Assembly: GCF_013426915.1 (NCBI RefSeq) | Contig: NZ_AP023181.1 | Location: 1,922,001 to 1,986,000, forward strand | Origin: Paraburkholderia sp. PGU19 | Lineage (GTDB): Bacteria; Pseudomonadota; Gammaproteobacteria; Burkholderiales; Burkholderiaceae | Length of the DNA: 64,000 bases | Direction of reading: 5' to 3' | Shown: positions 1-64,000 of the stretch, piece by piece | Layout: the number at the start of each line of letters is the position of its first letter | How positions within the stretch are numbered: the first letter of the stretch is position 1 | Made by a program: the position numbers and the translations under genes | Notes under the pieces: model-generated | Database searches by the model: none | The model's input: the letters and a program-made list of their open reading frames with translations, nothing else | Told to the model about the DNA's origin: nothing

Positions 1-707
1 GGCCAGAGCAAGGGCTCGGCGCGGGACTGTCGCGCCGCTTCGCCGCTGAGGGGCGCCACGTCATCATCGCGGGGCGCACGGAAGCGAAGATCGAACGCGT
101 TCGCGAGAGCATTGTCGAGGCGGGCGGCTCGGCGAGCGCCGTCGTCACGGACGTGACGCGCGAAGCCGACGTGATCCGGTTGTTCGACATCGCAATGCAG
201 GCAGACGAAAACGGCGGCAGCGCCGATCTCGTCGCGTACAACGCGGGCAACAATCAGCCGCTGGATCTGCGCACGATGGAAGCCGACGTCTTCGAATCGT
301 TCTGGCGCCTGAACTGTTTTGGCGGATTTCTCGTAGGACGCGAGGCTGCGCGGCGCTTTACGCCTCTCGGTCGAGGCTCGATTCTTTTCAGCGGCGCAAC
401 GGGTGCGCTGCGCGGCATGCCGAACTACGCCCACTTTGCGTCGAGCAAGGCGGGGCTGCGCATGCTCGCGCAAAGCATGGCGCGCGAATTTGGTCCGCTC
501 GGCTTGCACGTCGCGCATGTGGTGATCGACGGCGGTATTGACGGGGAGCGCGTGCACACGCGCTTCGCTGAGCACGTCAAGCATAAGGGCGCGGATGGAC
601 TGCTCGATATCGACGCGATCGCCGGGGCGTTCTGGTCGCTTCACGGCCAGCACCGCTCGGCGTGGACGCATGAACTCGATCTGCGTCCCTTCAAGGAATC
701 GTTCTGA
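1..707 (+). CDS. SDR-family oxidoreductase, 5' end outside the window
   Basis: Reading frame 3 is open from the first bases; the gene starts upstream of the window, so the 5' end is missing. The first visible residues, QGLGAGLSRRFA, are the end of the Rossmann dinucleotide-binding loop, followed by a beta strand ending in the acidic/basic AGRTEAK turn typical of NADP-preferring short-chain dehydrogenases. The NNAG-type motif is visible as YNAGNN. At the expected YxxxK active site the sequence reads FASSK (codons 435-449), so the catalytic Tyr position is Phe; a Tyr lies three residues earlier (NYAHF). An AREFGPLGLHVAHVVIDGG segment is typical of a divergent SDR group. The next gene, a GST, starts 40 bp downstream on the same strand, so an operon is likely. 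Substrate unknown. Confidence 0.8.
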   Translation, partial: PEQGLGAGLSRRFAAEGRHVIIAGRTEAKIERVRESIVEAGGSASAVVTDVTREADVIRLFDIAMQADENGGSADLVAYNAGNNQPLDLRTMEADVFESFWRLNCFGGFLVGREAARRFTPLGRGSILFSGATGALRGMPNYAHFASSKAGLRMLAQSMAREFGPLGLHVAHVVIDGGIDGERVHTRFAEHVKHKGADGLLDIDAIAGAFWSLHGQHRSAWTHELDLRPFKESF

Positions 708-747
708 ACGTTCACACCACCGTACATTGAATCGCGAGGAATCAGGA

Positions 748-1365
748 ATGAAGCTTATTGGCCCATGGTTTTCCGGCTATACGCGCCGGGTTGGCGTCAC
801 GTTGAAATTGCTCGGCATTCCGTTCGAGCATTTACCCTATCACGCGTATGAGCAGAAAGATCTCATTCGCCCATTCAGCCCGATGGTGAAAGTGCCGGCG
901 CTCGTGCTAGACGAAGGCGAGATTCTTTATGACAGCGCAAGCATCATCGACTATCTGCACGAAGAGGTCGGCCCCGCTCGCGCATTGCTGGCGACGAGCG
1001 GCGCGCAACGGCGCGACGCGTTGCAGTTCATCGGTATCGCCTCGGCGATCTATGGAAAGCTCAGCGACATCTATGACGAATCGATCCGGCCGTCCGATCG
1101 CCAGATTGATTCGGTTACCGAATCGTTGCGCGAACAGGCGATCGCGGGATTCACGATGCTCGAATCGCGAGCCGGTGATGGCTGGCTGATCGGCGACGCA
1201 CTCTCGCAAGCTGACGTGATGGTCGTGATCACGTACCAGTCTGCGTCGTTGGCGATGATGCCCGACGTCGTCAACCAGGTTGTATTCCCGAAGCTCGCGC
1301 AACTGGCGGCGCGCGCAATGGAACTCGAAGCGTTCTCCAGCACGCTGCCATTCAGGCAGGCATGA
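748..1365 (+). CDS. Glutathione S-transferase
   Basis: The 205-residue protein has an N-terminal thioredoxin-like GST domain (MKLIGPWFSGYTRRVGVTLK, then KVPALVLDEG with the cis-Pro, then YDSASIIDYL, the Ser pair that binds the glutathione gamma-glutamyl group) and an all-helical C-terminal domain (residues about 85-205). The start at 748 is preceded by GAGGAATCAGGA. The same frame is open further upstream, but that stretch overlaps the preceding SDR gene and does not look like protein. The expected role is glutathione conjugation or reduction in the cytoplasm. The position 40 bp after an SDR gene suggests co-transcription for xenobiotic or aldehyde metabolism. Substrate not predictable. Confidence 0.88.
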   Translation: MKLIGPWFSGYTRRVGVTLKLLGIPFEHLPYHAYEQKDLIRPFSPMVKVPALVLDEGEILYDSASIIDYLHEEVGPARALLATSGAQRRDALQFIGIASAIYGKLSDIYDESIRPSDRQIDSVTESLREQAIAGFTMLESRAGDGWLIGDALSQADVMVVITYQSASLAMMPDVVNQVVFPKLAQLAARAMELEAFSSTLPFRQA

Positions 1366-1579
1366 ACGCGGAAAAGTGGCGGTGCGAATGAACGCATCGC
1401 CAGAAAGCCCCTGAAACAAGGGTGGAACTGCAATAACGACGATCCGACCAGTGCACTGGATGTGTGGATACAAAGGCAGGTGCTGGGCCTGTTCGCGAAT
1501 CTGCATGGCTGCGTCAATGATGTTTGCGATGCCGCTTGTGGTGTAGTCCGCGGCCATCAGTGCCGTGAAGTGGCAACCA

Positions 1580-1610
1580 TACGATGGTATCGCCCAAACA
1601 AGCCATCGTA
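1580..1610. promoter_or_regulatory. Inverted repeat, candidate operator
   Basis: Perfect 8-bp arms TACGATGG (1580-1587) and CCATCGTA (1603-1610) are separated by 15 bp. It also overlaps a shorter dyad, ACCAT-ACG-ATGGT (1576-1588). It lies in the spacer after the GST gene, about 180 bp before the IS630 insertion, in what was the upstream region of the VOC gene. The spacer 1366-1770 has no convincing gene. Confidence 0.4.
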
Positions 1611-1662
1611 CGGACGAGTACTTTTTGAATGGCTTGCGTTCGAGCTTTACGCTCCCTGACGA

Positions 1663-1688
1663 GTCGCTAATACCATGGTATTAGCGAC
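1663..1688. promoter_or_regulatory. Perfect 26-bp palindrome, candidate repressor operator
   Basis: The half-site GTCGCTAATACCA is followed without a gap by its exact reverse complement, centre at 1675/1676. A 13-bp perfect half-site with an AT-rich core is typical of TetR/MarR/HxlR-class dimer operators. It stood about 100 bp upstream of the VOC gene before the IS630 insertion and is now about 2.5 kb away from it. Confidence 0.5.
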
Positions 1689-1761
1689 ATGCCGGTGCTT
1701 CGGCGACTACATTGCATTTCGATAGGTCGCGCGATTTGCGTCAACCGGTTTCAATGTGTCC

Positions 1762-1767
1762 ACGGAG
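1762..1767 (+). promoter_or_regulatory. Orphaned Shine-Dalgarno of the VOC gene
   Basis: ACGGAG here is followed by C and then the TA insertion site (1769-1770). If the IS630 element (1771-4228) and one TA copy are removed, the sequence joins as ACGGAG-CTAGCC-ATG with the VOC start at 4234, a normal 6-nt spacing. The insertion therefore parted the ribosome-binding site from its start codon. Confidence 0.7.
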
Positions 1768-1770
1768 CTA

Positions 1771-1790
1771 GTGTCCCGAGTTAGAAATTC
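1771..1790 (+). repeat. IS630 left terminal inverted repeat
   Basis: 20 of 20 bases match the reverse complement of 4209-4228; flanked outside by TA. Confidence 0.9.
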
Positions 1791-2717
1791 ATTGCCTTAT
1801 TTGCGTTGTGTACTAACCTGGGTTGCAGGGTTCGCAAATAAGCGAGGCAACGATGAGAGGAAGACCGAAGGCGCCACTGGTCCTGAGTGGGTCGGAACGC
1901 GAACAGCTCGTAGCGTTGACGATGCGACGCAAGACGGCACAGGCGCTTGCCCTGAGAGCGCGTATTGTGCTGGCTTGCGCCGAGGGCATCGACAACAAGA
2001 CGGTCGCGACAAGGCAACGTGTCACCTCGCATACGGTTTCGAAGTGGCGTTCGCGATTCATCAATGACCGCGTGGACGGGTTGCTCGATGCCCCGCGCCC
2101 AGGCGCACCGAGGACGATCGAGGACGCGCAGGTGGAGGCGGTCGTCGCACGCACGCTCGAATCCGTACCCACGGGCGCGACTCACTGGAGCACGCGCACA
2201 ATGGCCCGCGACATGGGGATGTCGCAGACAGCCGTGTCGCGGATCTGGCGTGCCTTCGGATTGCAGCCGCATCGGCAGGAGACCTTCAAGCTCTCCACTG
2301 ATCCATTTTTCGTCGACAAGGTGCGCGATATCGTCGGGCTGTATCTGGACCCGCCGCTCAAGGCCATGGTGTTGTGCGTGGACGAAAAGAGCCAGATCCA
2401 GGCGCTGGACCGCACCCAGCCTATGCTGCCTCTGGCCCCGGGCATCCCTGAGCGACGCACGCACGACTATATGCGCCACGGCACAACCACACTGTTCGCA
2501 GCGCTGGACATCTCCACGGGCGAAGTCATTGGCGAACTGCATCGGCGTCATCGCAGCAGTGAATTCCTGCAGTTCCTGCGCACCATCGAGGCCAACGTGC
2601 CACCCCAACTGGACGTCCATCTGGTGATGGACAACTACGGTACGCACAAGACTCCCTCGATCAATACCTGGCTGGCTCGCCATCCGCGTTTCCATGCGCA
2701 TTTCACCCCCACCTCTG

Positions 2718-2745
2718 TGAGCTTCCCTCGGTTTTTCGCCTTCCA
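2718..2745 (+). repeat. IS3 terminal inverted repeat (window-left end)
   Basis: Starts TGAGCTTCCC and matches the reverse complement of 3980-4007 at 24 of 28 positions; flanked by CTG at 2715-2717. Confidence 0.88.
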
Positions 2746-2756
2746 CAGGCCCCAAG

Positions 2757-3647
2757 TTACGCAGCGGCATCCTTGGTCTGCTGAGCTTTGATCCAGTCTT
2801 GCAGAAACTGAACCGGCGATGCGAAGCCGAGCGACGAATGACGACGACTGCGGTTATAAAACACTTCCAGGTATTCAAACAAGTCTGCCATCGCTTCCTG
2901 ATGCGTCCGGTAACGTGTCGCATGGACGCGCTCGTTTTTCAGGCTGTTAAAAAAGCTTTCCGTCGGCGCGTTGTCCCAGCAGTTTCCCTTGCGACTCATC
3001 GAGCAGCGCATGCCATATTCCGTCAGCTTGCGCTGGAAGTCGTGGCTCGCGTACTGGCTACCACGGTCGGAGTGATGCATGGCGCCCGGCTCGGGCCGAC
3101 GTCGAAACCACGCCATTGTCAGCGCGTCGATCACGATGTCCGCCGTCATGCGCGGCTTGATCGACCAGCCGACAACTTCCCGGTTGAACAGGTCCAGCAC
3201 GATCGCCAGATACAGCCAGCCCTCGTCGGTCCAGATGTACGTGATATCCGAAGTGAACACGCGATTCGGCGCCGTCGGCGTAAAGTTGCGCTCTAGCAGA
3301 TTCTCTGCGACTGGCAGCTTGTGCTTCGAGTCCGTCGTTACCTTGTAGCGCTTCTTGTGCCGGGCCCGGATACCGTTCTCGCGCATGAGCCGCTCGACCC
3401 GTTCCTTGCTGGCCGGAAAGCCACGGGCGCGAATCTCCTCGGTCATCCGTGGCGATCCATAGGCGCCCTTGACCTCGGCGTGGATAGTGCGGATCAGCGC
3501 CAGCAACTGTTCGTTGCTCAGGCGTTTGCGCTCGGGCGTGCCACCGCGCTTCCATGCTCTATAGCCGTTCAGACTGACCGACAGGACCTCGCACAGGGCC
3601 GACAGCGGAAAGTGCCGGCACTGCATATCAATCCAGGCGTACTTCAA
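2757..3647 (-). CDS. IS3-family transposase OrfB (DDE integrase core)
   Basis: This 296-residue frame has an N-terminal HTH_21-type region ([18 protein letters not shown]) and an rve integrase core with the catalytic triad visible: TSDITYIWT (D), [10 protein letters not shown] (D) and [14 protein letters not shown] (E). The frame opens with TTG at 3647, which overlaps the TGA of orfA (TTGA) and lies just after AAGGACCTCC. OrfB lies in the -1 frame relative to orfA, so it is probably made mainly as an OrfAB fusion by frameshifting at the A7G run, with coupled re-initiation as an alternative. It catalyses strand transfer of the element. No disabling change is visible. Confidence 0.92.
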
Positions 3648-3937
3648 AGGAGGTCCTTCGCGAAGAACGCCGCCGCTTTTTTTACGATTTCAAGTTCCAT
3701 CTGCAGGCGCTTGTTTTCGGCTCGCAGGCGCGACAGCTCCATTTGTTCCGGCGTCACAGCCTTTGTCCCGGCGCCGTTCAGCTTTCCTGCCTCTGCAGCT
3801 TTCACCCAGTTGCGCAGTGTCTGCGGTGACATCTTCAATTCACGGGCCACGGCACGGATGCTTTGCCCATCCTTGATCCGTTGTACTGCGGCCGCCCTGA
3901 ACTCAGCCGTATATGCATGGTTTGGTACCTTGAACAT
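3644..3937 (-). CDS. IS3-family transposase OrfA (helix-turn-helix)
   Basis: 97 residues: an HTH_Tnp_1 domain (YTAEFRAAAVQRIKDG, SIRAVARELKMSPQTLRNWV) that binds the element ends, then a leucine-zipper-like coiled coil (LSRLRAENKRLQMELEIVKK), typical of IS3 OrfA. Near its 3' end the codons GTA AAA AAA GCG form an A7G slippery run that would move ribosomes into the orfB frame. The start ATG at 3937 is followed by a conserved MFKVPNHAYTAEFR opening. Intact. Confidence 0.92.
   Translation of the reverse strand: MFKVPNHAYTAEFRAAAVQRIKDGQSIRAVARELKMSPQTLRNWVKAAEAGKLNGAGTKAVTPEQMELSRLRAENKRLQMELEIVKKAAAFFAKDLL
3676..3683 (-). promoter_or_regulatory. Programmed -1 frameshift site (A7G) of the IS3 element
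   Basis: On the minus strand seven A are followed by G, read as GTA AAA AAA GCG in orfA. A -1 slip here leads into orfB, which overlaps in exactly that frame. This is the standard IS3 mechanism for making the OrfAB transposase. Confidence 0.75.
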
Positions 3938-3979
3938 TATTCTTTTCCTTACTTCAGATCGAGTTTACACACGACCCGT

Positions 3980-4007
3980 TGGAAGGCGAAATTTCGGGGG
4001 AAGCTCA
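3980..4007 (-). repeat. IS3 terminal inverted repeat (window-right end)
   Basis: Partner of 2718-2745; differs at positions 11 and 14-16 of the repeat. Flanked by the second CTG copy at 4008-4010. Confidence 0.88.
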
Positions 4008-4208
4008 CTGCTTCGTGGATTAACCAGGTCGAACGATGGTTTGCCACGCTCAGCGAGACATACATCCGCCGTGGCACTCATCGCTCCACCCGGCAACTCG
4101 AACAGGCGATTCGCCAATACATTCAGATCAACAACACTGATCCGAGACCTTTCAACTGGACCAAATCGGCCGACGACATCCTCGCCAGCGTCAAGCGATT
4201 TTGTCTAC

Positions 4209-4228
4209 GAATTTCTAACTCGGGACAC
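4209..4228 (-). repeat. IS630 right terminal inverted repeat
   Basis: Exact partner of 1771-1790; flanked outside by TA (4229-4230). Confidence 0.9.
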
Positions 4229-4233
4229 TAGCC

Positions 4234-4758
4234 ATGAGCATCAGTTTCGATATGAAGATCGAGATTATCGTCATTCCCGTATCGGATGTCGATCGCGCGA
4301 AGCGCTTCTATGGCGAGTTGGGTTGGCGGCTCGATCTCGACTTTGCATCCAGTGAGGGCGACTATCGCGTGATCCAGTTCACGCCGCCTGGCTCCGGATG
4401 TTCGATCATGTTCGGCAAGAACATGACGGCGGCAACACCGGGTTCGGTGCAAGGGATTCATCTCGTCGTGTCGGACATCGTGGCCGCGCGGAGCGAACTG
4501 ATTCGCCGTGGCATCGAGGTCGGCCAGCCATTTCATGACGTAGGCGGCGTGTTCCATCATGCCGACGGAAAACGCCAGGAGGCTGGCCTGAATCCGGACC
4601 GGAAGAGCTACGCATCGTACGCATCGTTCAGCGATCCCGACGGCAACGGCTGGCTGCTCCAGGAAGTGACCGCGCGATTGTCGGCAGACCTCGAGTTGAA
4701 CGACCCGAGATTCACCCGCGAGGTGCTCGCCGCGATTCATGGCGGGACGACGGCTTGA
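4234..4758 (+). CDS. VOC (glyoxalase/bleomycin-resistance fold) protein
   Basis: 174 residues. The opening IEIIVIPVSDVDRAKRFYGE is the first beta-alpha-beta-beta-beta module of the vicinal-oxygen-chelate fold. The second module is visible around GIHLVVSDIVAARSELIRRG and ends in FSDPDGNGWLLQEV, the typical C-terminal strand carrying a metal-ligand Glu. Such proteins include glyoxalases, dioxygenases and resistance proteins; the substrate here cannot be named. The reading frame is intact, but an IS630 element sits only a few bases before the ATG and has removed its Shine-Dalgarno and promoter. Translation may now depend on read-through from the transposase frame, whose stop (4229-4231) lies 2 nt before the start. 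Expression is probably reduced. Confidence 0.85.
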   Translation: MSISFDMKIEIIVIPVSDVDRAKRFYGELGWRLDLDFASSEGDYRVIQFTPPGSGCSIMFGKNMTAATPGSVQGIHLVVSDIVAARSELIRRGIEVGQPFHDVGGVFHHADGKRQEAGLNPDRKSYASYASFSDPDGNGWLLQEVTARLSADLELNDPRFTREVLAAIHGGTTA

Positions 4759-5756
4759 AGCGGGCGGTTGTTGCGAGCGCAACGTCAATTCTGAGCGATA
4801 TGTTCGAGAGAAGGCGAACCGCAAGATCGATATTAATGAAAGGAAACGATGAAAGCTTGCGGGGATCAGGCGCGCAATATTCAATGAGGCGGATGTGCCC
4901 CATTTAATCGCGCCGGCGCACTTTCATATAATCGCCCCGATATTTTGATAATCGGGAGCGATCATTTTCCCAATTATCGTGAGCACTGAAAATCAAAACG
5001 CATAAAAAGCGCATTTGTATTACGAAATAGCCAAAAAAATATCCATATCGATCATGAATTTACTTTTTCCGGGCAATCACGGGTGAATCTTCCCTGATCG
5101 ATGGTACTTCACGAAAGCATATCTCAAAATTTCTCCGAAATTACCGGCGACATTACCTTTTGATTTTTTTGCGGGCAACGTTACACGAATGAAACGTTTA
5201 TAATTCGTCTGCCTTGAAATTTTCTGTAATTAATACTTGGTAGGGGTCGAGCAGAAGTAATTACTACCTAAGGCGCTTGCGCATAGAGGTGCCGATTCGT
5301 CTCGTTCAGGCGTGTGTTTGCAGGTTCCGCGTAGATGTCGACCGCGGAAATGCGATGCCCGATGTTGCCTGGATCACGTGGATGTAGATCAATTTCGTCG
5401 GACCGAAAGGGTTCGCGACGGCATGCTGCTGTCTAAACGCGCAAGACGACTCAGCCGTAATTGAGGATTCCTGATCTGCAGGAGTCGGGTTCGACTCGTC
5501 TATCAAATCATCTGATCTGACATCAGATGCATACGGGGAATGCTCCGCGCTTGCGTGGGGTCTCAGCACGTTCCCGGTCATCGAAAGCGAGATTGCATGA
5601 ATGCGTGTCCTGCGCATGTGTGAACACAATAGTAAGTAATCCATAATAAATATTCGATGCCGGTTTCTTTGCATTCGAAAACGCCACAGCGGGTCGGTTT
5701 GTCAACGATCTTGCTGGACTTTCGGGGAAAACTGATTTCAGCGGGATCAACGGACA
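4759..5756. other. AT-rich gene-free spacer
   Basis: About 1 kb without a convincing gene. The part from about 4900 to 5260 is clearly richer in A/T than its surroundings and contains T-runs and a TATAAT hexamer (5199-5204) without a good -35 partner. Open frames here lack ribosome-binding sites and protein-like composition. It probably contains the long upstream region of the glycoside hydrolase gene and may be a point of past insertion. Confidence 0.5.
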
Positions 5757-8042
<2,286 letters not shown>

Positions 8043-8075
8043 GCCGGACAACAAGCGTCAAAGCTAGCTGTCTTT

Positions 8076-8109
8076 AAGGGACCCAGGAGGGCAACTTCCT
8101 GGGTCCCTT
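8076..8109 (+). terminator. Rho-independent terminator of the glycoside hydrolase gene
   Basis: Perfect 13-bp stem AAGGGACCCAGGA / TCCTGGGTCCCTT with an 8-nt loop, 34 bp after the stop codon; followed by GTTCGTT, a weak T tract. Confidence 0.85.
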
Positions 8110-8114
8110 GTTCG

Positions 8115-8297
8115 TTAATGGTTGAAGCGCTTCGACTGGGTGGTCGCCATGGCCGGGTGGCTCGGCACAACCAGAACACCGCCGCGAGCGGGATCGCGCA
8201 GAATCTCGACCTTCACGCCATAGCACTGTTCCAGAGGATGGGCATCAGCCTGGCAGGTTTTGGCGTGACAGCCGGCACGACGTATTTGACGAGACAT
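8115..8297 (-). CDS. Small hypothetical protein
   Basis: A 60-residue frame, basic, with three Cys (RRAGCHAKTCQA and EQCYGVKVEIL) and ordinary codon choice. It ends right next to the terminator of the convergent hydrolase gene. There is no clear Shine-Dalgarno before the ATG at 8297, and no family is recognised. It could be a real small gene or chance. The rest of 8298-8638 holds nothing convincing. Confidence 0.35.
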   Translation of the reverse strand: MSRQIRRAGCHAKTCQADAHPLEQCYGVKVEILRDPARGGVLVVPSHPAMATTQSKRFNH

Positions 8298-8638
8298 CGT
8301 TTATGCGTAGATGCGAGGGATTCTCGACAACCATGTTAGTTGTAATTTTTTCGGTGTATTACGAAGAAGGAAGGCAGAAGATCGCGAATTTTCGAACGCG
8401 TGAAGCGTCTGGTAGGCGACGGCAGGCGTCAGATGCGTGTCTGCGCGTGAATAGCGGCGCTTATGAGGCTAGCTCGGATGACAGCGCGCCATAAGGATCA
8501 GTAAGCCGCACGCTGGGAACAAGGTTGGAAAATCGGAGCCAGTCCACTGTGTGCGGATTGCGCGCACGTTTCCGTATGCAACCCGGTCGCCGTGGCGTCG
8601 CTTGACGCGCGCTGCCGCGATCCATCAAGGAGCCGTTC

Positions 8639-9295
8639 ATGAGAGACATGCCTGTATCCACCTCGCCCGTCAGCCCCATCAAGGACGAGCGCGTCAATCA
8701 GGTGTTGCAGCGTTTGAACGCGTCGCGCCGCTTTCCTGGCAGCGAGGCATTCGGCGGGCCGTCGGGCAATGATCCGGAGGCTTTCGCCGACTACGGCTTT
8801 TCGATTCATCCCGATCAGGGCGAGTTGATGTACGTGCTCTGTCGTGGGATGCGTGCCACGCGAGTCGTTGATTTTGCAACTTCAATCGGCATGTCGGCGC
8901 TGTATCTGGCGGCGGCGATGCGCGACAACGGTGGCGGGCTGGTGATCGGATCGGAGCTGGTTGCGTCTAAGGCGGAGATCGCACGTCAGAATCTGACTGA
9001 GGCAGGGCTCCCGCAATATGCGGACATCCGTGTCGGCGATGCGCGGCAAACGCTGCGCGACGTGGGCGGTCCGATCGACTTCGCATTGATCGACGGCTGG
9101 CCGTTACCGGACGGGCCGTCGCTCGCGCGCACGGTGGTCGAGCTGATCGCGCCGCAATTGCGCGTCGGCGGGTACATCCTGAACGACAATGCCGAGCCCG
9201 ATTTCCTCGAGTACATCCGCGACCCGGCCAGCGGTTTCATTTCGATCACTCTGCCGATCAAGCGTGGAACCGAGCTGGCGCTGAAGATCAGTTGA
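8639..9295 (+). CDS. SAM-dependent O-methyltransferase-like protein
   Basis: 218 residues with a class I methyltransferase core: VVDFATSIGMSALYLAAAM (SAM-binding motif I; the usual Gly-rich loop is altered to FATSIGMS), IGSELVASKAEIARQNL (acidic residue for the ribose), ADIRVGDARQTL, and DFALIDGWP. This matches the methyltransferase_24/O-methyltransferase 3-like group. The start at 8639 is preceded by AAGGAG with good spacing. The methyl acceptor is unknown. It stands alone between the glycoside hydrolase and a GST. Confidence 0.82.
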   Translation: MRDMPVSTSPVSPIKDERVNQVLQRLNASRRFPGSEAFGGPSGNDPEAFADYGFSIHPDQGELMYVLCRGMRATRVVDFATSIGMSALYLAAAMRDNGGGLVIGSELVASKAEIARQNLTEAGLPQYADIRVGDARQTLRDVGGPIDFALIDGWPLPDGPSLARTVVELIAPQLRVGGYILNDNAEPDFLEYIRDPASGFISITLPIKRGTELALKIS

Positions 9296-9438
9296 GGCGC
9301 CACGCTTCATACTGTGAACGCGAAAGGCCGTGCGCGATGACAACGCAAAGTGGAACGGGGCTGGTTCATCAAACTGTGTCTTGAACCGCGCATTGCACTG
9401 AGCCTAGACTCATCGCACTCCAACCCCTTCACTTTCGC

Positions 9439-10062
9439 ATGCTCAAGATCCTTGGAAAGGCGTCATCCATCAACGTTCGAAAGGTGCTGTGGACTTGCGC
9501 CGAACTCGATCTTCCGTTCGAGCGGGAGGATTGGGGAACCGGGTTCCGGTCCACGCAGACACTCGAGTTTCTCTCGTTGAACCCAAACGGTCTGGTGCCC
9601 GTCATCAAGGACGCTGACTTTGTTCTCTGGGAGTCGAACACCATCATCCGCTACCTCGCGTCGCGCTACGGCGGCGTACACCTCTATCCGGCAGATCCAC
9701 TGATGCGCGCGCCCGTCGATCAATGGATGGATTGGCAGGCAACGGATCTCAACCGCTCGTGGAGCTACGCGTTTCTCGCCCTGGTCCGGCAGTCGGCTGC
9801 GCATCAGGCGGAGAAGGAAGTCGCGACGTCGATCGCCAGCTGGACGGCGCACATGCGCATCTTGGACGGACAGTTGCGGGCAACCGGCGCATTCGTTGCC
9901 GGAAAGCAGTTCTCGCTCGCTGACATTCCCGTGGGACTGTCGGTCAACCGCTGGTTCAGCACGCCTTTCGAACACACGCAATTCCCGGCCGTATCGGAGT
10001 ACTTCGAGCGCCTGAGCGAACGTCCGGGCTTCGAAGCCTATTGCGCAAACGGGTTGCCATAA
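9439..10062 (+). CDS. Glutathione S-transferase
   Basis: 207 residues. The N-terminal thioredoxin-like domain begins [19 protein letters not shown], with Ser in the SSINVRK active-site region as in many bacterial GSTs, then [11 protein letters not shown] (cis-Pro) and [11 protein letters not shown] (gamma-glutamyl site). The C-terminal helical domain includes FSLADIPVG, the conserved N-capping box. The upstream sequence has no strong Shine-Dalgarno, so the start is less certain. Cytoplasmic conjugation or reduction; substrate unknown. Confidence 0.85.
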
Positions 10063-10102
10063 CCGGCACGGATCAGGCGAGATGTTGCGCTAAAATCGTG
10101 GC

Positions 10103-10130
10103 ACCGCCGGAACGAAAAATTGCCGGCGGT
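10103..10130. repeat. Inverted repeat after the GST gene, possible terminator
   Basis: Arms ACCGCCGG and CCGGCGGT (8 bp, perfect) with a 12-nt A-rich loop, 41 bp after the GST stop. It has no T tract on either side, so termination is uncertain. Confidence 0.35.
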
Positions 10131-10321
10131 CTGGTACGAACACTGCTGCCAGTGCGACCGAGAACAACAACGCCGCTGTGCTGATGGGGAACGCGAGTCG
10201 CTTGACGACATTCAGGCAAACGTTGTCGGCCTGTTGGCTGAGCTTGCTGCATGAGCTTGCCGCAACCCGATCCGTCCAGCCTGCCGAGGAACAATCAGCG
10301 GCGAAACACACATAAGGCATT

Positions 10322-11779
10322 ATGTATTCGACCTTGCCAGCGTTCGTATCCGCGCTGTTCCTGGGCTTCGGTGTCTACGTCCTGCTGACTGAAGGCGTGA
10401 CGCGTCTGTCGACGCCATTTGCGCTGATGTGCATGGCGACCTTCGCGTGGCAGGGTACGTGGGCGTTCCTGTTTCAGGCCACAAGTCCCGAAACGGCCGG
10501 CATACTGGTCAAGGCGGGCTACTTCTTCATCCTGTTTCTGCCAACAACGTTCTATCACTTCGTGACCGAACTCGTCGAACGGCGCGACGAGCGGCCTCTG
10601 CTGATGGCGTCGTATGCGCTGTGCGTGATCCTCGCGGTGTTGCTGGTGACGAGCGACGAGGTGGTAGCCGGTTTCAGCGTTCATTTCTTCGGCGATTATC
10701 CGCGTGCAGGGCGACTGCACCCGGTGCACGTGATGCAGACCGTTTTGCTCGCCGCTCGCAGCGGATGGCTGCTGATCGTATCGAGGCGTCAGGCGCGTGC
10801 CCGTCATAGACGGCGCCTGTTGGGTCTCTGTCTCGTGAGCCTGTGCCTCTATTCTTTAGCGGCGAGCGACTATGCCGTCAATTACGGCTATGTGTTCTAT
10901 CCGCCCGGTGTCATTTTCATTGCCGTCAGTCTGGGCATTCTGGCCATCACCATTGTCCGGCACGGCTTGATGCGGCAGTACTTTCTCGCCGCGACGGTCG
11001 CGCAAGAGGTCGCGATGCCGCTCGAAGTCATCGGCATGCACGCCGATGAACTCGGCAACGCGCTGCCGGAGTTGCTGCGGGGATATCAGCTTGCCGTGCG
11101 GCACCAGTTGCTCGTCAACGGGCTTTATCCGGGCCAATCCGAGCGACTGCCAACCCTTACCCGCGCGATTCGCCGTCAGATCGACAGCACGAGTACGGTT
11201 GTCGAGATGTCGCTGGCGTCGTTCACACTGGACCGGCTCGATCGCCGGAGCTTCGGCCCACAGTCGATCAGGCATTGCGTCGAATCGGCGCTGGACCGCT
11301 ATCCGTTCTTGCCTGGCGAGCGCGGTCGCGTCTCGGTTCTCCCGATCGACCCGCAGTTGCGTTTCTCCGGCACGGATTCACTGTTCGTGTTCGTCATCTT
11401 CAACCTGCTGAAAAACGCGTTGTACGCGATCGAGTCGAGCGGCTCGGGCAGCATCACGATCAGCGCGGGGCGCGACGGCGGCTTTTGCGTCGTCCATTTC
11501 AACGATACCGGTCCGGGTATCGCGGCCGACGTGCTGCCGCATATCTTCGATCCGTTCTATTCGACCAAGCCGCATGGACACGCGGGCGGCATGGGACTCG
11601 ATTTCTGCCGGCGAGTGTGCGACGCGTTCGGCGGCACGATCTCGTGTGCATCGACACCGGGCGTGCTGACCACGTTCACGCTCCGATTGCCGGAGCCGGG
11701 TTCGGCGGCGGACCGCGCAATACACGATCCGCCGGCACGGGCCCGGCGCTCGCGCGCCGGGCAGGGTGGAATCAATTAG
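10322..11779 (+). CDS. 7TM-type sensor histidine kinase, CqsS-like, phospho-acceptor His missing
   Basis: 485 residues. Residues 1-215 form about seven hydrophobic helices (for example LPAFVSALFLGFGVYVLL and GVIFIAVSLGILAITIV), matching the 7TM input domain of CqsS-type kinases that sense hydrophobic autoinducers in the inner membrane. The dimerisation helix reads ATVAQEVAMPLEVIGMHADE: Gln228 stands where the phosphorylated His of the HExxxPL box should be. The ATP-binding domain is intact, with N box FNLLKNALYAIE, NDTGPGIA, FDPFYSTKPHG and GGMGLDFCRR. The start at 10322 follows AAGG at 5 nt. It may be a pseudokinase, a phosphatase or an ATP-dependent partner. The 3' end overlaps the convergent thioesterase remnant by 4 bp. 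Confidence 0.8.
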   Translation: MYSTLPAFVSALFLGFGVYVLLTEGVTRLSTPFALMCMATFAWQGTWAFLFQATSPETAGILVKAGYFFILFLPTTFYHFVTELVERRDERPLLMASYALCVILAVLLVTSDEVVAGFSVHFFGDYPRAGRLHPVHVMQTVLLAARSGWLLIVSRRQARARHRRRLLGLCLVSLCLYSLAASDYAVNYGYVFYPPGVIFIAVSLGILAITIVRHGLMRQYFLAATVAQEVAMPLEVIGMHADELGNALPELLRGYQLAVRHQLLVNGLYPGQSERLPTLTRAIRRQIDSTSTVVEMSLASFTLDRLDRRSFGPQSIRHCVESALDRYPFLPGERGRVSVLPIDPQLRFSGTDSLFVFVIFNLLKNALYAIESSGSGSITISAGRDGGFCVVHFNDTGPGIAADVLPHIFDPFYSTKPHGHAGGMGLDFCRRVCDAFGGTISCASTPGVLTTFTLRLPEPGSAADRAIHDPPARARRSRAGQGGIN

Positions 11780-12272
11780 TTCGTGACGGACGGCAGGATC
11801 ACTTCATATTCCTTGACCCGCTCGATGATTCCTTCCGGGAAACGCCGGATCCGCTTGTCCATTCCGGCAAACAGAATCTGCTGATATCCGTGCGACACGG
11901 GCCGTCCGTCCACGCAGAAACGGAACAGCAGATACGCCGAACATTGCCGGACCTGGAATGTGTTCAGGTAGCAGTCGACGCGCTGAAACGGAAACGTCTC
12001 CTGCACGTATTCCTGATGCGCGCGTTTCGTGACAAAGGTGCCCCTGCGGCCAGCAGATTGTTGTGAATGCACTCATGGAACCAGCGTTCCCGACAGACGC
12101 CCTGCCACTCGAAGTATCGGGCGAAATACGTATTCATGAAGGCATTGGAATCCTTGAGGTAGATGTCGATGACATGGTGAAAGGTTTTCTGGGGCGCTCC
12201 CTCCAGGTTATCGGCGGACAATAGTTCGGAAGTACGCGACAGAACTTGAGGGATGGCTTCGCGAGTCAACAT
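11776..12272 (-). pseudogene. Hotdog-fold thioesterase, broken by a 1-base frameshift
   Basis: Two adjacent frames make one protein of about 165 residues. The first part, from ATG 12272 (AGGAG upstream), includes FHHVIDIYLKDSN, NTYFARYFEWQG and VCRERWF, which resemble the catalytic helix of YbgC and enediyne-type thioesterases. The second part runs from GTFVTKRAHQEYVQETFPF to the TAA at 11776, with the beta strands of the hotdog fold. The frames meet at four C on the plus strand (12041-12044); a fifth would restore NNLLAAGGTFVTK. This is either a true inactivating deletion, a slippage-controlled switch, or a sequence error. It is tail to tail with the 7TM kinase gene. Likely substrate: acyl-CoA or acyl-ACP thioester. 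Confidence 0.75.
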
Positions 12273-12474
12273 GCATTGCTCCTTGGGATGCCGCAGGCGG
12301 CGGCCACGCATTCCTCCTGCATGAAGGAACGCCCCAATTCTGGCCCCTCGACTGGAGTTTCCCTTTCGGCTGCCGTTATTCGACTAGTGGGACGGTGAAC
12401 CGGCGACAGTCGACTGGAGCGGGCGCGCGGTTCCATGCCGCATCCGTTTCCCCGCAATAACAGAGAGTTCAACG

Positions 12475-12927
12475 ATGAAAGTAGAAGATCTGATGACGAA
12501 GCGCGTCGTAACGGTCGGTTTCGACGACACGCTCGAAACCGTCAAGGACATATTCGAGCAATCCGGGTTTCATCACCTGCTCGTCGTTGAAGATCGGGAA
12601 CTGCAAGGCGTGGTGTCCGACCGCGATCTGTTGCGTGCGTTGAGTCCGTTTATCGACAGCGTGGTCGAAACCCAGCGCGATGTCGGCACGCTGAGCCGGC
12701 GCGTGCATCAGATCATGAGCCGCAAGCCCATTACCCTGCGCCCGGACGCCGACGTGAGCGAGGCCATCCAGTTGTTTCTGGCGCATCCCATCTCTTGTAT
12801 TCCGATTGTCGACGGCGGGTCGAGGCCGGTGGGAATCGTCAGCTGGCGCGATGTTCTGAAGGTCTGTGCGGAGATGCTGAAGTCGCCCGTCGATGAAGGC
12901 GGCGTCGAGCCGGAAGCGCGCGCCTAG
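12475..12927 (+). CDS. Tandem CBS-domain protein
   Basis: 150 residues consisting of a Bateman module: CBS 1 (about 1-62: VEDLMTKRVVTVGFDDTLE, LLVVEDRELQGVVSDRDLLRAL) and CBS 2 (about 77-140: QIMSRKPITLRPDADVSEA, ISCIPIVDGGSRPVGIVSWRDVL). Such stand-alone pairs bind adenine nucleotides and modulate partners. No enzyme domain is attached and the partner is unknown. The ATG is preceded by GAGAG. The next gene is convergent, 7 bp away. Confidence 0.9.
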   Translation: MKVEDLMTKRVVTVGFDDTLETVKDIFEQSGFHHLLVVEDRELQGVVSDRDLLRALSPFIDSVVETQRDVGTLSRRVHQIMSRKPITLRPDADVSEAIQLFLAHPISCIPIVDGGSRPVGIVSWRDVLKVCAEMLKSPVDEGGVEPEARA

Positions 12928-12934
12928 CCTTAAT

Positions 12935-13423
12935 TCATTTGCCAGCCAGAGCGCGATATTCCTGCGGCGCCATTCCATAAGCGCGCCGGAATGCACGCGT
13001 AAAGACGGACGCGCTTTTGAAGCCCAGTCCGAAGGCAATCTCCAGCACCAGCGCGTGCGGATAGCGGATGAGGTCATCGGCTGCATGGCGCAGCCTGAGA
13101 TCGCGGATGTAGGCGCCGAGGCCGCCCTCGTGCTGAAACAGGCGATACAACGTCGAGCGCGGAAGCTGTAGCGCGCTCAGGACGCTTTCGGGCGAGAGTT
13201 GATCGTCGCACAGATGCGCGTCGACATAGCGATGCACGCGCTTGACCATGGCGGCTTGTGATTCCGTGCAGGTGTCGTCGCGCGCCAGGCGTCGCGGCAC
13301 GTAGCAAACGTCAAATGTGATAGCGCAGTGGTCCATGCGGGATTGTTCTTTGCCGGAGCGCGTCCGGAAGCTTCGGGGTGAGCGACGCGCTTCTCTCTGG
13401 AAGTCATCTGTCGCCACCTGCAT
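12935..13423 (-). CDS. AraC-family DNA-binding protein lacking a sensor domain
   Basis: Up to 162 residues. Only the C-terminal AraC/XylS DNA-binding domain is recognisable (from about VKRVHRYVDAHLCDDQLSPE to APQEYRAL): HTH1 around SPESVLSALQLPRSTLYRLF and HTH2 around EIAFGLGFKSASVFTRAFRRAYG. Full-length relatives are about 300-330 residues with an N-terminal sensing domain; the DNA upstream to 13769 does not clearly encode one. No good Shine-Dalgarno precedes ATG 13423 or the internal ATG at 13336, so the start is uncertain. It may be a decayed regulator or a sensor-less one. Confidence 0.65.
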   Translation of the reverse strand: MQVATDDFQREARRSPRSFRTRSGKEQSRMDHCAITFDVCYVPRRLARDDTCTESQAAMVKRVHRYVDAHLCDDQLSPESVLSALQLPRSTLYRLFQHEGGLGAYIRDLRLRHAADDLIRYPHALVLEIAFGLGFKSASVFTRAFRRAYGMAPQEYRALAGK

Positions 13424-13559
13424 CTACGACTACAACAACAGCACGGCCCTATCGATTGGGTGCTCGGATGCTGGAAATCAGCCCACCTTTTCAGCAAGCG
13501 TTGTGCCATTCAGCCAAAGCCAATGGCAGCGGGAAAACCCCGGTGCTCGATGCGAAGGA

Positions 13560-13649
13560 ATGGACGATTTCGACCGTCGATCGAAATGAATATGGACGAT
13601 TTCGGCCAGTTCGCGATCGCGGCCAAGGTGATGTGCCGATATCGTCCAT
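13560..13649. repeat. Triple ATGGACGAT motif upstream of the AraC-type gene
   Basis: ATGGACGATTTCG occurs at 13560-13572 and again at 13592-13604 (32 bp apart, three helical turns), and the inverted core ATCGTCCAT at 13641-13649. It lies in the 346-bp spacer between the AraC-type gene and the sigma-54 activator gene. It could be an operator cluster for either. Nothing else was seen in 13424-13769. Confidence 0.45.
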
Positions 13650-13769
13650 GCGCAAGACGAGCCGGCAGGCGAGCGCCGTCGACCGGACGAAGCCGTCCGG
13701 CAGCGTGGGGAAGAAAAGGAGTCCGGCGGCGCCGCGCCGGATGGAAGCGCAGACGCCGCAGCGCGCCGG

Positions 13770-16064
13770 TTACGCGTTGCCGAGAGATACCTCGTGACGC
13801 AGTTCGGAAAGCAACGCCACCGCGTTGGCAATCCGGCTGGTCCGGTCGGTGGGCAACGCACGCAATCCGCGTTCGAGTGTATCGATCGCCTCCGCGCGGC
13901 GTTCCGTCGATCGAAGCAGGTCCGCAAGATAGCGCGCGGCGTCCACGCGCGCCGGCACGGAACCGAACGCGAGCGCCGTCGAAAGCGCGGTGCGCAGACC
14001 CTGTTCCGCAGCCGTCAGATCGCCGAGCGCCCACTGCGCCCGCGCCCGCGTGACCAGCAGTTCGCCGAGATACACGCGTTCCTGGCGGGCAAGCGTTTCG
14101 TCGACGGCGCCAGCGAGCATCGCCTCGCAGGTTTGCGCACGGCCCGCCCGCAGCAGCAGTTCGCCGTGCTGCCACGCCATGAACGAATAGAACAGCGCGC
14201 CGCCATTGCAGACGACGTGATTGTCGAAACCGTCGAGCATGATGGTTTCCGCTTCGTCCGAATGACCGAGCGTGCTGAGATGAGAGGCGCGCAGTATCTG
14301 ACCTACGCCACGATAGAACGCGAAGCCGTTCGCGATCGACACCGATTCGAGCTCGCTAGACAGACTCCCGAGCCGATCCGTGTCATCGAACAGACACGCG
14401 AGCCACGAAGCGCCCTGCAGGTTGACGGCATGCGCAAACGCATGCGGACCGGGTTCCGATGAACGCAGGATCAGCATTTCCATCGCGCGCCGCGCCTGCG
14501 CGAATGCACCGATCTGATACGCGGCGAGGCCTTCGAAGGTCAGCGCCAGACTGGCGAGGTCGATTCCCTGCGAGCCAGTACGTGTGTCGTTGCGCCCCAC
14601 GCCGAGCAGATCGCCGCGTGCGAGACATGCCAGCGCTTCCTCGCTGTCGCCGAGCCAGAAGAGCGTGTTGGTCATCGCGACGTGGGCTTCGTCGAGCGAA
14701 ACACGATCACGGCTGTTCTGCGCACGTTGCAGCATGTCCTGCGCGGTGGCGCGCGCCTGCTTGAGTTGCAGCGTCGTCAATTGCGTCGTCCAGACGCCGA
14801 ACTGGATCGCGGCGATTTCCGCCGGTTCGCAGATGCCTTCGCCGATCGACAGCGCGGCCCCATAGCACGCGGTCGCTTCCGCATAGAGCCAGCCGTGCAC
14901 GCTGCGCAGGCTCATGCCGAGCAGCCGGTAAGCGTCGAACTGCAGACGGCGCACCCCGTCCTGATCGGGATTGGGCTGCAGCACGTCTAGGCAGCGGCGC
15001 AAAGAGGGAATGGCTTCGGCGAAGCGCGACGCTTCGATCAGCGCAGTCGCATGTTCGAGACACTTGCGGGCCTCGCGGTGATGCTCCTCACGCGATTTCA
15101 GACGCCGCTCGATAGTCTTGCGTCCGACGCCGAGCAAACTGGCGGCGGCGCTCTTGTTGCCCGCCGTCCGTTCGAGCGCGCGGTCGATCAGCAGATCTTC
15201 GGCGGCGGCCAGTTTGTCGCGTCCGTCGAGTTGCAGCAGCATGTCGGCGAGGCTCGCCCGCGAGACGGGACCGGAGGCTTCGTTGGCGAGAAACGGTTCG
15301 AGCGTGTCAACGTCGATCAGGGTATTTTCGGCCAGCACGCTCAACTGGCTGATCAGATTGCGCAACTGCCGGATGTGACCGGGCCACGCGTGCTGGCTGA
15401 GCCGCCGCACGGCAGCGGGAGAAAACTCCAGATGCCGTGCCTGCTGCGAAGCGAAATGCGCAACGAGCGCGGGGATGTCCTCGACGCGCTGTTCGAGTCC
15501 GGGCACGGCGAGCACGAAGACCGCGAGCCGGTAGAACAGATCTTCCCGGAAACGACCTTCGCGCGAGAGTTCGCGCAGGTCGCGGTGAGTCGCCGCGACC
15601 ACGCGCCCTTCGAAACGCAGATTGGTCGAAGAACCAATCGGACGGAAGGTGCGCGTTTCGAGCACACGCAACAGTTTCGGCTGAAGGGCGAGCGGCAACT
15701 CGCCGATTTCATCGAGCAGCAGCGTACCTTTGCCGACCTGCTGAAAGAGTCCCTGACGGTTTTCCGCTGCGCCCGTGAATGCGCCTTTCACATGCCCGAA
15801 TAGTTCTGCTTCGACGAGATGCTCGGGAATCGCGCCGCAGTTCACGTCGACGAACGGCTGGTCGTGACGCGCGCTGCGCATGTGCACACGGCGCGCAACC
15901 AGTTCCTTGCCTGAACCGGTCGGCCCGAAAATGAGCAAGGCGTGATCGGTCGGTGCAACGCGATCGATCAGGCGGACCAGTTGGCGAAATGCAGGCGCGG
16001 CGCCGATGAACCCGCCGGAATTCGTCTTGTTTTGGGCGAACGGGATGATCGGGGAAGAACTCAT
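13770..16064 (-). CDS. Sigma-54-dependent activator with TPR-like C-terminal domain
   Basis: 764 residues. There is no receiver or GAF domain; the AAA+ domain starts almost at once, with Walker A GPTGSGKE (47-54), the sigma-54 contact loop GAFTGA (94-99) and Walker B TLLLDEIGEL (114-123). A Fis-type HTH follows (about 305-330: GNKSAAASLLGVGRKTIERRL). The remaining 430 residues are helical repeats (for example EASRFAEAIPSLRRCLDVL, ALGDLTAAEQGLRTALSTAL) like TPR/MalT-type arrays, which probably sense a protein or ligand. This order, AAA+ then HTH then TPR, differs from NtrC. ATG 16064 was chosen; TTG 16070 is also possible because GGAG lies 5 nt before it. The target promoter is not evident nearby. 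Confidence 0.85.
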   Translation of the reverse strand: MSSSPIIPFAQNKTNSGGFIGAAPAFRQLVRLIDRVAPTDHALLIFGPTGSGKELVARRVHMRSARHDQPFVDVNCGAIPEHLVEAELFGHVKGAFTGAAENRQGLFQQVGKGTLLLDEIGELPLALQPKLLRVLETRTFRPIGSSTNLRFEGRVVAATHRDLRELSREGRFREDLFYRLAVFVLAVPGLEQRVEDIPALVAHFASQQARHLEFSPAAVRRLSQHAWPGHIRQLRNLISQLSVLAENTLIDVDTLEPFLANEASGPVSRASLADMLLQLDGRDKLAAAEDLLIDRALERTAGNKSAAASLLGVGRKTIERRLKSREEHHREARKCLEHATALIEASRFAEAIPSLRRCLDVLQPNPDQDGVRRLQFDAYRLLGMSLRSVHGWLYAEATACYGAALSIGEGICEPAEIAAIQFGVWTTQLTTLQLKQARATAQDMLQRAQNSRDRVSLDEAHVAMTNTLFWLGDSEEALACLARGDLLGVGRNDTRTGSQGIDLASLALTFEGLAAYQIGAFAQARRAMEMLILRSSEPGPHAFAHAVNLQGASWLACLFDDTDRLGSLSSELESVSIANGFAFYRGVGQILRASHLSTLGHSDEAETIMLDGFDNHVVCNGGALFYSFMAWQHGELLLRAGRAQTCEAMLAGAVDETLARQERVYLGELLVTRARAQWALGDLTAAEQGLRTALSTALAFGSVPARVDAARYLADLLRSTERRAEAIDTLERGLRALPTDRTSRIANAVALLSELRHEVSLGNA

Positions 16065-16173
16065 TGGCAACTGGGCTCCAGATAAATCCGCGCATGGGGT
16101 GCCGGGACCGTCCGCGGCGAAGATGGAAGTATGACGGGTTGTCGGGGATCGGGTGCTTTTGAAATTAAACGGT

Positions 16174-16204
16174 ATGGCGGTGCCTGAAACTCAGGCACCG
16201 CCAT
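16174..16204 (-). terminator. Terminator hairpin after the minus-strand GST gene
   Basis: Perfect 14-bp stem (ATGGCGGTGCCTGA and its complement) with a 3-nt loop, 30 bp past the GST stop. Minus-strand sequence continues ACCGTTTAATTTC, a partial T tract. Confidence 0.75.
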
Positions 16205-16233
16205 TACGAGCCGAAAAGTACTTGCGCAGTTCT

Positions 16234-16881
16234 CTAAGCCTTCGAAGAAGGACGTGTCGACACCTTGTCGTACCACGCCTGCAGCGCGTCGAATTCTGCG
16301 GGAATGTTCATCTTCATGCCGCCTGCCGCAAAGTCGATAGTCACCAGCGTCGTGATGTCGGCCGCCGAGAATTCGTCACCCGCGACGAACGGCACTTGCT
16401 TGAGACGATCGTTGAAGTCGGCAAAGAAATTGGCCACACGCAGCTGGCTGCGTTCGACGATCTCAGGAATCTGTTCGTAAGCATGCGGACCTGACAACGC
16501 GCGACCTTTCAGGCCGGCCACGGCATTGCGCACACCTTCCATCACCGCCGCAAATCCGTCGAGTTCGGCGCGCCGTTCCCACATTGCAATCAGCGCTTTC
16601 TGTTGTGGTGTCGTGCCCAGCAAAGCGGGCTTCGCAGGATACGCTTCTTCGACGTAGCGCCAGATTGCCGGGACTTCACCAATGGTCGTGCCGTCCTGCA
16701 GAACGAGTGCAGGAACCTGACGGCGAGGATTGATCGCTACATATGCGGCGGAGAATTGCTCTTTCTCGCCAAGGTTCACTGCTTTAACCGGGATCTCGAT
16801 GCCCTTCTCGGCAAGAAAAATGCGCACACGGCGAGAGTTCGGAGAAGCCTTTGATTCGTAAAGCGTGAGTTCGGTATTCAT
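16234..16881 (-). CDS. Glutathione S-transferase
   Basis: 215 residues: thioredoxin-like N-terminal domain (LTLYESKASPNSRRVRIFLAEKG; NPRRQVPALVLQDG with cis-Pro; TIGEVPAIWRYVEE) and helical C-terminal domain with FSAADITTLVTIDFA. The SPNSRRVRIF opening is typical of bacterial GSTs that use Ser/Asn at the active site. It is the last gene of a minus-strand group that probably begins with the alpha/beta hydrolase at 18615 and the SDR at 17716, 88 bp upstream. A terminator follows. Likely role: glutathione-linked detoxification together with the neighbouring reductases. Confidence 0.88.
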   Translation of the reverse strand: MNTELTLYESKASPNSRRVRIFLAEKGIEIPVKAVNLGEKEQFSAAYVAINPRRQVPALVLQDGTTIGEVPAIWRYVEEAYPAKPALLGTTPQQKALIAMWERRAELDGFAAVMEGVRNAVAGLKGRALSGPHAYEQIPEIVERSQLRVANFFADFNDRLKQVPFVAGDEFSAADITTLVTIDFAAGGMKMNIPAEFDALQAWYDKVSTRPSSKA

Positions 16882-16969
16882 GTTTTATTCCAGTTCGATA
16901 GAAAGTGTTGGGCTCGCTCGCGAAGGCTCCAGCGCGAAAGGCGAGCGTCCTGGTGGCATCTCAACGCGA

Positions 16970-17716
16970 TCAGAGCTTCGATCCGCCGTCGACACGCAGC
17001 GTGTCGCCTGTGATCCAGCGTGCTTCGTCGGAGGCGAGGAACACAGCGGCGCCCGCGATATCGTCAGGCTGCGCGACGCGCTTGAGCGCCTGCATGCCCA
17101 GCGTGAAGTCGCGGCCGGCGTCCGTCCTCGCGAAGTTCGACATATCCGTTTCGACGACACCCGGCGCGATCGCGTTGACGCGAATGCCGCGTTCGCCGAG
17201 CGCGGACGCGAAGTGATGCACGAGCGTATCGACAGCGCCTTTGGTTGCGGCGTACGCGGACAGGTTGTTGACGGACGCGCGCGCCGCAAGCGACGACAGC
17301 AACACGATGCTGCTGCCTTCGCCGAGCACGGGCAGCAACTGCTGCACGAGGAAGAACGGCGCGCGCACGTTGACGGCGAACAGGTCGTCGAAATCTTCGA
17401 CGGTCGTTTCTTCGATCGGCGCAGCCTTCGAAATGCCAGCATTCGCGACGAGGATGTCGAGACGCTCGCCCGTCAGCGACCGTACACGCTTCGCGAGTTC
17501 GTGCGGCCCGTTCGCGTCGCGCAGATCGGCGGCGACCTTGTCGGCCTGTCCACCTGCCGCGCGGATCGCTTCGACGACGGCGTCGGCGGCCTGCTCGGCG
17601 CTACTGTAGTGGACCAGCACGCGCGCGCCTGCTTGTGCGAGCGCGATGGCCGTGGCGCGGCCGATGCCGCGGGATGCGCCCGTTACGAGCGCGGTCTTGC
17701 CTGTCAGGTTGTTCAT
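16970..17716 (-). CDS. SDR-family oxidoreductase (paralogue A)
   Basis: 248 residues, classical SDR of the 3-oxoacyl-ACP reductase-like type: TGASRGIGRA (cofactor loop), LVANAGIS (NNAG-type), LLSSLAARA (catalytic Ser), SAYAATKGAVDT (YxxxK, intact), and the C-terminal ITGDTLRVDGGSKL. It probably reduces a ketone or oxidises an alcohol with NADP(H). Most residues and much of the DNA match the SDR at 21167-21913, with the same length and ends, so these are duplicated copies within one island. Part of the hydrolase-SDR-GST unit. Confidence 0.92.
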   Translation of the reverse strand: MNNLTGKTALVTGASRGIGRATAIALAQAGARVLVHYSSAEQAADAVVEAIRAAGGQADKVAADLRDANGPHELAKRVRSLTGERLDILVANAGISKAAPIEETTVEDFDDLFAVNVRAPFFLVQQLLPVLGEGSSIVLLSSLAARASVNNLSAYAATKGAVDTLVHHFASALGERGIRVNAIAPGVVETDMSNFARTDAGRDFTLGMQALKRVAQPDDIAGAAVFLASDEARWITGDTLRVDGGSKL

Positions 17717-17748
17717 GATGAGATTCCGTTGAATGTGATAAGGGCGTG

Positions 17749-18615
17749 TTATGCGTTGCGTGCGTCAGCTTCCGAGAGAAACTGATCGACGTGTGCGACG
17801 AAGCGTTCGGGGTACTGGTACAGCGAGCCGTGGTTGGCGTCCGGATAGATGATCAGTTGAGCGTTCGGGATGTGCTGCTGCAAGATCCACGAGTTGATCG
17901 AATAGATGATCACGTCGTTGTCGCCGTTGACGACGAGCGTGGGCTGCCTGAGCGCGTCGAGATAGTCATACGGGTTCTCGCGCGGCGCGCCCCACTTCGC
18001 GAGCGCGGCGAGTTGCGCGGGTGCGACCTTGTCGTTGGCTTCGGGGTCGCGGTTCTCCGTGCGCTGACGGAAGCGCTCGACGAAGCCACGACCTGCTGCC
18101 TGGCTCGCTTCGGACGGTGCAAAGTGCACGCGCAGCCACAAGTCATCAGGCTGCGCATACGATGCGCCGAAAATCTCCTGCGCTTCGGGCGTGAGCGACA
18201 CCATGCCTTCGCCGCTGCGCGGACCGGTGCCGACGAGGATCACCTTGCGCACCAGTTGCGGCTTCGTGATCGCGAGTTGCTGTGCGATCAGGCCGCCCAT
18301 CGAAAAGCCGAGCACGTCGACCTGTTTCAGCCCGAGCGCTTCGACGAACGCAGCGGCATTGGCGGCCATTTCTTCGATCGACTCTGGTACGGCGCCCGAG
18401 CTGCTGGAAATCCCGGCGTTGTTGAACAGGATCACTTCGCGGTTTTGCGCGAGGCCATCGGTGACGGCGGGGTCCCAATGGTCCATCGTGCCCGTGAAGT
18501 GAATGTTCATGACGAGCGGCACGCCGTTCGGCGTGCCAAAGCGGCGATATGCGAAGCGGACGCCGTTAGCTTCGACGAACTGGGTCGGCGCGGTTTGATG
18601 AGTATGGCGGGTCAT
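17749..18615 (-). CDS. Alpha/beta hydrolase
   Basis: 288 residues with an alpha/beta-hydrolase fold: the oxyanion strand region VPLVMNIHFTGTMDHWDP, the nucleophile elbow GFSMGG (about residues 101-106), the acid in VVNGDNDVIIYS, and the His in PDANHGSLYQYP. The HG dipeptide usual after the first strand is replaced by HFTGTMDHW. ATG 18615 has AAAGGA at 8 nt; the frame is open further upstream but without protein character. It is first in a minus-strand group with an SDR and a GST. A 40-bp element shared with another promoter of this island lies about 160 bp upstream (18773-18812). Substrate unknown; ester or C-C hydrolase are both possible. Confidence 0.85.
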   Translation of the reverse strand: MTRHTHQTAPTQFVEANGVRFAYRRFGTPNGVPLVMNIHFTGTMDHWDPAVTDGLAQNREVILFNNAGISSSSGAVPESIEEMAANAAAFVEALGLKQVDVLGFSMGGLIAQQLAITKPQLVRKVILVGTGPRSGEGMVSLTPEAQEIFGASYAQPDDLWLRVHFAPSEASQAAGRGFVERFRQRTENRDPEANDKVAPAQLAALAKWGAPRENPYDYLDALRQPTLVVNGDNDVIIYSINSWILQQHIPNAQLIIYPDANHGSLYQYPERFVAHVDQFLSEADARNA

Positions 18616-18772
18616 GGCGGTTGTCCTTTGAGAAATCCGTTGCAGTTCATTGCGGCGTGATATAGCTAAAACGTATGGGCTATCTCTTGTGCGCAGCGGC
18701 TGGCCCGTCCGTCTGTGCTTCGTGTATCGCCGTCCTGTAACGTAATGTAGGTGCGTCGAACTCTTTATAAAA

Positions 18773-18812
18773 AGACTTTGTAGGCTGTGCGGCATGCCTG
18801 AAAAGCATGGCT
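18773..18812. promoter_or_regulatory. Shared 40-bp promoter element, copy 1
   Basis: 33 of 40 bases match 22053-22092. Conserved blocks are AGACTTTGTAGGCTG, GGCATGC and AAAGCATGGCT; the last two form an inverted GCATGC/GCATGG pair. It lies upstream of the hydrolase-SDR-GST unit. The likely binder is the LysR protein encoded at 22144. Confidence 0.6.
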
Positions 18813-19555
18813 CAGGTCGCTGTCCGGCCGCCATTCACGCGTAGCACCTCGCCCGTCATGAATCCGGCCGATGCAACGTAGACGATCGCCTCGGCGATTT
18901 CGTCCGGAGTGCCGGCGCGCTTGAGCGGCACGGTGTCGAGAAACGCGGCCTTGCGCTCGGATGTCTGCGTGAGACGGTCGAGCATCTGCGTTTGCACGGG
19001 CCCCGGCGCGACGGCGTTGACGCGTACGCCAAACGCAGCGGCTTCGAGGGCCGCCGATTTCGTCAGGCCTTCAACGGCATGCTTGCTCGCGACATAAAGC
19101 GATGCGCCCGCCGCGCCGCGCGCGCCCATCGTCGATGACACGTTGACGATGCTGCCGCTGCGTTGCGCCGACATCGCGCGCAACTGGTGCTTCATCGCGA
19201 GCAGGGTGCCGAGCACGTTCGCGTCGAACACGGCGCTATAGCGCTCGACTGTCTGTTCGACAACGGGCGCGGATTCTCCTTCCGTGCCTGCCGCGTTCAC
19301 GGCGATATCGAGTTTTCCGAAGCGCGCAAGCGTGCGCTCGACGAGCGCCTGCACGTCGTCTTCCACGCGTACATCGGCGGCGATGAATTCTGCTTCTGCG
19401 CCGAGCGAGCGGAGCGTGTCGGCGAGCGCATGGCCCTCGTCTGCGCGCCGTCCTGAGATCACGATGCGTGCCTTCGTGTGTGCAAAGGCGAGGGCGGTCG
19501 CGCGTCCGATGCCGCTCAGCGCGCCTGTCACGAGTACGACTGTTTGTTCGTTCAT
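18812..19555 (-). CDS. SDR-family oxidoreductase
   Basis: 247 residues, classical SDR: LVTGALSGIGRATA (cofactor loop), SGRRADEG (NADP-favouring basic turn), AVNAAGTEG, VNVSSTMGA (Ser) and SLYVASKHAVEGL (YxxxK). The C-terminus MTGEVLRVNGGRTAT is usual. It differs clearly from the two paralogues at 16970 and 21167. It is the last gene of the unit 21913-21110-19960-19555 and starts 9 bp after the DUF427 stop. Substrate unknown. Confidence 0.92.
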   Translation of the reverse strand: MNEQTVVLVTGALSGIGRATALAFAHTKARIVISGRRADEGHALADTLRSLGAEAEFIAADVRVEDDVQALVERTLARFGKLDIAVNAAGTEGESAPVVEQTVERYSAVFDANVLGTLLAMKHQLRAMSAQRSGSIVNVSSTMGARGAAGASLYVASKHAVEGLTKSAALEAAAFGVRVNAVAPGPVQTQMLDRLTQTSERKAAFLDTVPLKRAGTPDEIAEAIVYVASAGFMTGEVLRVNGGRTAT

Positions 19556-19564
19556 GTCGATTCC

Positions 19565-19960
19565 TTATTCACGTTCTTCGATCGAATCGACGCGGTCGCT
19601 GTAGAACGCGAGGTGCTCGCGAATCGGCTCGACAGCGGGATACGGCGACTCGTAAGTCCAGATCGCGTTGACCGCGCGCTCGCCACCCGACGGGATCGAA
19701 AAGTACGCGGCGTCGCCCTTATATGGGCAGTACGTCGAATGCTCCGTGCGTTCGAGCAGCGCGATGTCGACATCCTTTCTCGGGATGTAGAACACGGGCG
19801 GATAGTGCGCTTCGCGCAGCGTCAGCGCGTTGCGTGTGTCGGCGATGATGCGGCCCGCGACCGTGACGACGACGCGCGAAGGGTTGCGTTCGATGGTGAT
19901 GGGGTGATCGGGACCGGGAATCTTCACGGTCTTTGTATTCGGCGTGTTGTTGCTGGACAT
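19565..19960 (-). CDS. DUF427 protein
   Basis: 131 residues. The pattern RIIADTRNALTLREAHYPPVFYIPRKDVD, then STYCPYKGDAAYFSI and AIWTYESPYPA, is the DUF427 (NTP_transf_9) signature: a small beta-tent fold with a conserved Cys-Pro-x-Lys-Gly core. Function is not established. It is commonly found beside oxidoreductases, as here, between an ene-reductase (16 bp upstream) and an SDR. Confidence 0.9.
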   Translation of the reverse strand: MSSNNTPNTKTVKIPGPDHPITIERNPSRVVVTVAGRIIADTRNALTLREAHYPPVFYIPRKDVDIALLERTEHSTYCPYKGDAAYFSIPSGGERAVNAIWTYESPYPAVEPIREHLAFYSDRVDSIEERE

Positions 19961-19976
19961 GGTTTAGCTCCTTGAG

Positions 19977-21110
19977 TCAGACGGTTTCATCGCTCGATGC
20001 TTCGGCGGTGGTGTCGTCGTATGCGGGAAAGTCGGTGTACGCGCGTTCGCCGCCGCCCCAGAACGCGTCGCGTTGGTAAGGCGTGAGTGGCAGGTCGCGT
20101 CGCAGGCGCTCGGGCAAATCCGGATTCGACGAGAACCAGCGGCCGAACGCGACGAGATCGGCGTCGCCGCGTTGCAGGATCTGCTCGGCGCCCGTGCGGT
20201 CGAAGCCGCCCGCCGCGATGATCGGACCGTTGAATATCTTGCGCAGGAACGACGACGCGACAGGGACCTGACCTTCGACGAGCGTTTCCGTGCCGATCAC
20301 ACGCGGTTCGATCACGTGCAGATACGCGAGGCCATATGCATTGAGCCGTTCGGCGAAATAACCGAAGGTTGCTTCGGGGTTGCTGTCGGAGATCGCGCCC
20401 CAACGGCCGCTCGGCGACACGCGCACGCCGACGCGGTCCGCGCCCCACACGGACGCGAATGCGTCGACGAGTTCGAGCGAGAAGCGCGTGCGCTTTTCGA
20501 TCGTGCCGCCATAGGCGTCGGAGCGCTTGTTCGTGCCGTCCTGAAGGAAGGTGTCCGCGAGGTAGCCGTTCGCGTTGTGCAATTCGACGCCGTCGAAACC
20601 GGCTGCTTTCGCGCGCTCTGCTGCACGTCTGAACGATTCGACGATGGCAGGAATCTCGTTGGTTTCCAGCGCGCGATGCGGCGAGTTGGGCACCCAGCCG
20701 TTTTGCGTGAACACGGTCGTCTCGTACGGCACGACAGACGGCGCGATGGGCGCGTTGCCCCAGCTCAGATCGACGTGCGACTGGCGCCCGTCGTGCGCGA
20801 TCTGCATGAAGATGTGCGCGCCGCTCGCGTGAACGGCGTCGGTGATCTTCTGCCAGGCTTCGATATGTTCGTCGGTATAGATGCCGGGCGCGCCGAGATA
20901 GCCACGGCTGTCGTAGGAAGGATGCGCGCTTTCCGTGATCAGCAGGCCGCCTTGCGATGCGCGCTGCCGGTAGTACTCGACCATCATCGCGCTGGGGCTG
21001 TCGTCGGATTCGGAACGCAGACGCGTCATCGGCGCATGCACGATGCGGTGTGACAGTTGTATGGGGCCTACGCTTGTCGACGAGAACAGTTTCAGATTCT
21101 TGCCAGTCAC
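19977..21110 (-). CDS. Old-yellow-enzyme ene-reductase
   Basis: 377 residues from GTG 21110 (AAGG 8 nt upstream). The FMN-binding TIM barrel shows SHRIVHAPMTRLRSE at the start, QIAHDGRQSH, the substrate His/Asn pair in GVELHNANGYLADTF, and AAGGFDR and VAFGRWFSSNPDLP for phosphate binding. It reduces activated C=C bonds of enones, nitro compounds or maleimides with NAD(P)H. The frame is open to 21521, but that part overlaps the upstream SDR. A second ene-reductase is at 24089-25213. It belongs to the SDR-OYE-DUF427-SDR unit. Confidence 0.92.
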   Translation of the reverse strand: MTGKNLKLFSSTSVGPIQLSHRIVHAPMTRLRSESDDSPSAMMVEYYRQRASQGGLLITESAHPSYDSRGYLGAPGIYTDEHIEAWQKITDAVHASGAHIFMQIAHDGRQSHVDLSWGNAPIAPSVVPYETTVFTQNGWVPNSPHRALETNEIPAIVESFRRAAERAKAAGFDGVELHNANGYLADTFLQDGTNKRSDAYGGTIEKRTRFSLELVDAFASVWGADRVGVRVSPSGRWGAISDSNPEATFGYFAERLNAYGLAYLHVIEPRVIGTETLVEGQVPVASSFLRKIFNGPIIAAGGFDRTGAEQILQRGDADLVAFGRWFSSNPDLPERLRRDLPLTPYQRDAFWGGGERAYTDFPAYDDTTAEASSDETV

Positions 21111-21166
21111 TTTGGATGCCTTATCAATGGGTGTGAATCGAATGCGTTGAATTTGCTGCATGCCTG

Positions 21167-21913
21167 TCAGAGCTTCGATCCGCCGTCGACGCGCAGCGTG
21201 TCGCCCGTGATCCAGTTCGCCTTGTCGGAAGCAAGGAATGTCACGGCGCCGGCGATGTCGTCGGGCTGCGCGACGCGCTTCAGCGCCTGCAGACTCAGCG
21301 TGTAGTCGCGGCCTGCATCGGTTGTCGCGAAGCTCGACATGTCGGTTGCGACGACGCCGGGCGCGATGGCATTCACGCGCACGCCGCGCTCGCCGAGCGC
21401 CGATGCGAAGTGCCGCACGAGCGTATCGACGGCACCCTTCGTTGCGGCGTAGGCAGCCAGTTCGCCAACCGATGCACGTGCCGCCAGCGACGACAGCAGT
21501 ACGACGCTGCTGCCTTTGCACAGCATCGGCAGGAGTTGCTGGACGAGGAAGAACGGCGCGCGCACGTTGACGGCAAAGAGTTCGTCGAAATCTTCGACCG
21601 TCGTGTCTTCGATGCTTGCAGCCTTGGCGATGCCCGCGTTTGAGACGAGCACGTCGAGCCGTCCGCCGACGATGGCGCGCACGCGTTGGGCGAGCATACG
21701 GGGACCGTCGGCGGCACGCAGGTCGGCGGCGATTTTCTGCGCGTGGCCGCCGGCGGCGACGATCCCGGCGACGGTCGAGTCGGCGGCGGCTTCATTGCTG
21801 CTGTAATGCACGAGCACCTGCGCGCCGGCGCGGCCGAGCGCAAGCGCGATGGCGCGGCCAATGCCGCGGGATGCGCCCGTGACAAGCGCGGTTTTTCCAG
21901 CGAGGTCGTTCAT
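21167..21913 (-). CDS. SDR-family oxidoreductase (paralogue B)
   Basis: 248 residues, classical SDR with TGASRGIGRA, LVSNAGIA, LLSSLAARA and AAYAATKGAVDT (YxxxK), ending ITGDTLRVDGGSKL exactly as paralogue A (16970-17716). It is the first gene of the minus-strand unit and is divergent from the LysR gene at 22144. The shared 40-bp element lies about 140 bp upstream. The expected role is NADP(H)-dependent carbonyl reduction in the same pathway as the ene-reductase. Confidence 0.92.
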   Translation of the reverse strand: MNDLAGKTALVTGASRGIGRAIALALGRAGAQVLVHYSSNEAAADSTVAGIVAAGGHAQKIAADLRAADGPRMLAQRVRAIVGGRLDVLVSNAGIAKAASIEDTTVEDFDELFAVNVRAPFFLVQQLLPMLCKGSSVVLLSSLAARASVGELAAYAATKGAVDTLVRHFASALGERGVRVNAIAPGVVATDMSSFATTDAGRDYTLSLQALKRVAQPDDIAGAVTFLASDKANWITGDTLRVDGGSKL

Positions 21914-22052
21914 GGCAAAGCTCCGGTGAGTTGATCGGCGAGACCGTCCAGCAATAACAGGCAGGCATGGCTACAAAACTGTCCTGCCAGCGTCTGTGCT
22001 GCTCGATGTGACTGCTGGCATGTAATCTAGCCTTTGCTTGCGCAAAGAAATA

Positions 22053-22117
22053 AGACTTTGTAGGCTGGCGGGCATGCTCCGAAAGCATGGCTTGTGAAGC
22101 ATGGCTTGTGAAGCATG
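22053..22117. promoter_or_regulatory. Shared 40-bp element, copy 2, plus 14-bp tandem repeats
   Basis: 22053-22092 matches 18773-18812 at 33 of 40 positions. It is overlapped by direct repeats of AGCATGGCTTGTGA (22083-22096 and 22097-22110) with a partial third (22111-22117). It sits between the divergent SDR gene and the LysR gene (start 22144), the usual place for a LysR autoregulatory/activation site. Confidence 0.6.
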
Positions 22118-22143
22118 CAAAACGGGGCGAAACAGGAGGAAGC

Positions 22144-23028
22144 ATGGAGTTACGCCATCTGCGCTATTTCGTTGCCGTAGCGGAAACGGGCAGCCTCACG
22201 GTCGCCGCGGAGCAACGGCTGTTCACGTCACAGCCATCGCTCAGCCGGCAGATCCGCGATCTCGAAGACGAGGTCAAGGCGGAACTGTTCAGCCGGAGCG
22301 CGCGGGGCGTCGAGTTGACCGCGTCGGGCAAGGCGTTCCTCGACCATGCACGGCTTGCGCTCGCACAGGTCGACGCCGCCATCGAAGCCGCGCGGCGCGC
22401 GTCGCGTCCGGCCAAGCAGGTCTTCGCGCTCGGTTTTCTGACGGGTCAGGAAATGACGTGGCTGCCGCGCGCCATGCAGGTCTTGCGCGACGAGTTACCG
22501 AACATCGACGTGACGGTGTCGAGCGGCTACTCGCCCGATCTCGCCGACGCCGTGGCGCGCGGCAAGCTTGATCTCGCGTTCGTGCGCAGGGAGCCGGGGC
22601 TCGATCTCGATTACCGTGTCGTCTATCGCGAGAAGCTTGTCGTGCTGATGCCGAGCGACCATCGGCTGACGGCGAAGCAGGCGATCCGTCCGTCGGATCT
22701 GAAAGGCGAGACGTTCATCATGGCGTCGAACAAGGCGCGCGTGCTGCACGATGTGGTCGCGCAATATCTGCAGGAGAATGGGCTCGATCCGAAGCCCGAG
22801 CATGGTGTCGATAACCTTGCGATGGCGATGTCGCTGGTTGCGTCGACACGCGGGCTTTCGTTGATGCCCGAATACGCGAACAATCTGCTGCCGTGGTCGG
22901 TGGTCAGCCGTCCGCTGGTAGGCGAGGCGCCGACCGTCGATCTCGCGATCGGCTACAGTCGATCGAATGCGTCGCCTGTGCTGAAGCTGTTTTTGTCGAG
23001 GGCGGATGAACTGGTGGACGTTCGCTGA
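22144..23028 (+). CDS. LysR-family regulator (HcaR-like)
   Basis: 294 residues: N-terminal winged HTH (LRHLRYFVAVAETGSLTVAAEQRLFTSQPSLSRQIRDLE), then a two-lobed periplasmic-binding-like effector domain (about 90-294) with a typical LVVLMPSDHRL segment. ATG 22144 follows GGAGGAAGC. It is divergent from the SDR-OYE-DUF427-SDR unit, and the intergenic region carries repeats likely to be its binding sites. The same element in front of the hydrolase-SDR-GST unit suggests that it controls both units. Confidence 0.9.
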   Translation: MELRHLRYFVAVAETGSLTVAAEQRLFTSQPSLSRQIRDLEDEVKAELFSRSARGVELTASGKAFLDHARLALAQVDAAIEAARRASRPAKQVFALGFLTGQEMTWLPRAMQVLRDELPNIDVTVSSGYSPDLADAVARGKLDLAFVRREPGLDLDYRVVYREKLVVLMPSDHRLTAKQAIRPSDLKGETFIMASNKARVLHDVVAQYLQENGLDPKPEHGVDNLAMAMSLVASTRGLSLMPEYANNLLPWSVVSRPLVGEAPTVDLAIGYSRSNASPVLKLFLSRADELVDVR

Positions 23029-23101
23029 GTGAACGGCTGACCTATATTGGCAGGATGTGCCGGACATTCACCCGGCTTCGCACAGAACGGGAGTCAACAC
23101 G

Positions 23102-24037
23102 ATGGACCGCCTTGCGGCGATCGAAATCTTTATCCGCGTCGTCGATACAGGTTCCTTTTCGGCTGCGGCGCGACACTTCGATATCGGCCAGCCGGCCGCG
23201 TCGAAAGCCGTTGCGCAGCTCGAAGAGTGGCTCGGCGTCAAGTTGCTGTTGCGCTCGACGCGCGCGCTCACGCCGACGGAAGCCGGTCAGAACTTCTATC
23301 AGCGCGCGAGACGTGCCGTCGAAGAAGCGGATGAGGCCGTGCTGGCGGCGCGAGGCACGGCAGCGGGGCTGACGGGCAAGCTGAGGGTGTCGGCGGCCGT
23401 TTGCTTCGCGCGGCTGCACATCGTGCCGCGCTTGCCTGCCTTTCTCGAACAGCACCCGGAGCTCGATCTCGAACTCGTGCTCGACGATCGCAACATCGAT
23501 CTCGTCGAAGAGGGCATCGACCTCGCATTGCGGATGGGCGAACTGGCGGACTCGAACATGACGGCGCGACGCATTGCCGTCGCGCGCCGGCGCGTGCTCG
23601 CGACGCCTGCCTATTTCGATCGGCACGGTATGCCGCAAGCGCCCGCCGATCTGCACGCGCATCGTGCTGTCGTCTATACACGCGACTACGGTGGCGGAGA
23701 AGACTGGACCTTTCGCAGGGAAACAGCGGAGTCGCCCGTGCGGCTGCAGGGCCGCGTGAGGATCTCCGCGACCGAGGGCCTGCGCGCGGCCGTCTTCGCG
23801 GATATGGGCCTTGCCGTCGCGTCGGAATGGGCCTTTTGGCCTGAACTGAAATCGGGCGCAGTCGTTTCGGTGATGGACGACTGGATGCTGCCGGCCATTC
23901 CGTTATCCGCCGTTTATCCGACGGGACGGCTGGCCAGCAGCAAGGCGCGTCAGTTCACCGCATTTGTCGAAGAGTGCCTTGCGCCTGAGTTCGCGCCGGA
24001 ACGCTTCATTGGCCGCGGCAACTCGCAGGCCGCGTGA
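23102..24037 (+). CDS. LysR-family regulator
   Basis: 311 residues: HTH in RLAAIEIFIRVVDTGSFSAAARHFDIGQPAASKAVAQLE, then an effector-binding domain with LRVSAAVCFARLHIVPRLPAFL and DLALRMGELADSNM, typical of the DsdC/CrgA-like LysR group that often controls SDR or ene-reductase genes. ATG 23102 follows GGGAG. It is convergent with the ene-reductase at 24089-25213, and its targets are probably in this island. Confidence 0.9.
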   Translation: MDRLAAIEIFIRVVDTGSFSAAARHFDIGQPAASKAVAQLEEWLGVKLLLRSTRALTPTEAGQNFYQRARRAVEEADEAVLAARGTAAGLTGKLRVSAAVCFARLHIVPRLPAFLEQHPELDLELVLDDRNIDLVEEGIDLALRMGELADSNMTARRIAVARRRVLATPAYFDRHGMPQAPADLHAHRAVVYTRDYGGGEDWTFRRETAESPVRLQGRVRISATEGLRAAVFADMGLAVASEWAFWPELKSGAVVSVMDDWMLPAIPLSAVYPTGRLASSKARQFTAFVEECLAPEFAPERFIGRGNSQAA

Positions 24038-24088
24038 CGCATCTGTTTCGAACCAGGATGTGCGAATGCGTCCGCGTGCGCGAGTTGC

Positions 24089-25213
24089 TCAGGCGTTCTC
24101 TTCGGTACTTTCCAACGCTTGAGCCTCTTCATGCGTGAGGAAGTCCGAATAGTCCGCTTCCGTGCCGCCCCAGAACGCCGCGCGCACATACGGTGTGAGC
24201 GGCAGATCGTGCTTCAGGCGATACGGCAGATCGGGATTCGACGAGAAGTGGCGGCCGAACGCGACGAGATCGGCATCGCCTGATTCGACCGTTGCAATGG
24301 CGCTCGCACGATCGAACCCGCCCGCCGCGATGATCGGACCCGAGAAGTGCTTGCGCAGATACTTCGTCGCGACGAGCGGATGGTCGTGATGCAGCGTGTC
24401 GTCGCCTTTGACGCGCGGTTCGATCACGTGCAGATAAGCGATCCCGTACGAGTCGAGCATCCGTGCCACGTAGCTGAACGTCGCTTCGGGGTCGCTGTCG
24501 GAAATGCCGCCCCATTCGCCCGAAGGTGAAATCCGTACGCCGACGCGGTCCGCGCCCCACACCGAGATCAGTGCTTCGAGCGTTTCGCGCAGAAAGCGCA
24601 CGCGGTTTTCGATCGGGCCGCCGTATGCGTCCGTCCGCTGGTTGGTGCCGTCCTGGATGAACTGGTCGACGAGATAGCCGTTCGCCGCGTGAAGCTCGAC
24701 ACCGTCGAAGCCGGCGTCCTTTGCGCGTCGTGCGGCAGCACGGAAATCCTCCACGATCGCGGGAATTTCTTCGATGCCGAGCGCGCGATGCGGCGAGGCG
24801 GGGACGAAACCGTCTTTCGTGAGCGCCACGCCATCGAACGGCACGACGGAAGGCGCCACAGGATCGACGCCGCCCGTCATCTCGACATGGCTCTGACGGC
24901 CGCCGTGAATCAGTTGCAGGAACACGCGTCCGCCCTTTGCGTGGACGGCTTTCGCGATGGCGCGCCAGCCTTCCATCTGGCCGTCGTGGTAGATGCTTGC
25001 GGCACCGAGGTACGAGCGCGCCTGAACTGACACGCTCGCGGCTTCGACGATTTCCAGGCCGCCTGCCGATGCGCGCTGTCCGTAGAAGTCGGCCATCATC
25101 GGGCTGGGGATGTCGTCGGGTTGAATGGTGCGCAGACGGGTCATCGGCGCGAGGACCACGCGGTGTGAGAGTGTGTATGCACCTATCTGGATCGGATTGA
25201 AGAGCCTGGCCAT
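24089..25213 (-). CDS. Old-yellow-enzyme ene-reductase (second copy)
   Basis: 374 residues from ATG 25213 (AAGGA 6 nt upstream). TIM-barrel OYE features: SHRVVLAPMTRLRT, QLIHGGRQSH, the His/Asn pair in GVELHAANGYLVDQF, AAGGFDR and FGRHFSSNPDLP. It differs from the first ene-reductase in many positions, so it is an older paralogue. The frame continues upstream without a ribosome site into the neighbouring pseudogene and is not coding there. Probable role: reduction of electrophilic alkenes. Confidence 0.92.
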   Translation of the reverse strand: MARLFNPIQIGAYTLSHRVVLAPMTRLRTIQPDDIPSPMMADFYGQRASAGGLEIVEAASVSVQARSYLGAASIYHDGQMEGWRAIAKAVHAKGGRVFLQLIHGGRQSHVEMTGGVDPVAPSVVPFDGVALTKDGFVPASPHRALGIEEIPAIVEDFRAAARRAKDAGFDGVELHAANGYLVDQFIQDGTNQRTDAYGGPIENRVRFLRETLEALISVWGADRVGVRISPSGEWGGISDSDPEATFSYVARMLDSYGIAYLHVIEPRVKGDDTLHHDHPLVATKYLRKHFSGPIIAAGGFDRASAIATVESGDADLVAFGRHFSSNPDLPYRLKHDLPLTPYVRAAFWGGTEADYSDFLTHEEAQALESTEENA

Positions 25214-25368
25214 GATGTTTCCTTGAATGGATTGGAGCATCGGGGACCCGGTGCTCTCGCGATTGCGTTGATCCGCAATGTATCCATTCCGGACCGGCGC
25301 GGGAACGGGCAGAAAGGGATAGGGGTTATTCCAGACTGGGATAGGTTGCTGAATCGAACGCCTGTCAG

Positions 25369-25908
25369 CTACCCAGCCACACTGCCGACAAATCGCCCGA
25401 TGTGGTCCGGGACGGGTTGCTGATAGCCGGCGAAGGCCCAGTGATCGGCGCCATCGAGTTCGATGAATCGCGCCTACGCGACGTGACTGGCGAGATGCCG
25501 CCCAGCACCGATGTAAACGGCGCGGTCGTCCTGACGATGCAGCACCAGGGTGGGCATGGAAACCCGGCACAGGAGATGCCGCACATCCATATCGCGCAAC
25601 GCCTCGAGCACGCCCTTGATGGCTCCCGGACTCGACGCGGCCCGCAGCAAGCCTGCCCACCAGGCTCTCGCCTGTGGATCGCCTGACAGGCTCGGCGCGA
25701 ATGTTTCGATGCCTGCCACGACACACGACAGCACGCTGTCGACTGCCTTTCTGAAGGTCGTCAACCTGATGATGCCGCCCTCGACGCTGCTCAGCCCTGC
25801 GATCGCCTGGCGGGTCTGGCAGGGCAACCGGAAGCCTGTGCGAACGGCTCCTTCGCCTGCTATCGAAGCAGCGAGGCGGAATAGCGCATCGTCATGATCG
25901 GGCTTCAC
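25369..25908 (-). pseudogene. Alpha/beta hydrolase remnant
   Basis: The frame from 25908 encodes the C-terminal half of an alpha/beta hydrolase: ALRDMDVRHLLCRVSMPTLVLHRQDDRAV (strand and Asp region) and IGAGRHLASHVA. An in-frame TAG at 25474-25476 interrupts it. The same frame then continues as ARFIELDGADHWAFAGYQQPV, including the expected catalytic His, to a second stop at 25369-25371. The N-terminal half with the nucleophile Ser is absent. This looks like a decayed and truncated gene, perhaps from a hydrolase-fused regulator or cyclase. Confidence 0.65.
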
Positions 25909-26215
25909 GGTGTCGATCGGCGCAGGCGTCTGGCGCGCGCTCCAACATCGTGTTGCCTTGCGTCGTGCTGGCTCCTACATTGTGAAAGTATCCACGGGAC
26001 GTCCCTCGACTCGCCATGTACCTGAATACATCGGCATCGGGTAGACGACAAAGGACAGGTCCGCGCCATCGCGTTGTTCGAAAACAATTCAGAAATACCT
26101 GATACATTCCGCGATCGCGACTCATGCCGACAAGCCGCTATTGCCTCAATCGCCCACGATGATGCGTCTTCGTGCGCTTTGAGATCGAGTCCATGCGCCG
26201 TTATGGAGGCGAAAC
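25909..26215. other. Spacer upstream of the GH63-like gene
   Basis: No gene was recognised in these 307 bp. The 3' end carries GGAGG just before the glucosidase start; no clear promoter was picked out. Confidence 0.4.
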
Positions 26216-28954
26216 ATGTGCCCTGTTTCCGTCGATGTAGCCGAACAGAAGCGCCTGAACGACGCGCGCACCGCGCAAGTGCCATGGAAGAAGTGGGGGC
26301 CGTATCTCAGCGAGCGGCAGTGGGGGACGGTCCGCGAGGACTACAGCGATAACGGAGACGCATGGAACTATTTCACTCACGATCATGCCCGCTCACGCGC
26401 CTACAGATGGGGAGAGGACGGGCTCGGCGGACTGTGCGACGATGGGCAGCGGTTGTGCTTTGCCCTTGCACTCTGGAACGAGCGTGACGCGATTCTGAAG
26501 GAACGCCTCTTCGGCCTGACCAATAGCGAGGGCAATCATGGGGAGGACGTGAAGGAGTATTACTTCTACGTCGACAGCACGCCCACCCACTCGTACATGA
26601 AGTATCTGTACAAGTATCCGCAGCGGGAATATCCGTACCGGGATCTGGTCGAGACCAACCGGAAACGATCGCGGAGCGAACTCGAATACGAACTGCTCGA
26701 TACCGGCGTGTTTAATGACGACCGGTATTTCGACGTGTTTGTCGAATACGCGAAGGCGGGTCCGGAAGATATTTTCGTGCGCATTTCCGTACACAACCGC
26801 GCACGGGAAGGGGCACGGCTTCGGGTCCTGCCAACGCTATGGTTTCGCAATACCTGGTCGTGGGGCCACGACGATCGCAGGCCATCGCTATGCGAAGCGG
26901 GTCCGGGCGTCATTCGTGCGACGCATCATGAGCTGGGCGAGTACTGGCTTTACTGCGACGGCGCGAGCGAACTGCTCTTCACGGAAAACGACAGCAACGC
27001 ACAGCGTCTGTGGAATCAACCCAACGCGTTACCCTATGTAAAGGACGCGTTCCATGCCTACGTCATTGCGGGGCAGCGCGAAGCTGTCAATCCCGCCAGG
27101 ACGGGAACCAAGGCGGCGGCCCATTACGTGTGCGACGTGCCCGGCGGCGGCAACGCGACCATCCGGTTGCGCATGACGGCAGTCAAACAGGTCAATCCCT
27201 TCGACGACTTCGAGAACACCTTCCATGACCGTATTGCCGATGCGGATGCGTTCTACGAGCGCATTGCCCCAAAGTCGCTGACGGAGGACAAGCGCCGGGT
27301 GCACCGTCAGGCTCTGGCGGGCATGCTGTGGAGCAAGCAGTACTACTACTTCGATCTCGAACGATGGCTGCGCGAGCACTGGAGTCATCCATTGCTCGAA
27401 GCCGCCCGGCGCGATGTGCGCAATACCGAGTGGTTCCACATGTTGAATGCCGACGTGATTTCCATGCCGGACAAGTGGGAGTACCCGTGGTACGCGGCCT
27501 GGGACCTGGCCTTTCATACGATCTCCCTGGCGCTCGTCGACTTCGATTTCGCCAAAGAGCAGTTACTGCTGATGCTGCGCATCCTGTATGTCCACCCGAG
27601 TGGTCAGATCCCCGCCTACGAGTGGAACTTCAGTGACGTCAATCCGCCCGTGCATGCCGCCGCCACGCTCTGGCTCTACAAGTATGAGAAAGCGCTGGGA
27701 CGCGCTGATCCGCGCTTTCTTGAACGCTCGTTTCAGGGGTTGATGCTCAATTTCAACTGGTGGGTAAACCGTAAGGACCCTTCAGGCCACAATGTCTTCG
27801 CCGGCGGTTTTCTGGGACTGGATAACATCGGCGTATTCGACCGCAGTGCGCAGCTTCCGACAGGCGGAACCCTCGAGCAGGCGGACGGAACAGCGTGGAT
27901 GGCGTTTTATTGCCAGACCATGCTGGAGATGGCAATCATTCTGGCTGAGTACGACCCGATGTACGAGGAGATCGCCTTCAAGTTCGTCCAGCACTTCATG
28001 TGGATTGCCTATGCGATGGACCGGCGCGGCGAACATCCCGACGAGATGTGGGACGAGCAGGACGGTTTTTTCTATGACCTGCTGCGTCTCCCCGACGGCC
28101 AGACCACGCGGCTGAAGGTGAGGTCGATGGTCGGGCTGCTGCCGCTGTGCGCGTCGACGGTTTTCGAAGCGGATACTGTCTCGCGCTGTCCGAAACTGCT
28201 GGAACTGATCGCGCAATTTCGAAGCCGTTACCCGGAGCTGATTGCCCATGTGGCGCCGACGGATGCCGGCTTCATCGGCCATCGGGAACGCAGGCTATTG
28301 TCGATCCTGAACAAACGGAAACTCGAACGCGTGCTCGGATACCTGCTCGACGAGAACGAATTCCTCGGGCCGCACGGCATTCGTTCGCTGTCTCGCTATC
28401 ATCTCGACCATCCGTATGTACTCAATGTCGGTGGGGTGGAGTACAAGGTGCAGTACCTGCCGGCTGAATCGAATACCGGGATGTTCGGCGGAAACTCCAA
28501 CTGGCGCGGTCCGGTGTGGATGCCGGTGAATCTGCTGATCGTCAGGGCGCTGATGAATCTCTACGATTTTTTTGGCGATGATTTCAAGGTTCAATGCCCG
28601 ACTGGCTCGGGGCCGCACATGACGCTGTTCGAGGTGGCGCAAGAGATCGTCAAACGGTTGACGGGTACGTTTCTCCGTGATGCGGATGGACGGCGCCCCG
28701 TCTACGGCGGGACGGACAAGTTCCAGGACGACCCGCATTGGCGTGACCTGATCCTGTTCTACGAGTATTTCCACGGCGACAACGGTGCGGGGCTTGGTGC
28801 CAGTCACCAGACAGGCTGGACAGGTCTGGTCGCGCCTCTGCTGGACCTGTTCGGGCGTATCGACGCTCAAACCGTTCTGGAAAACGACCGCTGGCGCGTC
28901 ATGACGGGCGTCGTCGGGCAGCAAGTGTGGGGAGAACAGATGGTCGGGAAGTGA
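26216..28954 (+). CDS. GH63-type glucosidase (MGH1-like)
   Basis: 912 residues, a cytoplasmic protein with no signal peptide. The N-terminal third is beta-rich ([41 protein letters not shown]). The C-terminal (alpha/alpha)6 barrel shows [15 protein letters not shown] (about 420, catalytic Asp region), [21 protein letters not shown] (about 611) and [15 protein letters not shown] (about 759). These are signatures of the GH63/mannosylglycerate-hydrolase-like group of about 880-910 residues. It probably hydrolyses alpha-glucosidic bonds of a small solute or oligosaccharide. GGAGG precedes ATG 26216. It stands alone, convergent with a LysR gene. Confidence 0.88.
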
Positions 28955-29008
28955 GGGTGGAAAGGCCGCGCATCGAACCTCACAGCAATTGCGAAATGAC
29001 GGGGCCCA

Positions 29009-29902
29009 TTATTTTTCCTGTGCGTTGCCGAAGCATTGCTGCATCACACCGAGAAGCGCTCGCTTGGCTGGATTGTCGAGGTCGGTGTACGCGAGCCCGA
29101 TGCCCGCCCGGTAACCGCGAAGTTCGAGCGGACGGGCGACGACTTTCGGCGGCAAGGCGATGGCCGCCTCGGCCGGGATCATTCCAATCCCCATACCTGC
29201 CGCGACGAGCGCCAGCATGGTTGTAAATTCCCCCAGTTCCTGGGCGATATTGAGTTCCGCGCCCTCGCGTTTCAAGGCGACGAGCATCTCGTCGTGAAAG
29301 CCCGGTGCGTAACGCCGCGCAAGCACGAACGTAGGATAGTCCCGGAGATCCGCCGGCCGGATCAGCGCCTGGGCGGCTAGCGGATGAGCGTCAGGAAGCG
29401 CGACGACAAAGGGTTCCTCGAGTACGACGCAAACCTCAAGTCCCGCGCCCGCAACGGGCAGGCGTATCAGGCCGAAATCGAGCTTGTTATCGTGAAGGGC
29501 GGCAACCTGATCCGGCGTCGGCATATCCTTCAACTCGAGCGTGATGAGCGGATAGCGCTCGTGCATGGTGCGAATGAGCGTCGGCAAGAGCTTCGGCAGC
29601 ACCGACGACACGAAGGCGATCCGCAGTGTCCCGATTTCCCCGCGAGCCGACAACCGTGCGGTTTGCTCTGCGCGCAATGCCTGATGCAGCGTGGCGCGAG
29701 CCTCGGGCAAAAAGAGCGTGCCCGTTTCGCTCAATGCGACCTTGTGACGGTCGCGCTCCAGCAGCCGAACGTCGAGTTCATCTTCCAGCGCCTTGATCTG
29801 CATGCTCAGCGCAGACTGCACGATGCATAGCCGCTGCGCGGCTTTGCCGAAATGCAGTTCCTCGGCAAGTACGACGAATGCACGCAGATGCTTCAATTCC
29901 AT
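29009..29902 (-). CDS. LysR-family regulator of the adjacent operon
   Basis: 297 residues from ATG 29902 (GGGAG at 5 nt; a GTG two codons earlier is possible). HTH in LKHLRAFVVLAEELHFGKAAQRLCIVQSALSMQIKALE. The effector domain includes LRIAFVSSVLPKLLPTLI and AAGMGIGMIPAEAAI, resembling the BenM/CatM-like LysR group. It is divergent from the five-gene operon 30050-35462; the AT-rich 147-bp gap contains overlapping ATCATGAT/TCATGA dyads that could be its operator. Confidence 0.9.
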   Translation of the reverse strand: MELKHLRAFVVLAEELHFGKAAQRLCIVQSALSMQIKALEDELDVRLLERDRHKVALSETGTLFLPEARATLHQALRAEQTARLSARGEIGTLRIAFVSSVLPKLLPTLIRTMHERYPLITLELKDMPTPDQVAALHDNKLDFGLIRLPVAGAGLEVCVVLEEPFVVALPDAHPLAAQALIRPADLRDYPTFVLARRYAPGFHDEMLVALKREGAELNIAQELGEFTTMLALVAAGMGIGMIPAEAAIALPPKVVARPLELRGYRAGIGLAYTDLDNPAKRALLGVMQQCFGNAQEK

Positions 29903-30049
29903 GACCACTCCCGCTGACGGGTCGTTCGTCCCGTGTAATCACGAATCATGATAACAGCGTCATGAATGATCATTGGCGCAATCGCGGCAAATGGAATGAA
30001 CTACGGATATCGGAGACAACACGGGCGCGCCTGGCGGGCGCCAGCAAAC

Positions 30050-30823
30050 ATGAACGACACATTGACGCTGTTCAGCCTGAACGGAAGGCGTGCGCTGATC
30101 ACCGGCTCAGGGCGAGGCATCGGCCTGGCGCTGGCGCGCGGACTGGCAGGCGCGGGCGCGGCTGTCGTCATCAACGATCGCAACGAGCAGAAGGCGGCAG
30201 CCGTCGCGGCTCAACTGCGCGACGAAGGCCTCGTCGCGGATATCGCGGTTTTTGATGTTACCGCACGCGCGCAGGTGTCCGCGGCGATCGATGCGTTCGA
30301 GGCGCGCGTCGGCGCGATCGATATTCTCGTGAACAATGCGGGCATCCAGCGCAGGGCGCCGCTCGAAACCTTCAGCGCCGACGACTGGAACGACCTGATG
30401 CGCGTCAACCTCGACGGCGCGTTCCACGTATCGCAAGCCGTGGCGCGGCACATGTTGCCGCGTGGGCGCGGAAAGATCATCAACATCTGCTCGGTGCAGG
30501 GCGAGCTTGCGCGGCCCGGCATCGCGCCCTATGCGGCGACCAAGGGCGCCATTCGCATGCTCACCAAGAGCATGTGCGCGGAATGGGCCGGTTCCGGCAT
30601 TCAGGCCAATGCGCTCGCGCCCGGCTACTTCGCGACCGATCTGAACCGCGCGCTCGTCGACGATCCCGATTTCTCGGACTGGCTTTGCAAACGCACACCG
30701 GCGGGGCGCTGGGGCCGAGTGGAAGAGCTGTGCGGCGCTGCCGTGTTTCTGGCGTCGTCGGCTTCGGATTTCGTCAACGGGCAGACGCTGTTCGTCGATG
30801 GCGGTTTGACCAGCGTGGTCTGA
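30050..30823 (+). CDS. SDR, gluconate 5-dehydrogenase-like
   Basis: 257 residues from ATG 30050. Classical SDR: ALITGSGRGIGLALA, LVNNAGIQRRAPLETF, INICSVQGELARPG (Ser) and APYAATKGAIRMLT (YxxxK). The NNAGIQRR and CSVQ segments are typical of gluconate 5-dehydrogenase/IdnO-like SDRs, which interconvert 5-ketogluconate and gluconate. First gene of an operon with a 2-hydroxyacid dehydrogenase and an MHS transporter, consistent with sugar-acid use. Exact substrate is inferred. Confidence 0.85.
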   Translation: MNDTLTLFSLNGRRALITGSGRGIGLALARGLAGAGAAVVINDRNEQKAAAVAAQLRDEGLVADIAVFDVTARAQVSAAIDAFEARVGAIDILVNNAGIQRRAPLETFSADDWNDLMRVNLDGAFHVSQAVARHMLPRGRGKIINICSVQGELARPGIAPYAATKGAIRMLTKSMCAEWAGSGIQANALAPGYFATDLNRALVDDPDFSDWLCKRTPAGRWGRVEELCGAAVFLASSASDFVNGQTLFVDGGLTSVV

Positions 30824-30873
30824 GATCGGCGCGAAGCAGCATCACAACAAATCCCGATAAAGGAGACATCGAC

Positions 30874-32064
30874 ATGCGTTCAACCAACGCGAAACGGACC
30901 CGCTGCGCGCAAGCGCTCGCCGGTCTGACGATCGCCGTCATGGCCTGCACATCGTACGGAGCCGACTGGATCGTCTCGGGCAACGATGGGAAATATCAGC
31001 GGGTCGAAGGGCGCGATACCTATCCCGACAATCCGAAACCCGACACGCTGACGCTGCTAGACGCGAGCCGTTTTCCGCCGCAGGTCAAGGTGCAGGTGGA
31101 GGTCGAGAACGGCATTCAAGGGCCGCCGCAGGCCGTCGCTATTACGCCGGATGCAAATGTCGCCTTCGTCGCTGCGCCGACGCGCTACGACTACGCGGCC
31201 AAAAAACTGTTGATGGACACATTCGTCCAGGTGGTCGATCTGAAGGCATCGCCGCCTGCTGTCGTCCGGCTCGACGTCGGCAGCCATCCACAAGGGATTG
31301 CCATCGACAGGAGCGGCCACCTCGCGCTCGTGACCTGCGTCGATGGCAGCGTGGCCGTTCTTGCTATCGACGGGAACCGCGTGACGCTTCAGGACACACT
31401 GAAAATTGGGCAGAAGCGGCTCGCCGGCGTGAGCTTCACGCACGACGGCCGGCATGCACTGGTGTCGTTGCGCGACGAGCAGGGCGTGGCCGTCCTGAAC
31501 GTTGACGGCGGTCGCGTGACGGATAGCGGTGTGCGCCTCGCGAGCGGCGTGGCGCCCTACACGATCGACGTATCGAGCGACGGCAAATGGGCCGTCGTGA
31601 GCGATGTCGGGCTGGCCGGGCTGCCGTCCTATGCGGGCAAGCTCGCGGGCGATGCCGATGCCGCGACGCTCATCGATGTATCGCGTGAACCGTTTCGCAC
31701 GGTCCAGCACGTCACGGTGCCGTCGCTGCCCGAGGGCGTCGCGATCTCGCCCGACGGCAAATGGATCGGCGTGCAGGCCATGGATGGCTCGAACCTGACG
31801 CCGGATAACCCTGGACGCCACGCGCGCGGCAAGGTAGTGCTCTTCGCGATCCGCGACGGTCAGGCCGTGAAGGTGTCCGAGGCGCCGGGCGGCGAGGCGG
31901 CGCAGGGCATCGTCTTCACCGCCGACAGCAAGTATCTGATCGTGCAGTTCAACGTCGAGAAACAGCTTGCGTTGTTCGCCGTCAATGGCGGGCGTTTGCG
32001 CGATACGGGGCAGAGGATTGCGCTGTCGGGCGGCCCTTCGTCGCTTCGCACCTTGCCACGCTGA
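30874..32064 (+). CDS. Exported beta-propeller protein (YncE/lactonase-like)
   Basis: 396 residues from ATG 30874 (AAGGAG upstream). The signal peptide is ALAGLTIAVMACTSYG, cleaved before ADWI. The rest is a run of beta-propeller blades: PPQAVAITPDANVAFVAAPT, GSHPQGIAIDRSGHLALVT, VSFTHDGRHALVSLRD, PEGVAISPDGKWIGVQAMD and QGIVFTADSKYLIVQF. This places it with seven-bladed YncE or lactonase-like periplasmic proteins. A role in opening a sugar lactone before uptake would fit the operon, but catalytic residues are not clear. Confidence 0.82.
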   Translation: MRSTNAKRTRCAQALAGLTIAVMACTSYGADWIVSGNDGKYQRVEGRDTYPDNPKPDTLTLLDASRFPPQVKVQVEVENGIQGPPQAVAITPDANVAFVAAPTRYDYAAKKLLMDTFVQVVDLKASPPAVVRLDVGSHPQGIAIDRSGHLALVTCVDGSVAVLAIDGNRVTLQDTLKIGQKRLAGVSFTHDGRHALVSLRDEQGVAVLNVDGGRVTDSGVRLASGVAPYTIDVSSDGKWAVVSDVGLAGLPSYAGKLAGDADAATLIDVSREPFRTVQHVTVPSLPEGVAISPDGKWIGVQAMDGSNLTPDNPGRHARGKVVLFAIRDGQAVKVSEAPGGEAAQGIVFTADSKYLIVQFNVEKQLALFAVNGGRLRDTGQRIALSGGPSSLRTLPR

Positions 32065-32096
32065 AGATCAGACCCATCAGAAAGAGGAAAACGAGC

Positions 32097-33089
32097 ATGC
32101 CAACGATCAGCACAGCACGCAGGAACGTCGTGGTCTTTCGCAAGATTCCGGACGATCTGCTTGGGCGAATCCGGACCTTGCACGACGTGACGGTCGCCGA
32201 TCCGAGACGCGCCGATGAACTGCCGCGCTTTCGCGAGGCGCTGCACGACGCGGATGGCCTGATCGGTTCGAGCTTCAGACTGGATGCGGACGAACTGGCG
32301 CGCTCGCCGCGTCTGCAAGTGATATCGAGCATTTCAGTCGGTGTCGACAACTACGACCTCGCATACCTGAAGCAACGCGGCATCACGCTGTGTCACACAC
32401 CCGGCGTGCTAACCGAGCCCACGGCGGACACCGTATTCGCGCTGATCATCGCCGCGTCGCGGCGGCTGGTCGAACTGTCGAACCATGTGCGCGACGGCCG
32501 ATGGACGCGCAACATCGGCGAAGACCTGTTCGGCTGGGACGTGCATGGCAAGACGCTCGGCGTGCTGGGCTTCGGCCGTATCGGGCAGGCGGTGGCGAGG
32601 CGCGCGGCGCTCGGGTTTGGCATGCCCGTGGTGTTCCACGATCCATTCGACGTGCAGGTGCCGGCAATGCTTGCCGGACACGCAGTGCGCGCATCGTTCG
32701 ATGAAGTGCTGGCGCGCGCGGATATCGTCGCGTTGACGCTGCCGCTTGCCGACGAAACACGCGGTCTGATGGACGCAAAGGCGTTTGCCAGGATGAAGGC
32801 GGGTGCGATCTTCGTGAACGGTTCGCGTGGCGCGATCGTGCGCGAGGACGCTCTCGTTGACGCGCTCGATAGTGGCCACTTGCGTGCTGCCGCGCTCGAC
32901 GTGTTCGCCGTTGAACCGCTCGCGCAGGATTCGCCGCTGCGCACGCATCCTAAAGTCACGCCGTTTCCGCACATCGGCTCGGCGACGCACGAGACGCGGC
33001 GCGCGATGGCCGAACTCGCGACCGACAACCTGTTACGCGTGCTCGATGGCGACGCGGCCATCTCCGCATTCGATCTCTCCAACGCATAA
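32097..33089 (+). CDS. D-2-hydroxyacid dehydrogenase (2-ketogluconate reductase-like)
   Basis: 330 residues. NAD(P)-binding motif LGVLGFGRIGQAVARRAAL, substrate-domain SSISVGVDNYD, catalytic Arg in NGSRGAIVREDAL, Glu in LDVFAVEPL and His in PFPHIGSATHE, the complete triad of the D-isomer-specific hydroxyacid dehydrogenase family. Best resemblance is to GhrB-type 2-ketoaldonate/glyoxylate reductases. It follows the propeller gene by 32 bp and is probably co-transcribed. Confidence 0.88.
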   Translation: MPTISTARRNVVVFRKIPDDLLGRIRTLHDVTVADPRRADELPRFREALHDADGLIGSSFRLDADELARSPRLQVISSISVGVDNYDLAYLKQRGITLCHTPGVLTEPTADTVFALIIAASRRLVELSNHVRDGRWTRNIGEDLFGWDVHGKTLGVLGFGRIGQAVARRAALGFGMPVVFHDPFDVQVPAMLAGHAVRASFDEVLARADIVALTLPLADETRGLMDAKAFARMKAGAIFVNGSRGAIVREDALVDALDSGHLRAAALDVFAVEPLAQDSPLRTHPKVTPFPHIGSATHETRRAMAELATDNLLRVLDGDAAISAFDLSNA

Positions 33090-33096
33090 AGCGACC

Positions 33097-33912
33097 ATGC
33101 CCCATTCCATTCCATCGCTGTGCGGCTCGCTCGCGGGTCAGCCGTTCACGTTCAACGTCAAGGTGCACAACGCGGCCTACCAGGCGCTCGGCGTGGACTA
33201 CACGTTCGTCAGCTTCGGCGTTGAAGATGCCGCGGGCGCGATCGATGCGATGCGCACGCTCGGCATCCGCGGACTGAACGTGACCATGCCGCACAAGCAG
33301 GCCGTCATGCCTCACCTCGACGCGCTCGACGACACCGCGCGCGAGATCGGCGCGGTCAACACGATCCAGAATCGCGATGGGCATCTCACGGGCTACAACA
33401 CCGACTGCGCGGGCGCCGTGCGCGCGCTCGAAGAGGTGACTTCACTTGCGGGGCAGTGCATCGCTTTGCTCGGCGCGGGCGGCGCGGCACGCGCGATTGC
33501 GTGGGGCGTGCGACGCGCGGGCGGACACGTGACCGTGTTCAATCGCACCGCGTCGCGCGGGCAGGATCTCGCGCGTGATTTCGGCCTCGCTTTCGGCGGC
33601 GATCTCGGCGACTTCGATCCTCACGCATTCGACGGCGTCGTGAACGCGACGGCTGCGGGTTTCCGCGCGCCGGACGTCAATCCGTTGCGCGCCGGGCAAC
33701 TGGCGCCGCATCTGTTCGTGATGGATGTGGCCTTCATTCCCGTGCGCACGAAGCTGATCCGCGATGCCGCCGCGTTGGGATGCCGCGTGATCGATGGCAC
33801 CCGCATGCTGCTGCATCAGTTCTGCGGACAGGTCGAACTTTACACAGGCAAGGTGGCGCCCATCGATGTGATGAGCGCGGCCTTGCTCGACGAGATCGCG
33901 CGAGTCGGCTAG
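33097..33912 (+). CDS. Shikimate dehydrogenase-like enzyme
   Basis: 271 residues from ATG 33097, 7 bp after the previous stop. AroE-like features: GLNVTMPHKQAVMPHLD (catalytic Lys), GAVNTIQ, GYNTDCAGAVRAL (catalytic Asp), LLGAGGAARAIAWG (cofactor loop) and FNRTASRGQDLA (NADP turn). The N-terminal Ser-x-Ser that binds shikimate carboxylate is not seen: the stretch reads GQPFTFNVKVHNAAY. This points to a paralogue with another substrate, such as quinate or another cyclic hydroxyacid, rather than the biosynthetic AroE. Confidence 0.82.
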   Translation: MPHSIPSLCGSLAGQPFTFNVKVHNAAYQALGVDYTFVSFGVEDAAGAIDAMRTLGIRGLNVTMPHKQAVMPHLDALDDTAREIGAVNTIQNRDGHLTGYNTDCAGAVRALEEVTSLAGQCIALLGAGGAARAIAWGVRRAGGHVTVFNRTASRGQDLARDFGLAFGGDLGDFDPHAFDGVVNATAAGFRAPDVNPLRAGQLAPHLFVMDVAFIPVRTKLIRDAAALGCRVIDGTRMLLHQFCGQVELYTGKVAPIDVMSAALLDEIARVG

Positions 33913-34028
33913 GGCGGCGCGCAGGTCGAACAGGTAAAAGGAAGGGCAACGCAGCCGGCTCCGGCATCTCGCGCCAAGACGAGGACGGGCCGATCGCAAC
34001 GCAAATTGCAGGAACCGGAGGAGACACC

Positions 34029-35462
34029 ATGAAGCACCAGCCAACCATCGCGGCCGCCGAAGGCGCTATCGCGAGCAACGCCAGCGCCACCCGGAGTGAG
34101 GTTACGACGGCCGATCTCTATCGCGCCGCATGGGCCGCATCGCTCGGCAGCGCACTCGAGTACTACGACTTTGCGCTGTATAACCTTGCGTCGGCGCTCA
34201 TTTTCGGGCCGCTGTTCTTCCCGTCGAGCGACCCCGCCATGGGGCTGATCGCGAGCTTTGGCGCGTACTTTCTCGGCTTCGCGATCCGGCCTGTAGGCGG
34301 CATCGTCTTCGGTACGCTCGGGGACCGATATGGACGCAAGTTCGTCCTGATGGCGACGATCCTGCTGATGGGTATTGCAAGCACGCTAATTGGCCTGCTG
34401 CCCACCTATGCAAGCGCGGGCATCTGGGCGCCGATCCTGCTGGTAGGCTGCCGCCTGCTGCAGGGACTCGGCGCGGGCGCGGAGCAGGCGGGAGCCGCCG
34501 TGCTGATGGCCGAATATGCGCCTGCAAAACGTCGTGGATACTTCGCCGCTTTACCCTTCATGGGCGTGTTGCTCGGGACGGTGATGGCGGCTGCGATCTA
34601 CTTCGCGCTGGTACGTGTCGAGGACATCTCGCAAAGCTGGCTCTGGCGCGTGCCGTTCCTGCTGAGCGTCGTCATCATCGCCGTGGCGATCTGGATTCGC
34701 CTGAAACTCAAGGAGTCGCCCTCCTTCGCCAAGCTCGAAGCGCGTCAACAGGTCAACGACAGTCCGCTGAAGCACCTCATCCGGCATTCGAAGCCGACGC
34801 TGCTGAAAGTCATCGGCATGCGCATGGCGGAGAACGGTGGTTCGTCGATCTATCAGTCGCTCGCCATCAGTTACATCGCGACCGCGACGGGCCTCAAAGG
34901 GCCGATCGGACCGGTTGCGCTATTGCTTGCCGGCGCGTCGGGGGCCGTCATCATTCCGGTGACGGGCATGCTGAGCGACCGGTTTGGACGCGTTCCCGTC
35001 TACCGCGCCTTCGCCCTGTATCAACTCCTGCTGGCCTATCCCACCTGGTGGGTGCTGAGCCAGGGCAATGCGACCGCGAGCATTGCCATGCTGTGCGTCG
35101 CGCTGGCGGGCGTTTGGGGCATGTTCGCCACACAAGGCGCGCTGCTTCCTGAACTCTTCGGGGCGCAACATCGCTACGCGGGTGTCGCGGTGGGCCGTGA
35201 GGTGTCAGCCGTCATCGCTGGCGGCGTGGCACCGCTCATCGGCGCATCGATCATCGCCTGGGCGACGGCGCACTGGGGCGGCGCAGACGGCCGGATCATG
35301 GCCTGGATTCCGCTTGCGACGTACGTCGCGATTCTGAGCCTGATCGGCGTGGTGACGACCTTCTACACGCCTGAGACACGCGGCCGCGATCTCGACGATC
35401 TACGTGACGCGGCGGACGATCCCGTAGCCTTGCGTGGGGAACGCGCGGCCAGGCCCTCGTAG
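34029..35462 (+). CDS. MFS transporter, metabolite:H+ symporter (ShiA-like)
   Basis: 477 residues with about 12 membrane helices. The opening ASLGSALEYYDFALY, the loop GDRYGRKFVLMATI, GCRLLQGLGAGAEQAGAAVLMAEYAP and SDRFGRVPVYR are the metabolite:H+ symporter signatures (ShiA, ProP, KgtP group). It imports an organic acid across the inner membrane. The neighbouring shikimate-dehydrogenase-like and hydroxyacid genes suggest a hydroxylated carboxylate such as shikimate, quinate or a sugar acid. ATG 34029 has GGAGGAG upstream. Last gene of the operon. Confidence 0.9.
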   Translation: MKHQPTIAAAEGAIASNASATRSEVTTADLYRAAWAASLGSALEYYDFALYNLASALIFGPLFFPSSDPAMGLIASFGAYFLGFAIRPVGGIVFGTLGDRYGRKFVLMATILLMGIASTLIGLLPTYASAGIWAPILLVGCRLLQGLGAGAEQAGAAVLMAEYAPAKRRGYFAALPFMGVLLGTVMAAAIYFALVRVEDISQSWLWRVPFLLSVVIIAVAIWIRLKLKESPSFAKLEARQQVNDSPLKHLIRHSKPTLLKVIGMRMAENGGSSIYQSLAISYIATATGLKGPIGPVALLLAGASGAVIIPVTGMLSDRFGRVPVYRAFALYQLLLAYPTWWVLSQGNATASIAMLCVALAGVWGMFATQGALLPELFGAQHRYAGVAVGREVSAVIAGGVAPLIGASIIAWATAHWGGADGRIMAWIPLATYVAILSLIGVVTTFYTPETRGRDLDDLRDAADDPVALRGERAARPS

Positions 35463-35545
35463 TCGCTCTTGACGTGCAGGTCTGTAGCGATGTGAGGCGC
35501 AGTACCTGCTGCTCACGGCCAGTCAGTCTGGATGGCGCTCGCGGG

Positions 35546-35737
35546 CTAGCGACGGCCGCTGCGCCCCCACACGTAGCGGACCCAGCGTTGCCACCTGCTG
35601 CGCTGCGTGGCAATGGTGTTGCGCGATGCCTGTTCCTGGCGGTCGCGCTCCACGCTTTTCTGAACCTGCTCGTGGATCTGACGCAAGGTCAAGCCACCGG
35701 GGCCTTTCAGCTTGTCGGGATCGGTGTCGTCTGTCAT
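35546..35737 (-). CDS. Small charged hypothetical protein
   Basis: 63 residues from ATG 35737: MTDDTDPDKLKGPGGLTL, then a charged helix with RQIHEQVQKSVERDRQEQ and a basic, Trp-rich end (SRWQRWVRYVWGRSG). Composition is protein-like, but there is no strong Shine-Dalgarno and no known family. It lies alone between the MHS transporter and an esterase. Confidence 0.5.
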   Translation of the reverse strand: MTDDTDPDKLKGPGGLTLRQIHEQVQKSVERDRQEQASRNTIATQRSRWQRWVRYVWGRSGRR

Positions 35738-35877
35738 GGGAATAGCCTGGTCCGGATGAGTCGATTCGATCTTGATACAGACGGATAGGCGAGGCAAGCC
35801 CATGTTCGATGGCATGACCCGCGAGACAGCCAAAAGCGGGCGGGAGCGGGCAAAGACAAGTCGCTACAGTCAGAGCG

Positions 35878-36819
35878 CTATCGGCCCACCTGCATGAATG
35901 CGAGCAATGCCGCGCCGACTTCGTCGTCGGCGGTGTTGAACGAGTCGACCACGGACATGTGATTGTGTCCCGCGAAGCGTGTCCACGTCGGACAGCGCCT
36001 GGCATCGCACAGCGCGCCCCTCAGTTGCGTCGCGTAACCCTCGATTTCGGGCGGATCGAACTCGGCCACTGTCACCATGACCGGCAGTGGCGCGATCAGG
36101 ATGCCGGGCAGCGATGAGCGCTCCGCATACACGCTCGCGTCTTCCCCGAAGTAGGCGTCGCGTGTCGGTCCTTTGGCGCGTGTCGGATCGATGATGCCGG
36201 GCGATATCAGGGCGACGCCCGCAAGCCCGACACCTTGGGGTCCGTGAAAGCGCGGCTGCGCGACATAGCCGGCTACGTGCGACGCCCCGGACGAATGGCC
36301 GACCAGAAATATCCGCGCGGGAGCGCCGCCTTGCGCAGCGATGTTCTGTTGCACCCAACGCGTCGCGAGCCCCAGATCTTCCGCGCCGGATGGCCAGCCG
36401 TTTTGAGGAGCCAGCCGATAGTTCACGTTTATTCCGATCATCCCGTGATTCGCGGCCCAAAGCATGACGTTGTCATAGAACGGGCTGTCGGGCGCATGCT
36501 TGTCGCCGCGGACATAGCCTCCGCCGTGCACGAAGATCAGGACGGCGCGCGGCGACGCCTGAGTGGCTGCGGGCACGAACACGTCGAGACGTTGCTTGTC
36601 GTCCGGACCGTAGCTCACGTCTCGCGTGACGCGTACACCCTCATAGGACTGGGCTTTCAACTGAGGCGCGTATAGCGCACCCGTCGCTACAGGGTCGATC
36701 ACGCGTCCGATGTTTGCCAGTTTGGGTGCGATATCCGGGGGTGGCTCCGCGTGCGCGACCGGGCCGATTGCGACGCAGCCAGACACGACTACAACCCAGG
36801 CAAATCCGCAGTGCTTCAT
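35878..36819 (-). CDS. Exported alpha/beta-hydrolase esterase (BD-FAE/HSL-like)
   Basis: 313 residues from ATG 36819, with GGGGAG 6 nt upstream (another ATG at 36825 overlaps that site). Signal peptide FAWVVVVSGCVAIGPVAHA. Catalytic features: oxyanion motif FVHGGGYVRGDK, nucleophile GHSSGASHVAGY, Asp in VTVAEFDPP and His in FAGHNHMSVVDSF. This fits periplasmic esterases of the BD-FAE/HSL group that act on small or acylated substrates. It is divergent from the multicopper-oxidase operon, with a 386-bp gap. Confidence 0.88.
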   Translation of the reverse strand: MKHCGFAWVVVVSGCVAIGPVAHAEPPPDIAPKLANIGRVIDPVATGALYAPQLKAQSYEGVRVTRDVSYGPDDKQRLDVFVPAATQASPRAVLIFVHGGGYVRGDKHAPDSPFYDNVMLWAANHGMIGINVNYRLAPQNGWPSGAEDLGLATRWVQQNIAAQGGAPARIFLVGHSSGASHVAGYVAQPRFHGPQGVGLAGVALISPGIIDPTRAKGPTRDAYFGEDASVYAERSSLPGILIAPLPVMVTVAEFDPPEIEGYATQLRGALCDARRCPTWTRFAGHNHMSVVDSFNTADDEVGAALLAFMQVGR

Positions 36820-37050
36820 ATCCATCTCCCCGGAATGACCACAACGCTTCGATCGATTTGCCCGTTCAGAGGTTAGTCCATCGCGGCGCAAATCGCTATT
36901 GAGATACGTGACGGTGGGCTCGTTTTCGCAAACCAGTCAACCTGCACCGCCGCAATCCAGACTTGCGGTCGCCGCCCGACTGAAGGTGGCGCGTTCGCAC
37001 GCGGCAGGCGCCCCGCGCGTTTCCGCGACTTCGCGTCCCTGTTGGGTCAA

Positions 37051-37069
37051 CCCTACCGCAAGTGTAGGG
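37051..37069. promoter_or_regulatory. Inverted repeat upstream of the oxidase operon
   Basis: CCCTAC (37051-37056), 7-bp spacer, GTAGGG (37064-37069), 137 bp before the first oxidase gene. CCCTAC also occurs upstream of the SCO gene (55831) and of the secretion operon (57738). It is a candidate binding site for a NarL-type regulator of this locus. The rest of 36820-37205 has no recognised gene. Confidence 0.45.
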
Positions 37070-37205
37070 AGGTGCCCCATCCCGCCGCCCGGTCCTCGTC
37101 TGCAAAATTCAAATACGGGACATTGCGACGATGAACCCTCACTCGTCATCGCAGTGTCCGACGGCAGCGCGTCCCCGCGCTGACTGACTCCTCAGCGGAG
37201 GTCCT

Positions 37206-38765
37206 ATGTTCAGTACCCTCGCATACCGCAGCGGCGTGGCGGCGCTGTTGCTGTCGTTGTTCGCGTTGCCGTCGTTCGCCCAATCGTTCCGGGTGCAATG
37301 TCCACCCACTACCACACAGCATCCGTCAGCCCTGCCGGCAGGCGCGGGCGAGCCTGCCTATACGGGCCCGTCCTTCACGGGGCCGAACTCGCAGGCGACG
37401 GGCGTCGTGAACGGCGCGATCAAATGCCAGCAGATTTCGGGTGGTGACGGCTATGCCACCATGGGCGACGGCACGCAGACCTATCTGTTCGCATTCGGCC
37501 CGCTGTCAGGCCTGGCAGATATCAAGAAGGGCCTGCCGGGCACGCAGTTCGCGTCGGTGTTCAATGTCGTCGGCACGGCCGCCGATCCGAACTACAACGG
37601 CGCAATCGGCCTCGTGCCCGATCCGGACTCGTCGCCACCCGGCCAGCTGACGGGGCATGTCGATCCGCGTCAGATCATGGACGTGGGCGTGATGAACGGC
37701 AACATGCCCGCGCCGACGATGGCCATCGACGAAGACGACGAGTTCTTCCTCACGTTGACCAACGTCGGGATGATCATGCGGCCCGACCTGTTCGAGCAGC
37801 ACACGGTGCACTTCCACGGCTATCCGAATGCGTCCGCGTTCTATGACGGTGTGCCGGATGCGTCGGTGGCGATCAATATCGGCGCGAGCTTCACGTACTA
37901 CTACCTCGCGCCCGATGCGGGCACGTACTTCTGGCACTGTCACATCACGCCGCCCGAGCATCTACAGATGGGCATGGTCGGCCAGATTTTCGTGCGTCCG
38001 CGCCAGAACCGCGTGACGAACGGGACGCTCTACCACGCGCTGATCCAGCAGCAGAGCGATCCGCGCACGGCATGCGGCAACGACGTTCTCTGCTCGACGC
38101 CCGTGCCGCCGCAAAACAGCGTGCTGCACGTCAAGAACAAGAGCAACACGCCGACGCTGTATGCCTACAACGACGGCGACGGTTCGACGGCTTATGACGT
38201 CGAGTATCCCGTGCAGATTCACGGCTTCGATCCGAATTTCCACTTCGTGGGCATGACGTTCAATCCGGAGCCGTTCACCGACATGAAGGACAAGTACTTC
38301 ATGCTTAACGGCCGCAGCTATCCGGACACCGTGTCGCAAGGCCCGATGCAGACACCCGTTGCCGACGGCTCGCAGCACTTCTCGCAGCCGCTGCCCGCGC
38401 TCATCAATATCCCGGCGGGCGGCAAGGCGCTCCTGCGCATCTCGGATCTCGACGTCAGCGAGTTTCAGACTCTCGCGTCGCTTGGCATTCCGATGCATGT
38501 GATCGGCGTCAACGCGCGGCTCTTGCGCGATCTTGCCGGCAACGACATGACCTATCTGACCAACTCGATCACGCTCGGCGGCGGCGAGTCGATCGACGTG
38601 ATTCTCGATGCGAGCGACACGACCCGTTACTCGGCCGGCCAGATTTTCTATTTGTACACGCCGAACCTCGACCACCTGTCGAACGATGCCGAGAACTTTG
38701 GCGGATTGATGACGGAGGTCCACATCTGCCATTCGGTGGACCCGACCACGAAGTCCTGCACCTAG
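37206..38765 (+). CDS. Exported multicopper-oxidase-like protein 1
   Basis: 519 residues. Signal peptide LALLLSLFALPSFA-like (cleavage before QSFR). The first half contains a cupredoxin domain with HTVHFHG (H199, H202, H204) and YFWHCHITPPEHLQM (H244, C245, H246, H252, M255), so both a trinuclear-type HxH and a complete type 1 copper set are present. The second half (about 290-519) is cupredoxin-like (VQIHGFDPNFHFVGM) but lacks the usual C-terminal HCH cluster. Location periplasmic or extracellular. First gene of a long operon; protein 2 follows 10 bp later. Whether it is a complete oxidase alone is doubtful. Confidence 0.82.
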   Translation: MFSTLAYRSGVAALLLSLFALPSFAQSFRVQCPPTTTQHPSALPAGAGEPAYTGPSFTGPNSQATGVVNGAIKCQQISGGDGYATMGDGTQTYLFAFGPLSGLADIKKGLPGTQFASVFNVVGTAADPNYNGAIGLVPDPDSSPPGQLTGHVDPRQIMDVGVMNGNMPAPTMAIDEDDEFFLTLTNVGMIMRPDLFEQHTVHFHGYPNASAFYDGVPDASVAINIGASFTYYYLAPDAGTYFWHCHITPPEHLQMGMVGQIFVRPRQNRVTNGTLYHALIQQQSDPRTACGNDVLCSTPVPPQNSVLHVKNKSNTPTLYAYNDGDGSTAYDVEYPVQIHGFDPNFHFVGMTFNPEPFTDMKDKYFMLNGRSYPDTVSQGPMQTPVADGSQHFSQPLPALINIPAGGKALLRISDLDVSEFQTLASLGIPMHVIGVNARLLRDLAGNDMTYLTNSITLGGGESIDVILDASDTTRYSAGQIFYLYTPNLDHLSNDAENFGGLMTEVHICHSVDPTTKSCT

Positions 38766-38775
38766 GAGATGAGCC

Positions 38776-40434
38776 GTGGGCAACATCATCGACAACTTCC
38801 GACGCACACGCTATGCGCGGCGTGGCTCGGCGCCACGTTTTACGCTGATCCACGCGCTGCTTTGCGCAGCCGTCGTTGCGCTGCTCTATTGCATCAACGC
38901 GCACGCAGCCGCGCCGGGCATCACGGGCACGAATTTCGATCTGTCGGCCGAAGCCAACCGCATCAGCCAGCCTGATGGAGCGAGCGTCTACGCGTGGGGC
39001 TACGGCTGCCGCACCGCGCCGTCGGGCTTTTCTCCCGCCAGCATGCCGGGCGCGAACTGCCCGAGCATGCAGGTGCCGGGGCCGACGCTGATCGTCAAAC
39101 AAGGCGACAAGGTCACCGTCACGTTGACGAACAACCTGCCCGAAGCGGCGGGTAATACGTCGATCCTGTTTCCGGGCTTCCAGGTCTGCGCCGCCGTGCT
39201 GAATCCGGACGGCACGTGTCCGACGACGCTCACGGGCGTGCCGGGGCTGCTCACGCGCGAGGCGACACACGGCAACAGCGTGACCTACAGCTTCATCGCA
39301 TCGACGCCGGGCACGCATAGCTATTACAGCGGCACGCAGGGCGACCTGCAGGTCGAGATGGGTCTCGCGGGCGCGATCATCGTGCTGCCCACCTCGACGC
39401 CAACCACGGCGGGCGGCGCGCTCGCCGTCCCCGCCGGCTGTCGCGCGGTTCAGTCGACGCTGCCCGACGGCCAGCCCGACTTTCGCAACGCGGCTGCCGC
39501 ATACGACCATCCGCTGGCCTGCTACGACCGCGAGTACCTGTTCCAGTTCTCGGAGATGGACCCGCGCATCCATACGCAGGCCGAGCAGGAAGCGAGCAAG
39601 CCGTGCTCGCAGGCCACGGGTTGCATGAGCGTCGAAACCGAGCCGTACCACCCCGCGTACTTCATGATCAATGGCCGCTCGATGCCCGACGACATGGACC
39701 CGAACTACGCGCAGCAGTATCCGCATCAGCCATACAACGGCAATCCGCACATGCATCCCGGCGAACTCGTGTTGCTGCGCGTAATCGGCTCGGGCCGCTG
39801 GCAGCATCCGTTCCACGAGCACGGCAATCACGTGCGCGTGCTCGCGCGCGACGGCAATCTGCTGTTGAGCAAGACGGACGCGACGAAGCTCGCCGGGCCG
39901 CTGCTCTTTACGACGACCACGACGCCAGGCCTCGCAATGGACGGCATCTTCTACTGGACGGGCAGGGGTCTCAACTGGGACGTCTATGGACACACGGCGG
40001 GCGACGGCAGCGTCTGCGTTCCCGATGCAAACGGCTACTACACCGTCAACAGCAATCCACCCGCGCCCGCGAACGCGCCGAACTACTACGAGTGGTGCGC
40101 CGATCACAACAAGCCGCTCGAAGCGCATCCGTTCGGCAATGTCGGCAGCGGCGGCCCCGTGACCTTGCCCGATGCGCGTCTGTTCACGAACGGCCCCTGG
40201 TACGGTGGCAGCCCCTATCTCGGCCCCGACGCGACGATTCGCGCGACCTCGTTCACAGGCACGACGCCGCCGAGCGGCACGATCGCGAATCCGCCGACAT
40301 CCGAAGCCGGGTTCGCCTACATGTGGCATTCGCACAATGAGCGCGAGATTACGACGAACAACATCTTCCCAGGCGGAATGATGATGATGATGCTCGTCGA
40401 TCCGCAGGCGTTCACGATTAACGAAGGCAATTAA
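38776..40434 (+). CDS. Exported multicopper-oxidase-like protein 2, Ser at the type 1 Cys
   Basis: 552 residues from GTG 38776 (AGGAG 8 nt upstream). The signal segment FTLIHALLCAAVVALLYCIN ends near AHA-AAP. Domain 1 (about 50-205) has the oxidase fold (GPTLIVKQGDKVTVTLTNNL; GTHSYYSGTQGDLQVEMG) but lacks HWHG and WYHSH ligands. Domain 3 has HPFHEHGNH (H344, H347, H349, H352) and MWHSHNERE (H518, S519, H520), so the canonical HCH has Ser instead of Cys and no type 1 copper is expected. It therefore carries mainly trinuclear-type ligands. It may pair with protein 1, which has what it lacks. Confidence 0.82.
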   Translation: MGNIIDNFRRTRYARRGSAPRFTLIHALLCAAVVALLYCINAHAAAPGITGTNFDLSAEANRISQPDGASVYAWGYGCRTAPSGFSPASMPGANCPSMQVPGPTLIVKQGDKVTVTLTNNLPEAAGNTSILFPGFQVCAAVLNPDGTCPTTLTGVPGLLTREATHGNSVTYSFIASTPGTHSYYSGTQGDLQVEMGLAGAIIVLPTSTPTTAGGALAVPAGCRAVQSTLPDGQPDFRNAAAAYDHPLACYDREYLFQFSEMDPRIHTQAEQEASKPCSQATGCMSVETEPYHPAYFMINGRSMPDDMDPNYAQQYPHQPYNGNPHMHPGELVLLRVIGSGRWQHPFHEHGNHVRVLARDGNLLLSKTDATKLAGPLLFTTTTTPGLAMDGIFYWTGRGLNWDVYGHTAGDGSVCVPDANGYYTVNSNPPAPANAPNYYEWCADHNKPLEAHPFGNVGSGGPVTLPDARLFTNGPWYGGSPYLGPDATIRATSFTGTTPPSGTIANPPTSEAGFAYMWHSHNEREITTNNIFPGGMMMMMLVDPQAFTINEGN

Positions 40435-40453
40435 CGAGACGGGGAGAATCGCG

Positions 40454-43400
40454 ATGAGATCCTGCGATTTCAAAAGGACGCTTGCCGGCCTCGTGAAGGC
40501 GGGTGTCGCGGCGTCGGTGCTGATGACGGCGAGCGCGATGGTTTGCGCGCAGAGCGTGACGCTGACGGCCAAGGCCCAGACGATTGCACTTCCCGATGGA
40601 CAGGTCGTGCCGATGTGGGGCTACAACTGCTCGGCGGCGGCCGTCGCGCCCGCCACCTGCGCGGCGTCCAATTCCGGCGCGGGCGCGAACTGGTCGCCCG
40701 TCGTGATCACGACGCCGCCCGGCTCGCTGACGATCACTCTCACGAACAGCCTGCCGGCGCAGTTGCCGACGTCCCTCGTGATCGTCGGGCAGCTCGGTGG
40801 CGGACTCGGCAACACGGCGACCACGTCGCCAAGTCCCGTTCACGCGACCCAGACGGCAACGACCTGGCCGATCGCCGGCACGGGCAGCGGCGCGAGCTTC
40901 ACGCCGCCGACCCAAGGCCCGCGCGTGCAGTCGTTCTCTAGCGAAGTGAAAGCGGGCAGTTCGAGCAAGCTGACCTGGAACAATCTGCGCCCCGGCACCT
41001 ATCTGATCGAATCGGGCACGCACCCGTCGATCCAGGGGCCGATGGGTCTGTACGGCGTGCTCGTCGTCACGACGCCTCCCACGGCCGGTTCGACGCAAGG
41101 GCAGGCTTATCCGGGCATCCGATACGATGCGGATCTGCCGCTGGTGCTCAGCGAAATCGACCCTGTGCAGAACCAGGCCGTCACTACGGCCGTTGCCACA
41201 CCGGGCTTCAGCGAAGCGCGCGTGTGGTCGGGTCTCTCGGGCGGTTGCGGCGATCCCGCATCGGCGACCTACGGAACCTGCTATCCACCCGCGGTGAACT
41301 ACGACCCGCGCTATTACCTGATCAACGGTGTCGCGTTCGACCGGTCGAATGCCAATGGCTCCGCGTTCCCCGTTACGGCCCCCGCTGCGACGGCCAATTC
41401 GACGGGCCAGATTCTGCTGCGCTTCGTGAACGCCGGTTTGCGCATGCATGTGCCATCCGTTGTCGGCGCGCAAACGGGCCTGCCGCCCGTGTCCGGCTTC
41501 TCGCTGATTGCTGAAGACGGCAACGTGCTGCCCGGCAATCCGCGCGTGCAGAGCGCCGTATTTCTGGCCGCCGGCAAAACCTACGACGTGCTGATGAACT
41601 CGGTCGCTGCGGGCGCGCTCGCGTTGCCCGTGTTCGACCGTCAGTTGAGCCTGTCGACCAACAACCAGCGCGACGGCGGCATGCAGGGCTACATCAGCGT
41701 GAACGGCGGCGCGTTGCCGACCTCCGCGGCGGGCAATACGAACGCGAAGGCTAACCCGGATTCGTATTTCCTCGTCGCGGGTAATACGCTGACGGTCTCG
41801 GACCCTGGCAAGGGGCTGATCGCCAACGACGTGGGTGTCTACGGTGTGCAGGTCAAGACACAGCCGACAGGCGGCACGCTCACGCTGAACCCCAACGGCG
41901 CCTTCACGTATGTACCGAATGCGGGCACCACGTCGGACAGCTTCACCTATCAGGCGAACGGTAACGCCGCGCTGACCGCGACGGTCACGCTTGCCGCATG
42001 CTCGGCGGGCTCGAACTGCCTGTCGGGGGCACCCGTCGCGTCGGATGACGCGTTCAGCAGCAACATCGCGTCGCAGTTGCACATCGGCGCGCCGGGCGTG
42101 CTCGGCAACGACCGCGATCCGGCGGGGCTGCCGCTGACGGCTTCGATCGTCGGCAGTGCGTCGGGCGGCACGGTGACGCTCAATGCGGACGGCTCGTTCA
42201 ACGCTGTGCCGAGCGCGGCACCCGTCGGCAACGCGACGTCGACGGTCACGTTCAAGTACAAGGCCGTCAACTCGCAGAACACGGCTAGCGGGGCCGCGAC
42301 AGTCACGGTGACCTTCAAGGGCGGCAGCGGTCTCGCCGTCGCGGTGAAGGATGCGAAGACGGGGACGGCAATCAACGACTACCGCTGGATCATCGAAGAA
42401 GACCGTACCTTCCAGATCGATCCCGCTTGCCAGGTGAACTCGTCGACGCGGCCCGCGACGTGTCCGCCGCTGCCCGTGCCAAGCCTCGGCACGAGCTTCC
42501 ACACGAGCTACATGCCCGTCGTCGCGGCGGGATGCGTCGGCACGGTATCGTGCGAATCCGGGCAGACTGTGTTCGATCCGGGCACGAATACGCACGTCCC
42601 CGCCGTGTGCGACGTCGGCAACGGCGTGTGCCGCACGGATTCGGCCCAGCAGACTGCTGTCGATCCATCGCAGGTCGCACTCGATCCGACGAAGCACTAC
42701 TACCTGTCGATTCTTCCCGGCGACGCCGGCAACACCTTCACGAATGGCGCGGGCGCGCCGCAGCCGGTCGATCCGAACAACCCCAACGGTGCGCAACGGC
42801 AGTTCGACATTGCGAAGGATTGTCCGTCGGGTCCGGGCGGCGCGGACTTCGCGCCCGGCACGGGCACCTGCGGCCACGCAATGGGCGGCGCGCCGGTCGC
42901 GCCCACGCAACATGCCGTCAACGTGCTGCTTCAGCAGACTCCGTTGCAGACGGCGAAAATCTCGGTGTTCGTGTTCGAAGACGATGCGCCCGTCAACGGC
43001 GAAGTCGATGTGAGCGGCGGCACGGATGCGTTCGGCACGGCGCGCGAGCCGGGCCTCGGCGGCTTCGAAATCAAGCTGTTCGACGACGCGGGCGGCACGG
43101 GCGACGCGACCGGCCAGATGACGTACGACATGTTCAACATGCCGCTGTCGAATTCGCTGCAAGGCACGATCGATCCGAGCACCGGCCTCGACGCATGCCC
43201 GATCACGAAGGCCGCGAACGACGGCCTGGTCGGCATGATTCCGACCTGTCCGAAGTTCGAATCGGATGGCAAGACAATGTCGCCGCTGGTGGGCCAGGCA
43301 ATCATTGCGAACCTGATGCCGGGCCGCTACGGTGTCGTTGCGACGCCGGCTGCGGACCGCATCGCGAAGGGCGAAGAATGGCTGCAGACCAATACGCTGG

Positions 43401-46400
43401 ACGGCCAGAAAGCGCACGATGCGTTCATCAAGGTGGGTGGCCCCGCCTACTTCCAGGAGTTCGGACCGGCCGGCTTCCACGTGACGATCGGCTTCGCGAA
43501 TCCGAAGATCATCAACGCGCGGCTGCCGGGTGTGTGCAAGGGCGTGCCGTGCAACAACGGCGTCACGGGCAAGATCACGAACCTGCACTACAGCCGTCCG
43601 CCTAACGAGAACCTCTACAGCAGCGGCTCGCGCGATTCGCTGAGCTTCACGCAATGCTATGTGAGCGTCGGCGATCCCGACCTCGAAGATATCGCATTCA
43701 CGAAGTGCAACGCGGACGGCACGTTCAGCATCACCGGCCTGCCGGATGGTCTGTTCCGCATCACGGTGTTCGACCAGTGGAACGACCAGATCGTCGACGG
43801 TCTCGCGACGGCGGTGCAGCTCAAAGGCGGACAGACGCAGAACGTCGGCGACCTGGCCGTGCTGCAATGGCATACGAATCTCTACACGCGCAGCTTCATC
43901 GATACGAACGGCGATGGCGTGTCGCAGGACAGCGAGCCGGGTCTCGCGCTCGTGCCGACCAATATCCGCTTCCGCGACGGCAGCTATTCGAACTTCAACA
44001 ACACGGACCTGAACGGTTACGCGTCGTTCAACGAGGTGTTCCCGCTCTTCAACTGGTACATCGCGGAGGCCGACACGACGCGCTACAAGCAGACGGGCGT
44101 GCATGTCGTCTACGACGCGGGCGGCCCGCCTGACGGCACGCCTGGCGGCGGTGGCTCGTCGATCGCGGCGAACTACGCGAACACGCTGGAATCGTCGACG
44201 GCGCATCTGCCGAACGCGTTGCGCGTGCCGGGCGCGATCTACTGCAACGACGCGGACTGCAATGACCGCACGGGCACCAATCCGTCGACGGGCCGCATCG
44301 ACCCGCCGTGGGTCACGACGATGGGCTGGCAAGGCTTCTCAGGCCAGAACTCGTTCATCGAATTCGGCAAGGCGCCGTATGGGGCGAACGAGAACGGCGG
44401 CATTCATGGCGAAGTGATCTATGCATCGACACGCCCGTTCGACGATCCGGCTCTGCTGATCCATACGAGCTGGACGCCTGACGTGCCGAACGTGACGGTC
44501 AACCTGTACGCCGAAGGCACGGCTGCCGACGGCACGCAGAGCCTCACGCTCGTCGATACGACGAAGACCAGCAGCTGGGACGACTGGGCGCAGGGTTTCC
44601 GTTCGGATGGCGTGCCGAACATGAACTGCCCGGGCCAGGAAACCACTGATCCGTTCTTCTATACGCTGAAGGACAGCTCGCAATGGCTCGACCCGCAAAA
44701 GCGGACGCTGCCCATGCACTCGCAGTTCAAGTGCTATGACGGCATGCACGCGTTCAACCAGTTGCAGCCCGCGCCATACGACGGGATGTACCAGTTCCCG
44801 AGCGTGACGGACCGCGATCCGCAGAAGGGCACGCCGAAGGGTTCGAACTGCACGATCTGCAGCAAGCTCGCCGACGGCTCGTACATGCTGCCTGCGGGCA
44901 AGTATGTGGTCGAAGTCATCGTGCCGCCGGGCTATGAACTCGTGAAGGAAGAAGACAAGAACATCCTGATCGGCGACAACTACATCGCGCCTGTCACGCA
45001 GCAGTTCGGCGGACTGGGCAACATCTTCATCCTGCCCGACCAGGCAGCCGTGAACGCGACGTACAACCGCAACAACGCGCAGAACCCCACCACGGAGCTC
45101 GGCTCGTCGCCGCGTCACGAAGGCGACACGGGCAGCGTCGAGACGTTCTGGCCGTGCGTCGGCGCGCTGCGTGTGGTGCCGGACTACATCAGCCTGTTCC
45201 CGGGCTCGCAGGAAGTCGCGCCGTTCGCGGGCGCCTCGCGGCACCTGTGCGACCGCAAGGAAGTCGTGCTGACCAACCAGATGTCGGTGCTCGCGAAGTT
45301 CTGGGTGTTTAGCTCGACGCACGTGGCCGCGCACTTCACCGGCTTCATGCTCGATGACTTTTCTTCGGAGTTCGATCCGTACTCGCCGCAGTTCGGCGAA
45401 AAGTTCGCGGTCCCGAACGTGCCAGTTTCGATGAAGGATTTCGCCGGCAACGAAGTGAGCCGCATCTATTCGGACCAGTGGGGCATCTTCAACGGGTTGA
45501 ATTACTCGACGTGGGAAGTGAACCCGCCGAACCCGACGGGCTACGCGCCGACGATGATGGTCGCCTGCATGAACGATCCCGACATGCCCGACCCGGCGCA
45601 TCCGGGGCAGACGATCCGCGACCCGCTGTTCAACCCCGCGTACAGCCAGTTCTGCTACGAGATTCCGTTCATGCCCGGGCAGACGCAGTACATGGATACG
45701 CCTGTCGTGCCCGTGTCCGCGTTCGCAGACGGCTACAACCCACCCGATTGCGCGTATCCGGACGCGACGCCCGCGATCTCGTCGGTGACGGGCGACACGA
45801 GCAACGGCGGCGCGGGTCCGTGGGTGAGCCAGGCCGGCCATACGCTGACCATCAAGGCGCTCGGCGACCAGCAGGTGCCGAATCATGCCTACGGCGGCCC
45901 CGCTGCGACCACGTCGCCGTATAACCAGAAGTTCGTCACGCGGCACTATGGCTTCGGCGCTTCGCAGGGCACCGGGACGGTGACGGTCGGTGGTGTGAAT
46001 GCGCACGTGAACGCGTGGTCGGATACGCAGATCAACATCACGGTGCCGACGCTGTCCGCGAACCAGTCGAGCTGCACGATCCAGCAGCGCGGCGTCAATA
46101 CGCAGACGCGCTGCGGCGAACTGGTCATCACGTCGGGCAACGGCAAGAAATCGATCGATACCGTGACGGTCACGATCGGCGGCAAGGCACCTGCCTATGT
46201 CGGCGGCGAGAATGGGACGAACAACGCGATCCAGACGGCCATCGACAAGGCGACCCCTGGCGACCTCATCATCGTCGGGCCGGGCAACTACAGCGAAATG
46301 CTGCTGATGTGGAAGCCCGTTCGTCTGCAAGGCGTGGGCGCGCCCGCCGTGGTGGTGAATGCGAATACGCATCCGTCGGGCAAGCTCGACCCGTGGCGCA

Positions 46401-48625
46401 GACAGGTCGACTGTCTGTTCGGCGTGGCGCTCAACGGCGGCGTGATCTCGTCAGGCAATGCGTACGATCCGTCCGGCGCGTATGCGTGCCCGGCCGCGAT
46501 GCAGCGCCAGGTGGACGCGATTCCGCTCGAACCCACCGTCGGCTGGGACAACACGTTGAACGGAAATCTCGGCGAACTGCTGATGGAGCCGACCTTGATG
46601 GGCGCGTATGAAGGCGCGGCTATCACCGTGCTTGCCAAGGGCGTGCGCGACGTGCGCGTGGGCGGCAAGCTGCAGGCTGATCCGAACTGCACGGCCAACG
46701 GTATCTGTACGCCGCTGACGGCCAGCAACGCGGACTGCAACACGTATTCGAGCAACTTCCTGTGCAACCCGTCGCGTGTCGACGGCATCACCTTCACGAA
46801 CAGCTCGCAGGGCGGCGGCGGCATCTTCCTGCACGGCTGGAACCACTACACGGAGGTGTCGAACAACCGCGTGTTCAGCAATGCAGGCACGCTGACAGGC
46901 GGGATCACGATCGGCCAGGTGGAGGTGCCCGACGGCACGATCGCCAACGATGGCTTCACGGAAGAGCCGTTCGCGTACAACACGCATGTCAACGTGCACC
47001 ACAACTCGGTGACGTCGAATGCTGCGTACGGCGACGAGATCAACTCGACGACGCCTTCTTCGGCAGCGGGCGTGACGTTCTGCTCGGGCGCGGACAACTA
47101 TCACTTCAACTACAACTGGGTCTGCGGCAATATGAGCAGCGGCGACGGCGGCGGTGTCGCGCACTTCGGCTTCAGCTACAACGGCGACCTGTCGCACAAC
47201 TGGATTCTGTTCAACCAGAGCAACAACCCGACGCTGCCAACCTACGGCGGCGGCCTGATCGCCCAGGGCGTGCCGCCCGACGGCACGTTCTGCGAGAACT
47301 CGGCGGTGGATATCGACTGCGCGCCGCAGCTATCGGACGGCGTCGGGCCGGGTCTCGTGATCGACGGCAACCTGATCGTCGGCAATACGGCCGAAAGCGG
47401 CAAGGGCGGCGGCCTGCGTCTGCAGAACATCAATGGCACGGACGTTCAGCGCAGCCCGCGCAACCGCAACCGCTGGTACGAGGTGAGCGTGATCAACAAC
47501 ATCATCGCGAACAACGTGGCGGGCTGGTCGGGCGGCGGCGTGTCGGTGCAGGATGCCGTGCGCGTGAACTTCATCAACAACACGGTGGTCTCGAACGACT
47601 CCACGGCATCGGCGGGCGTGCTGTTCAACACGGCGCTCGCTGCGCAGGCCAACGTCGGTCCGCCGAACTGCACGACGGTCGGCTCGGAAACGACGTGCAG
47701 CCCGATCACGACGTCGACGATGCAGCCTTCCGGCCTCGAAACCGCGAAGCATACGCAGAACTTCCTGACGGCGTTCACGGCGGGCGGCGCGGGCTGTCCT
47801 GCAGGAGAGGACTGTAGCCACTACTCGTTCCCCGTGTTGAGGAACGACGTGTTCTGGCAGAACCGCACGTTCTTTATCACGGTGGGCGGGCTGAACCAGA
47901 ACATCCCCGGCTTGCAGAACATCGTCGCGCTGAACCCGACGTTGAACCAGGCGGGTCATCAGACGGGCTACTGCGATCCGAAGGCTGTGTACTGGGATCT
48001 TGGCGCCTATGGCGATATGAAGCCTTCGGATCACTCGTCGGGCATGAGGCTCGCGCCGCAGTATTCGATCATCACGGATGCAGGTGACTACCCGAACGCG
48101 CACAACAGCTCGGCGAATCCTAACGTGGTGAGCCAGTACTGCAATGGCGCGCGGGTGCCGCCCGAAGGCGGCGGCAACGGCTTCGCGGTGCCGCCCGGCA
48201 TTGCGGATACCGTGCTGCCCAATCCGCTGTTCGGTCTGATGCCGTCGGCGACGCCGGATGAAGGCAATCAGTGGATCAACATGTCGTACGGGCCGCTGTC
48301 GCTGTTCAACATGACGGTGAGTTCAGGCAGCACGAACTATGGCGTGCCGCTCGGCAACTACTCGATCAAGACGGGTTCGCCTGCCGTCAATGCGGGCACG
48401 AATGCGGGTGCGCCAAATCACGACTTCTTCGGCACGCAGCGTCCGCAGAGCGGCAGCTACGACATCGGCGCGGTGGAGTTGCCACGCACAGGACTGTTCG
48501 CAGGCGGCAACCTGCCGTTCGCGCCGGGCGCGCTGCTCGATCTGCTCAATCAGGTGCTGGGCAGTGGGGCAACGGGCACGGCAGGTCCGCAGGCCAATGC
48601 GCCTTCGACGGGAGCGGTGCAATGA
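40454..48625 (+). CDS. Giant exported multidomain protein (2723 aa): degenerate cupredoxin head, Ig-like/SdrD-like middle, beta-helix tail
   Basis: 2723 residues from ATG 40454 (GGGGAGA upstream). A signal peptide ends near MVCA-QSV. Residues about 30-425 have a multicopper-oxidase fold (GTYLIESGTHPSIQGPMG; RFVNAGLRMHVPSV) without copper ligands in the usual places. About 430-615 are two cadherin/VCBS-like repeats (DSYFLVAGNTLTVSDPG; DDAFSSNIASQLHIG). About 840 and 1140 resemble SdrD-B/CNA-B modules with a Ca-loop-like DTNGDGVSQDSEPG. About 1770-1860 is IPT/TIG-like. From about 1923 (AIQTAIDKATPGDLIIVGPG) to about 2670 is a right-handed beta-helix ending SYDIGAVELP. It has many Cys. It is probably surface-exposed or secreted, the likely cargo of the nearby secretion system. 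Its 3' end overlaps the next gene by ATGA. Confidence 0.88.
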   Translation: MRSCDFKRTLAGLVKAGVAASVLMTASAMVCAQSVTLTAKAQTIALPDGQVVPMWGYNCSAAAVAPATCAASNSGAGANWSPVVITTPPGSLTITLTNSLPAQLPTSLVIVGQLGGGLGNTATTSPSPVHATQTATTWPIAGTGSGASFTPPTQGPRVQSFSSEVKAGSSSKLTWNNLRPGTYLIESGTHPSIQGPMGLYGVLVVTTPPTAGSTQGQAYPGIRYDADLPLVLSEIDPVQNQAVTTAVATPGFSEARVWSGLSGGCGDPASATYGTCYPPAVNYDPRYYLINGVAFDRSNANGSAFPVTAPAATANSTGQILLRFVNAGLRMHVPSVVGAQTGLPPVSGFSLIAEDGNVLPGNPRVQSAVFLAAGKTYDVLMNSVAAGALALPVFDRQLSLSTNNQRDGGMQGYISVNGGALPTSAAGNTNAKANPDSYFLVAGNTLTVSDPGKGLIANDVGVYGVQVKTQPTGGTLTLNPNGAFTYVPNAGTTSDSFTYQANGNAALTATVTLAACSAGSNCLSGAPVASDDAFSSNIASQLHIGAPGVLGNDRDPAGLPLTASIVGSASGGTVTLNADGSFNAVPSAAPVGNATSTVTFKYKAVNSQNTASGAATVTVTFKGGSGLAVAVKDAKTGTAINDYRWIIEEDRTFQIDPACQVNSSTRPATCPPLPVPSLGTSFHTSYMPVVAAGCVGTVSCESGQTVFDPGTNTHVPAVCDVGNGVCRTDSAQQTAVDPSQVALDPTKHYYLSILPGDAGNTFTNGAGAPQPVDPNNPNGAQRQFDIAKDCPSGPGGADFAPGTGTCGHAMGGAPVAPTQHAVNVLLQQTPLQTAKISVFVFEDDAPVNGEVDVSGGTDAFGTAREPGLGGFEIKLFDDAGGTGDATGQMTYDMFNMPLSNSLQGTIDPSTGLDACPITKAANDGLVGMIPTCPKFESDGKTMSPLVGQAIIANLMPGRYGVVATPAADRIAKGEEWLQTNTLDGQKAHDAFIKVGGPAYFQEFGPAGFHVTIGFANPKIINARLPGVCKGVPCNNGVTGKITNLHYSRPPNENLYSSGSRDSLSFTQCYVSVGDPDLEDIAFTKCNADGTFSITGLPDGLFRITVFDQWNDQIVDGLATAVQLKGGQTQNVGDLAVLQWHTNLYTRSFIDTNGDGVSQDSEPGLALVPTNIRFRDGSYSNFNNTDLNGYASFNEVFPLFNWYIAEADTTRYKQTGVHVVYDAGGPPDGTPGGGGSSIAANYANTLESSTAHLPNALRVPGAIYCNDADCNDRTGTNPSTGRIDPPWVTTMGWQGFSGQNSFIEFGKAPYGANENGGIHGEVIYASTRPFDDPALLIHTSWTPDVPNVTVNLYAEGTAADGTQSLTLVDTTKTSSWDDWAQGFRSDGVPNMNCPGQETTDPFFYTLKDSSQWLDPQKRTLPMHSQFKCYDGMHAFNQLQPAPYDGMYQFPSVTDRDPQKGTPKGSNCTICSKLADGSYMLPAGKYVVEVIVPPGYELVKEEDKNILIGDNYIAPVTQQFGGLGNIFILPDQAAVNATYNRNNAQNPTTELGSSPRHEGDTGSVETFWPCVGALRVVPDYISLFPGSQEVAPFAGASRHLCDRKEVVLTNQMSVLAKFWVFSSTHVAAHFTGFMLDDFSSEFDPYSPQFGEKFAVPNVPVSMKDFAGNEVSRIYSDQWGIFNGLNYSTWEVNPPNPTGYAPTMMVACMNDPDMPDPAHPGQTIRDPLFNPAYSQFCYEIPFMPGQTQYMDTPVVPVSAFADGYNPPDCAYPDATPAISSVTGDTSNGGAGPWVSQAGHTLTIKALGDQQVPNHAYGGPAATTSPYNQKFVTRHYGFGASQGTGTVTVGGVNAHVNAWSDTQINITVPTLSANQSSCTIQQRGVNTQTRCGELVITSGNGKKSIDTVTVTIGGKAPAYVGGENGTNNAIQTAIDKATPGDLIIVGPGNYSEMLLMWKPVRLQGVGAPAVVVNANTHPSGKLDPWRRQVDCLFGVALNGGVISSGNAYDPSGAYACPAAMQRQVDAIPLEPTVGWDNTLNGNLGELLMEPTLMGAYEGAAITVLAKGVRDVRVGGKLQADPNCTANGICTPLTASNADCNTYSSNFLCNPSRVDGITFTNSSQGGGGIFLHGWNHYTEVSNNRVFSNAGTLTGGITIGQVEVPDGTIANDGFTEEPFAYNTHVNVHHNSVTSNAAYGDEINSTTPSSAAGVTFCSGADNYHFNYNWVCGNMSSGDGGGVAHFGFSYNGDLSHNWILFNQSNNPTLPTYGGGLIAQGVPPDGTFCENSAVDIDCAPQLSDGVGPGLVIDGNLIVGNTAESGKGGGLRLQNINGTDVQRSPRNRNRWYEVSVINNIIANNVAGWSGGGVSVQDAVRVNFINNTVVSNDSTASAGVLFNTALAAQANVGPPNCTTVGSETTCSPITTSTMQPSGLETAKHTQNFLTAFTAGGAGCPAGEDCSHYSFPVLRNDVFWQNRTFFITVGGLNQNIPGLQNIVALNPTLNQAGHQTGYCDPKAVYWDLGAYGDMKPSDHSSGMRLAPQYSIITDAGDYPNAHNSSANPNVVSQYCNGARVPPEGGGNGFAVPPGIADTVLPNPLFGLMPSATPDEGNQWINMSYGPLSLFNMTVSSGSTNYGVPLGNYSIKTGSPAVNAGTNAGAPNHDFFGTQRPQSGSYDIGAVELPRTGLFAGGNLPFAPGALLDLLNQVLGSGATGTAGPQANAPSTGAVQ

Positions 48626-49101
48626 GACGCGTAGTCATGGAGGCGACGTGGGTCTGCTGTGCCGCATTGCTGGCGATGCCGGCAGCGGCGCAGCAGGTGG
48701 CGATGCATGGCAGCGCGCCGCATGCGTCGCACTATGAGCCGATGAAGCTGCCCGCGCACGCGCGCACCTTTTATCAGTCGGTGCGGGGCATCGACAACCT
48801 GAGCGTGCGCCGCACTGCGTCGGGCAATCTGCTGCGCTTCAGTTACCGCGTGACGGACCCGGCGCTCGCGAAGCTGCTCGGCGACAAAAGCACGACGCCT
48901 TATCTGTACGGCGAGGCCAATCATGTGCTGCTCGAAGTGCCCGTGATGGACAACATCGGCCAGTTGCGGCAGACGGGCGCGCTCGAGGTCGGCCAGCAAT
49001 ACTGGATGGTGTTTTCCAACAAGGGCAATCTGGTGAAGGCGGGGGACCGCGTCAACGTATTGATCGGCTCGTTCCATATCGATGGGCTGGTCGTTCAATA
49101 A
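48622..49101 (+). CDS. Small exported protein of the oxidase operon
   Basis: 159 residues; ATG overlaps the TGA of the giant gene (ATGA), so translation is coupled. Signal peptide VCCAALLAMPAAA, cleaved before QQVA. The mature part starts with a His/Met-containing stretch (VAMHGSAPHASHYEPMKLPAH) that could bind metal, followed by a beta-rich domain (DNLSVRRTASGNLLRFSYRV; YLYGEANHVLLEVPVMDN; VNVLIGSFHIDGLVV). No family was recognised. Its place directly after the giant protein suggests a periplasmic accessory or maturation role. Confidence 0.75.
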   Translation: MRRVVMEATWVCCAALLAMPAAAQQVAMHGSAPHASHYEPMKLPAHARTFYQSVRGIDNLSVRRTASGNLLRFSYRVTDPALAKLLGDKSTTPYLYGEANHVLLEVPVMDNIGQLRQTGALEVGQQYWMVFSNKGNLVKAGDRVNVLIGSFHIDGLVVQ

Positions 49102-49135
49102 GGCGTATGCGCGGCACGACATTGAGGAGATCGAC

Positions 49136-49945
49136 ATGAACCGGGGCTTTCGGGTACTTGCTTCAATGACGGGCGTGGTGGCCGCGAGTTTCGCTGCGCA
49201 CGCCACGCTGGCAGCGGGCGGCGGCGGGATGAGCGCGGCGCAGGTCGTCGAGCGCAACGTGGCCGCGCGCGGCGGCCTGCAGGCATGGCGTGCCGTCAAC
49301 ACGATGACGTTGAGCGGACAGATCGACGTGGGTGGCACGAAGCCCGTCAAGCTCCCGTACGTCATGACGATGAAGCGGCCGCACAAGAGCCGCTTCGAAC
49401 TGAACTTCGACAACCAGATTGCGTTTCAGGTCTACGACGGCAGCCAGGGGTGGAAGGTGCGTCCGTTCCTGGGCCGCAATGTCGCAGAACCCTATACGCC
49501 TGCCGAAGCGAAATCGGCGGCGGAAACGGCCGATCTCGACGGGCCGCTGATCGACTATGCGGCCAAGGGTAGCCAGGTCGCGTTGCAGGGTATGGAGACG
49601 ATCGACGGACACCGCGCATACAAACTCCTGCTGACCACGAAAGATCACGCGCAACGGCATGTGTGGATCGACGCGTCGAGCTTTCTCGAAGTCAAGGTCG
49701 AAGGCGATCCGCGCAAGCTCGATGGCCGCATGCATGTCGTTTCCGTCTACTACCGCGATTACCGGCGCGAGGGCGGATTGATGGTGCCGCATCTGCTCGA
49801 GACACAGGTGACGGGCGTGAAGCAGAAGCATCAGATGACGATCCAGCATGTCACGGTGAACCAGCCCGCCGACGACGCCCTCTTTGCGAAGCCGCAATTG
49901 CCCGCGCAACCGCAATCCGCGCCTGCCAAAGTCGCCGCGAAATGA
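49136..49945 (+). CDS. Periplasmic LolA-like protein A
   Basis: 269 residues from ATG 49136 (GAGGAG upstream). Signal peptide GVVAASFAAHATLAA. The mature protein reads VVERNVAARGGLQAWRAVNTMTLSG, then repeated strands and YYRDYRREGGLMVPHLLET, the pattern of LolA/LolB-fold outer-membrane-lipoprotein-sorting-like proteins (an open beta-barrel for hydrophobic ligands). It is a tandem paralogue of the next gene, with the same blocks (AARGG-AWR, GWK(V/I)RP, PYTPAE, DGPL-DH/Y-AAKG, HRHVWID). A role in carrying or inserting a hydrophobic component is inferred. Confidence 0.78.
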   Translation: MNRGFRVLASMTGVVAASFAAHATLAAGGGGMSAAQVVERNVAARGGLQAWRAVNTMTLSGQIDVGGTKPVKLPYVMTMKRPHKSRFELNFDNQIAFQVYDGSQGWKVRPFLGRNVAEPYTPAEAKSAAETADLDGPLIDYAAKGSQVALQGMETIDGHRAYKLLLTTKDHAQRHVWIDASSFLEVKVEGDPRKLDGRMHVVSVYYRDYRREGGLMVPHLLETQVTGVKQKHQMTIQHVTVNQPADDALFAKPQLPAQPQSAPAKVAAK

Positions 49946-49969
49946 CGCCACGTCGATGAGGTCACGATC

Positions 49970-50803
49970 ATGAAACGCATCGCGTCATGGCTGCTGGCGG
50001 GCTGTGTGTCCGCGCTCGCATGGGCGCAGATGCCCGCCGCCGGCCAGCCGCTTACGGTCGACGAGATCATCGCGAAGAACGAGGCCGCGCGCGGCGGCGT
50101 GGACGCGTGGCGCAAGGTCCGCACGATGATCTGGATGGGGCATGTCGAAAGCGCGAACGCGCCGACGCCGAATGCGCCATTCGTGCTGGCGCTGCGGCGG
50201 CCCAACAGCACGCGCTTCGAGATCACAGCGATGAACCAGCGGATCGTGCGCGTGTTCGACGGCAAGGAAGGGTGGAAGATCCGGCCGTCTTCGGGCGGCG
50301 CGCCCGATGTGCAGCCCTACACACCCGCAGAAGTCCGTTATGCACGCGACGAACAGGTGATCGATGGCCCGCTGCTCGATCACACGGCGAAGGGGATTGC
50401 CGTATCGCTCGACGGCATGGATGCCATCGAAGGAAAGGACGCTTACCGGCTTGCCGTCACGTTGCCGTCGGGCGCGCATCGTCATGTATGGGTCGACGCC
50501 GTGTCGTTTCTCGACGTCAGGTACGATCGCGACGCGCCGGGTCTGTCGGGCGCGCCTGTGAAGATCGAGGTGACCTATCGCGACTATCGCGAGGTCGACG
50601 GCGTGCAGGTGCCGTTCGCGATCGAAAGCGGCGTGGCGGGCGCGGCGAAGAAGGACCGGCTCGTGCTCGAGCGGGTGTCGCTGAATCCGCCGCTCGACGA
50701 CGCGATGTTCGTCAAGCCTTTGGTGCCGGGGCGGCGCGCATCGGTGGCAGTCGGCGCGGGCGGCATGCCGGCGCCGCGTTCCGCATTTGGTCCGGCGCAG
50801 TAA
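49970..50803 (+). CDS. Periplasmic LolA-like protein B
   Basis: 277 residues from ATG 49970, 24 bp after paralogue A. Signal peptide ASWLLAGCVSALAWA, cleaved before QMPA. LolA-like fold with AKNEAARGGVDAWRKVRTM, VFDGKEGWKIRP, PYTPAEVRYARDE, DAIEGKDAYRLAVTL and VTYRDYREVDGVQVPFAIE. It is clearly homologous to the preceding protein, and both lack lipoprotein Cys. It probably works with A in envelope handling of the oxidase system. Confidence 0.78.
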   Translation: MKRIASWLLAGCVSALAWAQMPAAGQPLTVDEIIAKNEAARGGVDAWRKVRTMIWMGHVESANAPTPNAPFVLALRRPNSTRFEITAMNQRIVRVFDGKEGWKIRPSSGGAPDVQPYTPAEVRYARDEQVIDGPLLDHTAKGIAVSLDGMDAIEGKDAYRLAVTLPSGAHRHVWVDAVSFLDVRYDRDAPGLSGAPVKIEVTYRDYREVDGVQVPFAIESGVAGAAKKDRLVLERVSLNPPLDDAMFVKPLVPGRRASVAVGAGGMPAPRSAFGPAQ

Positions 50804-50808
50804 CGATC

Positions 50809-52479
50809 ATGCCCGGCCTCGTCGCAACGGCCACTGTGTTTTCACGGCAGCTGCTCTTTGCGAGCGCGTTTGCCGCCGCGTGTGCCGCTGCCTTGCTGGT
50901 GTCCACGCAACACGCGCTCGGAGCGCCGCCTGTCGACGCCGGCGAAGCGATCTTTCGCGACGGCATCGCCGGCGACGGCCGCCCCGTCGAAGCAACGCAT
51001 CAGGGGCAGCTCGCGATGCGAGGCGCAACGGCCGCCTGCATGAATTGCCATCGGCGCAGCGGGCTTGGCGCGAAGGAGGGCAACACGGTCATTCCGCCCA
51101 TTGCCGCGCAGTATCTGTTTCATCCGCCCACGAACAACCCGGATGAGTTGACGGTGCCGTTCATCGACGGCATGCGCACCAGTCGCGAGCCGTACACGGA
51201 AGCGACGCTTGCGCGCGCGATCCGCGAAGGCGTCGATTCCGAAGGCAAGCCGCTTGGCTATCTGATGCCGCAATTCGATCTGAGCGACGCGGACATGCAT
51301 GCGCTGATCGGCTATCTGAAGACGCTGGACAGGCGCAGGGCGCTCGGCGTCACCGACACCGTGCTGCACTTCGCAACGATCATCACGCCCGACGCCGACC
51401 CCGTGAAGCGGCGCGGCATGCTCGACGTGCTCGAACATTACTTTGCCGACAAGAACGCTGCGCCGTTGGGCGCGACGCCCGCGTTGCGCTCGTCGCGCAA
51501 GATGATGTTCATGGTCAACCGGCGCTGGGAACTGCATGTATGGGAACTCCACGGCCCGCCGGAGACGTGGCAGGCGCAGTTGCGGCAGTATCTTGCGACG
51601 CAGCCGGTGTTCGCGGTGCTGTCGGGACTCGGCGGCAGGAACTGGGCGCCTGTTCACGATTTCTGCGAGCGCGAACAGGTGCCGTGTCTGTTTCCGAACG
51701 TCGAGGTGCCCGTCGAAAGCGAACACGACTTCTACTCGATGTATTTCTCGCGTGGCGTGCTGCTCGAAGCGGAACTGATCGCGAAACGAATTCGCGAGTC
51801 CGCCAGTTCCGTTTCGGCTCGACCGGTCAAGACAGTGCTGCAGGTTTATCGCGCGGGCGATAGCGGCGAGGCCGCAGCGCAGGCGCTTGCCGCAGATTTG
51901 AAGAAGCAGGGCATCGCCGTCGAGAATCACGCAATGCCCGCGAACGCGCGCGTCGCGGCGGCGCTGCGAGGCGCGTCGCATGCGGATGCGCTCGTGCTGT
52001 GGCTCAGGCCGCCCGACATCGCCGCGCTCGGCGACGCGCCGGCTGCCTCGGTGGCCGTGTATGTGTCCGGGCTGATGGGCGGGCTCGACCGCGTACCCCT
52101 GCCTTCGCACTGGCGCGACAACGCCCGGCTTGCGTATCCCGTCGATCTGCCGCAAGGCCGGCGCGTGCGCGTCGACTATGCGTTCGGCTGGTTCGCGATA
52201 CGCCATATTCCCGTGGTCGACGAGCGTGTGCAGGCCGATACCTATCTGGCGTGCGGGCTGCTCGCCGAAACGCTGAGCCATATGGTCGATGCGTTCGTGC
52301 GCGACTATCTCGTCGAACGTATCGACGACATGCTCGAACATCGCATTCTGACCGGCTACTATCCGCGCCTCACGCTCGCACCGGGTCAGCGATATGCATC
52401 GAAGGGCGGATACATCGTGCGCTTCGCAGAGCCGGACAGATTGCGCGTGGTCGCGGACAGCGACTGGATCGTGCCGTAG
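50809..52479 (+). CDS. c-type cytochrome fused to a periplasmic-binding-protein-like domain
   Basis: 556 residues from ATG 50809, 5 bp after the previous stop. Signal peptide AFAAACAAALLVSTQHALG. The cytochrome c domain (about 40-180) has one haem site, CMNCH (77-81), and a probable axial Met in YLMPQFD. Residues about 230-550 look like a type 1 periplasmic binding fold: KMMFMVNRRWELHVWELHG, LATQPVFAVLSGLGGRNWAP, LFPNVEVPVESEHDFYSMY, VLQVYRAGDSGEAAAQAL and DALVLWLRPPDIA. It could accept electrons from the oxidase substrate or couple ligand sensing to redox state. Fusion of the two domains is unusual. Last gene of the plus-strand operon. Confidence 0.85.
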   Translation: MPGLVATATVFSRQLLFASAFAAACAAALLVSTQHALGAPPVDAGEAIFRDGIAGDGRPVEATHQGQLAMRGATAACMNCHRRSGLGAKEGNTVIPPIAAQYLFHPPTNNPDELTVPFIDGMRTSREPYTEATLARAIREGVDSEGKPLGYLMPQFDLSDADMHALIGYLKTLDRRRALGVTDTVLHFATIITPDADPVKRRGMLDVLEHYFADKNAAPLGATPALRSSRKMMFMVNRRWELHVWELHGPPETWQAQLRQYLATQPVFAVLSGLGGRNWAPVHDFCEREQVPCLFPNVEVPVESEHDFYSMYFSRGVLLEAELIAKRIRESASSVSARPVKTVLQVYRAGDSGEAAAQALAADLKKQGIAVENHAMPANARVAAALRGASHADALVLWLRPPDIAALGDAPAASVAVYVSGLMGGLDRVPLPSHWRDNARLAYPVDLPQGRRVRVDYAFGWFAIRHIPVVDERVQADTYLACGLLAETLSHMVDAFVRDYLVERIDDMLEHRILTGYYPRLTLAPGQRYASKGGYIVRFAEPDRLRVVADSDWIVP

Positions 52480-52517
52480 CGCGAGGCGGTGAATGCGCGT
52501 GAATCGAGGTGGCTCAC

Positions 52518-53156
52518 TCAACTGCTCGCAGGCAGCAAGCGCCGGTATTTATCGAGCACGCGCGGCACATAGGAACGCGTTTCGGGAAACGACGGAATCC
52601 TGTAGCCCGCTCGTATCACCGCATTCTCGCCGGCGTTGTATGCGGCGAGCGCCAGTTCCATGTCGTCCTTGAAGAGATCGAGCAAAAAGCGCAGATAGCG
52701 GGCGCCCGCCAGCACGTTGTCGCGCGGGTTGAACATGTCGCCATCGGAGAAGCGGCGCGCCGTGTCCGGCATCAACTGCATGAGGCCCAGCGCCCCTTTA
52801 TCGGAGACGGCATTCGGGTTGTAGCGCGATTCGACGTCGATCACCGCGCGCAAGAGTTCGGGCTGTAGATGGAAGGTTTCGCTGGCTTCGGCGATCACGG
52901 GTTCGAATTGCGAGGCATCGGCATGCGTCGATTGCACGGGCTGTTTCGCCCGGGCTGGTGACGGCGGCGACGCGACGATCACCGACATGCCCGTCTTGCC
53001 TGGCATATCCGTCAGCACAATTGCGCCCGTGCTGTCGACCTTGCCGAAAATATCGGCGTGTGCGGACTGCGCCAGAACCAGACCGAGCACGACGGCCGAC
53101 AGAACGGATGGCGCGGATGCTGTGGGTGCCGGTCGTGTCGCTGCGTGCACGCGCAT
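52518..53156 (-). CDS. Lytic transglycosylase (SLT domain)
   Basis: 212 residues from ATG 53156 (GGAG 8 nt upstream). Signal peptide SAVVLGLVLAQSAHA. A short DUF4124-like segment (IFGKVDSTGAIVLTDMPGK) precedes a C-terminal SLT/goose-lysozyme domain with catalytic Glu in DVESRYNPNAVSDKGALGLMQ-type sequence, MPDTARRF and AAYNAGENAV. It cleaves peptidoglycan between MurNAc and GlcNAc. Such enzymes often open the wall for secretion machinery; here it lies between the oxidase operon and the secretion genes, on the opposite strand. Confidence 0.9.
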   Translation of the reverse strand: MRVHAATRPAPTASAPSVLSAVVLGLVLAQSAHADIFGKVDSTGAIVLTDMPGKTGMSVIVASPPSPARAKQPVQSTHADASQFEPVIAEASETFHLQPELLRAVIDVESRYNPNAVSDKGALGLMQLMPDTARRFSDGDMFNPRDNVLAGARYLRFLLDLFKDDMELALAAYNAGENAVIRAGYRIPSFPETRSYVPRVLDKYRRLLPASS

Positions 53157-53540
53157 GATGGATCTCCGCTCGTGCTCCGATTGTGGTGCGCGGTCCAGAG
53201 GGCGGCAATGGGGCGATGTCCCCTTTTTCCGAGGTGAATGCGGAGGGCTTTCACCCACTGTACAGAAACGTTACAGGTGAGGCGGATATGGCAAGGGCGA
53301 ATTCGTCGGGTGTTTGGGCGCGCAGGCACGCGCGAAGCAGGAAATCCAGATCAGAGCGCGCCGTGTGGGTGAAGACTACCGGATAACTCGGGTCTCTCTG
53401 CGGAAAGGGACTTTTTTCGAAGTATTACCGAAGCGTGAAATGGAAAGAAACTGATCAGGAATGAAACATTTTTGCGCGCAAAAATTACCGATCTTTGACG
53501 GTTTTCAAATAGTCAGGCACGCATACAGGTTTTGCAAGGT

Positions 53541-53555
53541 TGGCAAGCTCCTTGC
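53541..53555 (+). promoter_or_regulatory. Sigma-54 (-24/-12) promoter candidate
   Basis: TGGCAAGCTCCTTGC keeps the GG and GC pairs 10 bp apart and departs from the TGGCAC-N5-TTGC consensus by about one base. It lies 158 bp before the response-regulator start in an AT-rich, gene-free 557-bp region (53157-53713) that also contains the dyad ACGAA-ATATA-TTCGT (53610-53624). Confidence 0.5.
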
Positions 53556-53713
53556 TCTTCCTGAGCCGGGCGCAGGCGTGGCAGGGTTTTGCCGCCAAGC
53601 GTTAGCATAACGAAATATATTCGTAATGTGCAAGAAAGTAACAATCGAAAGAAGAAGAATTTTGTGCTCGCCATGTTATGGCATACGCACTTACACGACA
53701 CGAGGAGCCGGCC

Positions 53714-54505
53714 GTGAACATCAAACATCGCGTGATCATCGCAGAGGACCACGACCTGCTGCGCAACGGGTTGCGTTCGATGCTATCGGCGCAAAGCGAA
53801 TACGAAGTAGTGGGCGAAGCGCGTGACGGGAAGGAAGCGTGTCAGCTCGCCATGTCGCTGGCACCCGACCTGATCCTGATGGATCTGTCGATGCGCGGCA
53901 TGAACGGCATCGACGCGACGGCGGCGATCAAGCGTCGCTCGCCGCTCGTGCGCATCATCGCGTTGACCGTGCATCAGAGTGAGGAATATGTGCGCGAGGC
54001 GTTGCGCGCGGGTGTCGACGGTTACGTGCTGAAGGATGTGTCGTTCGACGAACTGCTCTTCGCGATGCGCACGGTCATGCAGGGCAAGAAGCATCTGAGC
54101 GCGGACGTCTATGGCTTCATGGTCGATTCGTTCGTGACGGGGCGCGAGATTGCCGCGCCGAAGAAAGCATGGGACCTGTTGACGGCCCGCGAACGCAGCG
54201 TGTTGAAGCTGATTGCGGAAGGGCGGACCAACCGGCAGGTGGGCCAGTATCTGAACCTGAGTCCGAAGACGATCGAGAAGTATCGCGCGAGCGTGATGCA
54301 CAAACTTGCAATCGAGAATGTGACGGAGCTCGTTCTTGCGGCGATCAGCATGGGCTTGCTGACGTCACTCGCGTCGAAATGCGCGGAGCCGGAAACGGAC
54401 GACGGGCTGTATCGTTTGCCCGTTGCCGCCCCGCAGGCGGACGGCCCGGCGGGCGACGCGGAGAACGACGCGCTGCCGCGCATGAGCGGCACGACGGCGG
54501 GCTAG
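53714..54505 (+). CDS. NarL/FixJ-family response regulator 1
   Basis: 263 residues from GTG 53714 (GAGG 8 nt upstream; an ATG at 53678 is less well supported). Receiver domain with acidic IIAEDHD, phospho-acceptor in [14 protein letters not shown], Thr/Lys in IIALTVHQ and [10 protein letters not shown]. LuxR-type HTH in [39 protein letters not shown] 40-residue acidic tail extends beyond the usual end. Its likely partner kinase is the convergent gene at 54548-55681. Probably regulates the oxidase/secretion locus. Confidence 0.92.
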
Positions 54506-54547
54506 CCGGCATATGCGTGCACGCCGCGCGGCACGACATGCGAGGTG

Positions 54548-55681
54548 CTACAGCGGCCAGCATGCCGAAACTTCGGTGCCGTCTTCCCGGATTGCGCTCA
54601 CGGCGAACATGCCGCCTTGCGCTTCGACGCGATGCTGCATGCCCGTCAGACCCAGGCCGTTCGAGCGGGCGTCGTCCGTGCGAAGCGGGCGTGCCTCGTA
54701 GCCCGTTCCATTGTCGCGTATGGTCAGCAGCAGATGCGATGCCTTGCTCTGTAACTCGACGCGAATCTCTGAAGCGGCAGCATGCTTGACGATGTTATTG
54801 AGCGCTTCCTGCACCACGCGAAAGATATCCGCCTTTAGATGATCGGGGATTTCGCCGTCTTCGATGCCGCATGAAAACATCACTCGCAGCGTTTCGATGC
54901 TTTGCTCGACGCGCCGGCAGAGCGCGCCCAACGCGGCGGGCAGGCCGAGGCGCTCCAGCGCGAGCGGCCTCAGCTCTCCGCATATCTGCCGCATTTCGCC
55001 GATCGTATCGCGTATCTGCAGGACGGTCGAATCGAGCAGTTGCGCAGCGTCGTCGGCCTGGCCGCGCCGCAAACGCATGCGGGCGTCTTCCACCATCAGC
55101 TTGATCAACGTCAGCGCCTGACCCATGCCGTCGTGAAGCTCGGCGGCAAGACGCTCGCGTTCGCGCTGCTGGCCCATCATGAGCCACGTTGCTGGTTTGC
55201 GCGCGGCATCGGCAGGTGGCTGGGCGCTTTGGGACTTTTCCCCGCCCAGCGACGCGAGTGGCTCGGCGAACAACATCAGCCGGAGCGGCGCGCCGCCCTG
55301 GCCCGGTGCAAACGTCTGCTGGTACACATGCAATGGCATTCGATGGCCGGTGCGGCCCGTGAGCGTGACGTCGAATGTGCGGAACACAGGGGCTGCGCTG
55401 TCGCGCAACTGCTGGTCCACGGTAGCGTGATCTTCTTCATGCGCAAGGTCCGCGAGACGCTTGCCCGCGAGATCGGCACTTGCATAGCCGAGCAGCGCGG
55501 CAGCGCTGCGATTCATGCTGACGATCGCGCCTTCTGCGGTCATCAAGGCGAGCGCGGCGCCGCGCGCGTCGCTGATGTGCGCCGTCTGCTGCGTGTCGCG
55601 CATGGCGTTGCCCAGCTTGCGCATCGCGTCGATCAGATCGCGCAGCTTGACGGGCGGTTCAGGCGACGTAGTGGCATGCAT
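54548..55681 (-). CDS. NarX/DegS-type sensor histidine kinase with PAS domain
   Basis: 377 residues from ATG 55681 (GGGAG at 5 nt). A PAS domain lies at about 40-140 (LALMTAEGAIVSMNRSAAALLGYASADL). The HisKA_3 helix is RERLAAELHDGMGQALTLIK with the phosphorylated His in ELHDGMGQ. The ATP-binding domain has FRVVQEALNNIVKHAAAS, DNGTGYE and GLGLTGMQHRVEAQGG. No membrane segment is present, so it senses a cytoplasmic or redox signal. It should phosphorylate one or both NarL-type regulators flanking it. Divergent from the SCO gene. Confidence 0.92.
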   Translation of the reverse strand: MHATTSPEPPVKLRDLIDAMRKLGNAMRDTQQTAHISDARGAALALMTAEGAIVSMNRSAAALLGYASADLAGKRLADLAHEEDHATVDQQLRDSAAPVFRTFDVTLTGRTGHRMPLHVYQQTFAPGQGGAPLRLMLFAEPLASLGGEKSQSAQPPADAARKPATWLMMGQQRERERLAAELHDGMGQALTLIKLMVEDARMRLRRGQADDAAQLLDSTVLQIRDTIGEMRQICGELRPLALERLGLPAALGALCRRVEQSIETLRVMFSCGIEDGEIPDHLKADIFRVVQEALNNIVKHAAASEIRVELQSKASHLLLTIRDNGTGYEARPLRTDDARSNGLGLTGMQHRVEAQGGMFAVSAIREDGTEVSACWPL

Positions 55682-55778
55682 GGGCGCTCCCGTCTGGTTG
55701 ACCCGAAAAACTCTGAAGCCGCTGTGGGATTGTAGGCCGCGCGCCACGCGCGCGGCAACGGGGCACGTGCTGCGTTTC

Positions 55779-55850
55779 GTACGGGGAACAACCGTACCGT
55801 CTGGCGCGGGGTATTACGCAGGTGGAACTCCCCTACTGTGCTTTGGGGAG
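55779..55850. promoter_or_regulatory. Candidate regulator sites between the kinase and SCO genes
   Basis: GTACGG (55779-55784), 7-bp spacer, CCGTAC (55792-55797), then CTCCCC (55828-55833) and GGGGAG (55845-55850) enclosing CCCTAC (55831-55836). The 6-bp arms with 7-bp spacer repeat the geometry of 37051-37069. The divergent intergenic location suits a site for a NarL-type regulator acting on both genes. Confidence 0.45.
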
Positions 55851-55958
55851 CTTCATCCAATGACGTCCCACAGACGATTGACGAGACTGGTCGAGCAAGG
55901 GCGAATTGCGCGCCGTGCCCTGGTTCGCAGCCCGTTGCTTCATGAAGAGGAGGTCGCG

Positions 55959-56975
55959 ATGAACACCCACAGGCTCGTAATCGGTGCGCTCATTCTGACG
56001 GGCGCGGGACTGACGGCGCTACCCGCGTTGAGCGCCGAGGAAGAGCAGGCGCCCGCAGCCGATGCGGCGATGGCGGCGCAACCTCACGACGCGTCGATGA
56101 ACATGGACGAGGCTAAAGGCGATGACCCGATCGCGGAGACGGCTGCAAAGTCCAAGGCAGCGCAAGACAACGCGCCGACCAGTGCCGCGCTGCAAGGCAT
56201 GACGGCGAAGCAGCGCGTGATGAAGGAAGCGGCAGCGGCACAGGCAGCAGCAAAAGCCACAGAAGAAAAGGATGCCGCGACGGAACAGACGCCCGCGCAC
56301 GATGCACACGCGATGCCGGCGGACATGCCGATGGATAACATGCCGATGCCCGCCGCGCATGACACGGCCGCGCCCGCGGACGCCATGCCCCCGCACGACG
56401 AGCAGTCGAAAGACAAGCTTCACTCGATGTCCGGCGAGCACGAGATGCACGCGCATCATCACGACATGGCGCCAGGCACGACACGCACCACGGTGGACTA
56501 CGCGTTGCCGCCCGTTACGCTGGTGCGCGACGACGGCGAGTCCGTTTCGCTCGTCGACGAACTGAACGACGGCCGCCCCGTAGTGTTGACGTTCATCTAC
56601 ACGTCATGCACGACGATCTGCCCGATGGTCAGTCAGACCTTCGAGCAATTGCAGGAGGAACTCGGCAGCGAGCGCGACAACGTGCATATGGTGTCGATCT
56701 CGATCGATCCCGAAGAGGACACGCCCGCGCGCCTCAGGGCCTACGCTGAGCGCTTCGGTGCGGGTCCGGAGTGGCAGTACTACACGGGCACGGTGGAAGC
56801 GAGCGTCGCCGCGCAGCGCGCGTTCAACGTCTATCGCGGCGACAAGATGAACCACACGGCCGTCGCGTTCTTCCGCGCCGCGCCGGGCAAGCCGTGGCTG
56901 CGCCTGGATGGTCTCGCGACTCCCGACGAACTGTTGAGCGCCTATCACGAGATCGTCGCCCGCAACGGTTCGTGA
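55959..56975 (+). CDS. SCO1/SenC-type copper chaperone with Met/His/Ala-rich extension
   Basis: 338 residues from ATG 55959 (GAGGAGG upstream). Signal peptide GALILTGAGLTALPALSA. Residues about 25-170 form a long low-complexity region rich in Ala, Met and His (for example DMPMDNMPMPAAHDTAAP, HEMHAHHHDMAP) likely to bind copper. Residues about 175-335 are an SCO thioredoxin fold: LTFIYTSCTTICPMVSQTF (CxxxC copper ligands), SISIDPEEDTPARLRAYAERF and NHTAVAFF (His ligand). It probably delivers Cu to the multicopper oxidases or a terminal oxidase. It is followed 23 bp later by response regulator 2. Confidence 0.92.
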   Translation: MNTHRLVIGALILTGAGLTALPALSAEEEQAPAADAAMAAQPHDASMNMDEAKGDDPIAETAAKSKAAQDNAPTSAALQGMTAKQRVMKEAAAAQAAAKATEEKDAATEQTPAHDAHAMPADMPMDNMPMPAAHDTAAPADAMPPHDEQSKDKLHSMSGEHEMHAHHHDMAPGTTRTTVDYALPPVTLVRDDGESVSLVDELNDGRPVVLTFIYTSCTTICPMVSQTFEQLQEELGSERDNVHMVSISIDPEEDTPARLRAYAERFGAGPEWQYYTGTVEASVAAQRAFNVYRGDKMNHTAVAFFRAAPGKPWLRLDGLATPDELLSAYHEIVARNGS

Positions 56976-56998
56976 ACGCGCCGCGCGGAGGTGACAAC

Positions 56999-57691
56999 GT
57001 GGAGAAGATCCACCGGGTGCTGATCGCCGAAGACCAGCCGCTGCTACGCGGGGGGCTGTGCTCGATGGTCCGCGCGTTGCAGCACTACAGCGTCGCGGGC
57101 GAGGCGGGCGACGGCGTCGAGGCGTGCAGTCTCGCCGCGACGCTGATGCCCGACCTGATCCTGATGGACCTGTCGATGCCCGGCAGAAGCGGCGTCGAAG
57201 CGATCGCGCACATCAAGCGGCAAGCGCCGCAGATCAGGATCATCGCGCTGACCATCCACGCGAGCGATATGCATATGCGCGAGGCGCTGGCGGCAGGTGT
57301 CGATGGCTATGTGCTCAAGGACGCGGCGTTCGACGAGCTTGTCGAGGCGATGCGTCTGGTCATGCTCGGCCAGCGCAATGCGACGCTCGACGAATATGGC
57401 GCGCGACAGGGCGAGCCGCGCGGCCAGCCCTCGAACGGGCAGCACGCGCAGATGTGGAGCGCGCTGACTTGCCGCGAGCGCGTCGTGCTGCGTCTCGTTG
57501 CCGAGGGCTGCACCAATCGCGAAGTGGGCGAGCAGCTGCGCCTGAGTCCCAAAACCATCGAGAAACATCGCGCCAGCCTGATGCGCAAGCTCGGCGTATC
57601 GAATGCGGCGGGACTCGTGCACGCGGCGCTCGATCTCGGCGTGCTCGCGCTGCCCGAAGACACGGGAAATGGGTTGAACTACTTCGTTTGA
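56999..57691 (+). CDS. NarL/FixJ-family response regulator 2
   Basis: 230 residues from GTG 56999 (GGAGG about 7 nt upstream). Receiver: [27 protein letters not shown] (phospho-Asp), IIALTIHAS and YVLKDAAFDE. LuxR-type [41 protein letters not shown]. Close in sequence to regulator 1 (53714-54505), so the pair arose by duplication. It is co-transcribed with the SCO gene and lies just upstream of the secretion operon. Confidence 0.92.
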   Translation: MEKIHRVLIAEDQPLLRGGLCSMVRALQHYSVAGEAGDGVEACSLAATLMPDLILMDLSMPGRSGVEAIAHIKRQAPQIRIIALTIHASDMHMREALAAGVDGYVLKDAAFDELVEAMRLVMLGQRNATLDEYGARQGEPRGQPSNGQHAQMWSALTCRERVVLRLVAEGCTNREVGEQLRLSPKTIEKHRASLMRKLGVSNAAGLVHAALDLGVLALPEDTGNGLNYFV

Positions 57692-57693
57692 AC

Positions 57694-57718
57694 GGTAAAG
57701 AACGGGAGGGTCTTTACC
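57694..57718. terminator. Hairpin after response regulator 2
   Basis: GGTAAAGA / TCTTTACC (8-bp perfect arms), 9-nt G-rich loop, 3 bp after the stop. It lacks a T tract, so it may be a weak terminator or an operator of the following operon. Confidence 0.4.
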
Positions 57719-57827
57719 CATCTGTTTGCACGAGTCTCCCTACTTCGCGCGTGTGCGGGCCTGAACAACAATGCACACAGGCGTCTGGCCTGCGCGACAC
57801 GCGCGGCATTCACAGGGGGACCACACC

Positions 57828-58295
57828 GTGAGCGACATCCCGTTCATGTCCACATGCGGCAGACCCATCGATACGCATGCACGGCAAGCCGCGCGCGAGA
57901 CAGGCTTCACGCTGCTCGAACTGCTGGTGGTCATGGTCATCATCGGTTTGCTGGCGGGTCTCGTCGCTCCGCGCTATTTCGAGCAGATCGGCAAGTCGAA
58001 CACGAAGATCGCGCGCGCGCAGATCGAATCGCTCGGCAAGGCGCTCGATCAATTCCGGCTCGATGTCGGCGCGTATCCGACCACGGAACAGGGCCTGCAG
58101 GCGCTGATGACAAAGCCGCAAGACGCGCCGCACTGGAGCGGCCCCTATCTGCAGAAGGCCGTGCCGCCCGATCCGTGGGATCGCCCCTATCAGTATCGCG
58201 CGCCCGGCGAACACGCCGACTACGACCTGTATTCGTACGGCAAGGACGGCCAGCCGGGCGGCTCGGGCGAGAACGCGGACGTGACGTCCTGGTGA
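57828..58295 (+). CDS. gspG: Type II secretion major pseudopilin GspG
   Basis: 155 residues from GTG 57828 (AGGGGGA 7 nt upstream; ATG 57846 also possible). A type III signal (prepilin) sequence is clear: AARETG|FTLLELLVVMVIIGLLAG, with Glu at +5. The globular part has DVGAYPTTEQGLQALMTKP, PPDPWDRPYQYRAPG and DLYSYGKDGQPGGSGENADV, the GspG-specific calcium-loop region. It polymerises into the pseudopilus that pushes substrates through the secretin. First gene of the secretion operon. The leader before the cleavage site is unusually long (over 35 residues). No GspH-K genes are seen in the window. Confidence 0.93.
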   Translation: MSDIPFMSTCGRPIDTHARQAARETGFTLLELLVVMVIIGLLAGLVAPRYFEQIGKSNTKIARAQIESLGKALDQFRLDVGAYPTTEQGLQALMTKPQDAPHWSGPYLQKAVPPDPWDRPYQYRAPGEHADYDLYSYGKDGQPGGSGENADVTSW

Positions 58296-58315
58296 ACGGT
58301 GCGAGGAGAAGCGAC

Positions 58316-59518
58316 GTGAAGTATGTGCTGCGGGTCTTCGATACGAACGGGGCGGTGCAGACGGTGCACGTCGAGAGCGATTCGACGGCGGCGGCCACGT
58401 CTCTCGCCCGCGCGCGCGGGCTGCGTGTCGTGTCGGTGCGCGGCGAGCGCGGCAGCGCGCGTTTGCGCCTGCGCACGCCTGCGCTCGCGCGCGGCAAGTT
58501 CAATGTCGAACTCTTCGCACGCGAACTCGCAGCGCTGCTTTCGGCGGGCGTCGGTGTGGTCGATGCGTTGCGCACGCTCGCGAGCAACGAGCGCCGCGAA
58601 CGTTCCGCCGCCGTGTATCGCGGGTTGTTGCGGCGGCTCGAAGAAGGCCAGTCGTTGTCGGCGGCGCTCGAACAGGCCAGCGACGTTTTCCCCGCCGTGC
58701 TCGTCGCCTGTGTGAAAGCGAGCGAGCAGACGGGCGGTCTCGCAGACAGTCTCACGCGCTATTCGCGCAACAGCGCGATGCTGCATGAACTGCGGGGACG
58801 GGTGGTGTCCGCGGCGATCTATCCGACGGTGCTACTGGTGGTTGGCGCGGTAGTCGTGCTCTTTCTGTTGGGCTTCGTCGTCCCGCGCTTCGCGACGCTG
58901 CTCGAACATAGCGGGCGCGAACTACCGCTTCTTTCTCAATTGCTGATCGCGTGGGGCAGCATGGTTCACGCGCATGGCAAGGAACTCGCAACGGGCTTCG
59001 CCGTGCTCGTGTTCGTTGCGGCCATCGTGCTGCGCCGCCCTTCCGCGCGCGACTGGATTGCCGACCGCATGCTCGCGTTGCCGGGCATCGGCGAATACTT
59101 TCGGGTGTTCCGTCAATCGCAGTTCTTCCGCACCACGGCGATGCTCGTCGACGGCGGCATCCCGGCCATCCGTGCATTCGATCTTGCGCGTGGGCTCGTC
59201 GGTCGTTCCGATCAGGCATCGCTTGCGCGTGCGCTCGATCAGGTGCGCAACGGCGCGAAGATTTCCGACGCGTTCCAGCAGGCGTCGCTGGCTGATGCGA
59301 TCACGTACCGGCTGTTGACCGTCGCGGAGAAAACTGGCGGTCTCGGGCCCGTGCTCGACCGGATCGCGGCGTTTCAGGAATCACAGGTGGCGCGCGCAAT
59401 CGATCTGATCTCACGGCTGATCGAGCCCGCGATGATGATCTTCATTGGCATCGTGATCGGCGGCATTGTCGTGCTGATGTACATGCCGATCTTCGAAATC
59501 GCATCGAGCGTTCAATAG
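58316..59518 (+). CDS. gspF: Type II secretion inner-membrane protein GspF
   Basis: 400 residues from GTG 58316 (GAGGAG upstream). Two T2SF domains: ELAALLSAGVGVVDALRTLA, ASEQTGGLADSL and FFRTTAMLVDGGIPAIRAF, VAEKTGGLGPVLDRIA. Three hydrophobic segments: about 165-190 (TVLLVVGAVVVLFLLGFVVP), about 220-240, and the C-terminal IFIGIVIGGIVVLMYMPIF. Platform protein linking the ATPase to the pseudopilus. Follows GspG by 20 bp. Confidence 0.92.
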   Translation: MKYVLRVFDTNGAVQTVHVESDSTAAATSLARARGLRVVSVRGERGSARLRLRTPALARGKFNVELFARELAALLSAGVGVVDALRTLASNERRERSAAVYRGLLRRLEEGQSLSAALEQASDVFPAVLVACVKASEQTGGLADSLTRYSRNSAMLHELRGRVVSAAIYPTVLLVVGAVVVLFLLGFVVPRFATLLEHSGRELPLLSQLLIAWGSMVHAHGKELATGFAVLVFVAAIVLRRPSARDWIADRMLALPGIGEYFRVFRQSQFFRTTAMLVDGGIPAIRAFDLARGLVGRSDQASLARALDQVRNGAKISDAFQQASLADAITYRLLTVAEKTGGLGPVLDRIAAFQESQVARAIDLISRLIEPAMMIFIGIVIGGIVVLMYMPIFEIASSVQ

Positions 59519-59532
59519 CAGGCGAGGATCTC

Positions 59533-61263
59533 ATGGACACGGCGAGCATCGCGAACGGCATCGGCGGAACGGGCGGCGTCGATCTGCGCGATGCGCTGCG
59601 CACCCTCGCCGAGCGTCACGGCTCCGGCCTGCGCGCGCTCGAAGATCTGCTCGCGCAGATGCCCGTCAGCCCCGACGAAGTGCTCGCGCAACTCGCTGTG
59701 CAATGTCACATGCAGCCGATCACGATGCATGCGCTGAACGCGCTGCAGCCGGATTTCGACGTCGTACCGTTCGTCGAGGCGACGACCCGCCTGTGCATCT
59801 GCTTTCGCGATACCGAAGACTCCGCGGCGGGACGCGGCCTGTTGTTCGTGATCGCCGATCCGCTCGACCGGCGCACGCGCGGCAGTATCGAGCAACGCAT
59901 GCGCGCGCGGCCCGCCGTGCCGTATCGCTGGGCGCTCGCGAGTATCGGCGACATCACCGCGTGGCTCGCGGTGCGCGAGAAGGACGTGCGCGCGATGGAC
60001 TCGCTTGCGTTCGACCAGACGACCCAGCATGCCGCTGATCCCGCGTCGCTTGCGCTGACGCTGCAAGGCATCAGCAACGACGACAGCGCCGTCGTGCGCC
60101 TGCTGAATTCGACGATCTATGACGCCCTGAAAATGATGGCGAGCGACATACACCTCGAATGCCGCGCGCATGGGCTGATGATCAAATGCCGTGTCGACGG
60201 CGTGCTGACGGTGGTGGGGCGCGTCGAAGGGCGCGACGTCGCGGATCAGGTGCTGTCGCGCGTGAAAGTCATTTCGGAACTCGACATCGCCGAGCGCCGC
60301 GTGCCTCAGGACGGACGTTTCAAGGCCGTCTATGCGGGCCGCGAGATCGATTTTCGCGTGTCGATCATGCCGAACCAGTTCGGCGAAGACGCGGTGCTGC
60401 GCATTCTGGATCGCTATCAGCTGTCGCAGGCGTCGGGCGGCCTCACGCTCGAAGCGCTCGGTTTCCAGCAGGAAGACACGCGTTTCATGCGCACGGTCGC
60501 CGCGATGCCGTACGGCATGCTGCTCGTCACGGGGCCGACGGGCAGCGGCAAGACGACGACGCTCTACGCGATCCTCACGGAGATCAACGACGGACTTGAA
60601 AAGATCGTGACCATAGAGGACCCCGTCGAGTATCAACTGGGCGACATTCTGCAGATTCCCGTCAACGAGGCAAAAGGGCTGACATTCGCGCGCGGTCTTC
60701 GCTCGATCCTGCGCCATGATCCAGACAAGATCATGGTCGGTGAAATTCGCGATCCGGAGACGGCGCAAATTGCGGTGCAGGCGGCATTGACAGGCCACCA
60801 GGTCTTCACGACTGTGCACGCGAACAATGTATTCGACGTGATCGGCCGCTTCACGAACATGGACGTCGACCCCTACAGCTTCGTGTCGGCACTGAACGGC
60901 GTGATCGCGCAACGACTCTTGCGCCAGTGCTGCCCGGACTGTGTCGCCGAAGATACCGTCGATGCCGATGCACTTGCGCGATCGGGCATTGATCCGGATG
61001 CGGCGGGCGGCTATCTGTTCCGGCGCGGCATGGGCTGCGCAGCCTGCCGCGGTAGCGGCTATCGCGGACGGCGCGCCGTCGCGGAAGCGTTGCGCATGGA
61101 CGACGAACTGCGGCAACTGCTGTCCGAACGCGCGCCGCTTACGCAGATCAAGGCGGCCGCATTCCGGCAGGGCATGACGACGCTGCGAAGCGCGGCGATC
61201 AAGCTCGTGCGGCAGGGCGAGACGACCCTCGAGGAGATCAACCGTGTCACCATGGTCGATTGA
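59533..61263 (+). CDS. gspE: Type II secretion ATPase GspE
   Basis: 576 residues. N-terminal domain (about 1-190), then the ATPase core: SDIHLECRAHGLMIKCRVDG (Asp box region), Walker A GPTGSGKTTTLYAIL (about 334), the Asp-box TIEDPVEYQL, Walker B LRHDPDKIMVGEIRDPETA and His-box TGHQVFTTVHANN. A four-Cys zinc site is present (CCPDC and CAAC). It powers pseudopilus assembly from the cytoplasm. GAGG precedes ATG 59533; the 3' end overlaps the next gene by 20 bp. Confidence 0.94.
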   Translation: MDTASIANGIGGTGGVDLRDALRTLAERHGSGLRALEDLLAQMPVSPDEVLAQLAVQCHMQPITMHALNALQPDFDVVPFVEATTRLCICFRDTEDSAAGRGLLFVIADPLDRRTRGSIEQRMRARPAVPYRWALASIGDITAWLAVREKDVRAMDSLAFDQTTQHAADPASLALTLQGISNDDSAVVRLLNSTIYDALKMMASDIHLECRAHGLMIKCRVDGVLTVVGRVEGRDVADQVLSRVKVISELDIAERRVPQDGRFKAVYAGREIDFRVSIMPNQFGEDAVLRILDRYQLSQASGGLTLEALGFQQEDTRFMRTVAAMPYGMLLVTGPTGSGKTTTLYAILTEINDGLEKIVTIEDPVEYQLGDILQIPVNEAKGLTFARGLRSILRHDPDKIMVGEIRDPETAQIAVQAALTGHQVFTTVHANNVFDVIGRFTNMDVDPYSFVSALNGVIAQRLLRQCCPDCVAEDTVDADALARSGIDPDAAGGYLFRRGMGCAACRGSGYRGRRAVAEALRMDDELRQLLSERAPLTQIKAAAFRQGMTTLRSAAIKLVRQGETTLEEINRVTMVD

Positions 61264-62158
61264 TTCGCCCAGCGCGGACATCAACATCGGCATCGGCACG
61301 CGCGAGGTCTTTGTTGGGCCGCGCTGGCCGCGCTGGACGCTGGCGCACAAGCCCACTTCGGCCACCGGGCCGCGAAGCGTGCCGATGCCCGAAACCCAAT
61401 GGTTCACGCAAGCGGGTGTATTCGACGCACTGCGCGTAGCGCTCGAACCCGCGCCGGATAGCGTCGTGCCACAAGCGTCGCGTATGCCTTCCCGAACGCG
61501 CGGCGCCCATATCGTGCTCGACGACTTCTGGGGCAACCACGCGATACTGCGTGGCGACTTCCGCACGTTGCGCGCACGAGAAATCGACGAGATCGCACGT
61601 GCGCATTTCGTCGATACGTATGGTGTCGATGGCGAAACCATCGTTGTGCGCGCATGTGTGCAGCGCGGCGGACGCGCGATGTTTGCCAGCGCGTTGCCGC
61701 GCGCGCTGGTGGATGGCATGGGCGAGGCGAGTGCGTCGGCCGGCGCCCGCGTGCTGGCGTTGAAACTGTGCCTGCCTGAAATGCTCAACCGGACGCTGCC
61801 CGGCATGCCTCGCGCAAACGCGATGATCGTGTTCGCCGCCGACGCGTTGATCCAGGCGGTGCTGATAGAAGCGGGTTGCTGGGCCTGTTATGACGCGCAG
61901 CGCCTTTTCGCTGGCGACGCATGCGATCCCGCAAAAGTCACGCTGCTCGCGGAACAGGCGTTCGAACGCTGCGCGGAACGTACGACGCTCAGACGCGAGG
62001 ATTGCGCGCTGGGCTTCTACGGCTCCCGCATTGCAATCGATCTCGCTGCGCTGCAAGCGCGCTTTGCGAGCGTGACTACGCTGGCTCCGTCGAATGCCTG
62101 TGATGCACTTGAGGGGATCGAGAGCTTTGCGCGCCATCTGCTGGAGTACGCGCAATGA
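61244..62158 (+). CDS. PilM/GspL-like cytoplasmic assembly protein
   Basis: 304 residues from GTG 61244, overlapping the end of gspE. Sequence is divergent. SRTRGAHIVLDDFWGNHAILRG followed by AREIDEIARAHFVDTYG and LPRALVDGMGEASASAGARV looks like the actin-like fold of PilM/GspL cytoplasmic domains. No membrane helix is seen, as in PilM. Its position directly before PilN- and PilO-like genes supports this reading. It would link GspE to the inner-membrane platform. Assignment rests partly on context. Confidence 0.65.
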   Translation: MSPWSIDSPSADINIGIGTREVFVGPRWPRWTLAHKPTSATGPRSVPMPETQWFTQAGVFDALRVALEPAPDSVVPQASRMPSRTRGAHIVLDDFWGNHAILRGDFRTLRAREIDEIARAHFVDTYGVDGETIVVRACVQRGGRAMFASALPRALVDGMGEASASAGARVLALKLCLPEMLNRTLPGMPRANAMIVFAADALIQAVLIEAGCWACYDAQRLFAGDACDPAKVTLLAEQAFERCAERTTLRREDCALGFYGSRIAIDLAALQARFASVTTLAPSNACDALEGIESFARHLLEYAQ

Positions 62159-62685
62159 TCCAGCGATTCGACATCGACTTCGCTCGCCGCCGGTCACGCC
62201 TCGCGCCAGCGGGACTCATCGTGCTGTGCATTGCGATTTGCGCGCTGCTTGCGAGCGGCGTGCGGCTGTGGCAGGCATTCAATGACAACGAGCAGGTGCA
62301 GGAACGGTTGGACGAAGCGCGTCATCGCGTGCTCGCCAAAGCGCATCTTGTCAGGGCGCAACCAACGCCCGCGGCGATGCATGCGGAAAAGCAGAGCCTT
62401 GCGGTGCTGAGTGAACTGACGGTGCCGTGGCAGGACCTGTTGTCGATTGTCGAGGACTATCCGGACCATGATGTCGCGCTGATCGGCATCGATCAGAATC
62501 CGGTGCAGAGCCAGATTCGCATTACGGCGGAAGCGAAGAACTTCGACGCGATGATCGCGTATCTGCGCTATCTGCAATCGAGCAAGCTATTGCGTGAGGC
62601 CGTGCTCAACGATCACGAGATCGAAGCCAATGTTCCGGGCACGCCCGTCCGGTTTCAGGTTACCGCCGTGTGGAGCCGCTCATGA
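62155..62685 (+). CDS. PilN-like inner-membrane assembly protein
   Basis: 176 residues; ATG overlaps the previous TGA (ATGA). One membrane helix near the N-terminus (APAGLIVLCIAICALLASGVRL), then a coiled coil (NDNEQVQERLDEARHRVLAKA) and a small alpha/beta domain (IRITAEAKNFDAMIAYLRYL) ending near VRFQVTAVW, the shape of PilN/GspL periplasmic parts. Forms the platform with the PilM-, PilO- and PilP-like products. Confidence 0.72.
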   Translation: MIQRFDIDFARRRSRLAPAGLIVLCIAICALLASGVRLWQAFNDNEQVQERLDEARHRVLAKAHLVRAQPTPAAMHAEKQSLAVLSELTVPWQDLLSIVEDYPDHDVALIGIDQNPVQSQIRITAEAKNFDAMIAYLRYLQSSKLLREAVLNDHEIEANVPGTPVRFQVTAVWSRS

Positions 62686-63248
62686 ACGTCGAGCTTGTGC
62701 GCGAGCGCTGCCTGACCCTGCGTTTCGAATTGATGCGGCGCTTCGGTGTAGCGGGGATCGCAGGCATCGCGTTGCTATGTGCTGCTGCCGTCGTGGCCGA
62801 TGGCGCGATGCGCATGCAAAGCGACACGCTCACGCTATCGAACGAGGTTCGGCCTGCCCGTACCGCGAAGCAGGCAGACGTTGCCCACGACGCGGGTTCG
62901 TACACGGATACCGCCGTGCTCGCGAGCTTGCCCGATCTCTTTCCGCGTTTCGCGCATAGCGCGGACGATATCGCGGCGATACTCGCGCACGCCCATGACA
63001 GCAATCTGGCAGTCGGCTCGGCGGAATACGTCGTCGTTGCCGATCCAGGCGGACGTTACGTGCGCTATCAGATGCTGCTGCCCGTCAAGGACCAGTACGT
63101 CACGATTCGCCGGTTTCTTGCGTCGGTGCTCAACAGCGTGCCGAACGCGGCGTTGCGCGAGATTCACGTCGAACGGCCCGCCGTGGACGGCAGCGTGCTC
63201 GATGCTCGCGTCCGGTTCGAACTCGTATACGGGACGGCGCGGCCATGA
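62682..63248 (+). CDS. PilO/GspM-like inner-membrane assembly protein
   Basis: 188 residues from ATG 62682, overlapping the previous stop (GGAG 7 nt upstream). One membrane helix (FGVAGIAGIALLCAAAVVAD), then a linker and an alpha/beta domain (LPDLFPRFAHSADDIAAILAHAHDSNLAVGS; VRYQMLLPVKDQYVTIRRFL), the organisation of PilO or GspM. It probably dimerises with the PilN-like protein. Confidence 0.7.
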   Translation: MNVELVRERCLTLRFELMRRFGVAGIAGIALLCAAAVVADGAMRMQSDTLTLSNEVRPARTAKQADVAHDAGSYTDTAVLASLPDLFPRFAHSADDIAAILAHAHDSNLAVGSAEYVVVADPGGRYVRYQMLLPVKDQYVTIRRFLASVLNSVPNAALREIHVERPAVDGSVLDARVRFELVYGTARP

Positions 63249-63823
63249 GTACCGTTCTCGTTCGCCGCTTGCTGCTGGGCATGTGCCTGATCGCGACGAT
63301 CGCGCTTTCCGTGAAGGCGTGGCGCGCTCCGGAAGGATCATCGGCGATGGCGGCTGTGAGTGTCGCGCGTCATGACGTCGCGTTGGCGGCTTCTTCGGTT
63401 CACTCCGCTGCAAAACACGACCGCGCGAAATCGTCCGGCAAAGCAACGCAGGCAGCGAGCGAAAAGACCGCGAACGAAAAGCTCGCGAGGTTGCGCAAGC
63501 CCATGTCGCTCGAATCGCGTAACAACCCGTTTGCCGCCTCGTCGTGGCTGCCACCTCCGCCCCCACCGGTACAGGCTGCGCCCGAGCCTCCGCCGCCGCC
63601 GACCGCGCCGCCCGTGCCGTATGTGTATCTCGGCAAACTGGACGGTTCGACGCTCAAGCCACGTGTTTTTCTCAGCAGTGGCGATCAGTTGGTGATCGTG
63701 TCTCAGGGAGAAGTCGTCGATGGACAGTACCGCGTCGAGTCGATCTCCGACGCTGACATCGTGCTGATGTATCTGCCGTTGAATCAAAGGCAGGTCATAC
63801 CCATGCAAAGCGAAGGAAAATGA
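63245..63823 (+). CDS. GspC/PilP-like protein with Pro-rich linker
   Basis: 192 residues, ATG overlapping the previous stop. N-terminal helix LLLGMCLIATIALSVKAW, a long Ala/Lys linker, a Pro-rich stretch (WLPPPPPPVQAAPEPPPPPT), and a small beta domain (VPYVYLGKLDGSTLKPRVFL, VDGQYRVESISDADIVLMYL) like the homology region of GspC or PilP. This domain normally contacts the secretin N0 domain, which fits the probable secretin gene that follows. Confidence 0.75.
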   Translation: MSTVLVRRLLLGMCLIATIALSVKAWRAPEGSSAMAAVSVARHDVALAASSVHSAAKHDRAKSSGKATQAASEKTANEKLARLRKPMSLESRNNPFAASSWLPPPPPPVQAAPEPPPPPTAPPVPYVYLGKLDGSTLKPRVFLSSGDQLVIVSQGEVVDGQYRVESISDADIVLMYLPLNQRQVIPMQSEGK

Positions 63824-63837
63824 GCGAAGGAACATAA

Positions 63838-64000
63838 ATGACAGCCGCATGCAGCCGCGATCGGAGCCGCAACGGGGACAGCGGCTCATCTACGCGCTAT
63901 CCACCGCATTCCGCGCCCCTCACGCATGGCTCGCCCCGTGTCCCGCTCACGAAGCGCCAGGCCGCGTGCATCGCATTGGCCGTGCTGGCGTTGGGCGGCT
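63838..64000 (+). CDS. Probable secretin (GspD), N-terminus only
   Basis: ATG 63838 has AAGGA at 7 nt. The frame is open to the window end (54 codons): a Ser/Arg/Pro-rich leader, then a hydrophobic segment (AACIALAVLALGG-like) that looks like a signal peptide. Being last after a GspC/PilP-like gene, it is most likely the outer-membrane secretin, but no secretin domain is visible yet. Confidence 0.5.
   Translation, partial: MTAACSRDRSRNGDSGSSTRYPPHSAPLTHGSPRVPLTKRQAACIALAVLALGG

Follow-up and report, generated by a model that had tools for sequence, protein, structure and literature searches.

A candidate multicopper oxidase divided over three cupredoxin proteins and linked to an atypical type II secretion operon in Paraburkholderia

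Results

Gene content of the locus

The window analysed here is a stretch of 64,000 nucleotides from Paraburkholderia sp. PGU19 (contig NZ_AP023181.1, positions 1,922,001 to 1,986,000, forward strand). From 37206 to 64000, open reading frame analysis and Pfam searches identified the oxidase and secretion genes as intact open frames, arranged as follows:

37206..38765, + strand: MCO1, 519 aa, a two-cupredoxin subunit (Cu-oxidase_3, E 3e-16); domain 1 carries the whole T1 site and half of the trinuclear site (H199, H202, H204, H244, C245, H246, H252, M257)
38776..40434, + strand: MCO2, 552 aa, a two-cupredoxin subunit (Cu-oxidase_3, E 1e-12); domain 2 carries the other trinuclear half (H347, H349, H518, H520) and the domain 1 ligands are lost
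40454..48625, + strand: giant exported protein, 2723 aa, with Pfam/NCBIfam domains and relatives in other loci
48622..49101, + strand: small exported protein, 159 aa, without family assignment
49082..49945, + strand: LolA-like protein 1 (PF17131, LolA_like, E 4.7e-7, just at the curated cut-off)
49970..50803, + strand: LolA-like protein 2 (PF17131, E 0.056, sub-threshold)
50803..52479, + strand: cytochrome c protein, described as MofC-like, whose C-terminal part is long (Cytochrom_C, E 5.5e-6)
52518..53258, - strand: lytic transglycosylase, SLT (PF01464, E 1e-28)
53678..54505, + strand: NarL/LuxR-type response regulator 1 (Response_reg and GerE)
54548..55747, - strand: PAS histidine kinase (HisKA_3)
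55962..56975, + strand: SCO1/SenC copper chaperone whose long N-terminal region is rich in His and Met (PF02630, E 3.5e-22; start codon uncertain)
56984..57691, + strand: NarL/LuxR-type response regulator 2 (Response_reg and GerE; start uncertain)
57771..58295, + strand: GspG major pseudopilin (T2SSG, E 1e-43; above the NCBIfam GspG cut-off)
58298..59518, + strand: GspF-like inner membrane protein (T2SSF, E 1e-45; under the NCBIfam GspF cut-off)
59533..61263, + strand: GspE-like ATPase, from a clade co-occurring with the oxidase (T2SSE, E 2e-118)
61244..62158, + strand: protein in the GspL/PilM position, placed by position and synteny only (start uncertain)
62155..62685, + strand: PilN-like protein (PF05137, E 6e-4, under the cut-off)
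62670..63248, + strand: protein in the PilO position, placed by position and synteny only
63245..63823, + strand: PilP/GspC-like protein (TIGR03021, E 0.001, under the cut-off)
63838..64000, + strand: first 163 bases of a secretin gene (761 aa) that continues beyond the window; the gene is at L006:838-3123 (Secretin, E 3.8e-41)

An initial annotation of this DNA had listed two oxidases, the giant protein, a LolA pair, a cytochrome, SCO, a kinase with two regulators, an SLT protein and a type II secretion system (T2SS). This gene set is real, although in Pfam LolA-like protein 2 stays below threshold. Chance is far from sufficient to account for it, as the oxidase core is found again in loci from several phyla (78 loci fetched).

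Several of the smaller proteins resisted classification. The small exported protein had no Pfam match at 0.001 (the best was NfeD, E 0.25), and the protein in the GspL/PilM position had no family match in profile searches. The two LolA-like proteins, used as queries, matched one and the same gene in locus L092. In the cytochrome protein the Cytochrom_C domain occupies residues 76-175, the rest gave no identifying match in Pfam, NCBIfam or PDB, and profile searches did not confirm a C-terminal periplasmic-binding domain.

Copper ligands of the cupredoxin proteins

Profile-profile alignment with hhalign related MCO1 to MCO2 (probability 99.0, E 5.7e-18), MCO2 to the N-terminus of the giant protein (probability 99.9, E 3.2e-33) and MCO1 to the same N-terminus (probability 96.5, E 8.3e-10). 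By these alignments the three are paralogous two-cupredoxin subunits. The cupredoxin pair of the giant protein spans approximately residues 35-420, and is followed by cadherin/Big and SdrD_B domains, an IPT/TIG-like stretch (a label that is one source's name for a relative), a beta-helix-like part with a weak NosD match and a choice-of-anchor-Q end.

We then compared copper ligands across loci, keeping MCO1 and MCO2 matches of at least 200 bits and at least 60% query coverage (75 and 77 rows, respectively). The T1 ligands of MCO1 (H199, C245, H252 and M257, all in the N-terminal cupredoxin domain) and its trinuclear half were invariant in 75/75 rows, and the remaining trinuclear half (H347, H349, H518, H520) was invariant in 77/77 rows of MCO2, where the position of the T1 cysteine is Ser519 throughout. 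Both halves were present together in all 75 sources with both rows, the window included, and no row of either protein had all eight histidines on one chain. The other trinuclear-facing positions of MCO1 domain 2 are occupied by Ile/Val, Tyr/Phe and Pro/Thr/Ser. Among these, Y484/P486 were paired with MCO2 H518/H520 from a weak alignment and from their matching distance to a GG(L/M)M motif. MCO2 domain 1 lacks conserved histidines (Y184 is His in 4/77 rows). Neither ligand set is found on the giant N-terminus, in which position 332, opposite MCO2 H344, is His in 80/81 rows. Because the T1 site and one trinuclear half occur only on MCO1 and the other half only on MCO2, one catalytic unit should, as judged from these alignments, require both proteins.

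The best PDB match of MCO1 was 3g5w, which we take to be a type C two-domain multicopper oxidase (MCO1 domain 1 against the first domain of 3g5w, E 1.3e-17). MCO2 matched 3g5w overall with E 7.6e-15, and its domain 2 stretch alone gave a weak match of 17 bits. AlphaFold2 models had mean pLDDT values of 51 for MCO1 (27 aligned sequences) and 41 for MCO2 (19 aligned sequences), too poor for conclusions on fold or assembly.

We also considered that MCO1 and MCO2 might be separate enzymes, or that one of them might act alone as a homotrimer, the giant protein being an adhesin whose N-terminus resembles a cupredoxin. Known two-domain oxidases are indeed described as trimers, those of type B as homotrimers (PMC13151041), two of the three cupredoxin proteins of a cluster of similar make-up in strain ES-1 have canonical multicopper motifs (PMC12016527), and in 45/75 rows MCO1 retains a His at position 431, which aligns opposite MCO2 H347. 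However, the divided histidines and the non-histidine residues at the remaining trinuclear-facing positions argue against either chain acting alone, and the clear paralogy of the giant N-terminus with MCO2 argues against a mere adhesin. We therefore regard this explanation as unlikely.

The absence of both ligand sets from the giant protein also bears on Mn(II), which the initial annotation had raised as one possible substrate. MofA/OmpB clusters do resemble the locus in having SCO and a MofC-like cytochrome protein, and those of Geobacter also in having an atypical T2SS (PMC5566968). However, a giant protein with neither ligand set is a poor candidate for a manganese oxidase, and no Mn phenotype was tied to this cluster in the literature found. 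Mn(II) as substrate is thus unsupported, and its oxidation by a giant multicopper oxidase is very improbable here.

The adjoining secretion operon

The secretion operon extends approximately 3.7 kb past the window. As far as C3:1991368, the genes beyond the secretin encode two pseudopilins, a third small protein that sits in a pseudopilin-like position (Pfam gave no match) and a sigma-54 regulator. Homologs of GspG, GspE, GspF and the secretin in one operon mark it as type II-like, and these are the components it has in common with other type II secretion systems. It differs from them in its PilN/PilP-like inner-membrane parts, in a secretin whose N-terminus weakly matches TPR, and in that three components score below their NCBIfam equivalog cut-offs (GspE 463 vs 630, GspF 248 vs 424, GspD 183 vs 351); GspG passes (184 vs 89). 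From the gene neighbourhood we infer that the cargo of this T2SS is the oxidase complex. The genome has another T2SS (GspE 55-56%, G000:C3 ~1171-1182 kb), which was considered as partner and rejected, as no relative of MCO1, MCO2 or the giant protein was found within the 34 kb fetched around it (L085, L086).

Co-occurrence and distribution

Matches to MCO1, MCO2, the giant protein and GspE of at least 78% identity occurred in one identical set of 16 genomes, from 6 of 25 genera, among 200 Burkholderiaceae genomes, an association that is not corrected for phylogeny and for which the 78% GspE threshold was chosen after the gap was seen. The giant and GspE genes lay on one contig, at most 16 kb apart, in 9 of the 16 pairs; in G183, one of these genomes, the MCO2 match came solely from a second cluster that has diverged. 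GspE matches of a 50-56% group also occur in genomes that have no giant protein, which confines the association to the 78% clade. A further GspE search covered 31 genomes, including 15 from Burkholderiales; 7 of these 15 share match coordinates with the 200-genome set, leaving 8 additional ones.

For comparison across phyla, loci were grouped by record title, with one 'Deltaproteobacteria' MAG counted as proteobacterial and L072 (Terrabacteria) in neither group, and downstream genes were counted only where at least 6 kb follows the giant gene. The small exported protein was kept in 49/49 proteobacterial and 13/14 Acidobacteriota loci of this kind. T2SS pieces adjoin the oxidase in 20 of 51 proteobacterial loci (9 upstream, 11 downstream). 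Among 26 Acidobacteriota loci none had a linked T2SS piece by the criterion applied, though 6 had a weakly similar linked secretin, and GspE of 51-57% identity was present in 11 of the 13 Acidobacteriota genomes searched. In these loci the oxidase core is retained, but SCO, cytochrome and GspE are missing from its surroundings (0/14 with a cytochrome or SCO downstream); in L054, with 10 kb upstream, neither MCO1 nor MCO2 was found. The initial annotation had proposed one system with its own secretion machine. This is well supported within Burkholderiaceae, where the genes share the same 16 genomes, but does not extend to Acidobacteriota, in which the oxidase operon occurs apart from the SCO and secretion genes, a finding that the annotation had named in advance as counting against its proposal.

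The cytochrome c protein, in contrast to its absence from Acidobacteriota, was present in all 49 proteobacterial loci with at least 6 kb downstream. In addition, 25 of 88 loci (L006-L093) encode a single-haem protein with a porin-like C-terminus and Cyc2-like architecture, accompanied in 23 of the 25 by a dihaem cytochrome. The Cyc2 label refers to architecture only (a single CxxCH and an aromatic C-terminus), as the protein had no family match and no meaningful PDB match. In L012, a Cyc2-like gene lies past the cytochrome gene, together with genes for a dihaem cytochrome and for cytochrome assembly. Contig ends recur past the cytochrome gene; an rRNA operon, considered as a possible cause, was not found in L012 or L015.

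These cytochromes raise the question of whether the cupredoxins, instead of reducing O2 where they are, take electrons from a mineral and pass them across the outer membrane into periplasmic cytochromes and on into respiration. Increased levels of the similarly composed cluster in ES-1 grown on magnetite (PMC12016527) would also fit such a chain. However, a Cyc2-like gene is absent from the window and was not found in its genome (an empty genome answer is weak evidence), the cytochrome is missing from the Acidobacteriota loci, and a complete T1-trinuclear site argues for O2 reduction. Electron uptake is consequently a doubtful explanation. The transfer of electrons to a cytochrome, as originally suggested for this locus, is not needed: the predicted T1 and trinuclear sites could reduce O2 by themselves.

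Hosts of the cluster include many Paraburkholderia, Burkholderia, Trinickia and Collimonas, genera common in soil and on plants. This is consistent with a secreted oxidase of phenols, lignin or humic compounds, and a two-domain oxidase is reported to oxidise phenolic lignin models slowly (PMC13151041). However, the sole expression data found concern an iron mineral (PMC12016527), and we view this role as tentative and rather unlikely. Mineral-bound Fe(II) is the best current lead for the substrate, and an organic substrate is next.

Discussion

With gene content, paralogy, complementary ligands and co-occurrence established at the level of sequence, we propose that MCO1, MCO2 and the N-terminal part of the giant protein form one extracellular multicopper oxidase, exported folded by the linked atypical T2SS, and give this reading a probability of about 0.62. 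The three would be paralogous two-cupredoxin subunits of one heterotrimer, with a full catalytic unit formed only at the contact between MCO1 and MCO2. The giant protein would close the six-cupredoxin ring, and its adhesin/beta-helix arm may tether the enzyme to a surface or particle. Copper loading fits the presence of the SCO gene: it may take place in the periplasm through SCO, and perhaps also through the cytochrome protein. The LolA-like and small proteins could aid assembly or outer-membrane handling, after which the folded complex, assembled in the periplasm, would exit via the linked T2SS. The kinase and the two NarL-type regulators probably control the system, and O2 is the presumed electron acceptor.

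As to origin, we lean, with somewhat less assurance, towards a duplication that split an ancestral homotrimer into a chain with the T1 site and half of the trinuclear site, a chain with the other half, and the structural head of the giant protein, yielding in proteobacteria and Acidobacteriota a heterotrimer exported by a dedicated atypical T2SS. If so, the complex would represent a surviving stage between two-domain homotrimers and fused six-domain oxidases like ceruloplasmin, and a natural model for the origin of the latter. It would also explain why these cupredoxin genes occur as a trio and why expression of a single gene may fail, and would name an export route for an oxidase family that proteomics ties to growth on iron minerals. 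The combination of MCO1, MCO2, the giant protein and the GspE clade would then serve as a marker for genome surveys.

The gene cluster itself is already in print. He et al. (2017) described three tandem MCO genes with mofC-like and SCO genes in ES-1 (Sideroxydans lithotrophicus), and denied homology of this trio with OmpB/MofA (PMC5566968). The ES-1 tandem MCOs and the OmpB/MofA clusters are alike in that extracellular MCOs lie beside a cytochrome c protein and SCO, and a title cited there (Mehta 2006) links OmpB to an atypical T2SS (PMC5566968). The 2025 proteome study, which reported the increase of the Slit_1812-1818 cupredoxin cluster on magnetite, noted similar clusters in Paraburkholderia and Ralstonia (PMC12016527). 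As described there, Slit_1812-1818 agrees with the window in gene content: SCO, a cytochrome, small proteins, two motif-bearing cupredoxins, and a third, much larger cupredoxin that lacks the motifs but has adhesin/lyase-like domains. ES-1 was not recognised among the 120 listed of 6750 sequence matches, so this likeness is drawn from the published description alone; Sideroxydans sp. CL21 carries MCO2. The cluster as published differs from our reading in that 'secretion' does not appear in the main text of the 2025 study, and its account of the cluster makes no mention of split ligands (PMC12016527). Among the matches listed in searches of open-licence PMC papers, none concerned a heteromeric split-site oxidase or a T2SS tied to this cluster.

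Two-domain oxidases share the trinuclear site between two protomers (PMC13151041). The predicted enzyme resembles those of type C (3g5w) in having T1 in the first domain and the trinuclear site between two protomers. In type C both trinuclear halves are on one polypeptide type, whereas no MCO1 or MCO2 row has this arrangement; the halves are on two gene products, and the giant protein carries, as a fused part, a third copy that has neither set. Ceruloplasmin and MnxG have six cupredoxin domains with one trinuclear site in a single chain. In the enzyme proposed here the six domains are predicted to be distributed over three.

Copper ligands in three paralogous cupredoxin proteins

The oxidase cluster lies on contig C3 of an 11.2 Mb genome, and its giant is 97% identical to a protein of Paraburkholderia caribensis MBA4, which makes the source organism closely related to that strain.

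Gene order of the cluster (window coordinates)
From 37206, in this order: MCO1, MCO2, the 2723-aa giant, 159-aa exported protein
3' of the 159-aa protein: two LolA-like proteins, then the cytochrome c protein
3' of the cytochrome c protein, in this order: SLT (minus strand), response regulator, kinase (minus strand), SCO, response regulator
3' of the second response regulator: GspG, GspF, GspE, proteins in the L, N, O and P positions
From 63838, continuing past the window end: secretin
3' of the secretin, outside the window: two pseudopilins and, in a pseudopilin-like position, a third small protein; then a sigma-54 regulator
3' of the sigma-54 regulator: porin and ABC-transporter genes, apparently unrelated to the cluster

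The SCO protein carries a long His/Met-rich N-terminal extension (window 55962-56500) that could bind copper.

Profile-profile alignment identified MCO1, MCO2 and residues 1-440 of the giant as paralogues with a two-cupredoxin layout (MCO1-MCO2, 99.0%, E 5.7e-18; MCO2-giant N-terminus, 99.9%, E 3.2e-33; MCO1-giant N-terminus, 96.5%, E 8.3e-10). The top solved relative of both MCO1 and MCO2 in the profile search was 3g5w, a two-domain oxidase. In three genomes (G035, G106 and G438) the giant is split into an N-terminal cupredoxin gene (open frames of 644-668 aa) and an adhesin/beta-helix gene (1702-1732 aa). The existence of separate genes for the two parts favours the interpretation that the giant is a surface arm joined to a third subunit of the oxidase.

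Two-domain oxidases build their trinuclear copper site from residues of two protomers, and those of type C have the type 1 (T1) copper site in the N-terminal domain (excerpts of PMC13151041). Domain 1 of MCO1 holds the whole T1 site and four trinuclear histidines (HTVHFHG ... HCHITPPEHLQMGM), and the matching positions in its domain 2 are gone, except that residue 431 is His in 45/75 rows. MCO2 is the mirror image: its domain 1 is without ligands, and its domain 2 holds four trinuclear histidines (HPFHEHG ... HSH), with Ser replacing the T1 Cys. These sets are complete in all 75 MCO1 rows and all 77 MCO2 rows, and the two halves sum to one full set in 75/75 sources with both rows; the columns of MCO2 H518/H520 were mapped onto MCO1 by a weak alignment and equal spacing to the GG(L/M)M motif. 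The giant N-terminus has neither set, and a single His 332 (80/81 rows) stands at the place of MCO2 H344. We infer from these residues that MCO1 and MCO2 would have to come together for an active site to form.

Conservation across phyla

The cluster is a real, conserved system. When a species-genome collection was scanned with the giant alignment, 242 relatives came up, and the 80 best of them (78 distinct loci) were kept. Among these best 80 of 242 were Paraburkholderia, Burkholderia, Trinickia, Collimonas, Cupriavidus, Ralstonia and Pandoraea, one MAG of Sideroxydans, MAGs of other proteobacteria and a large number of Acidobacteriota. Both MCO1 and MCO2 were present in 51/51 loci labelled proteobacterial. 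Downstream genes were counted only in loci with at least 6 kb 3' of the giant; all 49 such proteobacterial loci have the small protein, the two LolA-like proteins and the cytochrome protein, and 27 have SCO within range. The 22 remaining loci all hold a Cyc2-like protein and dihaem cytochrome block, which displaces the next genes beyond the range covered.

Among 26 Acidobacteriota loci, MCO1 was found in 23 and MCO2 in 25. The sequence of L062 and L068 starts within or shortly before the giant, and L054 has neither gene despite 10 kb upstream. Where downstream sequence sufficed, the small protein was present in 13/14 loci and LolA-like proteins in 9/14, and cytochrome and SCO in 0/14. No T2SS (type II secretion) piece passed the test in any of the 26, and a weakly similar secretin lies near the oxidase in six; of two that were checked, the one in L066 is a TPR-secretin and the one in L048 a secretin. 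GspE of 51-57% identity occurs outside the fetched loci in 11/13 searched Acidobacteriota genomes; of the other two, one has a 245-residue piece at 60% and one no match. From gene presence in the two groups of loci we conclude that MCO1-MCO2-giant-small protein is the core and that the linked cytochrome, SCO and T2SS are features of the proteobacterial form. The initial annotation had suggested Mn(II) as one possible substrate and electron transfer to the cytochrome; neither proposal is supported.

Several further arrangements were observed at these loci. In a Granulicella locus, a CusB-like and RND (AcrB/CusA-type) efflux pair lies 3' of the oxidase core (L048:22607-27330), a possible copper supply in Acidobacteriota. 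The Cyc2-like protein, so called by architecture (single-haem, porin-like, exported), occurs at L012:23937-26066 and in 24 further loci (L013, L015, L016, L019, L020, L022, L023, L025, L026, L028, L029, L031, L032, L033, L035, L037, L038, L041, L043, L049, L053, L055, L059 and L061) at no less than 34% identity to the L012 copy, accompanied by the dihaem cytochrome in 23/25; it is not in the window. A cytochrome-assembly gene (PF01578) follows 3' of this block (L012:26376-27608) and 12 draft contigs (L016, L019, L020, L022, L023, L025, L026, L028, L029, L033, L037 and L043) break off within it, as if a near-identical second copy lay elsewhere in those genomes. Genome G183 has a second, diverged oxidase cluster on contig C53 (L092, L093), with identities of 47% for the giant, 64% for MCO1, which contains an in-frame stop, 60% for MCO2 and 51% for the cytochrome protein, which is encoded on the opposite strand. 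In G229, the cytochrome protein and SCO stand together (L087:12757-15041), with MCO1, MCO2 and giant not found in the 20 kb fetched, and for this reason the pair may also serve something else.

Linkage to type II secretion

The initial annotation had proposed that the system has its own secretion machine, and for Burkholderiaceae this was right: the giant, MCO1 and MCO2 each occur in the same 16 of 200 genomes (in G183, the MCO2 seen belongs to the second cluster), and GspE of at least 78% identity (at least 947 bits) in exactly these 16. GspE relatives of any identity are present in 189/200; the threshold was placed at the observed gap, the next match having 56% identity and 576 bits. The cytochrome protein occurs in the same 16 and in G229. 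The chance of drawing an identical 16 of 200 at random is 5.9e-24, a weight that relatedness reduces; the 16 cover 6/25 genera, with positives and negatives intermixed in the window's own genus. Giant and GspE lie on one contig at most 16 kb apart in nine genomes and on separate contigs in seven, all draft assemblies. GspE of at least 61% identity was found in 15/15 searched Burkholderiales genomes behind giant-bearing loci, of which seven repeat the 200-genome set by match coordinates and eight are additional. Order-wide the cluster is rare (giant in 3/150 genomes and MCO2 in 7/399, both including the window's genome).

A T2SS piece was within range in 20 proteobacterial loci, upstream of the oxidase in nine and downstream in 11. 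Since the linkage survives this rearrangement, gene order argues for a functional tie between oxidase and T2SS.

The window's genome also has a second, diverged T2SS-like operon (L085:6187-16606; G000:C3 ~1171-1182 kb; GspE 55%) beside ferritin-like, small cytochrome c and MerB-like genes; no relatives of MCO1, MCO2 or the giant were found near it.

Comparison with published clusters

In Sideroxydans ES-1, He et al. 2017 (PMC5566968) describe a tandem of three MCO genes accompanied by a mofC-like gene and an SCO gene; they also describe OmpB/MofA clusters that include MofC-like proteins. In a 2025 proteome study of this strain (PMC12016527), Slit_1812-1818 comprise a pair of cupredoxins bearing MCO motifs and a larger cupredoxin whose domains resemble adhesins and lyases, together with small proteins, SCO and a cytochrome. 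These proteins were higher on magnetite than on Fe(II)-citrate (on late fresh magnetite, percentile 79.3 vs 13.7 for Slit_1816 and 74.8 vs 0 for Slit_1817), and similar clusters are named in Paraburkholderia, Ralstonia, Anaeromyxobacter and Steroidobacteraceae. The word "secretion" has no occurrence in the main text of that study, and the literature searched, including the consulted parts of these two papers, yielded no description of the split site or of T2SS co-occurrence. The gene cluster itself is therefore already in the literature; the new features would be the predicted division of its active site between two proteins and its strict pairing with T2SS.
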